The notes under the pieces: generated by a model
Told to the model about the DNA's origin: nothing
The model's database searches: none
The model's input: the letters and a program-made list of their open reading frames with translations, nothing else
DNA from: Jaapia argillacea MUCL 33604
Taxonomy: Eukaryota; Basidiomycota; Agaricomycetes; Jaapiales; Jaapiaceae
Direction of reading: 5' to 3'
Assembly (NCBI GenBank): GCA_000697665.1
Contig: KL197770.1
Span: 84,459-137,272, forward strand
Length of the DNA stretch: 52,814 nucleotides
Shown here: positions 1-52,814 of the stretch, piece by piece
How the letters are laid out: the number at the start of each line of letters is the position of its first letter
Numbering within the stretch: position 1 is the stretch's first letter
Made by a program: the position numbers and the translations under genes

Positions 1-295
1 CTATAATAATATACCACACTATACCAGCTACATGGAGAGCAAGAAACTACAAAAATCCGCTTAAAAATCGGGGATATACAGCACATGAGGTGTCGTCACC
101 GTTGCCAACAGTGAGGACGAAGGTTCAACGTTGAGAGCAGCGTCGGCGGCAATGCCGGAGCCATTGTTCGATTCTAATTTAGGTATCGTGGGAGGGTTAG
201 GTTAGACCTGAGGTTTCAGAGGTCCTGACAGCAACTTGCTAAGTTTGATGCCAGGTACATGCCAAATCAGTCCTGGCGGCTCAAGGCAACCGTAG
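1..295. other. No gene recognised
   Basis: Short open frames only, with no recognisable motif. The block duplicated from the MFS locus starts at about 296. Confidence 0.5.
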
Positions 296-765
296 GTGTG
301 AGATCGACGGGGCAACAGCCAAACCTTCCATGACTTCACCAAGGGCTGAAATATACAAAGGCAAGCAAAGGAGGCTGGCCAGTCAGGTAGGTTCATTCGA
401 CTCTGATGCGTGTCTGGATCTATTGTACTCTATGTGGGAGGTGTATCAATTACTTACTAAACCGAAACATCACCCTCACGATTCTCGGTAGTCGACTCAG
501 TCCGTTCTTCCGCCTGCGGTCTTTCCTCCTGGCGTCTCTCGCTCACCACATGCTTCCTCGCCTCAAGGCCTCCCTGATACCCGGACCAGCGGTGTCCACG
601 AACGTGAAAACCTCTAAGCAATAGTATTGCGAGTTCACTGTGTGTCCTGGAATGGGTAGAATTCAACCGGCTGTTCACGTTGCCAACCATACCACGCCAT
701 CGAAAGGCCCGCTGAGGCTCCCCAGTTGTAGTTGACGAACACCTTTGTTCTGACTGATGTTCCCC
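296..765 (-). pseudogene. Broken copy of the 3' end of the MFS transporter gene
   Basis: This stretch matches about 5765-6235, the last exon and 3' flank of the intact MFS gene. On minus it still encodes the last transmembrane part (SAGLSMAWYGWQ) and the charged cytoplasmic tail (LEARKHVVSERR, ending GDVSV). Compared with the intact gene, about 30 bases are missing in the E/R-rich tail. About 45 extra bases are inserted just after the WYGWQ codons, and these split the frame. Similarity stops near 765, so the upstream exons for the first eleven membrane helices are absent. It cannot encode a transporter. It is a partial direct duplication, with the copy about 5.5 kb from its source. Confidence 0.8.
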
Positions 766-2277
766 GACTCCTTACGTAGTATGGAGGAGGGTTGTCATCC
801 GACGAAATGTCGTTCCCACCTGCCTGCAGTCCGCGCACGTTGGAACTTCTTTGTAATCGAGGCAACTCCAGCGTGGTGTAACAAAGGAATGGGCACGCAA
901 CCCTCTCAAGGCGATCCAAGCTATCTCTTGACACAGTTGAAAACAAAAGCTTCGAGCCCGGGCGCGTGTGATCGCCCTGCATCCTTATGTAAAGCGGCCA
1001 TCGTACTCTCAGGTCCAGCGCCCGGAAGGAAGGCCTGTCACAAAACGGCTTCGGAGTATCAAGAGCACTGATATCAAGACACAACCCTGACACTGAAGGA
1101 TGAAACGATGAAACGGTGGCTGGAGAGGTAAACCGTTTAGGGGGAGATAATAAGCGCCCGTGTCGCAGATTGTTGGACGGTTAACGTTCACGTGTACTGC
1201 TTCTAAGGCAGCAATAGCTACTGACCGCAGTGAATCTGACGCATTGATGGAAGGCGATTAGATGTGGCTCCAGCCTGCTGAGTTGATGCCTTCACCAGTC
1301 CTAGCCAACCTCCGAGTCGATCTGAACACTGGCAGGATGTCTCAGGGGGACTAATTGTATCTCTCAGTGTTATACCAGGTGAAGTGCATACATCATATAG
1401 AACTGCAGTCCGATGAGCCCACTCATGGGTGAACCAGGGAAGACTGCGAGATAGCTCTTTAGTACCACCACGATATTTGACGGACAGGCTCAGAGGCTCT
1501 TCATGCGTAAAAGAAATGCATGGGGTCCATACGGGAGAAGATGGGTCAAAACGCCCCACAGCGTCTCAGATCATGGTCGATCAAGACAGTGGGGGATTCG
1601 TAGCTGAACGCTATGGTCGTAATTCAAGATTTTGTGCGTGGAAGGGGTTTTGCTATCGTCCGACACGCTTGACCTGCGTGAATAGAACACGTTGCACACA
1701 ATCGACGGCAATTTGTCTGAGAGAAACAATATCAAGCGAGCGAATGGACTTTCTTGGCGTCCCTGCCCTAGATGGAAGAACAGCCTACGGTGACAAGACG
1801 AACACGATCACCTGCAGGCCTTTTATTTTACCGGTGTGTGGACTCCCAGGGGATCACAACCGCTCTGTTGTCTGGTTTGCCATTATCGCAACCATCATAG
1901 ATATCGTACCCAAAGTTAGGGTAAACCTTGAAGTCTGGGGAGAACAAGCTGTAGAATAACCGGCACACGTGGGTGTATGTGGGTAAGAAACTCAACAAAG
2001 TTTCGAATCCAAACCATTGAATTCCGCGCGACGGAGAAACCAAAGGTGGGGCAAAGCCTCGCAAGGTGCTGCTTTCGAAATCTGCAGGGCGCAATCGTTG
2101 AACAAGGTCGCGAGGATGAATCCAACCACCCAATCGGGAGCAAAATTTCCAACTCCGCTCAACTGGAGTTCAGCGACTGTAGAGAAGAGACGTTATGTAG
2201 CTGAGAATATGATTTTGGATGCCAGCCTTTCACATCAGCGGTAGGCAACAAGGCGAATAACGTCTATTCGAGATACT
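766..2277. other. No confident gene; one possible exon on minus at about 1848-1960
   Basis: I could not assemble a gene here. On minus, about 1848-1960 gives a plausible coding stretch (includes FKVYPNFGYDIYDG and RAVVIPWES) followed by a GTAAAA donor-like site. Its family is not recognised and no convincing partner exon was found. The 176-codon plus frame at 1429-1959 lies over it and has no recognisable motif. Confidence 0.3.
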
Positions 2278-5215
2278 TTAACCACGTCCCCCCGTAATCT
2301 TGTACATCTCGTCCAACGTATCCGACGCCGTAGGCCTTCCCTTGGGTTCTCCGCTCCAACATTTCTGCACGAGGTTCCACAGATGGCTGTCCATGGTTCG
2401 GTGAATACTGGGCGGTCTAGCAATATCATCGGATTTGGGTGGCTGACTCCAGGGTTTAACATATCCGCTAACCTGAGCGTGGATAAGGGTATCGGCAGTG
2501 TTGGGGAAGGGATCCTCTCCGGTGTAGAGCTGATGAAGGGGAGTGAAGGGGAAATAAATCGTCTGCATAGTTGCGATAAATTTGCATAAACACCGACCTC
2601 GAGAACAACGCAACCAAAAGCATACACGTCTCCTGCTGCAGAATGAGACATCCCACGTAAAAACTCTGGGGCCAACCACCTGGCGTTGGTGGCTTTCTCT
2701 TCTCCAGCTGCAAAATTCAGGGCGACGGAGTCTGCCCTCGTAATGATGGTTGTCAGTCCGAAGTCGGCCAGTCGGGCGTGCTTCTCTTCATCGACAAGAA
2801 TATTCACCTGGAGTATTGATGATCAGTATATTTTGAACATCTCGTTCGAAAGAATAGGTTCGCGTACCGCGCGGACATCTCCATGGATGAATCCCCATTC
2901 ATGGATGAAGGCGAGGCCCGCCAGCGTTTCTCTCAGCTGGCCATCAAGTCATTGAGTGAAACCAGAGGATCAGGGGTGGTTTGACTAACCAAACGATTAA
3001 TGTCGGACACCGACACGTCTTGGTTTGCAACAAATGTCTTCGTGGATTTGTGCTTCATGAGGGGCGATACGAGATAGAAACCTGGCTGGTATTCAGCTCG
3101 TTGTTCGTGGTATATCCCAATAAACTCCAGGATTGAAGGATGTTTCAGTTCTTTCCAAGCTATGGCCTCGAGACACAACATCTAGGCTGTGCATGAGACC
3201 GCAGGCTCTAGCACAGAGGGGTGCATTCTGCTTACCGTTTTGACGTCCTCTGCGCTAATGTTTTGCGAAGATTTCAGAAGCTTCAAAGCAACCGGCCGGT
3301 CGTCAATTTCCCCAGGGTAAATGGAACCATACCCTCCACCACCGATCGGAGCACATTCCAGGTCGCGAGAAACTGGGGATGTGATGAAAAGCGAGCGTGG
3401 AGGTCGTCGCAAGTACCCGCAGAAATGACGCAACAGTCGAAAGGTTCGCTTTCTAAAGTGGTATAGGTAGTTTCCCTGACCATCAGGATCGAACTGACCG
3501 CAATCACGGGCACATCCTTCCCTATTTCGAAGGATGTAGTCCCTCGTGAGCTCGTCATCGAGTGCCTATTGTCGTTGGTCAAAGGTGAATGAGGGGAGAT
3601 GACATCGATACTGACCGCCTGTAGCGCATTGACCCACTCAAACATCTGAGAGTCATTTAAACCTCCAAATTGGATGTAAGGAATTGAAGAGTTGACTATT
3701 GCATCCAAAAACGAGAGCTGGCGTATGTCGTTCATTCTGTCGCGATCGTACGGGAATCCAATTCTACGAGCCCATTGATCGGGTGATTCTGGGACGAGTC
3801 TTCCGAATAACTTTTCGTGTGGTTTGGATCGTTCTTTCTTGCGAATGTAAAAAGTGTATGGCCAATGTTGAAGGGCCTTGGTCAAATTCGCGTCATAGTC
3901 TTTTAGTTCATCTGCAACCAAAGTAGCACGTAGGCCTGCGTTCTCAAGGGCCTTCATTGCTTGCATGCTGTCTTGGAGGGAGATATGAACCTATGACAGC
4001 GACGGTGAGATGGCATAGAGCAAGACGCAAATAACCGTACAGAGTAGGGCTTGACGGAAAGACGAGCAAGATAGCTGACGGCGGCGTCATATGGGGACAA
4101 TTTAAGCTGCAGCTCACCGAAATGTCGAGTGATAGTCGGATTTTTTTGCTTAAAATCCTCGTCGACATTCGTGAACAGGATACATTTATCCTGTCCAACG
4201 AATAAACGGGCTCGCCATTCGAGTTTCGTTTCATCGAGGAAAAGTAGGTATGCTGCAGGAACCCTGATCATGAATTCTACGAAGAAATTGGGTCCGCTGG
4301 TGCTTACCTATGGTGGCGAGGGACGAGATGAATTCGCCGGCCCTAGATAGTTCCTTGAGACGGCGCTGCAGTCTGTCGATTCGTTCAGAACGACCTGCTT
4401 GCTGTCAATAGTGGATCGATCGAATACCGCACCGCCAGACTCACCAATGACTTCGGCGTGGCTCGTCTCTGGAACGGAGAGACACATCCCACGTGGGATT
4501 TCCGGGGAAATATTGATCCACTTCAACGTGGGAGCAACTGTCTCCACCCCTGCGCGGTAGTACAACATCGTCACAATGCGCCTCATCCTGATATATGGGG
4601 TGTTGCTAGATAATCCCGCCCGTTGGCCCTTCTGATACTACGAATGAGCGATAAGCGAAGTCTTTGCAAGAAAATGCTCACAGTCATCTGTTCCTCGCAC
4701 TCCTTCAAGAGGTCAGCCACGTTATTACGGACCAACCAGTAGTCCGGCACATCGGGGGGTTTGTCGTCTTTTTCTCGCGTTATAAATAGGTGAGGATTCC
4801 CTTTGTGAGGGACTAGTCCCAGAGCTTGATCAACGCCCCCTCCTTCTCTAGGCGGTAGTCAGTTAAAGGAATGGGTTTATCAAATAGTATGCGACCGCAC
4901 CCGCAGATGTGGAATAAACACTTCTCGAAATCCATCAACTCCACCTGGCCGTGTGGAGTCTCGTTCATGACAAGGCTGAAGAGATTACAGTTCGTCAGTA
5001 AGTCTACACTTATCAGTGATCACTCATCGACTTACTACCAATCCAGTTGATGCTCCTCCATCTCCTTCCGTAACTGTGCCAAATCCTCCGACTGGCGGAC
5101 CCTGATCTCCGCCTTCGTCGGTTTGGGGGCAATTGATTCGGCCTTTATCGTTTGAGTTGGGGGCAGAAGATTGAGGGGAGAAATGCTCGTACCATATTTC
5201 AGTATTCACCTTTCT
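2278..5215 (-). CDS. Non-RD tyrosine-kinase-like protein kinase (K1), 5' part degraded or uncertain
   Basis: Minus exons with consistent splice sites: 4041-4276, 3616-3990, 3236-3565, 2990-3181, 2868-2936, 2598-2807, 2278-2529 (TAA stop). They encode a complete kinase domain: glycine loop GGGGYGSIYPG, ATP lysine in VALKLL, an N-lobe helix near AWKELKHPSIL, catalytic loop HGDVRAVN, DFGLT, APEFL, DVYAFGCVVLEV. Upstream lies the family linker (FRLLRHFCGYLRR) and the NALQ helix end. Farther 5' are blocks resembling the N-terminal region of K4-K6: ARLFVGQDKCILF near 4200, CLSVPETSHAEVIG near 4470, HLFITREKDD near 4780, and a charged helix with CLVMNETPHGQV near 4960-5100. These are not in one frame. 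A G-run at about 4847-4851 needs one base more or less, and the IGLDSRLF block of K4-K6 appears to be missing. The start codon was not found. The kinase half is well supported; the 5' half may be decaying. Confidence 0.7.
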
Positions 5216-5939
5216 GTGGTTTCGTAGAAGGTGGAGGGGAACGCAAGATAGACCCGCAGCTAATTATACTGGACTCCGGGGAGGAAAACCCTCCAAGCCT
5301 CGGACAAGATGAAACATATCTGGCCAACGTCAGGTTGTCAGACAATCCTGAGGAACGGATTCCCAGTTGATCGCAACGCGTTATTGTTTGGTTGGACGTA
5401 AATCAATAACACCATGCCTACCACAATATACGAGCCATGCATAGAACAAAAAGTGCTTGAGAATATATGGTCATTGTGGGCGCAAGTGGGCGCAGGCAGG
5501 TCCAACTAAACAGAAGCTTGGACAAAAAGCCCAGCCGGTGTGATGTGATGAAGCTTTTTGACCGGGATTTGGGTGATGGTGAAAGATATCCATACACAGA
5601 ACATTGCTAGTGTTTAGATTCAGGTATGAGGGAATAGCATGCTGTCACAAGTCGAGAAGGATATAACTGAAGTTCAAGTTGTGGTCGATCGGAGTTTAAA
5701 TTCTCGCTTTCATCCCAGCGCCCTTATTCAACCCAGCGAATTTCAATTTGTGGAAAGACAAGTGTTGTGAGATCGACGGGACGATTCAGCACAGACAATG
5801 GTCAAACCTTCCATGACATCACCAAGGGCTGAAATGTACAAAGACAAGCAGAGCAGGCTGGCCAGTCAGGTGGGTTTATGCGACTCTGATACGTGTCTGG
5901 ATCTATTGCGCTCTATGTGGGGGGTGGATCAATTACTTA
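5216..5939. other. Intergenic: possible 5' end of K1 and 3' flank of MFS gene
   Basis: 5216-5370 is open on minus and could be a further K1 exon (a GTGAAT donor-like site lies at its end), but no start codon is clear. 5380-5760 shows nothing recognisable. 5765-5939 is the MFS 3' flank that is duplicated at 296-405. Confidence 0.4.
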
Positions 5940-7733
5940 CTAAACGGAAACATCACCCTCGCGATTCCCGCTAGTCGAATCGATCCGTTCCTCCGCCTGC
6001 GGCCTTTCCTCCTGGCGTTTCTCCGCCTCCTCCTGCTCTTCTCTCCACCGTCTCTCGCTCACCACATGCTTCCTCGCCTCAAGGCCTCCTTGGTACCCGA
6101 ACCATCGATGTCCGCGGACGTGAGGGCCTCTTAGCAATAGTATTACGAGCTGCCAACCATACCACGCCATAGAAAGGCCCGCTGAGGCTCTCCAGCCGTA
6201 GTTGACGAACACCTTCGTTCCGACTGATGTCCCCATAATCTGACCAATGAAAAGCGAGAGAACCATGACGGCATTAAGCCGAGCTCGCGCAGAATCGGAT
6301 ATCCTGAGAATATTTAAATTCGCAGTCAAGGCAGACGGAGGTGGAGAACTCACCCATATACGGCAGTCATCAACGAAACTTGTTGCATTTGTCGGAAAAC
6401 GTCGAGTCCGAAACATGATATGATGACCGCCGCGATGTTGATCCCTCCGGCCGCCGTCTGGACGGATTGGAATACAAGCAGGAAGATTGTTGCGACAAGG
6501 GTCGCGTACCAGGGCACCAACCTGTCGATAAGTCGACCGACAAGGGGTCCCATGGCAACACCGAACATCCCCACGAGACCGAATAGGCCGATAACCAACC
6601 TAACAATGCCTCAATTAGATGATAACCACAAGAGTTCTACTAGGCTTACGTTGAATAGTTGTATGGCTCTCCTCCAAGCAAAAAGGTCAAAGTGACCCAG
6701 AAGTTCGTAAAACAAGCGCTCGCGGCAATGTTCATCAGGGATCCTTGAACCAAGAGTGGTTCGGTGACAATGTACTTGGCCATACTACCGAAGATTCCGA
6801 AGTATGACAGGTGTTTGTTCTTCGCAGGGGTATCGGGTAAAACGAAGTACAGCATGGCTAAAACCAGGAACTGCAATGCGATGGACATGTAGTAAACGAC
6901 GCGCCATGTTACAAATTGGGCGATAACGCCAGCTAGGACTCGAGCGATTAGGATACCGAAGAGCAGGCCGGATAATACCACTGAAATGGCCGACGCTCTA
7001 CGCTCAGGGGGTGCGAGGTCGGCTGCTAGAGGAATGAGGACTTGTGGTGTGACGGTCGCGACACCAACGAGGAAACAAAGGGTCTCGAATACGACGAGGG
7101 AGCTCGTGACGGCGAGGCCGATCGTGATGGAGGCGGAGGCCAGGACCAAAAGGAGGATCAGAGGTCTCCGACGAACGAGATCACCCATAGGCGTAATCAA
7201 AAGCAGGCCGGTAGCATACCTGAAAAAAGGTAAGACTGCGAGGGTGTCTGAGCGAAGAAAACTCACCCAGCTTGTATCAGTGTGGGAATACTGTGGTAAA
7301 GCTCAATATAATCAGAGGGCCCGACAAGGACTATCCACCCACTTCGAGACCTCAGAGTATGTCACGTTGAAAGATTTTGAGAACTCGACTGATGTCATTC
7401 CTACTCAGCAGGCTGTAGATCATGTGAGAAAAAAAGACGCACTCAGCAGAGGTTGGCAATAGTACAAGTTGGACACGACTGATGGAAAACATAGTCAGGA
7501 GATGATCGATCTTTCGAGGACAAATCGAACTCACTGAAGGTACTCGCAAAACCAAAAGTCGCATTCAAGACAATCCCAAACTGAATGGGATTCTGTGGGT
7601 CATGTCGGAGTCGTTTCGGGATAGGGATGAAGCCAAAATCTTTGCTGAACATGTCTTCGTCTCCGACATCCTTGGTCGTCTGAGGCGAGACCGTTAACGT
7701 CGCTGTGCTGGACCTTCGTTTAGCGGCCGCCAT
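5940..7733 (-). CDS. Major facilitator superfamily transporter, 494 aa
   Basis: Minus exons 7535-7733, 7443-7478, 7343-7388, 7267-7290, 6650-7219, 6354-6599, 5940-6303. Lengths and phases close exactly to 494 codons plus stop. The start is ATG 7733 (context ATCATGGCG). The first exon ends in a hydrophobic helix (IVLNATFGFA) that continues into LYYCQPLL, typical of the first helix of drug:H+ antiporter-like MFS proteins. Then follow IPTLIQAGYATG, the loop 2-3 motif GDLVRRRP, repeated hydrophobic helices, a second-half start (VIGLFGLVGMFG) and a charged, E/R-rich cytoplasmic tail of about 50 residues. It probably sits in the plasma membrane and exports or imports small molecules; the substrate cannot be told. 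It has three tiny exons (24, 36 and 46 nt), which an automatic caller may miss. It is divergent from K2 across about 760 bp. Its 3' end was copied to 296-765. Confidence 0.88.
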
Positions 7734-8490
7734 GATGAACGACGGACAACCCTCTGTCCTGCCCCACGACTCACCGCTATAAAAATCGACACCCACGATG
7801 CACTTGGGTGGCTTAGGCAGCAACTTCTCGAGATTTGCGCTTAGCGATCAGTGAGCGGACGCCGGCGCCGGAATTTGGGGTGGCTCGATTCCAGTGAACG
7901 GAGTATCCACTTATCTAGGAAAATCTTGCAAGGAATTGAGTTGACTTCCTTACGGTTGCGTCAGGAGTTGGTCCAAGAATTCCTGATCCGAGCGTAGAGA
8001 GAGTGAGGCAACGTGCGGCGAAAAAGTTCACAGTTTTGGTCGCAATGCCGTCCATTGCCGGCGGCAAGCGAGCGGTGATCACTTTCAAGGGGGACTGCAA
8101 CGCGGCTTTCCTTCACGGTCTGCACACAACTTTTCATCTGTTTACGAGCTGGCAGACCACTAATCCACGTTCAGCACAATAGAACAAACCATCCCATCAG
8201 CAATGAATGTATTCTCGATGCGAATATCTCAGATCGAACAAAGATCGAATGATGAACATATTCGGGCAAATGTTTTCGTATGTGAGTCCCTGCACACTGA
8301 TCGTCTTGATTCATGATCTTGACTGGTCCCAAGTTACTAACGACGAGACAATAGCTCGACTTCAAACTCTGACTAGGGTGCCCCTGGCCGGTACATTTAA
8401 AGCCTGACCAGCTAGATACGCAGTGTCGACTCTCCCAAGACTGAACACCCTACTCTTTGTACTGTTACCCACTGCTGCTGAGGTATCAAG
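7734..8490. other. Shared upstream region of divergent MFS and K2 genes
   Basis: No coding block recognised on either strand. It must hold the promoters of both genes. I see no clear TATA box or operator. Confidence 0.5.
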
Positions 8491-10212
8491 ATGCCTGATG
8501 GATCTACCCCTGTGGATACTACGGTATGCGATCCCCCCTCATCGATGGTCCTTCCCAGCTGACCTTACCCCCAGCGATCAGGATCAGAACCACCTATTGA
8601 TCAGAGTATCATCGCATGGGCAAACTACGCCCACCATATACACAAAGACGACCTTGAAGCATTGTCACAGTCGGACAAGGAAGAAATTAACACCCATGTA
8701 GCAAACCTCGTCGCGTCGTTGAAACGTGTCGCTGGCGACAACGCTATCACCGAAGCTGACCAAAGTCTCCTCGACCAGTACCGAGAGGGGTTGCAAAGCG
8801 ATCACCTCCCTCTCGACTTTGTTCGCTCTCTCGTCATCCTTTGGCTCCGATGTATCTTGGAGTCGGATGCTCCTGACCGTGTCCTTGCGCTGCGAGGTGA
8901 GGAAGCGAGGACATACATGACGGCTCTTCAGGAGGTAAGCTCTACATGTTTATAAACTTTCTCGATGATCATTGATCTCGGATATAGTTCCTTGATTGGA
9001 TGCGAAATGAGCCCAAAGTTCGCGAGCTCCTCCATAGATCCTCAGCACAGGAAATTCGCGATCTGAGGAGACGCACTATTCGTCTGTTATCAAACTTGTC
9101 CAGAGCATCGCAAGACTTCCCTCCCGAACTTTTTCTTCCCGCTCCTGGGAAGTTGCCAAGGGACCCTGTGGAGGGTGGTGGGTACGCGGATGTGTATAAG
9201 GTCTTGTCTGGAGACAAATACGTTTGCTGCAAGCTTATGAGAGCTTTCCACAACGCAGTACAAAATCCTGAGGCTAGACGCCTGGTAGCTCCGCCTCTAC
9301 AATCGACCAGGATCTACCCCGTTGATTGATTGATCTGTGTAGGAGTTCTTCCAAGAAGCCATAGTGTGGCGACAGGTATCCCATCCTTGTGTCGTCCCCC
9401 TTCTGGGCGTCTGGCAAGCCTACAAAGACAAGCCCCTCTTAGTTTCACCCTTTCTTGAACTTGGGAGCGCCAACAAATATGTTGGAAAACGTACCGTTCG
9501 GGCAAAGGTTGTAAATACTCTCGTGAGTCCCAAGGCTTGGAGTCAGACATCCCCTAACGGAGTCAATGAGCCCAGTTGCTCGACAGTCTGGATGGCCTCG
9601 TCTACCTTCACTCAATTGGTGTTGTCCACGGAGATCTATCGGGCGTGAGTTCAGGTCCCTCTATTCCACTCTCGTCCAACTAACGCCCTAAATAGAAAAA
9701 CGTACTCGTCGAGGAGCGTGATGGGAAGAAACATGCCCGCCTCTGCGACTTTGGCCTTTCTGGTATCGTCACCAATCCAACATCGTTGATGCACAATGCG
9801 AATCATCAGGCCCACGGCGGAACGGTTCGCTGGCAGGCTCCGGAAACCCAAGACGCTATGGGCAATGCGGCACAACTGCCTAGTATGAAAAGTGATGTCT
9901 ATTCGTTTGGATCCCTTGCTCTCGAGGTAATGTTCTGCCCATCGAATTTCCACCATATCCCGATTCTCATTGAACAATTTGTCGCAGTTTTACACTGGAA
10001 CGGCTCCTTGGGGCGAAGAGAACGACGAGGCGCAAGTAGGGTTGAAAGTAGTTCAGGGACTACGCCCGGAGTACCCTGATGATCGAGTATGTGGTAGACT
10101 GCTGCCGATGTCGCTTTGGTCCCTCATAGGTGACTGCTGGAAGCAGGATCCTTTGGAAAGGCCAGATGCAGCAACTGTGCTGGATCGCCTTCGCGCCCTA
10201 GTGTCGGTTTGA
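8491..10212 (+). CDS. Non-RD tyrosine-kinase-like protein kinase, short form (K2), 464 aa
   Basis: Exons 8491-8523, 8575-8934, 8988-9284, 9343-9522, 9576-9644, 9696-9926, 9988-10212; every intron is phase 0 and 51-61 nt. ATG 8491 opens an 11-codon first exon. Residues 12-131 are a helical block (AWANYAHHIH, WLRCILESD, LRGEEARTYMTALQ) shared with all family members. Next comes the linker with LRRR (157-160) and PPELFL. The kinase domain has EGGGYADVYK (about 193-202), Lys213 in VCCKLM, HGDLSGKN (catalytic Asp310), DFG at 331-333, APE at 361-363, and DVYSFGSLALE. All catalytic residues are present. HGD replaces HRD, so it is a non-RD kinase. It lacks the N-terminal region of K4-K6. It is probably cytosolic, with no signal peptide or membrane helix. 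Substrate unknown. Tandem with K3 and K4. Confidence 0.88.
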
Positions 10213-10696
10213 GATCTGGCTTCGTCTCCTCATGTACGATCATTTGATTCTAGAAGAGTGTCAATTGACTTGGGACTGTTTCCGCGCATAGCAAACCTGA
10301 CAGCGTGCTGCTGGTGTTTCCCACCATTCATCTGAGTTGGGACGATCCTTTGATAAGTGGATGACTTGTGATCAATTTTCAACCCTCGTTCCACTGACAA
10401 TGATGCCGAGCATAGCCAGGGCGCCTCGACGTTGTGGGCCGATGAACGCTTCGGGCGTTTGATCTCCGTGTTGGCGCTCGTCGTAGCGCTCGCTCCCCAA
10501 ATTCACAACGTCGCCTCGTGTTTTAACAGACGCCCTGGGAAGTCTGGCTCCACTATCATAGGGCCGTGATTATAAGGGGGTCAAGGCTGCTCAAACTCCA
10601 ATTACTTGAAAGGCCCCGCCTAGTGCCATCCAGCATACCACACACTATTCACTCTCCACCGCATCCTCCCATCTTCGCCATCGACTGGGGATTGAT
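10213..10696. other. Intergenic K2-K3
   Basis: Holds the K2 3' flank and the K3 promoter. Nothing recognisable is coded. A TATA-like TTATAAGG lies at about 10568-10575, about 125 bp before the K3 ATG. Confidence 0.4.
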
Positions 10697-12497
10697 ATGG
10701 CGTATTTGTCGCCTGATTCGGTACACGCTACCAAAGGACCAAGCCCCCCGAAAGCCGAGGTAGGTTCATCGATACGATCCTCTCCCCCTCCTTATCTTCG
10801 ACGTGTGCGCTGATGTTGTGATGGTCATTTTCCCCCCGACCGATATCAGTCTCCTCTCCCCGATTTCGCGAAGACGAGCATCTTGTCTTGGCCTGGCTCT
10901 TGTTGTCTGCTCTATGATAACGGACGATTTGGCGAGCTTTCTGCCTCGGAGAAGGCGAGCATTATCAAGAATTCGACTGTCCTGACCGAGGAATGGAATA
11001 TCCTTCCTGGCCCTAAGCTGCCCACCTCCCCGGCTGATGGGCAGTTTGTTCTGGAACTCCAGCGGATTCTCCGCAGTGACCGGCTCGACTGGACTGCTAC
11101 CCGTACAGCTATCGTCATTTGGCTGAAGTCAATTCTTAATGTAAAGGAGGCTTTTCGATATATCCGTGACTCCCTTCGGGGCGATGACGCCAAGCTGTAC
11201 CTCGACGCTCTCCAGAAGGCAAGTTTACGCCGCTCGTCTCAGGGCGTTCCACCCTACTAAACTTCAGTAATCTCAGCTTCTCGACTGGATGCGCGAATCG
11301 ACCCAGGAGGTCGCTGGCATCTCGAAATGTTCGGCCGTCGAAATGCAAGACCTTCGTCGACGGTGCATCCGACTCCTTATCGCCCTCTCAAAATCATCGG
11401 ACGAGCTACCTCCATCATTATTCATCTCTGAAGGCTTGGATACCCCGCCTGGCAGAGATCCAGTGAAATCTGGGGGCTTTGCGGATATCTTCAAAGGAGT
11501 TTACCTGGGACGAGAAGCGGCGTTTAAACGGATGCGTATCTTCATCACTGGCGCTAACCCGATAACGGCACGCAAGGTGAGTTGTACCTCCTTTGTTGAT
11601 CGTCTCTTTCAGTTCTCATGCGTCTCGAGGAAAGACTCTGCTTCAAGAGACTCTATTTTGGAGACAGGCCAATCACCCATCGATCCTCCCATTTTATGGT
11701 GTTTGGCGTGATTATCCAGCGATGGAATCGATGCCCTATCTGATATTGCCATGGATATCCCACGGAGATGCCCACAACTTCTGCCAGACACGAGCCATTC
11801 TCCCCGCCGTTATCAATCGCCTCGTGAGTCTACGGGCGTTGGTTTTCACATCTTCATCTAAAGGCCACCTTAGTTAATCCAGGTCGCGGAAGGCCTTGAG
11901 TATCTCCATGCCGAAGGGATGATCCATGGTGACTTGACTGGTGTTCGTTCCCATTTCGCACATCTAAGGTCGCTACTCACAAGCCGAATGACTTGTAGAG
12001 CAACGTCCTCATCGACGAAAGAGATGGGCAACATCACGCTCGCTTATGTGATTTTGGCCTCACGTCATTGTTCACGAATTCAACATCTTTTCTCCAGACG
12101 GCTAATCACAGCACTGCGACGGGCGGGGCTCCTAGGTGGATGGCTCGCGAATTGTTCTGGCCTACCCTCAGTGATCCCACTTTTGCCAGTGACATCTACG
12201 CCTTTGGATGTGTCGCTCTAGAGGTCAGTCAGCTTGTTTTATAGTCGTACATGAGTAACCATATGATGACGAATCGTGACACAGTTGTACAGTGGTTTGG
12301 AGCCATTCCATGGTATTCACGCATTCCAAGTTCCGCAGGTCATATCAGCTGGCCAATTGCCGCAGAATCCAGGTGGTGGACAGTACGGTCGATTCATCCC
12401 CGCACAACTTTGGGAATCGATCGGCGACTGTTGGAAGGCAAATCCAGAAGATAGACCTAATGCTACGGCTGTCTTGACCGTTCTACGGCAACTCTAG
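10697..12497 (+). CDS. Non-RD tyrosine-kinase-like protein kinase, short form (K3), 475 aa
   Basis: Exons 10697-10759, 10850-11218, 11277-11576, 11635-11823, 11874-11942, 11999-12223, 12285-12497; all phase 0. ATG 10697. The helical block (SILSW, LSASEKASIIKN, LRGDDAKLYLDALQ) aligns with K2, followed by LRRR (170-173) and PPSLFI. Kinase domain: SGGFADIFKG (about 209-218), Lys228 in AAFKRM, HGDLTGSN (Asp327), DFG at 348-350, DIYAFGCVALE. The APE motif reads ARE (379-381); the Glu that pairs with the conserved C-lobe Arg is kept. Intron 2 starts GC, not GT (GCAAGT, 11219), with a clear TACTAAAC branch site. The acceptor of intron 3 (GGAAAG, 11634) is weak but is the only one that keeps phase. 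The gene looks intact and is the nearest paralogue of K2 in layout. Confidence 0.85.
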
Positions 12498-12912
12498 CCA
12501 ATGATTGGCGGTGGCTGGCGGTGATAGATAAGTATGATAGTCTCTCCTGGTCCGGACACCTCGTACCGGGAAGGGAGGAACACATACATCTCACATTCCA
12601 GTGGGTAGTCAGGCTATAGTGGTAGGGTTGGAGGTCAATTTTAAAGGCATTAAATGTACAATATTGAAGGGGGAGAGGAGGGGGAAAGAGGAGGAACAAC
12701 GAGCCCAGGATTGCATCGAGGTCTTGGAAGAAACAGCAGTGTTGGATGCTTCCGTTTCGTGAGAAAATTTGGGAATTAAATAATTCGTTTATTGAACTCC
12801 GCGGTCGCGCAGCGACTGGTACTTGAACTGGGCTTGAAGGTTCAAGTTTCAACGTAACTTCGGTGCTCGATTCGGTTGAACACAATTATGAACCTTCGTG
12901 TCTTTGCTATCA
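12498..12912. other. K3 3' flank up to the transposon insertion
   Basis: No coding block recognised. It ends at the target-site duplication of the hAT-like element. Confidence 0.5.
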
Positions 12913-12920
12913 GTTTGGAG
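12913..12920. repeat. 8-bp target-site duplication, left copy (GTTTGGAG)
   Basis: An identical GTTTGGAG follows the other end of the element at 14722-14729. A perfect 8-bp duplication is the usual hallmark of hAT insertion. Confidence 0.85.
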
Positions 12921-13065
12921 TAGGGCCTGACATGGGTAGCGCTTACCCGGGTGGACCCATAGCCCGACCCGTACCCTACCCGTACGGGTTAACCCACGTG
13001 GGTTAAGGGTACCCGGGGTAGTTTACCCGGGTCGGGTACGGGTCCGAGGTCTTTTGGTGCGGGTA
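12921..13065 (+). repeat. Left terminal and subterminal repeat of the hAT-like element
   Basis: TAGGGCCTGACATGGGT followed by dense ACCCG/CGGGTA words on both strands. Confidence 0.75.
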
Positions 13066-13663
13066 CTGGTGGGTGTACCCGTTGTTGATTGGTCAATGTT
13101 CATACTCCGCGTGTTCTCCCCTTGCCCTCGTCCTGCCAGTCGTTCATCAACGACTTTGGTCACTTGGTGTCCTTTTGAACATTGCTTGCGGAAATTGCTG
13201 TGTTTTGTTACCAGATGATTTGTCTTCTCACCTTCTCCGACTCTGCCAACTGTCAAATTGTGTCTCGGTATAATATCCAGCTCGTTGGCGACAGTTGCTT
13301 CTCAGTCTCGGATCTCTTCAAATATGGATAATTTGAACTCCAATAGTGTTTTACCTTCAGATAGCCTCTCAATCCATTTCCAATATCTGTGATGTTCTCT
13401 TGGATTTAAGGGAGGAAGGTTCCGACTCAAAGGGCCAAGTTTATCCCCCCCCCAATGCTTGAGGTGCTCGAACCATCAAGCTACTCGTGCTTGACGTATG
13501 ATGAGTTTCCTCGAGCTCCTCTTTAGTGTGTACGAATTGAATTGAGATGGTTTACAGGGTATTCCCTTCTCCTGCACTGCAAGACTGAGAATCTGTCGAG
13601 TATGTATTATCGTGCTTTTCCGAAGCCTTTATTCACGCCTCTGCTGCATTTCTAGGACGTAAT

Positions 13664-14512
13664 GTGTCAACCCGAGGGCTCCTTGGAGCTACAACCACCC
13701 GTGCGATTGCCCATCGAGCGAAATTGTGGTTCTTCCTCACCTCACTGTTGTGGCTGCTTCCAGTTCTGACTTTCGTCGCCTCGCATGAGTTCTTTAAGTC
13801 CCGCTTCTGTGTAATTGTGGATCCAAATAGTCACGGAGCTTCCTCCGTTGCCCAGACTCTCCTCGCAGCCTACGTATATCTTGTGCTGTCCATTTTTCCG
13901 TCCAGTAAGTCACCCGATTTCACTTCTGATGCTTATTACGTGCTGACATCACCTTAGTTGCCTATGCCTTCCCTGGTTTTTTCTGCTTTCACAATTTGCT
14001 CCCCTGTAGTTTCCGCCGTCGCCGTACCCACTCGTCGTTTATACGCCACCGTAACCTACAACGTTTTGTGCAAGAGTGTGCATTTACCGTTTTCGTCATG
14101 GGTGCAGATGCACGATCAGTGCCAATTTGTAAGTTGTCTCATCTGGTTTCAGAGCTTCGTATTGAACATATCTGTTAGTGGTAACTCAAAACAGTTGTAT
14201 CTCCGATATTGTCCATGTTCTCTACAAGCGGAGACTTGTGTAGGCTGTATACCCATTATTTATCCGTGAGCAGGCACCGTCTGCTTGGCTCGGAGCGGGT
14301 TGGAGACTTACCACTGGGTCCGCTATCCCATCTTCACCTTCGTGTTGGTTTGCTCGGTGGATCCCCAGGTAAGTACTGAATGTCTACCTCTGGCTCGTGT
14401 ACTCATGTCATCAATCGGTAGAGTACTCTGATGATGATGAGGTGGAACCTTCCGCATCCTCGTCTCAAGTCCCTCGGAAAGAACGGGCAGTTGTAATTGA
14501 AGCTGATGACTA
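13664..14512 (+). other. Possible spliced passenger frame inside the hAT-like element
   Basis: A hydrophobic frame opens at about 13664 (WFFLTSLLWLLPVLTFVAS) and runs to a GTAAGT donor at about 13903. An in-phase continuation starts at about 13958 (IAYAFPGFF, arginine-rich RRRRTHSSF), with another GTAAGT donor near 14131. An acidic end (DDEVEPSASSSQ..VIEADD, stop near 14512) follows a TAG acceptor at about 14421. No family recognised. It may be a captured gene piece, a transposase remnant, or chance. Confidence 0.25.
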
Positions 14513-14569
14513 GAATTATGTACCCTAGACTTCGTACAACTGGATTTTGACCTACTACATACTCTGGCC

Positions 14570-14721
14570 CGCGGATGACCCACGGGTACCCGCCGTTTAC
14601 CTGCAGGTTAACCCATACCCATGACCACCTTACCCGGGTCGGGTACGGTCATCAACTGCGAGGGAATTTTACCTGCGGGTATACCTGTGGATTAACCCGG
14701 GTTAACCCATGTCAGACCCTA
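14570..14721 (-). repeat. Right terminal and subterminal repeat of the hAT-like element
   Basis: The inverted counterpart of 12921-13065; it ends CCCATGTCAGACCCTA on plus. Confidence 0.75.
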
Positions 14722-14729
14722 GTTTGGAG
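14722..14729. repeat. 8-bp target-site duplication, right copy (GTTTGGAG)
   Basis: Identical to 12913-12920. Confidence 0.85.
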
Positions 14730-15035
14730 ACAATTGTACAACAAATATTTTGGGACGCAAGTCGCCGCAGTTTACGCAACGTCTCCGAGCGCCTCCATCT
14801 TCTCCCTGGTGGAATTCCTGCTGCCGACTTGTCTCTGCGATACCTTGCATCTGACTACCCAGGCTCTTCGAGCTCATTGACTCGTACATCTTTGCGACCC
14901 CACGAAATACCACAGCAGCTTCTGGGGGCAATCTGATAATCATCTGAAGCTCTGCCTGACAGCCATCTCGCTGCGTCGCTGCCCGAGACCCAGCTCGAGC
15001 TCGTTGGTTCACCTGAGTAACACTCTCAATCCACC
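14730..15035. other. K4 upstream region
   Basis: An open plus frame covers 14709-14936 but starts inside the transposon. I regard it as chance or 5' untranslated sequence. The K4 ATG lies in a strong context (CCACCATGCG). Confidence 0.4.
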
Positions 15036-18000
15036 ATGCGAATTGCGTTGCTTGGCCGCGGTGGTCAACGGACACGTGAAAGCCGTGGCGGGAACGACGT
15101 CAGCTTGGTGTTGGATAACCCTTCAGCTCGGCCCGTGGATTTGGTCCCCATTGATGACTTACCCATCGTTGAGATCGATAAAGAGGTCGAGATGAGGGGG
15201 AGGCTCCGGAAAATTAGAGACCTTATGGCTGGAGCAAAACCTCCCATCGATTATTAGTGCGTGCATTATCTGCTTCATTTGAGGCGGAGTTAACCTGGTT
15301 CTCGTTTATTATTGATAGTATAATCCCCTGCCAAACCTCAGAACCTCGCCAGCTCGCCGAGAAAGAGAAACGGTTGGAATGGATATCAGGGTGAGCCCGC
15401 TGATCGAACTCTACGGGGCATTCATTTACACGGGCCTAGGTTCTCTGGGGTCCCTGGCATGGGAGTCGTTTCGAAAATGAAGGCTTATCTCTTTTTTGAA
15501 CGCCAGCATCTATGTGGCAACACAACCGTCTCTGCAGAGGACTGGGTCCATGTCCCTGTTGATACAGGCCAGACCGTGGAGAGCTGCTTTTCATGGCTTG
15601 CTGTAAGCTTCCCTCGCATTCGCGATGATATCTGTGCCTGATCCCGTCCCAGGAAAACCTCAACAATAGTATTGTTGGATTTGATGCCCGCATTTTATGG
15701 CATACCCATTTCCAACTCCTCAAGCCCTTGGTGACCTCAACGGATTCGAGGATAGCGCTTCCGAGTAACAACTTTATCGACATGATTTGGGCTGACAAGC
15801 CGAACAGAGCTCAAGAGTCCGCATCGGTTCACCCCATCTCAGTTCCTGGTAACCCCTTGTATTTTTCACCCTTTTCGGTACTAATGAAGTGTTCTAGACC
15901 CTGCAAGTCGATTAAAGGTTATAAGAAACTGGATTAAGAGTCAACATTCCTCAGAAGTTGGGAATGCCAGCGATGGGCCAGCATCGCCGCAAGAAGGGCC
16001 AACAGCGGTTCTCATTGTTTCGCCTCCCTCGATTGGTAAGCCGCGGGCAGACTATTCGTTGAAGTCTCGTCTAATGTCCCTTAGCATTCTCACTTCATTT
16101 GGAGGGAAATCCTATGTTTCAGTCTTATCTATTCGTTGGATTGGAAATGTGTGTTCTTTTCGCCGATTTCGAACTCGACGATCCCATTCGCCGTCGGTTG
16201 GAAAAGATCGGTGTCACCACTGATAAGTACAACGGAGTATTTGACTTTATCAAAGGGCGTACATGGGGTGGAGGAAGGGTATGCCGATTCTAATGGCCGC
16301 CTCGATGAAGACTTACTTATCATTGTACTTGACAGGTTCTACTGTCTCCTGGAACGCCTCACGCGATCGCCTATTTCCTCGCATCGAGAACCACGCGAAT
16401 GTATATCCTTGCTCCTTGCGTCGTGGAGTACTTGAAGGATTTGGAGAAGTCGGCTCGGAGCAGTATCAAAGACTGGAAGCAGCGGTTGGAGTTACTGTTT
16501 GATGAGAATCCGAAAGAACTGACTGCCATCGAGAAGGAGGGTCTGGTACGTAATTATAGCTTCGTCGTCAGAGCAATGTCGTTGGGATCTTCGGTCGAGG
16601 TTTCTCCCTCATTTGAAGGAGGGGAAATGTCAGCGGATACCCTCTTCGGATCTCCCAAGAAGCGCTGTGTCACAATCCTTATATGGTTACAAAACCTTAC
16701 CCTGGCAGATCTCACTCTCAATCAAATCTACGAGCTGCGGGAGAAAGAAGCTGAAGATTTTTTGGAAGCAGTCCAACAGGTCAGTAGGCGATGCTCTTGC
16801 AAACAATTATGTCTGCTTATCGCCGCACCAGGTCCTGGACTGGACCAACGACCCCAACAAACTTCGAACCTTGCTCCCATCCTCTACGATCAGGGGGGTT
16901 CAAACCTTGCGTCGACGGTGTCGTCGTTTGCTGTCTCACTTGGCCTATCAATCCAGACGATTCCCAAGGTCCTATTCTCTGAATCAAGGTGTCGAGAAGG
17001 AGGAGAAAGAGTCTGTTCACCCGGGCGGCTTCGCGGATATCTATAAAGGCACATATAAAAACCAGCCCATTGCCCTGAAGCGTACCAGGTTATTCCACAA
17101 GGACTTGCATGAGACACAGAAGCTGCTCCGAGTAGGTGTTCATCTCTGGTTCTGAGTACATAACGGTCGGTGATATTCATATTTTTACTGCAGATGTTCT
17201 TCAATGAGGTGGTTGTTTGGCGACAGGTAAGCACAAACCTACTGTCCCCCTCCAACCAGTTCTTCTTTGTCTGATTCACTTCCAGTTGGACCACCCATGC
17301 ATAGTTCCGTTCATTGGGTTATGGTACGAGGAACCTAATCCTATCCCTGGTATGATCTCGCCTTGGATGGCGAAAGGGAGTGCTCGGCGTTTCGTACAAG
17401 ATAAGAGAATTACGCAGAACGTAGTGCATAAATTGGTGTGCCGAGGTCGTTTTCCATCATCTCCGTTCTGCTGACGGACAAAGAGCAGCTGATTGACGTT
17501 GTTGACGGCTTGGCCTACCTCCACTCTGAGTGTATATTTCACGGCGATCTGTGTGGGGTTCGTTACACTTCCTAAGGTCCCTCAAGTTCAACCCACTGAC
17601 CCTTTGAATGGGCAGAATAACATCTTGGTTGACGAAGACAACCACGCCCTTTTGTGTGATTTTGGTCTAACTTCCTTAGACTCAGACCGCGTGCCTTCGA
17701 TTCGTGATCCCTCCATCCATCCACCTAGGGGAACCATTGCCTGGATGGCTCCCGAACTATTGGCGAGGATAAATACGACTCCGACGAGGTACTCCGACAT
17801 ATACTCCTTTGGCTGTGTTGGCGTCGAGGTATGTAGTGCTTATCATTGGTCCGACTTGTAATTGGAGCTCATCTTGTTCCAGCTCTATGGCGGACAAGAC
17901 TCTCCTTTCACAGGAGTAAGTGATAAAGAGATCATGGAGAATGTCCCCAACGGTTTGTGTCCCCAAAATCCTGGAGACGGCCGATTCGGTCGACCGATAC

Positions 18001-18116
18001 CGCCACAGTTGTGGAAGTTATTCGAGGAATGTTGGCGCGGTAGTCCCATTGAGAGACCTGGAGCAGAGGTCGCCCTCAAACGCTTGCGGGAGATCGCCAA
18101 CGTGGACATGAGCTGA
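15036..18116 (+). CDS. Non-RD tyrosine-kinase-like protein kinase with full N-terminal region (K4), 808 aa
   Basis: Exons 15036-15256, 15319-15390, 15440-15602, 15653-15848, 15898-16035, 16085-16278, 16336-16779, 16832-17131, 17194-17226, 17286-17435, 17489-17557, 17616-17828, 17883-18116; phases agree throughout. The N-terminal blocks in order are: charged helix (VEMRGRLRKIRDLM), AYLFFERQHL..W, VGFDARIL..FIDMIWAD, RLKVIRNWIK..VLIVSPPSIG, SYLFVGLEMCVLFAD, then LLSPGTPHAIAYFLA and the helix ending EDFLEAVQQ. The linker LRRR is at 502-505. Kinase: HPGGFADIYKG (about 540-549), Lys559 in IALKR, HGDLCGNN (Asp657), DFG 675-677, APE 705-707, DIYSFGCVGVE. All catalytic residues are present except HRD Arg, which is Gly. 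An extra intron splits WRQ from LDHPC, absent in K2. No membrane helix seen. The N-terminal blocks match K5/K6 in order but belong to no family I recognise. Confidence 0.88.
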
Positions 18117-19070
18117 GTTGGAAACATGTGTATGACCACACCTTCCCAGTCCAATCCGTAACCCACCCATCTCAACCAAGACGTAGATCCATTTGTGATT
18201 CACTCCGCAGCCCCTCACCACAATCCGAGCTGATTTTTGCAGAGCCGAGACTTCCGTTGTACACTACCCATTTCCTCGAGGCCTTGTAACTCAGGCCCTC
18301 AAAATCTTGTTGTGATCTCCCGATAGGCAACTGCCAGCTGAGGAACGCAAGGCTGTGGTAGCGCTTTTTGAGCTCACGGAACGCGGAGATGCGTTGTGGC
18401 TGGCAAGTCACTGACGCTTCTTACGATAAGGTTCTCGATTCGCGCCCATGTTATCAGTCACCGCTGCAAGCACTAGTCGAACGCGAGTGTTGAGCGGCCA
18501 TATGATATTGAGCTCACGTGTGTGCGTATATTCAAGCAGCCATCCCTGCCACCCTTCCGTCGGTGTCCTCCATTTTCTGTCACTCCTGGCACCGATCTGC
18601 TGAGTTGCTTTTCTGCAGTGCAGCTGATTCGTCTCATTCTCCCAACGTAAGACTCTGAATACCGAGGCCTTCCTTCCTCGCCCAAATGTGAGGACCACCG
18701 CAGCCCAAGTTCTCCTGTCGTTGGTTATCTAAGATCGTTGCTTTTTCACTCGAGGTGAGTACTTACCATCCATGATCCATGAAGTCCAGCCCTATGCTCC
18801 CCCCTTTGCTGATAGAGTTACTCAACATGCGTTAATCATGAGTCTTGATACTTCGTTCAGATCGACGAACGCTCATTTCCCAGCACGTACGATTGGCTCT
18901 TTATCCTTATCATAGCCGCTCATACTACTGGAATCGGGAACTCTAACGGCTCGAGGCGACGCTTCGCCCTCGAAAATCCCCCACGATGTAAACTCCCCCC
19001 AACTGCGTGTTTTTCGCTATATCTCTCCCAGCATGTGGTCCGCTTGCCCAATCTTACCCACTCCGCGACT
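18117..19070. other. Intergenic K4-LtrA1
   Basis: No coding block recognised; short overlapping frames on minus only. Confidence 0.4.
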
Positions 19071-21742
19071 ATGACTCACCCGCTTTCTTTCTTCAAACCT
19101 CTTGACTCGGACTCCACGGACGGCGGGTGTGTTTTCAAGGTTACTTGGTGTTTACATCGTCACTCATCCTAAGAGGGTTGTTATCGCATAGCGGTGGCTT
19201 GAAAGGGGTACACGAACAGCGAAAACTTAATCGGCTTAAATTTACGAAGAGACCATGGACTGAGCCTGCTGTTTCGAACCTCCCTGTGAATCCACCAGAT
19301 AAAGATGAGTGGTCCGACCTTGTACGTTCTCTGCTCTCTCATAATTTCATTTGATTCTGAAATATTCTCAGTTACTCGAACTGACGCTTGCGACAGCATA
19401 CTCCAATTTGATGTAAGAAGATTTCCCCATTGTACTCGCTCGATGCTAATATCGTTTGAATCAGGGCAAATTCTCCACCATTGGACCTTTCTGTGCGTAC
19501 CCGCCGGGTCATGGTTGTTGACTCCTGCCGGCGCCCGCTAAGTTGAACTGCAGACCATCTTTTCTTTCTTGGCTTTCTTCGCTCTCATTTGGTGGGTTTG
19601 GGCAAGTCAGGTCGCCTACAACGTTCGATTTCGCACAAGAGACTGGATCCACCGCTTTTTTGCCATATGCCAAATCGTTGTTTTCGGTGCGATGGCAGCA
19701 TACACCAGCAATTTCCGTATTTTGGCCGGGCCACCTTCAGACGATACACAGTCCCTCCCATCAGAATTTCGACTCAACTCCACGAATATTGACAGTGTTT
19801 TCGCGGCGAATCAACGAGGACAAACGTTGCCCGTGATCAACGCTCGAGGAATCTCCGTGACTATGGGCGTCAGTCGGCTGTTACTCCTCATTCAGTATGG
19901 CTTTGGTTCGTTCCCCTCCAAGTATATATTCTCATTGTTGGGTACTGATTTATTGTGATACCATCCAACAGTTTTTCACTCGGCACCATCCAACTCCGAC
20001 TTCTCGCAACCGATCTTGTACCACGCAGGCACCCTACTATTGTCGGGCGCGACCTTCTTGATCACTGCTGGGATCATCAGTGACCCACCCTCCACAACCA
20101 ACAGCATTATCAAGATGATCCTATGGTTTGCTCCATTGGGTGTTGAGATTAGCTGCCATTTCTTCCTCAACAGCAAGGAGAATCACGTCGGATATCCAAC
20201 AGAAGTCCTGTACGAACGCAGTGCCTCCCTCTTCACTGTAGTACTTGGCGAAGGTATGTCGAATTTCTTCCACAGCTACATTGCCAATAAACCATAACTG
20301 ATGTGGAATCAGGCTTAAATCAGGTGACGGGAAGCTTCAAATATGTGGTGGGTGCAGTCGGGTTCTCGATCCGGGAGATCTTGATCATGGTGTCCGCCGC
20401 AACGATCATCATTGGAGAGCTTTCTCTCTATTTCAGGAACAACTGGAAGAAATGGTCAGACGGGTCGGACAATCGCACGTTGCTTTGGTTCTTCTGGCAT
20501 TATTTCTTCCTTGCGACTTTGATTCTGACTCTACAAGGTGCGCGAGACGAGGTTTCGCAGCCGCTCAGCTTTCTTACTGTTAAGTCTACAGCCGTCCGGT
20601 CGCTGTTATCCTTTTCCGTGCGTTACGGTTGTGGCCTCGCGTTCACCTTGCTTTAACTCACAAGGCCCCACTGTTCAGAACCTCGACTCCGCAATCAATA
20701 CCCTGATTTCAACCGGCTTTGAGATGGAGAAAGAGATTGTACAAATGGGGCTTATCGGACGTCAGGTGTCGGCAGACATGTTCCCCCAAGCGGAGAAGGC
20801 ATTCATGAGTCTCGGCTTTCCCTTCGGCGCCGTAGTCGACGCTATCAACGAAGGCCTTGCGAATCCAATTAATGGCAGCAGCTGGGTGCCACTTGATAAA
20901 ATCTACATCTATGTGGCGAGTGTGGCATTCAATGTGAGTTCCGTCTTTTACCTACCTACGGACCTAGTCGAATTATTGAACATACGTGGATAGGAATTCG
21001 ACGCGTTTCCACAACAAGGAACACCCCTGTATAACGAACTCAGGGTGTTTTTGGACGATCCACACTTGAACACCGGCGAGGACTTCACTCTCCTCGGGGA
21101 TCTGTTTTCGTCTCGGTTACATCCAGCGTTTTGGTTTTGGGGTGTTGCCGTAAGTCGATCCTCTGTTCAGATTTTTATTTTATTTTTTGATATTTCACCT
21201 GTGGACAATAGGGAGGAACTTTGATGATGCTCGCAATTATGAGCTTGTTGAAGCAGAGACCTGCAGGTGAGCATTCCCGTTCAGGTCGTTCTTCGAACTC
21301 ACTCTGACGTTTTCTTATCCTAGACCATTTCGAGCTAGCTAGTATCTGCACAAGATTCAGTTTCGGATTGGTTTTCGTCTGTCTCTCCCTCCTGGCCATC
21401 GGGGACAAACAGCCGTATTTCACAAATGCAAAGGACGCAGAACTGGACTTTGGTGTCAAGTCGTCAACTGCTTGGAAGGTCGCTTCAAGTCCGTGGATGT
21501 ATGTCTTCAACCTTGATACATTGCGGTGATGCTGCGATCCTAACTGATCCCTAGCATCCCGAGCTTCGCTGCTGTGATACTAGCGGTGAACATAATCGAC
21601 ATTGTACGTGAACCCTTGATTCATTTTTCGATGGATTACATAAATCACGAGATTCATTTATGACAACGCTGTTGACCAGGTCCTGGAACGGCGTTCGCCT
21701 ACTGAGACAAGTGACGGGGAATATAGGGCTCTCACCTACTAG
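19071..21742 (+). CDS. LtrA-family (low temperature requirement A-like) membrane protein, copy 1, 626 aa
   Basis: Exons 19071-19126, 19192-19321, 19372-19412, 19465-19492, 19554-19905, 19972-20253, 20313-20537, 20665-20933, 20994-21149, 21212-21266, 21324-21498, 21555-21603, 21680-21742; phases close exactly. The recognisable LtrA core is LLELTLATAYSNL, then FFALIWWVWASQVAYNVRF with RDWIHR, VVFGAMAAYTSNF, and several more hydrophobic helices (LLLSGATFLITAGIIS; WFFWHYFFLATLILTL; GGTLMMLAIMSLL; FGLVFVCLSLLAIG; AAVILAVNIIDI). It is an integral membrane protein with about ten helices and a soluble insert (MFPQAEKAFMSLGFPFGAV). The family's biochemical function is not established; the name comes from bacterial cold-growth mutants. 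The C-terminal tail after the last helix is short (about 20 residues). It is the tandem twin of 24257-27174. Confidence 0.82.
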
Positions 21743-24256
21743 TCTAACGAGATTGAAGACCACTGGCAGTGTATCACACAATCGCATTCAACATCGTCGC
21801 AGTTTCTTTTTTTCTTCACTTTTCCCTCACTTGCACAAGATTCACGTCCATTTCCCTCATCGTATCACACTGGGGCTACTTGGTATCATCATAGCATCGT
21901 GTTGAGTTTTCCTTCACACTTTTTTCATACCTGCGATCCTTTGTCCTCGCACTTATATAGGCTGCGCCCGTACAGACTCCCAAATGATCACTGTAGTTTC
22001 CCCCTCGAAATCTCTGTGTGCCTCGACGCGGACTTCTCGTATCGCACTCGTCCGCTACTCGCCTTCGACTATTGACTGCTTCGAATCACCGCCCATCATC
22101 GCTCGTCTTTCATCCCCCTCCAACTATCTTGACTTCTGTCCCCGACTCCCACGAAGTTGGGAGGAGGGTTCTCTCACGTTTATGTAAACGACATGACCAC
22201 CGCGAAACCGTTTACCCGTGAGAATTGGAACTGTACAGTTCTTTCCCATATTTGTTCATAGATGGCTGCCGTTGTGTTGAATTTCGTCGACCTACACTAC
22301 TTCTATCCCTCGCTTTCAAGCCTGCGAGCTAACGCTTCTCTCTCCGTAGCCAATTTGTAGCTAGTATCACTGTATACATCAATACTTATGTTGCATGCGT
22401 ATCTCGAGACTCAACGTGGCCACTGTGTTGCTGACCAGAATAAAGACGGTTCCATGAACGTGTGTCGGTACTCGTAGTACCAGTTAGTGTTCTGGAACTG
22501 TGCTTAGTTCCACAACAATCCATCACGGAGTCAGGGACTGGCGCTTGCCGCCGCTACGATCCTCTATCTGAACCCTCGTCCCTATCAGCATCACGCAGGC
22601 ACTTTCCCTACAATTGAAAACGCCAGCCAGCAAGGTCAGCTTCAAGAAGCAGAGCCCCCTTGCGACCAGGCCCAGAGAATCGGTGACAGCAATGACTCGG
22701 AGTTCGCGAATCAGACAGAGACTCCCCCCGAATATATCTGCCTGAAAGTAGAAGGTCTTTTTGCACCTCCAAGTATATATCGAAGTAGGTTGCCGGCCGT
22801 CCTCTGTGTTAACGCTGAAAGGTGAACGGTGTCTCGTGGTTGATGGACTAGGCGTCAGTCTACCTTTGGGGGACGTCTGGATAGTCCGCGTAAGTATGTC
22901 TCATCGTAGTAAAAGTAAGGCAAGCATGCGTAACGTAACATATATCATCTGACACCTTGTCCGCGTCGCCCGTGCTCTTCAAGTGCAGTGACCTCCCCAT
23001 TAATGGCCATCGGCCAACTTTTCGGTGTACCCATCCCGTGGAATATTCTGTCTGACAGAAAAGCTCTACTTACAGCTCCTCTCTAGGCTGCTGTTGAGAC
23101 CACGTTTAGGCGACTCCATTGGGGATTGAAGATGCTTTCGCCAAATTTGTTTCCATAGAGAAAGTTGGATGAGTTAGAGTGGTAGACGGTGCAGGATACT
23201 CTACCACCACATATGAGCTGCATATGGTGTGTCGTGAAAAATTCCCTCTCCTCGAGGCTAACTCGCCCTTAACAGTACCACAATGGTCGTGATCACACAG
23301 CACACTGCTACTTTAAAATTTAACCCGTTGCACGAGGCGTCCTACACCTTTCTCGACTGTCAGAACGATTGCATTGAATGTTTACCCTGAATGCTAGGCT
23401 AAGAAAGACGACCAGTGCCTACCATGATCAGCCTTGTGACCAACTTGAACCGAGCATTACGCCACCCGCCTACTTACTCGGCAGCACAAGTTGCCTGCGA
23501 TAAGATTTGGATTGGCGCCCCGAGTGCGGGAACTTACTGCCAGCGCTTTCTGGTGTCAGCGCTGTGGGGAATTGCAATTTTACCATTGCGGTTTGATTCA
23601 TGTATTGGGCATGTTTCGGCGGCCGTACGACATCACCTTTTCTACGGTAGCTTTCATTGTCAGTCACCTTGCGCGCTGATTCATCCAGGCTCCTAGCTGC
23701 ACTGTCCCGAATCGTGGGGGCTCTTTCAAGGAAGACAACCTTATTTCACTCTGCGAAGTATCTCCGTCGTACATGTGCATCAGATATTGCTTTCGGCCTC
23801 AAGAATCCTAATCCCTGGAAATGGAAATGGAAGTAGAAGCGGCCTTCGATCTTGATCTCCATCATTGTCGCCGGTTATGTGTCTGTTCCTTGAATGTCGA
23901 TTCTACTTAGGCCCCATCTGGCACTTTGACGCTCATACTCTGCTTCTTCCAAACGCCTTCATTGTACGTCTCCCGCGTTTGATCTACATCCGCTTATTGT
24001 GCACTGCAGTTAGTCTATAAACCCTGAAAAAGCGGCTTACGATCGGGACATGTTCTGTCAGATGAACGAACGCCTGGGGAAAGGTCCGCACAATCAGCTT
24101 ATCGATCTGTATTGCTTATCACAGCCTTCTTAGTTCGTGGCGGTACTCGGCGCTCAAGGAATCGCCTCCCTTTCGCGACATGAATTTCTTTGGTGTAATT
24201 TTTCCCGAAGCCCACACATCCTACTACTAAGCCACACTCGCACCCAAGCGTCGAAC
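21743..24256. other. 2.5 kb spacer between the LtrA twins, no gene recognised
   Basis: Open frames are short (100 codons or fewer) on both strands and carry no recognisable motif. No terminal repeats seen. The spacer is large for this gene-dense window. Confidence 0.4.
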
Positions 24257-27174
24257 ATGTCTAAACTGTTTTCCTTCTGGAAACCTCTCGACCCTCAGAA
24301 CGACAGGTGGGTATGCAGCACATACGATGCTCAACTCGTCAGTCAATTCGAGGGCATGTTGCTTGGCTAGGGACGTTTTGGAGGTCATAAAAAGCCAGCG
24401 AAAAGATAATTCACTTGAAGCCTCCCAGTCGCCATGGTTCAAGGCCCCAGATGCATCAGGATCACATATCGGAGAACCGGTTGAAGATGAATGGTCAGAC
24501 CTCGTAAGCGCTTTACTGCCTCGTCGTCACGTCCATTCTCAGATATGTACAGCTACTCGAACTCACTTTGGCGACGGCATACTCAAATCTTATGTGAATA
24601 AATCATCCACCACCTTCTGTCGACACTAATACCGCTCAAACAGGGCAAATTCTCCACCCTTGGACCTGCCCGTGCGTACTCGGCCAAGTTCGCTGGGTCT
24701 GCACTCACTAACTCCAAATATAGACCATTTTTTCTTTTTTGGCCTTTTTTGCACTTCTTTGGTGGGTGTGGGCAAGTCAGGTCGCCTACAATGTTCGATT
24801 CCGCACCCGGGACTTGATTCACCGCATGTTCGCGATATGCCAAATTGTTGTGTTCGGTACAATGGCGGCTTACACCAGCAACTTTCGTATTTTGCCTGGT
24901 CCATCTTCAGACACTACGCAGTCCCTCCCCTCGGAATTTCGTCTCAATACCACGAACATTGACAGTGTTTTTGCTGCGAATCAAAGAGGACAGATGTTGC
25001 CTGTGATCAACGCTCGAGGGATTTCCGTGACTATGGGCGTTAGTCGGTTGTTGCTCTTAATTCAGTATGGCTTTGGTTAGTTCGTCTATATGTATTATCA
25101 TTGTGGGGCACCTGATTTATTGTGATGACGTTCAATAGTTGCCCACTCCGCACCACGGACACCCGACTTCATGACACCCATATTGTGGCACACATGCACC
25201 CTCCTATTCTCGGGCTTGACTTATTTCATCACTACGGGGATCATCAGCGACCCGCCCACGACCCACAACAGTATCGTCAAGATTGTCCTCTGGTTTATTC
25301 CCTTAGCAGTCGAGATTGCCTGCCATTTTTATCTGAATGGTAGGGTGCCGGTTGTCGCTGGAGTGAACGATAGTCGGGGGGAACCCGACCAGAAGACTGT
25401 ATGCGTTAGGTATAAGCCAGAAGTCATATGCAAGCGCAGCGCCTCTCTATTCATCGTCATTCTCGGCACAGGTATGCCCCGCTTACGTTCAACTATATCC
25501 CAGCGAAACAGGTACTGAAATTCCGCCAGGATTGACTCAAATTACGGGGAGCTTTAAATATGTCGTCGGAGCTGTAGGTTTCTCCATCCGAGAAATCGCA
25601 GTAATAGTGTCCGCCGCTATCATCATCATTGGAGAGTTTTCTCTCTATTTCAGGAACAACTGGAAAAATTGGTCTGAAAAGTCGGACACTCGCACTTTGC
25701 TTTGGTTCTTCTGGCATTATTTCTACCTCGCAACCCTGATCCTGACGCTGCAAGGTGATATTACGTTCCGATGTCGTCCAACCTTCGTGATTAACCATTC
25801 AGCATCCAGCTGCCCGTTCATTGCTATCTTTTGCCGTGCGTTCCATCTAGAGTGGGCTCACTTCTATCACTTGTTGACCTATACGGGGTTGCAGAATCTC
25901 GACTCCGCGATCAACACTTTAATATCAACAGGTTTCGCCATGGAGAAACAGATAGTATCTATGGACATAAATGGGCTTCAAGTGACGGAGGATATGTTCC
26001 CCCAAGCTGAGAAGGCATTCTTGGAGCTCGGATTTCCGTTCGGCGTAGTGGTCGATGCCATCAACCAGGGTCTTCACAATCCTACGAACACCAGTGGTTG
26101 GGTGCCGCTTAACAAGATTTACATATACATCGCGAGTGTGGCGTTCAACGTGAGTTCTGACTTGATCCAGACGTACGAAACCGATTGAACTAACGCGCCT
26201 TTGAAGGAATTCGACGCATTCCCACAACAGGGGACACCTTTATATAACCAGATCAGGGACTTTTTGGAGAATCCCCGCTTGGATACTGACGAAGACTTCA
26301 TTCTACTCGGAGAACTTTTCTCATCCCGTCTACATCCAGCTTTTTGGTTTTGGGGCGTTTCCGTGAGTAAATACAGCTTCTTCCGGTGGTAATCTGACTT
26401 CTTTGCGCTTTCGGATGGGGGAAATTAGGGCGGCACTTTGATCATGATCGCAGTTATGAGTTTGCTGAAGCAAAGACCAGCAGGTGAACAATCTCCCACA
26501 CCGTCATTCATAACCATGCTCAAATATCCTAATCATAGATCATTTTGAGCAAGCGAGCATAGCAGTGAGATTCATAGCTGGCATGACTTTCGTCTTCCTC
26601 TCCCTCCTGGCGATTGGGGACAATAAGCCATATTTCACCGACGCCAAGGGTGCTTTGATGCACTTTGGTGTTCAGTCATCCAATGCTTGGAAGGTGGCAT
26701 CAAGCCCATGGATGTGAGTACTCTTTCGCTCTCCATCACTCCACACCAGTTGAATATTTTCTAGTATACCGATCTTCGGAGGCGTCATCTTGCTCGTAAA
26801 CATTATTGACATTGTGTGTATATCCCTTGCGTTTCGTCTTCAACCTTCCTAGCACTGACGGTTCTGAACAGGGACTAGAGCGGTGGGCAACTAGTCGATA
26901 TCCGACCTCGGATACTGAGGAACAAGCTTCATCGACACCGGAGCCATCTAGCCAACAACCTCACCAGGATAACGAAGGAGACGTTCAATCTGAAGCGGGA
27001 ATCAGCGTAAATTACGGGTTGCCAGCCGAGTCGGGATATCAGCCGCTTTTGCAACGTGAGCCGGACGTGGAACGAGAGTCGCAAACCGGTGGAAGAAGCG
27101 ACGATACCAACCACATGGAAATGGTTGAAATAGTTCAGCCAAGAGGCCCAAGACCAACTGTCGCAGGAGAATGA
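24257..27174 (+). CDS. LtrA-family membrane protein, copy 2, 732 aa
   Basis: Exons 24257-24306, 24371-24503, 24553-24593, 24644-24671, 24724-25075, 25139-25471, 25530-25754, 25851-26149, 26207-26362, 26429-26483, 26539-26713, 26765-26813, 26872-27174. Six exons have exactly the length of their copy-1 counterparts from exon 3 to exon 7 and beyond (41, 28, 352, 225, 156, 55, 175 and 49 nt recur). The core matches copy 1 (LLWWVWASQVAYNVRF, RDLIHRMF, WFFWHYFYLATLILTL). Two differences stand out: an insert of about 17 residues in the loop after CHFYLN (VPVVAGVNDSRGEPDQ) and a C-terminal tail of about 100 residues rich in E, Q, S and P (TEEQASSTPEPSSQQ) where copy 1 has about 20. The acceptor of the eighth exon (25850) is the least certain border. 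Tandem duplicate; same strand. Confidence 0.82.
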
Positions 27175-27523
27175 TTGGCGCATAGTGGCGTTGCATCGTT
27201 GCATTGTATCCATATTTCTTGCTCTTGTTTCCTTGTCGTCACCCTAAGGTTAGGATAGGACGGACCTCTAGCTAGTACTGTAACAGATAGTATCGTTTCC
27301 GAAGACCTGTACTTCTTGGATGTATGATGTACGAACATTCCAGATGGAGAATCTACGTTAGATTTCACCTCACCTCATCCTCCCGTCATCCCATACAAAT
27401 ACAAAATTCAAAGACACTCGTACAATTTCTTTCAACGTTTCGAACCAACCTCCCACAACAAACCCAATCTCCACCCAACCTTCAACAACCCCCGACAACA
27501 CTTCCAAACACTCTCAATTCCTC
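27175..27523. other. Convergent 3' flanks of LtrA2 and the ThDP enzyme
   Basis: No gene. Plus strand from about 27370 is A/C-rich, continuing the composition of the ThDP gene. Confidence 0.5.
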
Positions 27524-30500
27524 TCAAATACTCTCCAAAACAACATCAACAACAGCACACCTCTTCTCCTCCCTAACAACCCTAACAGCCTCCCTCAACA
27601 CCTCCGCAACCTCCTCCTTACTCCCTCCATCAACTTTCCTCCCCCAAGCCCATCCACCACTAGCAGCCACAGCGATCCCGCTATAATCAGGAACGTCAGG
27701 TCCGAAACCGACTGTTAGTGTGGAGCCGGGGGTGGTGGAGCCTAGACCGGTTGGGTAGACGCCTAGCATTGAGGATTTTGGGGACTAAGTGGGGGTTTAG
27801 TGTTTGGGATGAGGGAGAGATGAAAGTGGGTGGGGACCGGGGGGTGAAGGGGAACGAGAGAGACGACGGACCTTCCATCCACCATTATTCAGCACGATGG
27901 TCAAGAACGGCTATATCAGAAGGAGGTATTAGTGTCGGCATATATCGCACGGGGGTGAAGAAAAAAACATAGAAAACCGAGAAATGAACGAAAAGCTGAG
28001 GAACCCAGCAAGAAGGCGAGGGGAAGGGGTGAAACGAGGACAAGTACCCCTCCCTCCCTCCTCAACCCATCTTCCACCTCGACGAACGAAAAGGACCAGG
28101 CCACCGAACCCTCACCCTCTCAACAATCCCTTGCCAATCTCACAAAGGAGAGAAAAAACCAGAGAGCGAAGAAACGAAAGAAGACCCTCAGCCGATAAAC
28201 GGAGAAACGACGAAAACGATCCAACAAAAAAAAAATCAAAGCAGTTGGAGAGAGGACGAAAGGAAGTAGAAGGTCTCAACAGGGAAGAGGTGGTGAGCGT
28301 CCAAGTCTCTCCCTCCCTCTATCTCCAATCTCCATCTTCAAATCGTAACCTATCAAACAGCTATTTGTCCAAAGCAAAGACCCTCAACGAAACTGAAATC
28401 GAAAACGCCCACAAAGACTTGGGAACGAGGTATGCATGTGAAGAACGAAAGAAAGAAAGACCCCTCAAGGAGAGAACCGACAAAACCATACCAATCGAAG
28501 AATAACGATCAACCAAACCATCCCCAACAAGCACCCAACCAAACTTCTCCTCGATGAAACCCCAACCCCACCCGCCCCAAAAAAAAAAGGTACTCACAGT
28601 CTGATACCTCCTAGCCATCCAAAACGCACTAGCAGGAACCCCAAACAAATAACTTCCATCTCCCACCACAAGCGCCACAAGCTCATACTCCTGTCCCTGT
28701 CCCTGCCCTCCCCTCGCCCCCTCTCTATTCCCCAAACAAACACCAACAGCAGCACCCAACCCCCACCCCAAACTACTCGCCCCACTCGTAATCATCCCCA
28801 ACCCTCTTGTGTTGGATGGTCCACGGATGGGAGCTTCGGGTTGGAGATGAGACCATACTTGTACGTAGTTTGATATCCCTTCGTTTAGGATTAGCGTCTT
28901 CTCCAGGAGTTTGGTTGAGGAGAGCATGGCGCGGAAGGTTGCTAGAAGTTGAGGGACTGTTATTTTTTGGGAGGGGGAGAGTGAGGGTGCTTCTTCGGCT
29001 TGGCGAAGTGTGTCCAACCACGATTGCCTATACTCCCCAATCTTCTTCCCTCTTTCATAGATTTTCGAGGTCCCGAGGACTTTCTCCTCAGAATCCCTAT
29101 CCAACACCCTCACTTGTTCCAATATAGCTCCCAAAGCCAACTCCGCATCAGCCCTAGCCACAATCTCAGCGTCCAAATGCCAATACCCCACCCCATCCCT
29201 CAACGGGTCACCCGAATCGATCACAAACACCTGCTTCCCTCCCATCCCGCCCTTGCCCAAGACACCTAAATTATGTTCGATCCAAGGGACTTCACTCTCT
29301 ATCACGAGTATGACATCCGCTTCTAGGATCAAAGGGTTCTTGTCGAACGCGTATGAGATACCGGTTAGGAGGGGATGGGAGAAGGGGACGCAGGTTACTG
29401 ATGGGCATGAGATGTGGATTGGGATGGAGAGGAGGATGGAGAGGTGCGTGAGTGGTGTTAGGGCGGTGGGGGAGGAACGGGTTAGGTGGGAGGTTATTAG
29501 GAGGGGGCTTTGGGCGGTTAGGAGGGCTTGGGCGATTTGGGTTGCGGCTGTTGGGCAGGTGAGTTACGTTTGTGGAAGAGAAGGAAGGGGGGGACGGACC
29601 GTCAGGAGGTAAGGCACACTTGGAGACTGCGGGCCATTTTCCGAGATTGGTGGTGTCGAGTGAGGGGTCTAGTTCTTCTTCCATCACTTCGCGACGAGCC
29701 CATAGGTAAGCTGGACCTTGGGGTTCGGAGGTTGCTCTGTGGAGTTAGGTTGAACGTTAGCTACGAAGAGAGGGGAACAAGCGCATCGAGGGCGGGAAAG
29801 AGAAGCGCATATATCGACTTCCTCGGCCCCCGATCGAAGAACAAGGAAAAGAAAGAGAGGACGCACAACTGCAAAGCCCTCATGAGCATCTTCGGTGCCG
29901 TAACCCCACTCTGAATCTGACCCGTATACCGCATATACTGTCTAACGATCGCAGCTTGGTCCGGTATATCTACGTCTCCCATTAGCTACTTCATCCCATC
30001 ACATCACATAATTAAACTAGTGTAACACGAACCCTGATACCACATGATAAACTCATTCCTCCCCCCTTTATGTTCTCCATTTTGGGAAAAGGGTGATGCA
30101 CCGGCAAAGATGAGCACTGGCGTACGTGATCGGTCGACGTTGTGGACTGCTCCTGCTAACGCCTGGGGGGTTGGGGTTAAGGTGATCGGTTGGGGTGATC
30201 GAGTGATCGAGTGCAAAGGGTGGAGAGTGCAAAGGTGGAGGGGTTAGGGTACACTTTACCCACCAACCGAGGACGAGAACGAACATACCTGAGTACCAAC
30301 ATCAACATGAACGATAACAGCCGCCGGCTTCCCCACCATCTGCGCATACCCCTGCGCAGCACTCAAAGCTACCATCTCATTAGGACACGTCACTATCTTC
30401 AACTCCCCATCTCCCCCATTTCGCCTCCGAGAGAGATCTTCGAGGAAAGCGGGATGGTCGGATCCCCAGTTCACGAATGCGTGGGTTATGCCTGCGCGGG

Positions 30501-30540
30501 AGAGGGAGGTCAGGAAGAGGGAGGCTGTTGTGTATGTCAT
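27524..30540 (-). CDS. Thiamine-diphosphate-dependent enzyme, acetolactate-synthase-like, 623 aa
   Basis: Exons 30289-30540, 30033-30162, 29867-29969, 29600-29736, 28598-29547, 27872-27910, 27524-27784; the phases close. The N-terminal pyrimidine-binding domain carries the cofactor-activating Glu in CPNEMVALSAAQGYAQ (about residue 55). The central domain includes QGPAYLWARREV. The C-terminal pyrophosphate domain has the ThDP motif GDGSYLFGVP, then 26 residues after GDG, then the NN of LTIVLNNGGW, split by two introns. It is the right length for the acetolactate synthase / benzoylformate decarboxylase superfamily. Fungal relatives of this type are usually annotated only as ThDP-requiring enzymes, so the substrate (probably a 2-keto acid) is open. 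A transit peptide is not obvious, so a cytosolic location is likely. The 39-nt exon and the 687-nt intron before it are unusual here. Codon use is strongly C-ending on the sense strand. Confidence 0.85.
27911..28597 (-). other. Unusually long (687 nt) pyrimidine-rich intron of the ThDP gene
   Basis: It runs from GTGAGT at 28597 to ATAG at 27911 and separates the GDG half from the NN half of the cofactor motif. Plus strand is heavily A/G-rich at 28140-28300, so the transcript strand is a long C/T tract. Other introns in the window are mostly 50-130 nt. The 173-codon plus frame inside it is low complexity. Confidence 0.7.
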
Positions 30541-31830
30541 CGTTCGTCGGGGTACTCGTCGAGATCTTGCGATTGGGAGGAGAGGGAGAGAGGGAAGGGG
30601 AGAGGGGAGATGGGATGGATGATATGATACGAATAAACATATCAGCCTATATCACCCACCCACCCGTAGACGCATCCTACCCCGCAAGCTTCGAATTCTC
30701 TCATGCGTTGACTGTAGTCTCTGGGGAAGGTAGATCACAAGGTCTATCGCCTGTGCGGGCGTTCGGAGTAGGTGAGTGGTGAGATGACGAGATGAAGGGA
30801 TCCTACATCATTACAACGAGACATTGTTTTCTGCATCGACAGTCAAACCGATACCACCAAAACACCATTGTCCAAGAAGTTCCTCTCGAAGATGGCTCCA
30901 TTCCTGGAGGAATTATCTGGGTTCGACGTGCCCTGCGCACCCGCCTGTCGTTTTGAGGGGCGTTCTCCGTTGTATTTGGTCTTTCCACATAATGGACATC
31001 ACCAAACTTCGAGCTCGAGGACGTCCGCATCCTCTAAAGTAACAATACCACGTACACTCACACTCATCTCGCTCCTTATCCTCGCTTCACCAAACTTAAT
31101 TTAATCCCCAAATCCTATTCAGCCCTATCCTCGCCACCTCCCAACGTTCAAACCCACCTCTAAATCACACCCCGCCACAAAGCGAAGTTTCTCCTATTCA
31201 AATCTACCAAGCTGCATCTCAGCAGGTTCGTCTCTTCCAAGCCCATACCAATCTTTCGCCCAAAAACCCACAAGTAAGTGACCCAAGTATCCTCCCGAGT
31301 GAAATCACTCATCCTCAGTCTCACCCCCACCAACTCACCACAATCTTCGCTCACGAAAAACCACTCTTATCAACTCTCCCTCCAATTCCTTCCACTCTCC
31401 GATCCTCGCATCTCATTCCCTTCCACCAACCCACTCCTTCCCCCGGCCCCGAAACACGCCACCCCAGACTTAAAAAGTGTACCTCAAAACGAAACTCGAT
31501 ATATTCCTCTCTATCGTCGCCTCATCTCTGGGTTATTTCAAGCAACGGCGAGGGCGTTACAAACCCTGATATGTTACGGCGAGACGCTGCTATGTCCTCC
31601 TGGTCACCACTGCTCCTTCATCGCCTATGAGATACATCAGTAGCACTCTTCTCTACGAGCGGAGATCTCGCTCGAGGTAATGAGCAGCACCACTAACGAG
31701 TCCTCCCAGATCCCATTCGGATCCATATAAACAAAATTACATCCATCCTCACGCTCAGCAAGCACACCCACATCCAAAAGTGGGAGGTTCCTTCCCGGCC
31801 GAGGCGCTCAATCGAGACTAAAGGGGCCCT
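30541..31830. other. Upstream of the ThDP gene, no confident gene
   Basis: On minus, 31160-31354 reads as possible protein (TWVTYLWVFGRKIGMGL, stop 31160), but frames upstream are broken by stops. 30803-31030 is open on minus, without a recognisable motif. A plus frame at 31278-31643 is low complexity. Confidence 0.3.
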
Positions 31831-31864
31831 TCACCTCCTTCGCTTCGTTGCTCGCCTTACAGGT

Positions 31865-31985
31865 CTACTTACTAAGTCAGTAGGTCCTCGAATTCTTGCT
31901 CTTACCATTAACTGAAAGTTGTATTAGAAAATAATCATCTCGCCCACCCTCGAATTCCCCAATGCACTCGCGTACCGTCCGAAGA
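31865..31985. repeat. Kinase 3'-flank repeat, copy 1
   Basis: Related to 32150-32327 and 47280-47475: AGTAGGTCCTCGA, TTGCTCT, ATCTCGCCCACCC occur in the same order. It is the most diverged of the three. Confidence 0.6.
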
Positions 31986-32149
31986 GTGAGTTTTGGTGTC
32001 TATAAGCAGTTACCAAACAGGTCGTACCATTGAGCGCCCCGCGTGGAACCCGCCATCGGTGTTCCGTCTCGACTAAGGAGCTCAATAGAGATCAAAGACG
32101 ATACTTCACCTCTTTCTCTTCGCCTTCCACCTTCCCCGTCTACTCAATA

Positions 32150-32327
32150 GACCAGTAGGTCCTCGAGCCCTTGCTCTACAACATCAACTGATAGTTGTAA
32201 TAACAGTATCTCGCCCACCCGTCCTCTAATTTCCGCAATACGCTGAGCTGTACCCTCAGATCAACATTTCCGTCAGTTGCTTTTCATATACCATCACTGT
32301 ATCATCGTGTCCACCATGTAGGGTTCC
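32150..32327. repeat. Kinase 3'-flank repeat, copy 2
   Basis: Closest to 47280-47475. It shares GATCAACATTTC, GTCAGTTGCTTTTCATAT and CATCACTGTAT. It lies just 3' of K5, as copy 3 lies 3' of K6. Confidence 0.75.
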
Positions 32328-32601
32328 GCTACACGGGTATTGCTCTACAATGAACGACAGGGCCCCTTGGCCTACGTTATCACTTAGCTGCCTTGTGAGC
32401 CTTCTACCCCGTTCTCTCGATCACTATGATGTTCCGTTGGTACATTCATTATTTCGATCACTCAGTTTCCCGAGTTCACAACGGCGCACACCAACAGATC
32501 AGAAAACCTCGAGTACCAATCATCCATAAAAATACAAGCGCCTATACATTCCCATCCAGCCTCACGACTCACGATCCCATACCCCAACCACTCAACGACG
32601 C

Positions 32602-35600
32602 CTACCCATGCGGTACCGCCAACTTCCCATCTAAAGACTTCACAACATTAACAGCCCAAGGCCGATTCTCAGGCCGATGACTCCAACACTTATTAAGAAC
32701 GTCCCACAAAACATCAGGCATATATCTCTCCTCACTCCGATTTATTGGATCCAATCTATAAGGTCGCTTCTCTTTTTTCACGACGTGTTCGTCGAATTTG
32801 GCAGCAGCTATATTCCAGAATGGTAGTTTTCTGGCGTAGAGCTGCCAACACACAAACTGTCAGCAAGGAGACAAAGGAAAGGTAGGACGTTGAAAGGGAG
32901 ATCACGAACCTCCCAACACAACATGGCAAAAGCATACACATCACCAGCAGCAGTACCTTTCCCTTCGAGCCCATCTTCCTTATTCAAAATTTCAGGAGCC
33001 ATATAAACCTTGGTACCTCCCTGCGCCAGACTCGCAGTGACGTACAAAACCGAGTTGGGGTCGGTAAACAATCTCGTCAACCCGAAATCGCACAATTTTC
33101 CACGATATCTGTTTGTCACCAACACGTTCTTCTACTCCGCACCGAAAGCGAGAAGAACTTATCAGTGATATACTAAAATAGGACGCGAATAAAACGAGTC
33201 TCACCCCAGAGATATCACCGTGAAAGATCCCCTGGTCATGCAAGTAAGTCAGACCCTTCGCAACATCCATTATCTAAAACGTGCGCATTAGCTCGAACTC
33301 CCTCAAAAACAAAGAGCCAAAACGTACCACCTGATTAACATAAACAACATTAACTTTCTCCGATTTACTGAACGTCGACGCATCGACAAAGTCGCTCAGC
33401 TCTAGGACCATGTGCACCGTGGAGTCGGAAGTGTTATCCGAAGCCGAAGAGTCGCTGCCCCAGCCAGTAGAAGTATCCCAAGAATCAGACCCAGGCTTCC
33501 AAATCCCATAGAATCGAAGAATAGATTCATGCCGTAGCTGTTTCCAAGCTAGAGTCTCCAGACACAACGCCTAAAACAAAGACCAAACCATCAGCTTTCA
33601 CTATCCAATCAAACCACCAAGAATATCCACTCACTCTTCGTCGACGGTCCCGAGATTTAGGATCAGGATCGTTAAGATGTCGGAGCACTTTCAGCGCAAC
33701 AGGCTCCCCGAGGTACTTTCCTTGGTAAACATCCGACCATGTGCCCCCACGCCACGCAGGCTCATCTCGAGTCACGTCGTTCGATGGAATGAGGATCGAA
33801 GAAGGGAACATCTCGGCTTTCCTAGCGAGGTTGACTAGCATTCGTAACGACCTTCGACGCAACAATGACACATCTTTGTCCTCAGTCGGAGCAAAGAACT
33901 GATATATCGAGCCGCCTCGATGCGATCCACTCAACACCTCATAGCATAGCACTATCAACCAAAGTTTGGGTCAGGACGAAGAAATCGGCTCACCAGCTGC
34001 AAAGCATCCAGGTATAGTTGCGCCTCGGCTCCACGAAGTTGTGAGACATAGAGACACGCATCCTTGTTTTGCTGTAGATGCCATAACCAATCTATGACCT
34101 GCCTTCCTGCAGTACCAGAGTTGTAGCCAGGCTCCGGCCGGACACCTCTTTTGAAATATGTCGCAAGAGCATCGGGAGTCGGATGCCGAACCCTCGGAAG
34201 GGTGAGCCCGTATTGAGGCCAACCTGTAATGCTTGTTTCGAAAGTAGTTTCGAAATCTACCAGGTCGGGAGGCCACGAAGCTGACAAGACGCAGAATTGG
34301 TCGCCGATCACGCTCACGATGGCATGCGGGATGTCTGAAGGCAGTAATATCTGTGAAGACGAAAAAAATTAGAGATTTTCAATTACAAATCGAGACGTGT
34401 CGCTTACTCTCCAGGTATCACCAGGCTTTTCACTCGATTTCGGGAGCAATCGACCCATGCGATTTATTCCAAAAATTTGACGTGCTTTGTTTTCTGCCAG
34501 TTTCTTCTCGGCCTGCTGCTTTTCTTCATGTTTCCTTTGAACCCCTTCCCGACGTCGATGGCGAAGAAAACCGTACACGTCTTGATAAGACGAAATTACA
34601 ACCCCCTTCCTCTTTAGATGCTCGATCAATCTGGCAGCCTCGATCTTCGTCGAGTCAAGACGCCAGAACAGGGCGCATTCAGATTGGTCAACGTATAAAT
34701 ACGATTCAGGCAACGGGTTTGCATTGATGTGAAGGACGTAGGCTGAAGGGTTAGGGTCAGTTGCATCACAACTTTTCGAAGATTTCGAGCTCTTACCGAT
34801 AGAGAGTGGCGTGATGAGGAGAGCAGCGGATGCGTGGGACGAAACGAGCCATCGGCGAAGCGACTCAACCCTCGACCAGAACTTTGATATTGCACCGAGC
34901 TGGACTGGATCGGAGAGGTGTTTCGGTCGTTTCCAAACCATGTCAACCATGATCAGATCAAGAAATTTTGGGGTAATCCGGTGGCTCTGAATACTCGACT
35001 CCAGGGACCTAATTTGTAAATGGGTGAAAAGACGGGAGTCCAAGCCGATAGTGCGGTCGACGCAATTTCTCTGGTAAAAAGCTCGTTAGGAGATATCCAA
35101 TCCCTAATTGATTGCGACTTACAACGATCCAGTCTATCCACAGTTCCTGTCCAATGGGATGGACTGTCCATTGATCTTCGCGCAGGAAATATCTATTCGC
35201 CCGCGCAACTTCTCCGTCGTTCACAAATAAGTGTAGCGCTGATTGGGATATGATAGCAATAGCCGAGGTGGCTGAAAACCTATAATCTGCCTATCAAGGT
35301 CAAGCATGCTTCGGGATGGTATTGACGAACCCAGATGCAACACATTCAACACGCCGGTCGCCCGAGCGCAGTGGTCGTGATCCGTGAGAGTTCTGGTTGG
35401 GAATAACGCTGAACAGGAACCAAGTAGCATCAGCCCAGCAGCACGCGCCGTCGAGAGACGATGTAACTCACTAGTAGTCCACCCTTTGCTTTAGCATCTC
35501 AGCTCTTAGTTGCTGAGCGAAACGACAGAAGAGGGTGAAGATGGTGAAGATGCAAAATGCGAGGCTTAGAGGTGCGAGACTTACGGATAGCTTATCCAAT

Positions 35601-35611
35601 TTAACCTCCAT
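32602..35611 (-). CDS. Non-RD tyrosine-kinase-like protein kinase with full N-terminal region (K5), 781 aa
   Basis: Exons 35585-35611, 35472-35512, 35331-35408, 35123-35279, 34797-35070, 34408-34742, 33994-34350, 33635-33937, 33328-33570, 33205-33273, 32910-33131, 32602-32841. The start is set by homology to K4 and K6: ATG 35611 opens a 9-codon exon (MEVKLDKLS) ending in GTAAGT. Blocks: QQLRAEMLKQRVDYY, ALHLFVNDGEV, TIGLDSRLFTHLQI, FLDLIMVDMVW, LRRWLVSSHASAALLITP, ESYLYVDQSECALF, DVYGFLRHRRREG with a K/E-rich helix after it, LLPSDIPHAIV, LRGAEAQLYLDALQ. Linker LRRR is at 449-452. Kinase: RGGTWSDVYQG, Lys506 in VALKVL, HGDISGKN (Asp625), DFG 643-645, APE 673-675, DVYAFAMLCWE. Catalytic residues are present; HGD replaces HRD. 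Closest paralogue is K6, including introns and flanks. Confidence 0.87.
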
Positions 35612-35707
35612 CGAAAGTGATGATGACGATGTGGGAATGGCTTTTGCAAGTGTAAGTAAATTGGAGGAGGGGGGGAGGTTTGCTAGACTCACAAGGTACA
35701 CTGTCCT

Positions 35708-35716
35708 GTATATATT
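35708..35716 (-). promoter_or_regulatory. Candidate TATA box of K5
   Basis: The minus strand reads GAGAATATATACAGG about 100 bp before the K5 ATG. The duplicate K6 has GAGAATAAATAGAG at the matching place, which supports it. Confidence 0.5.
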
Positions 35717-38700
35717 CTCGAAAAGTAGACCGTGTAGGACATTTCGAGAGTCCTGATTAATCGAGACAATACACAAGGACCCACAAAGCGACGAGATATC
35801 ATCTCCGGCGCACTGGGAGACAATTACGACCCAGTTTGATAGACAAGGCGGGACACTGGTTGCCATGAGGAACATGGCCAGTTTCCAGGATGATTTCGCG
35901 GAGATGGGAGTCGTTTCTTGTTCCTCCTGGGCGGTGCACGACGCTGAAGTTCAACATGTTTCCGGAGTTTGAAATTGGCCCCCAATTCAGATTCCGTGAG
36001 GGACGAAAATCAGCTTCGACTCCGCGACCTTGTTGTGCAGCTTGTCTTTCATCATCAGTCTCCCCAATCAAACAATACTTTTGTTCCAAGTTTATCGAGC
36101 GGTTGTCCACATCTTTGTTTCCGCACAATGGACATGAGATTGGCCATCAAAAACGAACAACACCGATCAGCATCACGGCGATCCTCCCATGGGACCAACA
36201 ACCGCCCATCAGTTGTCCCAATATTGAATTTGACAACGCTCTGCTCCGAACGGTACGCTGGTGGGCTCGAAGGTATCTCGCGCTGACACTATGTTACCAT
36301 GGGCGGATAATCCAAGGCGATAACGCCTGCCAGCGCTCAGTTGGTCCCAGCCTAACCACAGCCAGGTCGCGCTGTAGCTCTCTGATCTTCTAATCGCCAT
36401 GTAGTACCCAAAGTCACCCGTACCGCTCGTCCTGGGCCGTCGAGCCTGCCACAGATTGGGGAGACCAATTCAAGTTGCAAATCCAATACACCAGTATCGA
36501 CAGGGCAATACAAGAGGCATCGCACATAGCGGGATAATATCCACCAATAAAGTAAGGAGATCACGAGGGAGGAAAATCAACAAAGCATATGCATGTGGCA
36601 CTGAAGACCCGCTCACGGCAAGGGTTCTAGTGATACTGAAGGAGACCGCCGCAGCAAGTGCACAAGTGCCCTCTATGATAAATACGCAAAAAATTGTGCG
36701 TCTCATCTGAGAGGTTGATCAGTAGAGTTTCCCGAAAGATTGGTATCGAACTCACCTTGAACTATGGCGGTGAACGCACAAAAGGTTGATGCTAGTAGGC
36801 TCGTGACGGAGTTGGTGGCCTTTACGATCGACGGCTCATCGATGCCTGGTACTTCGACAGCACCTTGTCGCCTTTACTCGTCGTAGCACTCCTCGTTGGG
36901 GATCTTGTACACTTCCACGGTCGGACAAGGCCATCGGCGCCATCAAAGAATCCGGATGGATACTTCATGAATGAGCGTCTGGGGTATAAGACAGGTTCCC
37001 GGTTATCGTCGATATTACCGATTGCAGCTTCAGGTAAAACAGCAGGCTTGTTAATGATGTCGTCGCCTATGGGACCTTTGACGAGAGTGACACAGATTGG
37101 GGCTTTGGTGGGGTGGTCTGGAAGGGTGCGTCAGTCACCATGTTATTTAATGGCAATCGGTAGAGGAAGACGCGCGAAGCGGACGCTCGTCTCCCGTAGA
37201 CTAGGAGGTGAGGTCTGCAAAGGGGAGGGATTGAAACTGGTATCATGTAGAACGAGCTCAGTAGAACAGATACCTGAAGAAACAGAAGAATTGGTTGACT
37301 TTATTTGTGACGAGGGCTGAACCGAACTACACTTGACTTTTCCCGAGATGCTACTGACGTGCTCATCAGGGAATTTCCCCCGCGCTGTTAGCCACAGGCG
37401 TTGCTTGCAAGAGTTTGGCAAGCCGGGACTTGGTTACAAGCCGCTCGCATGTCTTGTATTGGAATCACAACCACCGTACAAAATAAATCATAGCGGTGTG
37501 GCTCCGATAAGCCATTGCAAAGGCCTCGCAATGTGTTACCGTCTTTGCAAGGGATTACCATCCCTTCGCCAGTCTTCTGCACGACTCCTTCGGCTGCACT
37601 GCAAGGTATCCATACACCCGCACAGTGGGAGAACATGACGTCCTGTTGCAGACCAGTACTGTATCACACACGAGGTTATCATTATTAGGGAATATTTGAG
37701 TAGCTAATACATGGGCTGGGACAAATTATGTGGGTGTTCCTATCAAGGAGATAGGTGGTCAATTTGGTGGCTCAAGTGCTCGAGCTCACAACGTTCGGGG
37801 ACCAATCCGGGGAAAATAGGGGAGAAGAACGACTCACGTGCGTGACGCGTCGCGTGTTTCGAGCGGAGACTCAATATCTGTTCATAACGGATGCTCGTTG
37901 GCCCATTATGCGCTAAATGCACTTCACCTCCACCATCACCCATTTGTCTCGGGTAAGTACGTATTCTCTCCTGTTCAAAACCACTTGTCTATCTTCCAGC
38001 CTCCCCCTTTGTCGCACTGTTGTCTCTCCAGCTGGTCACCAGATCCCCAACATCAGGTCAGTCCACTCCCGTATTCTGTGTGCCATTCACCATGCTGTCA
38101 GTCCCACCTCGCAACGTTCACCCACGCTCCAATCGACCAGTGGGGCAGGGAAGTAAGTTCTTATTGCTCTATCCAATTTATTTTCACTGACTCTTTCGTT
38201 TCTCGGCAGTCTTGTTTCTCAACCATTTGGCTCAGTGTAGGTTTTTCGGTGGGGAAGTGCATCGAACCCACGTCGGTCCTCCCTTGGTGGTGTCGTCGTT
38301 TGCGGGGGATGATGTCAATTCAGTGAGTTCCGATGTCCCTCTCGGTTTCCTTCCTTTGGCTGATGAGGTGGATTTTTCAGCACCAATATTCTTGATCACA
38401 GCACTGATCAACCACCGCCCTCCTCTCGAACCGCGGAATGTCCTGTGCGTGTGCAGGACATGTTCCTCTAGTTAGATTACGTAATACTGCGATATCGTCT
38501 AACCCATAGAATGAAAGTTTTTTCTCCTCCAATACCCAAATTGAGAACCATCAAGAAGTATTGGAAAATCTGGAAATATATGCCATTTGTGGTCGATTCG
38601 GATTCCAGCGCTCCCGAATCCTTGCATTGAGGTACAAGTAATGGATGAGATTGCAAGATATGCCAGGTGGTGTATCTTGCAAGATATCCCATACAAACGA

Positions 38701-39008
38701 AATCAAATGTAAGAGTCACTACAAGCCTTACGGAAAATATCCTTATTTCAGATCTTGTATCGACCATATAATCCCTTGTCAGACCGGGGGAATTTTCCCG
38801 ATGCTTGTCCTAAGGGGGCATCAAGATGGATCACGGGATCTCAGCCAACAAAAGACATAGTGAGATTGCTAGCGCTGGTCTGCCAGTGAGTCGACCTTGA
38901 AGTCAACCGCCTCTCAAAGATATCTCCATCCGTCAGTGGAAGTGGGGCCCGAGTTCGACATGCACTGCTCCATCGGACCGTCGTTCTGGGTGGATTTCTT
39001 GCTGTACT
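35717..39008. other. 3.3 kb without a confident gene; possible membrane-protein exon on minus
   Basis: On minus, 36470-36706 codes two hydrophobic stretches (ALAAAVSFSITRTLAV and LLIFLPRDLLTLLVDIIPL). A hydrophobic exon-like stretch ends at about 36760 with a GTGAGT donor, but its phase does not join cleanly. A frame at 37388-37636 on minus is cysteine-rich and unrecognised. 35890-36000 on minus (AQEEQETTP) matches the K6 upstream flank near 50900. Plus 37900-38460 has splice-like signals but no recognised protein. Confidence 0.3.
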
Positions 39009-39013
39009 CGGAC

Positions 39014-39317
39014 TGTCATGTACTTTTTGCTTTCGGTCACCTGACCCATAGAACATTCCTTACTATTCTAACCTGTAGCATTAAGGACTCTTCTGACTCG
39101 GTATGACGCCTTATTGCACCATCGGACTATTATTAGATCACTCATGTAGTATATAAGCTTGTACCACTTCAATGCAAACGCCAGTCTTGAGCTGGTCTAT
39201 TCCAAACCAGCCACACCTGTGTGTCATCGGTCGACCTCATTACTCCTTGATCGCTACTCGCACTACTCTTCCGGCGTTGCTGCCAGTCACATCCCTGGTT
39301 GTTGTTTGTTGCTGACA
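39014..39317 (+). repeat. 5' LTR, 304 bp
   Basis: TGTCATGTAC to TTGCTGACA. Contains a TATATAAGC box (about 39156-39164), the probable transcription start signal. Confidence 0.92.
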
Positions 39318-39379
39318 TTAGCTCAAGACTTTCCCTACCAACCGCCCTTGTGCTCGCATACGGCAGCCAGGAGTATCCG

Positions 39380-39628
39380 ATGTTGACACCGACCTATACC
39401 GCGTCAAGACGCTCGAGACTAGTTTCGACACCCAGCATATGTACACCAAAATCTATACCAGCAAATACCGCCTCAGCTATCCCCGCGACCCCGCCTTCAC
39501 ATACGCCGATGCTGTCTGTGGACTCCGAGTCCAACACGCCGTTCTTCATTGGCGCTTCTGCAAGAACTACTATTGCAGGTACCACACTGAGTACTGAAGA
39601 ACCTCACCACGTGGAAAGCTCCCCCTAA
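39380..39628 (+). CDS. Retrotransposon leader ORF, 82 aa, Ser/Thr/Pro-rich, unrecognised
   Basis: First ATG after the 5' LTR. Composition is dominated by S, T, P and A (IPATPPSHTPMLS). No family recognised. It may be an upstream ORF in the genomic RNA leader rather than a functional protein. Confidence 0.35.
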   Translation: MLTPTYTASRRSRLVSTPSICTPKSIPANTASAIPATPPSHTPMLSVDSESNTPFFIGASARTTIAGTTLSTEEPHHVESSP

Positions 39629-40091
39629 AATACAAAAGCCGTTCTTTTGATTACTCCCACTTGCGTACTCTCGGGTATCCCTGGTTTACGTTGATCTACC
39701 TTTGCCGGTGATCAGGTCCGGAATAAGCTTGTGTTTGAATAGAGGGCCGTCATACCCCTATCGCACTCGCAGGACTTCAAGCGAGTACAATTGAAAGGTT
39801 TCCCACACATCGTAAAAACATAAATAAACAGTAACATACAAAAATATCATAAGGCCGCAGCCGAGAAGTCATTGGTGCTAGTAGAGTGTTGACTAGGCCT
39901 TGACCCTGCGAAGAAGCTCTCCTTATCGGAAGCTTACAACACCCATGAAAGTGGATTCTTCCGGAACTTGTCTAGTGGCGTAAACCCGTTCCGACATACA
40001 TGGTAGACCCTAGGGATTTTCCCAGAATTCACTTGGCCCAGATTCTGAATTTCACATACCCCGGTTCACACGAGAACCAACCCCATTTCTC

Positions 40092-40649
40092 ATGCCACCT
40101 CGCGAAATTGACACCATTATCAATTTCATTTGCCGGATCATCCTTATCTTCTGCGAAGCACTCCACCTCGGCATTGCAATTTGTTCTCACATTCGTGGGA
40201 GCCTTGTACACGTCCACAACCGATTACTCCGTTTGGTAATCACCACCACACAATCCACATACTGGCCGATCGCAGTACCAGCTGTCACGTTCCGGTTTGA
40301 TCCCGACGGCAACATCGATCATCACATCGGAGACCTATATAACAAGGAGGATTTCCATCATCCTTGGACAGAAGCACCCACTCCTCCACCACCAGCAGCA
40401 CCTTCAGTCGGAACACCTGACTTCACCACTTCACCACCTCGTTCTCCATCACCGCCGAGCCCTCACGAACTCAACTTCCTTGCTCGTCTCGCAGTACGTG
40501 ACGGAGTACGACGACGTGCTCTTGCCGCTGACCCTCTCGACCTCCTCCAGGCCCGCATAAACACCCTTAACTCTACCCTCGACTACCCAGACACTCGCAG
40601 TAATACTCCCGACTACGAGAACTACGAGGTTGCTGACGTAGAAGAGTAG
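40092..40649 (+). CDS. Retrotransposon accessory ORF A, 185 aa
   Basis: ATG 40092 to TAG 40647-40649. The N-terminal third is hydrophobic and helical (IINFICRIILIFCEALHLG), followed by a proline-rich middle (PTPPPPAAPS, SPPSPHE) and an acidic end (NYEVADVEE). No family recognised. It lies before gag, where most Ty3/gypsy elements have only a short leader. Its stop codon directly touches the ATG of ORF B (TAGATG). Confidence 0.55.
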   Translation: MPPREIDTIINFICRIILIFCEALHLGIAICSHIRGSLVHVHNRLLRLVITTTQSTYWPIAVPAVTFRFDPDGNIDHHIGDLYNKEDFHHPWTEAPTPPPPAAPSVGTPDFTTSPPRSPSPPSPHELNFLARLAVRDGVRRRALAADPLDLLQARINTLNSTLDYPDTRSNTPDYENYEVADVEE

Positions 40650-41105
40650 ATGCCCATTGACGCCAGACACTTTGCCCCCGTTCAGTTCAATGAACACCTC
40701 ATCTTTTGGGTTGTTTGCTTGTTAGAAGCGCTCCGCACCATTCTCAACGTTCTAGGAGAAGTTCGTCCATATCTCACCAATGACAAACTACTCCGTGTCA
40801 AAGGACCCACAACCGACATCCTCAACATCAGGGAGGCATTAGTAGAGGCAATCAACAGAGGAGAGTGGAGACAAGAAGTAGTGGAGTACGCCCTGGAAAG
40901 GCGATACAATCGGTACGGAGAAGAAGACCCCCTGTTTGCACCCGACGAAGACATAGAAGGAAATCCCATCCTCGACGTCCTCATCCCCATCCCCGAACCA
41001 CCATGCTTCGAGGAAGTAGTTCCTGAGGTTATAGATTTGACAGAGGACGACGACACTATTGTCAAAGGAAGCGGAACCGAAGGAGATCCTTTTGTACTTC
41101 TGTGA
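40650..41105 (+). CDS. Retrotransposon accessory ORF B, 151 aa, with SUMO-interaction-like motif
   Basis: ATG 40650 follows the stop of ORF A with no gap, a layout that would suit termination-reinitiation. The protein is mostly helical (FWVVCLLEALRTILNVL) with an acidic second half. Near the C-terminus (about residues 124-134) it reads EVIDLTEDDDT, a textbook SUMO-interaction motif: a hydrophobic VIDLT core followed by acidic residues. The family is not recognised. The 50 bases after its stop are A/T-rich, and the gag frame opens after them in another phase. Confidence 0.6.
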   Translation: MPIDARHFAPVQFNEHLIFWVVCLLEALRTILNVLGEVRPYLTNDKLLRVKGPTTDILNIREALVEAINRGEWRQEVVEYALERRYNRYGEEDPLFAPDEDIEGNPILDVLIPIPEPPCFEEVVPEVIDLTEDDDTIVKGSGTEGDPFVLL

Positions 41106-41581
41106 TCAGAGAGGCGAAAGTAGTTTAAATTACGTAAAACATTTAAACTGCCACCTTGAATCCAGACAGAGGACTCCCTTGTTTCGGTCGTCTCCATAAC
41201 TACTATAAAAGAGAAGGAAACGACATTACCTTTCCCCCTTTTAACGACGACAACTCAGAGGATTGCGAAGTCACACCCTGCCCAAATCGATATACCTACA
41301 CCAGGCACGATACCTACGACTACTCACAAGAAGCAGAAGACGGATTCAGACCGGTCACTCCGGAGCATATCTTTTGGGAACTCTGCAGGTATCGAGAACC
41401 ATCACAGATCCCTGTCGAGTCACCCGAGGCTCCCACACGAGTAGCACCACCAGGAGCTGTTACACCTCCATCACCAATCACACCGCCTACACGGTTAGCC
41501 CAACTACCACCCCTTGGTGTAACCCTAGCACCAGTCCCTCCACCCCAATTACCCCAACTACCCCCAGCACAAACAACCGTC

Positions 41582-42790
41582 ATGGCTGCGATACAAATGA
41601 CAGACGTGCAGTTCAATCAGCTTCTTGCTGGATTACGACCAGGAGGAGCTAAGGTGGAAAAAGTTGTTGCGCCAGGAGTCTTCGAAGGAGACAAAAAAGA
41701 ATACGAGGATTGGTGCAACAACCTTGACTCGTACCTCGAAGCCAACTCCACCTTCTATAGCAACGATAAGGCAAAATTCCTTTATGCCACATCATTACTC
41801 AGAGGAGGGGCAGCCCCCTGGAGGAAGCAAGTTCAAACCTTCAGAACTCGACATGAGCAAGAACTCGTCACCGAGAAAGCACGCCCCACTCCAGACCAAA
41901 CCCGAGTTGTCCAACTAGAAAGCCTGATCTCATGGACGTACTACGTATGGGAGATGGACAAGAGGTTCGGCGAAGTCAACAAAGAGGAAAAAGCGCAGCT
42001 ATGCATGATGGAGATGAAGCAAGGGACAAGGACCGCTGACGAGTACATCACCGATTACAACCGGTTGATGTTAGAAGCGAACCTCACCTATCCAGATGAG
42101 GTCCACATCGACAATCTGAAACGGAACATCGCCACCGAAATGATCCGAAAGATAGAAACAAGCAAGGACGACCCACCTACCACGTACGAGTCCTATGCTC
42201 ACCTCATTATCCGGATTGACGAAGCTACACATCAATTCAATGCACAACATCACCAACAGATGCAACTCTCAGCACAGGCACGTCCTTTTGTCCCTCGTCC
42301 CCAAACTATGTTCGTGCAGCGCAATCAACCCCCTTGACCATTCGTCCAGCAGTATTGCCCACCATCTGGACCCCCACCATCACAATCTGGATCTGGCCAG
42401 AATACGCAAAACCGGAGAACTGGCACAGGTACGACATTTGGCGGCGGTGGCCAGCCAATGGATATAAGTCGTACACGTGCCTCAGCAGTTTGCTACAACT
42501 GTCAACAAAAAGGCCACTTCACTTGGGACTGCAAAGAACCGAAGCGATCTCTTGTCGAACGATCTAGAGAGATGTTTGTACAACACACGCCAGAAGAACT
42601 CGCAGAACTCCGCAACCTTCTGGACTTCATAAACCAAAACAAAAACATCGAAGAAATGGATTATGAAAATGCCCAAAAACAGGAGCAGATGGACGAAGTC
42701 CCAGTAGAGTATGTAGAAGTAGAAGACGACCCTAATTATGTGCCTGATGACCCTTCTTCTGTTTCTCCTTCTTTTCACAGCAGTCGATAG
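41582..42790 (+). pseudogene. gag: gag (capsid and zinc knuckle), interrupted by one TGA
   Basis: The frame is open upstream from about 41156 without an ATG; the first ATG is 41582 (MAAIQMTDVQ). The capsid-type Retrotrans_gag domain covers about residues 30-200 (YEDWCNNLDSYLEA, LLRGGAAPWRK, EYITDYNRLML). An in-frame TGA at 42335-42337 breaks it. The same frame then continues through a Gly/Ser/Pro-rich stretch to one CCHC zinc knuckle (CYNCQQKGHFTWDC, about 42491-42532) and an acidic tail, to TAG 42788-42790. If expression depends on the upstream open segment, the protein would have a proline-rich N-terminal extension. Confidence 0.85.
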
Positions 42791-45700
42791 TTAACGATAC
42801 CGATTATCAACAGGACATTTTCCTCTCAGGTTCCAGATACTCACTGCTAAATTATTCTAACGCATTGCATACGGACAGTACCATAGAAGTAGATAGTGGT
42901 ACCACGGTGAATCTAGTCCCTGATGCTCCCACAGGTATCGGACTGGATAAAAACTCACTAAAACAACTACACACCCAAACTGCTGAACAGTTCTGGTCTT
43001 CTATGAAGGAGCGTAGTCAAAAAGATCAACTCGCTATGCTTCGTAGATGGACTCCCAGAGCTAGACGCTCTGAAGTTGCATCACCACAGATCCTGAAGGA
43101 ATTGATTTCCTCAGCGAATCCTGTGGAAGCAGTGGCCGAGTTGCGGGAACCTCGCAAATATTGTTGGATTCGTAAAACCACTACAAACCGAGGGTTTGAA
43201 CTGGACGTTGACGTACGAATCAAGAATCTTCAGACTCAAGAAGTCTTCAATGAAAAGGCCTTGATCGATTCGGGATGTACCTTTTCAGCTATCAATGCTA
43301 AATACATCGACAAACTGGGTCTGGATACCATCGAGTTTGCTAGGCCTGCAGCGGTTTACAACACTGATGGCACTCGCAACTCCACTTCCATCACTTGCTA
43401 TTGCCAAGTCGAGATGGAATTGTTTGGCCACAAGGAATCTATTTCCTTGTGCGTAACAACGCTGGCTCGTCATAATATCTTCATTGGTTATGATTGGTTG
43501 ACTAAACATAACCCTGATATCAACTGGGTTGATAGTACGCTCGTTTTTAATTGTTGCCCCTCCGAGTGTGGGGTTACGCCTGATTTGCTTTGATGCGCCG
43601 ATGTGGGTCATTCACTTGGGTTGGATGATGTCGATTTTCCCGACAACGACAGTGGTGATCTGGAATCTCACCTTAGGAGGGGAGATAGAGTCTTTGTAAC
43701 TCATTTTGAACCTGCTTGTGTACGAGCCACTGGCACATTGTCAACCCAATTGGCCATAGAAGCGGAACTAAAACGCGAAAAGAAGCATTGGACCGAGATT
43801 GTATCTCCACAATTCCACGACTTCGTGGACGTTTTCACCAAGGAGGACTTCGAAAACACTCCTGACTTGCAGATCTGGGATCACGCCATAGAATTGAAAC
43901 CAGGTTCGACACCTACGGATTGCAAACTATACCCACTGTCACCAAGTGAACAAAAGGAACTAGATGTATTCCTGGAAGAAAATCTGAATACTGGACGTAT
44001 CAGACCTTCTAAATCACCCATGGCATCACCATTCTTCTTTGATAAGAAGAAAGACGGATGACTCAGACCGGTACAGGACTACCAAAAGCTCAACGATATG
44101 ACGATCAAAAATCGTTATCCACTTCCACTCATTGGAGAACTGTTCGATAAATTAAAAGATGCCAAATACTTCACGAAGTTAGACATTCACTGGGGATATA
44201 ACAATATCCGCATCAAGGAAGGAGACAAATGGAAGGCTGCCTTTAGGACAAATCGAGGATTGTTCGAACCTCTGGTTATGTTCTTCGGGTTAACCAATTC
44301 CCCTGCCATGTTTCAAACCATGATGAACGAAATCTTTCGTGAATTAATCAATGATGGCCACATCATCATCTATATGGACGATATATTAATATTCACCAAA
44401 ACCCTGGAGGATAATCGTTGAGTCACCAGACAGGTTCTGGAAATTCTTCGACAACATAAATTATACCTCAAACCAGAGAAGTGCGAATTCGAGAAAGAAA
44501 CCGTGGAATACTTAGGACATATCGTGTCTGCAGGGCAAATCTCTCTCGATCCAGTCAAGGTTCAGGGAGTGCTTGGATGGCCATTACCAAAGTCCAAACG
44601 AGACATCCAATCCTTCCTCGGGTTTTGCAATTTCTATCAACGATTCATAAAAGGGTTTAGTGAGATTGCACGACCCTTAAATGACCTTACTGGAAAGACT
44701 GACTTCCGCTGGACGGATAGTCAACAACAATCCTTTGAAAGTCTCAAAACAGCGATCACATCCACACCCGTCCTTCATCATCCCACTAACACCGACAAGT
44801 ATCGTGTGGAAACAGATGCTTCCAACTATGCTGTAGGAGCTGTGCTCTCTCAACATCAAGAAGGAAAATGGGTTCCGATCACCTTTATGTCCAAATCCAT
44901 GAATGACATTGAACGAAATTATGAAATTTATGACAAAGAAATGCTCGCAATAATGAAAGCTCTCAGGGAATGGTGTCATTACCTTCTCGGAGCGGAACAA
45001 GAATTTGAGGTCCTTACCGATCATCAGAACCTCACATACTTCTGTTCACCTCAGAAACTCAATCAAAGACAAGCACGTTGGTACACGGAGTTAGCCGAAT
45101 ATCATTTCACACTACAACACAAGGCTGGAAAAGAAAACACCAAAGCCGATTTGTTGTCTTGTCGTCAAGATCATAGTGATGGACGAGAAAATGATAACAA
45201 CGACATCACAATGCTCAAACCCCATTGGTTCCAACATTGGATGAGATCAAATGAGGTTGTATTCGAGGAAGTGACACCGCCATCTTGGGAATGATAAAGC
45301 ATGCTAGGAGGAAAACAGATAAATCAGTGGAGATTGCTCTGCAAACAAAGAAGCCAGGCTTCGTAGAGCATGACGGAATAATAGAGTGGAAGGACCGTAT
45401 ATATGTTCCAAAAGACCCGACAATTCACGAAGAAATCATTCGACATCATCATGACGTACCAGAAGCAGGACATCCAGGAGCCGCCAAAACCCAACAAATG
45501 ATCACATGTGACTATTGGTGGCCCACGATTCAATATGATGTCAAGAAGTATGTTGATGGATGCGTGGATTGTCAACACGCTAAACCTCGTCGAGGCGCTA
45601 CCCACGCTCCCTTACACCCAAACCAAATACCGGATTTACCAGGAGAAATAATCGGAATCGATATGATTGGTCCATTACCGATGTCCAAAGGATGTGACGC

Positions 45701-46790
45701 TCTTCTCGTCATAACCAATCACTTAGCCAAGAATATACAACTATTACCCATCACCACCGGATTGTCCGCACCAGGAGTCGCCCAACTCTTCTGCGATCGA
45801 TGGTGGTGCGAATTCAGGTATCCCCGAAAAGTTGTCAGTGATCAAGGAACTCAGTTCGTATCGAACTTTATGAAAGAGCTCCATAGCCTTATGGGAATCA
45901 GCATGAACCCATCAACTGCCTATCATCCTCAGACTAATGGTCAGACAGAACGCATAAATCAAGAGGTTGAACTCTACCTCCGCATCTTTATCAACCACCA
46001 TCAGGATGATTGGTACGATTGGATCTCCCAGGCTGAATTCGCATATAACAACAAAACACACTCCACTACGGGATACTCTCCTTTCTATTTGTTATACGGC
46101 CGACATCCGTGGACCGGAGTCAATTATCGAAGAAAGGCAAATAACGAGTCTGTCCAAGACTTCCACAATCGGATGCACAGAACTTGGGATGATGCCAAAG
46201 CCACAATGGCTAAAGCACAAGAACAAATGAAGTTACATTACGATCAAAAGAAGTCTGACTTGTATCACTTCAAAGTTGGCGACATGGTATGGTTGGAAGC
46301 TATGAATATTATGACGGATCGTCCTATGAAGAAGTTGGACGACAAACGATATGGCCCCTTTAAAATCATAAAACAACATGGATCCGCCTATGAACTCGCC
46401 ATTCTGATCGAATGGAAGAAGCAACGAATTCATCCAGTCTTCAACGAAGCGTACTTCCGTCCTTACAAGAAGAGCGAATACAGTAACCAGAAGAAGCCTC
46501 CTCCTCCTCCCACAATCGTCAGTGATGGTTCGGAACAGGAGATTGAGACCTTGACCCAGTACCGAGAACACAACAGTAGTATTCAATATATGGTCAAGTG
46601 GAAAGGACAACCTTCTGGGGACAACCAATGGATGGATTGGAAGTTTGTGAAGGAACAACGAGAAGATTTGATGAAAAAGTTCCATCGAGAGCATCCTGCT
46701 TATCGACCTCCGGAGAAGCTGATCTTACACTCTCTCCAGGTTCGGGCACTTCCACGTGATGCTCTGGATTGCAATGACGATGATCCATGA
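42751..46790 (+). pseudogene. pol: pol (protease, reverse transcriptase, RNase H, integrase, chromodomain), interrupted
   Basis: The frame is -1 relative to gag and overlaps it for about 40 nt. Protease active site DSG at 43267. RT with the catalytic pair in YMDD (44371-44382). RNase H start VETDASNYAVGAVL (about 44808) and TDHQNLTYF. Integrase zinc region with the H..H..C..C pattern (about 45447-45577) and the D,D-35-E core (GIDMIGPL, VVSDQGTQF, TNGQTERINQE). The chromodomain near the end reads YMVKWKGQPS..NQWMDW (about 46588-46645). Breaks: TGA at 43591, 44059 and 44419 in frame, and a one-base frameshift near 45285-45294, between RNase H and integrase, where a TGATAA is met. No other decay is visible. 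Confidence 0.9.
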
Positions 46791-46803
46791 GGACATGGAC
46801 CTT

Positions 46804-46816
46804 GAGGGGGGGGTAA
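46804..46816 (+). promoter_or_regulatory. Polypurine tract (plus-strand primer) before the 3' LTR
   Basis: GAGGGGGGGGTAA lies directly before the TGTC that opens the 3' LTR. Confidence 0.8.
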
Positions 46817-47120
46817 TGTCATGTACTTTTTGCTTTCGGTCACCTGACCCATAGAACATTCCTTACTATTCTAACCTGTAGCATTAAGGACTCTTCTGAC
46901 TCGGTATGACGCCTTATTGCACCATCGGACTATTATTAGATCACTCATGTAGTATATAAGCTTGTACCACTTCAATGCAAACGCCAGTCTTGAGCTGGTC
47001 TATTCCAAACCAGCCACACCTGTGTGTCATCGGTCGACCTCATTACTCCTTGATTGCTACTCGCACTACTCTTCCGGTGTTGCTGCCAGTCACATCCCTG
47101 GTTGTTGTTTGTTGCTGACA
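46817..47120 (+). repeat. 3' LTR, 304 bp
   Basis: Identical to the 5' LTR except for two bases, both C in the 5' LTR and T in the 3' LTR, and both in CpG. Confidence 0.92.
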
Positions 47121-47279
47121 CAGACTTTCCACATACACCAGGACTCAACTTGAAGCTCAAACTTCGATCTCTGGGACGCCGTTCATCATTGAGGGTTTTC
47201 TCAACCAAGCACCCCAACCGGCTAGGAGACCGAAGGGAGCCTCTTCGCGTCCTTCTCTTCACAGCTTGCATTCCCGATC

Positions 47280-47475
47280 CACTTACTAACTCAGTCGGCC
47301 CTCGAGCTCTTGCTCTACAGCATCAACTGATAGTCGTAATCACTGTATCTCGCTCACCCGTCCTCTAGTTTCTGCAATGTACTTGGGTAGACCCTCGGAT
47401 CAACATTTCGGTCAGTTGCTTTTCATATCCCATCACTGTATTGTCGTGTCCACCTTGTAGCGTTGCGATACGATG
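47280..47475. repeat. Kinase 3'-flank repeat, copy 3
   Basis: Matches 32150-32327; it lies 3' of K6. Part of the K5/K6 segmental duplication. Confidence 0.75.
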
Positions 47476-47649
47476 CACACACATTACTCTGCAACGTCCA
47501 ATCGCAGGCCATTTGCCCATTCTCCGGATCACCCAATTCCAAACCCACGAACGGCGCACACAAACAAATTATACCTCGCGTACCCAGTGTCCGTAAAAAT
47601 ACAAGGTCCCAATACATTTCCATCCGACCTCATCCCATACCCCAACGAC

Positions 47650-50600
47650 TCAACGACGCCTACTCCTAACCGGCACCGCCAACTTCCCCTCCAAAGACTG
47701 GACAACATCAACAGCCCAAGGCCGATCCTCAGGCCAATGATTCCAACACGTCTGAACAACGTCCCATAAAATATCGGGCATCACTCTCTCCCCACTCCGA
47801 TTCTTTGAATCTAATTTATAAGGCCGCTTCTTGTCCTTCACAACGTGTTGGTCGATATCGGCAGTGGCTTTATTCCAGAATGGTGCTTTTCTGGCGTAGA
47901 GCTGGAACCACACACACACACATATATATAAATCCAATGTCAGCAGAGAGACAAAGGAAGGGTAGACGTTGAAAGGGAGAGAACGAACCTCCCAACATAA
48001 CATGGCAAAAGCATACACATCACTAGCAGCAGTTGCCTTCCCATCCAACCCATCGTCCTTACTCAAAATTTCAGGAGCCATATAAACCTTGGTACCTCCC
48101 TGCGCGAGACTCGCAGTAATGTAGAACACCGAGTTGGGGTTGGTAAACAATCTCGTCAACCCGAAATCGCACAACTTTCCACGATATTTGGATGTCACTA
48201 ACACATTCGTCTAGTCCACAGAGGAAATCATCAGTAATGGAACGAGATATGAATAAGGTGAGGCTCACCCCGGATATATCACCATGAAAGACCCCCTGCG
48301 AATGCAAGTAAGTCAGACCATTCGCAACGTCCATTATCTAAAACGTACACATCAGCTCAGGCTCTTTCCCGAAAAACAAAGTACCAAAACGTACCACCTG
48401 ATTAACATAGATAACATCGACGTTCTCCAATTTACTGAACGTCGACGCATTCACAAAGTCGCTCAGCTCTAGGACCATATGCACCGTGGTGTCGGAAGCG
48501 ATATCCGAGGACGAAGAGTTGCTGCCCCAACCAGTGGATGTATCCAAAGAATCAGAGTCGGGCTTCCAAATCCCATGGAATCGTAGAATAGATTCGTGTT
48601 GTAGCTGTTTCCAAGCCAGAGTCTCCATACATAACGCCTAAAGCAACGACCGAACCTTCAGCTTTCTCTGCCCGGTCAACCCACCAAGAGAATACACTTA
48701 CTCTTCGTCGACGGTCCCGAGATTTAGGATCAGGATCGTTAAGATGTCGGAACACTTTCAGCGCAACAGGTTCTCCGAGGTACGTTCCTCGGTAAACATT
48801 CGACCATGCGCCCCCACGCCATGGAGTCTCGTCCCGAGTAACTTGGTCCGATGGAATGAGGATCGAAGAGGGGAACATCTCGGCTTTCCTAGCGAGGTTC
48901 ACTAGCATTCGTAACGACCTTCGACGTAACACTGGCACGTCTTCGTTCTCACTCCGGGCAAAGAACTGGTATATCGCACCCCTTGGAAGTGTTTCATTCA
49001 ACACCTCATGGCGTAGCACGGTCAACTGAAGTCGGGACAGGACGAAGATATCGACTCACCAGTTGCAAAGCATCCAGATACCGTTGCGCCTCGATTCCAC
49101 GAAATTGTGAGACATATAGACACGCATCCTTGTTTTGCTGTAGATGCCATAACCAATTTATGACCTGTCTCCCTGGAGTACCAGAGTTGTAAGCAGGTTG
49201 CGGCCGGATATCTCTTTCGAAATATGTTGCAGGGTCATCAGGAGTAGGGTTCACCACATTCGGAAGGGTTAGCCCGTATTGAGGCCACAGCTTGATGCTT
49301 TCTTCAAAGGCGGTTTCGAAATTTGTCAGGTCTGGAGGCCACGAAGTTGGAAAGACGCAAAATTCGACCCCGATTTCCTTCACAACGGCATGCGAGGTGG
49401 TTGAAGGCAACAATATCTATCAAGCCAAAGAAAATCAGAGATTTTTAATCAAAAATCGAAGTGACTCGCTTACTTTCCAGGTTTCACCAGGTTTTTCACC
49501 CGGTTTCTGGAGCAATCGACACACGCGGTTGATTCCCAAAATTTGACGTGTTTTGCTTTCTGCTCGTTTCCTCTCGGCCTGATTCTTTGCTTGTTGTTTC
49601 GCTTTGACCCCTTCCTGGCGCCGATGATGAAGAAAGCCGTATACGTCTTGATATGGGCGAACTGAAAATCCGATATCCTTCAAACGCTGGATCAATTTGC
49701 CGGCTTTGGAGTTCGTCGAGTAAAGGCGCGAGAAGAGGGCGCATTCGGAGTGGTCAATGTATAAGTACGATTCAGGCAACGGGTTCGCAGCAATGTGAAG
49801 GACATAGGCTGAAGGTGGCGGTTCAGTTCCATCACAAGTTTTCAAAGGTGTCAAAATATTACCGATGGAGAGGGGTGTGACAAGGAGAGCAGCGGATGCC
49901 CGGGACGATACGATCCATCGGCGAAGCAACTCAACCCTCGACCAGGGATCAGGTACTTCGACGAGCTGGATTGAATCGGAGACGTCTTTCGGTCGTTCCC
50001 AAAACATGTCAACCATAATCTGATCAAGGAATTTTAGCGTAATTGCAGGCTGGTGATGCTGAATACTCGACTCCAGGGCCCTAATTTGCAGATGGGTAAA
50101 GAGACGGGAGTCCAAGCCGATAGAGCGACCCAGGCAGTTTTTCTGGTGTAAATGTCGTTGGGAGAGGTACAATCCCGAATTGGTTTCGACTTACAATGAT
50201 CCACTCCATCCAGGGTTCCAGTCCAACGGGAAGAACTGTCCATTGATCTTCCACCAGGAAATATCTTTTTGCCCTCGTAACATCTTCATCGTCCACAAAC
50301 AAATGGAGTGTTGATTGGGATACGATGGCAACAGCCGAAGTGGCTGAAAACCTATAATCTGTCCATCAACGCCAAGAACGCTTAGGGATGGTTTTGACGA
50401 ACCCAGACGCCACACGTTCAACCCGCCGGTCGCCTGAGCGGAGTGGTCGAGATCCGTGAGAATTCTGGTTGGGAATAACGCTGGACCGGAACCAGGTAGC
50501 ATAAGCACAGCAGCACGGGGCGACGAGCGACGATGTGACGCACTAGTAGTCCACCTCTCGCTGCAGCATCTCAGTTCTCAGTTTCTGTGGGGAAACAACG

Positions 50601-50664
50601 GCTTGATGAACGTGCAAAACGCGAGTCTTAGCGGTACGAGACTTACAGAAAGATTATCCTCCAT
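47650..50664 (-). CDS. Non-RD tyrosine-kinase-like protein kinase with full N-terminal region (K6), 784 aa
   Basis: Exons 50647-50664, 50544-50584, 50403-50480, 50195-50351, 49863-50142, 49474-49808, 49060-49416, 48702-49004, 48395-48637, 48269-48337, 47989-48210, 47650-47901. Eight exons have the same length as in K5. ATG 50664 opens a 6-codon exon (MEDNLS). Blocks: TLHLFVDDEDV, SIGLDSRLFTHLQI, FLDQIMVDMFW, LLRRWIVSSRASAALLV, ESYLYIDHSECALF, DVYGFLHHRRQEG with a basic/acidic helix, LPSTTSHAVV, FRGIEAQRYLDALQ, linker LRRR. Kinase: RGGAWSNVYRG, VALKVF, HGDISGTN, CDFGL, MAPEIL, DVYAFAMLCWE. Catalytic residues complete; HGD instead of HRD. The C-terminus ends VRSRRR where K5 ends PHG. Its last intron holds a CA/TA microsatellite. 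It lies between the retrotransposon and K7, same strand as both kinase neighbours. Confidence 0.87.
47909..47930. repeat. (CA)n(TA)n microsatellite in the last intron of K6
   Basis: About 22 bp of CA then TA units, absent from the K5 intron; it lengthens this intron to 87 nt. Confidence 0.8.
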
Positions 50665-51190
50665 AGAGAGTAATGAAGAGGTTGGAATGGCTTTTGCAAG
50701 TGTAAGTAGATGGGAGGAGGCGAGGCTTGTCAGACTCACAAGGTAACCCGTTCTCTATTTATTCTCAAAAAGCCGGCGGTGTAGGGCATTGCAACCGTCC
50801 CGATTAACCGAGACAAGACATAAGGACCCACAGAGCGACGTGATATCATTCCAGCACACTGGAGACAACAAAGCAGCGAGCACTGGTTGCCAGGCGCGGA
50901 GGAAGGTGTCGTTTCTTGTTCTTCTTGAGCGATCAAGTTCGCAACTGTGGCGAATTTGAAATTTGGGTCCGATTCAGAGAGGAGGCGGAAGGAGAGTGGT
51001 GAGATGACGGGATGGCCACGGAGGGATTTGTATATGTGTACATCCACAACCAGACATTGCCACAGCGCAATCGCGCCCAACATTCTCGCAAAAGAAAACA
51101 CAAGTACCCATCTCAAGTCCATCAATAACGATAGCAATACTAAATGTACATCCAATCATGCAAACCGTCGCGTGCAATATCCCCAACCGC
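50665..51190. other. Between K6 start and K7 stop
   Basis: Holds the K6 promoter. On minus, 50890-51110 reads open (includes VDVHIYKSLRGHPVISPLSF and AQEEQETT), and its AQEEQETT part matches the K5 upstream flank near 35920. It may be an exon of a gene broken by the duplications; no family recognised. Confidence 0.35.
50755..50768 (-). promoter_or_regulatory. Candidate TATA box of K6
   Basis: The minus strand reads GAGAATAAATAGAG about 100 bp before ATG 50664, aligned with the K5 TATA candidate. Confidence 0.5.
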
Positions 51191-52681
51191 TTACCGACGC
51201 CCACCGCTAACCGGCGCGAACTGCCTCTCCAACCATCTTACAACCTGTGAAGCCTCAGGCCGATACTCAGGTTCATCACTCCAACACCTCTTAAGAACGT
51301 CCGGCAAGAAACCGGGCATCGCTCTCACCCCAGGCGAAGTCCGTGGGTTCAATATAGGCGGTCGCTCGCCCGACGCTACATGTTCAACAAGATCATTTGG
51401 AAGCACGTCCGAAAACGGTGGTTTCCTGGCGTAGAGCTGTAACATACACATACACACATCAGAGACAATGGGAAAAGTGAATCTTGAATAGGAAACAGAC
51501 GAACCTCCCAAGACAACATGGAAAACGCATAAATGTCACCAGCATCAGTCGCCTTCCCATCAAGTCCATCCTTCTTAAGCAAAAGTTCCGGAGCTAAATA
51601 AACCATAGTACCTCCCTGCGCCAGACTCGCAGTAACGTATAAAACCGAGTTGGGGTCGGTAAACAATCTCGTCAACCCAAAATTGCACAACTTTCCACGA
51701 TGTTCGGATGTGACCAGCACGTTCGTCTGGTCCACGAGGGACATATCAGTGATGTGTTAGAATGTGAATAAAGAGGGTCTCACCCCGGAGATATCACCAT
51801 GAAAGATTCCTTGCTCGTGCAAGTATTCCAGACCCTTCGCGACGTCCAATATCTAACACATACACATCAGCTCAGGCTCTCTCCAAAAACAAATGGCCTC
51901 AACGTACCACCCGATTCACGGAGGTGACGTCAATTTTCTCCATTTTGCTGAACATAGACGCTTGTACAAAGTCGCTCAGCTCTAGGACCATATGCACCGT
52001 GGTTTCTGAAGTATTATCTGACGACGCAGAGTCATTGCCCGAATCAGTGGAGGTATCCAAAGTATCTGAACCGGGTTCCCAAATCCCGAAGAATCGAAGG
52101 ATAGATTCATGTTGAAGCTGCTTCCAAGCCAGGGTCTCCAAACACAAACCCTAACACAACGACCGAACCAAGCCGAAACATCAGCTTTCTCCATCCATTG
52201 AAACCACCAAGAATTCCACTCACCCTTCGACGACGTTCCCGTTGACTAGGATCAGGATCCTGAAGATGGTGCAACACCTTCAACGCGACAGGTTTCTCAG
52301 ACTCAGAGTACGTTCCTCGGTAGACATTCGACCACGTGCCCGACCGCCACGCAGTAGGTTCCCGACTCACGTGGCTCGATGGGATGAGGATTGAAGAGGG
52401 GAACATCTCGGCTTTCCTGGCGAGGTTGACAAGCATTCGTAACGACCTTCGACGCAACAATCGCACATCTTCGTTCTCACTCTGAGCAAAGTATCGATAT
52501 ATCGCACCATCTCGATGCGATTCATTCAATACCTCATGACAGAGTAGGGTTAACCAAAGTTTGAAGTAGGACGAAGAAATCGGCTCACCAGTTGCAAAGC
52601 ATCCAGATATAGTTGCGCCTCTTTTCCACGAAGTTGTGAGATATAGAGACACGCATCCTTGTTTTGCTGTAGATGCCATAA
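51191..52681 (-). pseudogene. Truncated non-RD kinase gene with NFG in place of DFG (K7)
   Basis: Exons 52589-52681 (partial), 52224-52532, 51908-52150, 51784-51852, 51505-51726, 51191-51436; borders match K5/K6. It retains the end of the helical block (QLYLDALQ region), the linker with LRRR and MFPSSILIPS, a glycine loop WRSGTWSNVYRG, Lys in PVALKVL, HGDISGTN, and LAPEL. The metal-binding DFG Asp is Asn (KLCNFGLTRLF, near 51690), and the loop before the lysine has three extra residues (YSESEKP). The 5' part is cut at CCATAA|TGTCACG, where an LTR begins, so no start or N-terminal region remains attached in this window. It is a decayed gene; the pseudokinase change may have come before or after the insertion. 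Confidence 0.8.
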
Positions 52682-52814
52682 TGTCACGTTCTTTTTATTT
52701 CTGATCACCTGACCCATAGAACATTCGTTTGTATTCTAACCAGTAGCATTAAGATCTCGATATGACGCCTTATGGTACCACGGACTATTCTTAGGATAGC
52801 CATGTAGTATATAA
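52682..52814 (+). mobile_element. Partial LTR related to the 39-47 kb element, inserted in K7
   Basis: Starts TGTCACG and shares CACCTGACCCATAGAACATTC, TAGCATTAAG, ATGACGCCTTAT and CATGTAGTATATAA with the 304-bp LTR, but with many substitutions and short deletions. It is an older or sister family member. It runs off the window, so a solo LTR and a full element cannot be told apart. Confidence 0.85.

What the first reader, a model, noticed from the sequence alone, without database searches (positions are those of the whole stretch)
2278..52681. A seven-gene cluster of non-RD kinases with an unrecognised, modular N-terminal region
Seen: K1-K7 all read HGD, not HRD, at the catalytic loop (HGDVRAVN, HGDLSGKN, HGDLTGSN, HGDLCGNN, HGDISGKN, HGDISGTN twice). 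K4, K5 and K6 share about 400-450 residues upstream in fixed block order: LFV..W, GLDSRLF..FLDxIMVDMxW, LRRWIVSS..LLVTPLSIG, ESYLYVDxSECALF, DVYGFL..RR, LLPS..HAxV, LRGxEAxxYLDALQ, then LRRRxxRxL and the kinase. K1 keeps remnants. I recognise no named domain in these blocks. Known: non-RD kinases in plants and animals often act in innate immune signalling (FLS2, Xa21, RIPK, IRAK types). Inference: this may be a lineage-specific fungal signalling or sensing family evolving by tandem duplication.
Basis: partly seen in the sequence, partly recalled or inferred. Interest (0 to 1): 0.85.

Follow-up and report, generated by a model that had tools for sequence, protein, structure and literature searches.

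The report
Kinases fused to half a peptidase
A fungus carries a family of signalling kinases whose unexplained front part turns out to be the non-catalytic front half of a proline-cutting enzyme, related to a gene still present in the same genome, which suggests that a retired enzyme domain was reused as a kinase control module.

The parts
2278..5061 (-). K1: fusion gene with a divergent aminopeptidase-P N-domain (about 5061-3890), helical linker (to 3616) and kinase (3565-2278)
   Evidence: Own spliced model (last exon set by hand); Pfam Creatinase_N 17.8 and Creatinase_N_2 19.2 bits, both below cut-off; no BLAST match to APP2; APP2 intron pattern: three of five exact, two same phase but shifted 2 and 8 columns; 87% identical to the copy at C62:75-78k
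8491..10212 (+). K2: kinase with the helical linker but no peptidase N-domain; 5' end uncertain
10697..12497 (+). K3: kinase with the helical linker but no peptidase N-domain; predicted in two pieces, 5' end uncertain
15036..18116 (+). K4: fusion gene; N-domain about 15180-16447, linker to 16779, kinase 16832-18116. The exon near 15897-16037 is mis-framed in my model
   Evidence: Creatinase_N 26.5 bits, cut-off 22; Creatinase_N_2 17.0, below 29.7; APP2 27% identity, E 1.7e-29
32602..35611 (-). K5 (JAAARDRAFT_82082 = P0001): fusion gene; N-domain 35611 to about 34250, linker to 33994, kinase 33898-32602
   Evidence: Creatinase_N_2 46.3 bits, cut-off 29.7; Creatinase_N 25.6, cut-off 22
47650..50664 (-). 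K6: fusion gene; N-domain about 50584-49316, linker to 49060, kinase 48965-47650
   Evidence: (Creatinase_N_2 28.5 bits, 1.2 below cut-off)
51190..52681 (-). K7: 3' half (part of the linker, and the kinase) of a fusion gene interrupted by an LTR; a K5-like 5' half with the N-domain ends contig C39. 3' end approximate
52677..52681 (-). 5-bp target-site duplication TTATG at the LTR that splits K7; same 5 bases at C39:304409
39014..47120 (+). LTR retroelement, probably Ty3/gypsy, between K5 and K6 (LTRs 39014-39317 and 46817-47120, 99.3% identical); the two LTR pieces at K7 match it at 93-94% and 81-82%

Best explanation
SHOWN: the shared N-terminal region is domain I plus domain II of aminopeptidase P, without the metal-binding catalytic domain III, joined through a helical linker to a TKL-like kinase. 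It derives from an APP2-like gene whose 5' half, introns included, was captured upstream of a kinase and then multiplied, mostly on contigs C39 and C62. N-domain and kinase are both kept by purifying selection in the four pairs tested. INFERRED: the protein is an intracellular signalling kinase whose dead peptidase half serves as a dimerisation or ligand-binding platform. Homo- or hetero-dimerisation through these domains (possibly with APP2 itself), or binding of a peptide or partner protein, would bring kinase domains together and switch them on, as TKL kinases are often activated by dimerisation (recalled). My odds: identity and origin about 0.95; the gating mechanism about 0.45.
Against: No experiment, expression or interaction data. 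K1 and C62:76k have no BLAST match to APP2, and C39:147k and 161k only 2e-4; K1 is below both Pfam cut-offs. Intron agreement is incomplete: P0004 lacks intron 1, six of 13 miss intron 5, none matches intron 3 to the column; three models do not reach intron 1, and the intron-5 edge of C39:263k was set by hand to agree with database protein P0003. The confident structure model used an alignment holding five bacterial peptidases; the one from fusions alone had mean pLDDT 58. The kinase tree does not put the fused kinases in one clade (two changes; one change in 18% of bootstrap trees), so a single fusion event rests on a moderately supported branch of the N-domain tree (82/71, with long branches flagged) and a shortened loop. 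That these domains dimerise in the enzyme is recalled, not tested here.
Confidence: 0.6

Rival explanations
1. Integrated decoy: the peptidase half imitates a housekeeping enzyme that a rival's or parasite's effector binds, and the kinase reports the binding.
For: Clustered, diverging copies of a captured domain whose apparently intact parent type persists. N-domain less conserved than kinase in two of four pairs (78 vs 94% and 68 vs 80% identity) and with a higher omega point estimate in three of four (0.42 vs 0.21, 0.37 vs 0.23, 0.45 vs 0.41), bootstrap ranges overlapping. A decoy role has been proposed for plant kinase fusion proteins such as Sr43 (PMC10260397, passages).
Against: No N-domain omega above 1; in two of four pairs the N-domain is as conserved as the kinase (85 vs 82%, 79 vs 79%); no effector or phenotype known.
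Confidence: 0.2
2. Prozyme-like regulator: the kinase heterodimerises with active APP2 through the shared domains and controls, or senses, peptidase activity.
For: Fold and origin shared with APP2; APP2 keeps DSGGQY, HGTGHGVG, NEPGYY and RIES motifs. Dead paralogues that regulate live ones are known (PMC5201418, start of abstract in the search listing only).
Against: Fusion N-domains keep at most 39% identity to APP2; interface residues were not examined.
Confidence: 0.15
3. Decaying fusion: the N-domain is an inherited relic without function.
For: Strong divergence of K1, K7 split by an LTR, uneven intron retention.
Against: N-domain omega 0.37-0.45 with bootstrap ranges under 1, and no internal stops in the compared coding parts of four pairs.
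Confidence: 0.05

Closest known systems
Aminopeptidase P / Xaa-Pro aminopeptidase (C. elegans APP-1 4s2r, human XPNPEP1 3ctz)
   Same: Domains I and II, their order and fold; for APP2 of this genome also most intron positions
   Different: Catalytic M24 domain absent and replaced by helical linker plus kinase; the RGQDVPYNPVF loop of domain II in APP2 is shortened in the fusions readable there
Agaricomycete TKL / FslK kinase expansions (PMC3937382, PMC2838846)
   Same: TKL-like kinase, Agaricomycetes, species-specific duplication
   Different: PMC3937382 says only 16 of 241 FslK members have additional domains; the word creatinase occurs in neither main text
Plant kinase fusion proteins such as Sr43 (PMC10260397)
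   Same: Kinase joined to an unrelated domain, proposed to be an integrated decoy
   Different: Different kingdom and domains; no immune phenotype known here
Spt16 of FACT (recalled)
   Same: A non-catalytic aminopeptidase-like module reused for binding
   Different: Spt16 keeps the pita-bread domain and is a histone chaperone (recalled); no Spt16 profile was listed or 34
FunK1 fungal kinases (PF17667)
   Same: Fungal kinase family with many copies here (66 exon matches in this genome)
   Different: None of the 66 matches lies on the window's contig; these kinases fit PF07714/PF00069 far better

Membership tests
Aminopeptidase P (M24B) | Creatinase_N and Creatinase_N_2 domains in order at the N-terminus | tested here: met
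   Both over cut-off in P0001 (K5), P0003, P0004; P0002 (truncated database model) Creatinase_N_2 only; K4 Creatinase_N only; K6 and K1 below cut-off
Aminopeptidase P (M24B) | Catalytic M24 domain with metal ligands | tested here: not met
   No PF00557 listed for K1, K4, K5, K6, P0001-P0004 up to E 10; APP2 homology stops at about residue 302
Protein kinase, TKL-like | PK_Tyr_Ser-Thr domain over cut-off, with Lys, HxD, DFG and APE motifs | tested here: met
   PF07714 104.7-144.8 bits in P0001-P0004; APE invariant in the eight rows of A1; DFG in 11 of 13 fused copies, absent in C39:257k, and in C62:72k the model has a gap there
FslK lineage (PMC3937382) | Falls in the FslK clade of a kinase tree | not tested
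   No FslK reference sequences were at hand
FunK1 (PF17667) | Whole-domain PF17667 match | tested here: inconclusive
   P0001 25.3 bits against cut-off 24.1, but on 79 of 387 positions; not listed for P0002 and P0003; P0004 10.8 bits
Non-RD immune kinases | Non-RD catalytic loop | tested here: inconclusive
   12 of 13 fused copies are non-RD (10 HGD, 2 HCD), 1 is HRD; 4 of 4 unfused relatives are HGD
Non-RD immune kinases | Role in immune signalling | not testable with these tools
   Needs genetics
Spt16 / FACT | Spt16 N-domain profile match | tested here: inconclusive
   No Spt16 family among the rows listed up to E 10; absence of a row is weak evidence

The most novel reading that the evidence does not exclude
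A basidiomycete has built a family of about 20 genes of intracellular surveillance kinases, most in one cluster, in which a captured, catalytically dead aminopeptidase P is the recognition domain: an integrated-decoy-like receptor family of fungi, made of parts unrelated to NLRs.
Probability: 0.2. Interest if true: 0.82.

Novelty: new variant of a known kind. Interest (0 to 1): 0.6.

Why it matters
TKL-like kinases are expanded in mushroom-forming fungi, and PMC3937382 says the exact functions of its FslK group still need experiments. This family carries a recognisable accessory domain with a living relative in the same genome, so its input can be sought directly: does it bind APP2, peptides, or a foreign protein? 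It is also a clear case of an enzyme's non-catalytic half becoming part of a kinase, with shared introns as a record of the event. Five literature searches (listings only) showed no paper that by title or abstract start describes it; the tool covers open-licence PMC papers only, and it dropped the underscore, so 'creatinasen' was sought.

Tried and rejected
Rejected: 'no named domain' and FunK1 as the family. Spt16 was considered; nothing supported it, but it is not excluded.

Led nowhere: Creatinase_N searched in the whole genome found nothing, probably because introns cut it into short exons. The homologue searches are weak evidence on distribution: one search found only K5 itself although paralogues at 35-40% identity exist; one search found three Jaapia fusions and one bacterial peptidase; (profile; 120 of 152 hits shown) listed P0004, other kinases and bacterial peptidases but not P0001-P0003; each scored only about 8,000 candidates. 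Absence outside Jaapia is therefore not shown. A regular-expression tally of HxD motifs in 30 kinase loci failed (3 of 30 gave a hit, all HRD), so I give no genome-wide HGD frequency. The kinase tree did not resolve whether the fused kinases are one clade.

Full report
WHAT IS THERE. The window is G000:C62:84459-137272, the right end of a 137,272-base contig in a 43.7-Mb genome. A database protein identical to K5 but for one splice site (97% by the tool's count) names the species: JAAARDRAFT_82082, Jaapia argillacea MUCL 33604, a 'hypothetical protein'. Seven kinase genes with an HGD catalytic loop are present. Spliced models come from a small exon-chaining script of mine.

WHERE IT CAME FROM. 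The genome has an aminopeptidase P on C6 (APP1) and a second one on C16 (APP2). APP2 keeps the DSGGQY, HGTGHGVG, NEPGYY and RIES motifs, so it looks active; the meaning of these motifs is recalled. In BLAST, APP2 matches five fusions at 33-39% identity (P0003, C39:295k, C39:257k, C62:72k, P0004; E 4e-42 to 2.6e-55), K4, K5 and K6 at 23-27% (E 1.7e-29 to 6e-11), C39:147k and 161k at 24% (E 2e-4), and K1 and C62:76k not at all; the matches stop at residue 302 of APP2, and APP1 matches APP2 at 30%. K1 and C62:76k are tied in through the other fusions (K1 and P0003 match end to end, E 5.6e-42) and by introns. In the tree APP1 and five bacterial APPs split off at 100/100, leaving APP2 with the fusions; the branch that sets the fusions apart from all peptidases has 82/71, and long branches were flagged. 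APP2 has five introns here, phases 2,0,1,1,0. Exact column and phase agreement among 13 modelled fusions: intron 1 in 9 (three models start later, P0004 lacks it); intron 2 in 11; intron 4 in 10; intron 5 in 7 (K1, C62:76k, K4, C39:295k, 257k, 263k, 219k); intron 3 exact in none, but the same phase within 8 columns, in a gapped stretch, in 10. Random sets of five introns in 900 sites shared three in none of 200,000 draws. An APP2-like gene's 5' half was therefore captured with its introns; the junction lies inside an exon, just before the M24 domain would begin. In the fusions readable there, the domain II loop RGQDVPYNPVF of APP2 is shortened.

HOW MANY. I modelled 13 fused genes: K1, K4, K5, K6, C62:72k, C62:76k, C39:147k, 161k, 219k, 257k, 263k (P0003), 295k (P0002) and C2:1.76M (P0004), plus split K7. 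A whole-genome search with one N-domain gives 15 loci at E up to 1e-3 besides APP2; K1, C62:76k, C39:147k and 161k come from other evidence, making 19. Loci at C1, C16:503k, C74, C39:281k and 290k were not modelled. The ends of C39 and C62 hold the two halves of a K5-like gene broken by an LTR, with TTATG on both sides; the LTR pieces match the LTRs of the window's element (93-94% and 81-82%) and overlap by only 6 bases. So C39 and C62 probably abut, and 15 of the 19 loci would form one cluster of roughly 220 kb (inference).

IS IT FUNCTIONAL. In four paralogue pairs N-domain omega is 0.42, 0.42, 0.37, 0.45 and kinase omega 0.21, 0.44, 0.23, 0.41; bootstrap 95% ranges are all under 1, and no internal stops were seen in the compared parts. 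Both parts are maintained, the N-domain with a higher point estimate in three of four pairs. DFG is present in 11 of 13 fused copies; C39:257k lacks it, and the C62:72k model has a gap there.

NON-RD. Of 13 fused copies 10 are HGD, 2 HCD and 1 HRD; four of four unfused relatives are HGD. HGD does not mark this architecture.

MECHANISM. Shown: identity, origin, multiplication, constraint. Inferred: domains I-II of aminopeptidase P serve dimerisation and substrate access in the enzyme (recalled), and TKL kinases are often switched by dimerisation (recalled); a dead peptidase half gating a kinase is the simplest use. Integrated decoy and prozyme-like regulation remain open.

LITERATURE. PMC3937382 (abstract, passages and the first part of its results) reports FslK kinases expanded in Agaricomycetes, 16 of 241 with extra domains. 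PMC2838846 (passages) reports many TKL kinases in Laccaria. PMC10260397 (passages) proposes integrated decoys on plant kinase fusions. No paper on this architecture appeared in the listings.

Noticed in passing
window 39014-47120: Young LTR element, probably Ty3/gypsy (LTRs 304 bp, 99.3% identical; integrase zinc-binding, Tf2-1 SH3 and chromo domain matches over cut-off, rve below), between K5 and K6.
   Followed up: partly
window 52675-52814 and L066 (C39:302800-304580): Contigs C39 and C62 appear to abut inside an LTR inserted in K7, with a 6-base end overlap and a TTATG target-site duplication.
   Followed up: partly
window 19305-21742 and 25033-27174 (+): Two similar membrane-protein genes; the first matches LtrA (PF06772, 51.6 bits), a 294-residue piece of the second gave no Pfam row.
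   Followed up: no
window 5896-7733 (-): Major facilitator superfamily transporter gene (PF07690, 103.6 bits).
   Followed up: no
window 28361-29744 (-): Partial thiamine-pyrophosphate enzyme-like gene (PF00205, 23.8 bits, below cut-off 30.4).
   Followed up: no
L021 and L022 (C39:147k and 161k): Catalytic loops HCDMRAAN and HCDMRASN, close to the tyrosine-kinase pattern DL(R/A)A(A/R)N quoted in PMC3937382.
   Followed up: no
G000:C16:503k, C74:53k, C1:3.20M: Further N-domain-like exons outside the cluster, with kinase exons close by at C16 and C1.
   Followed up: no
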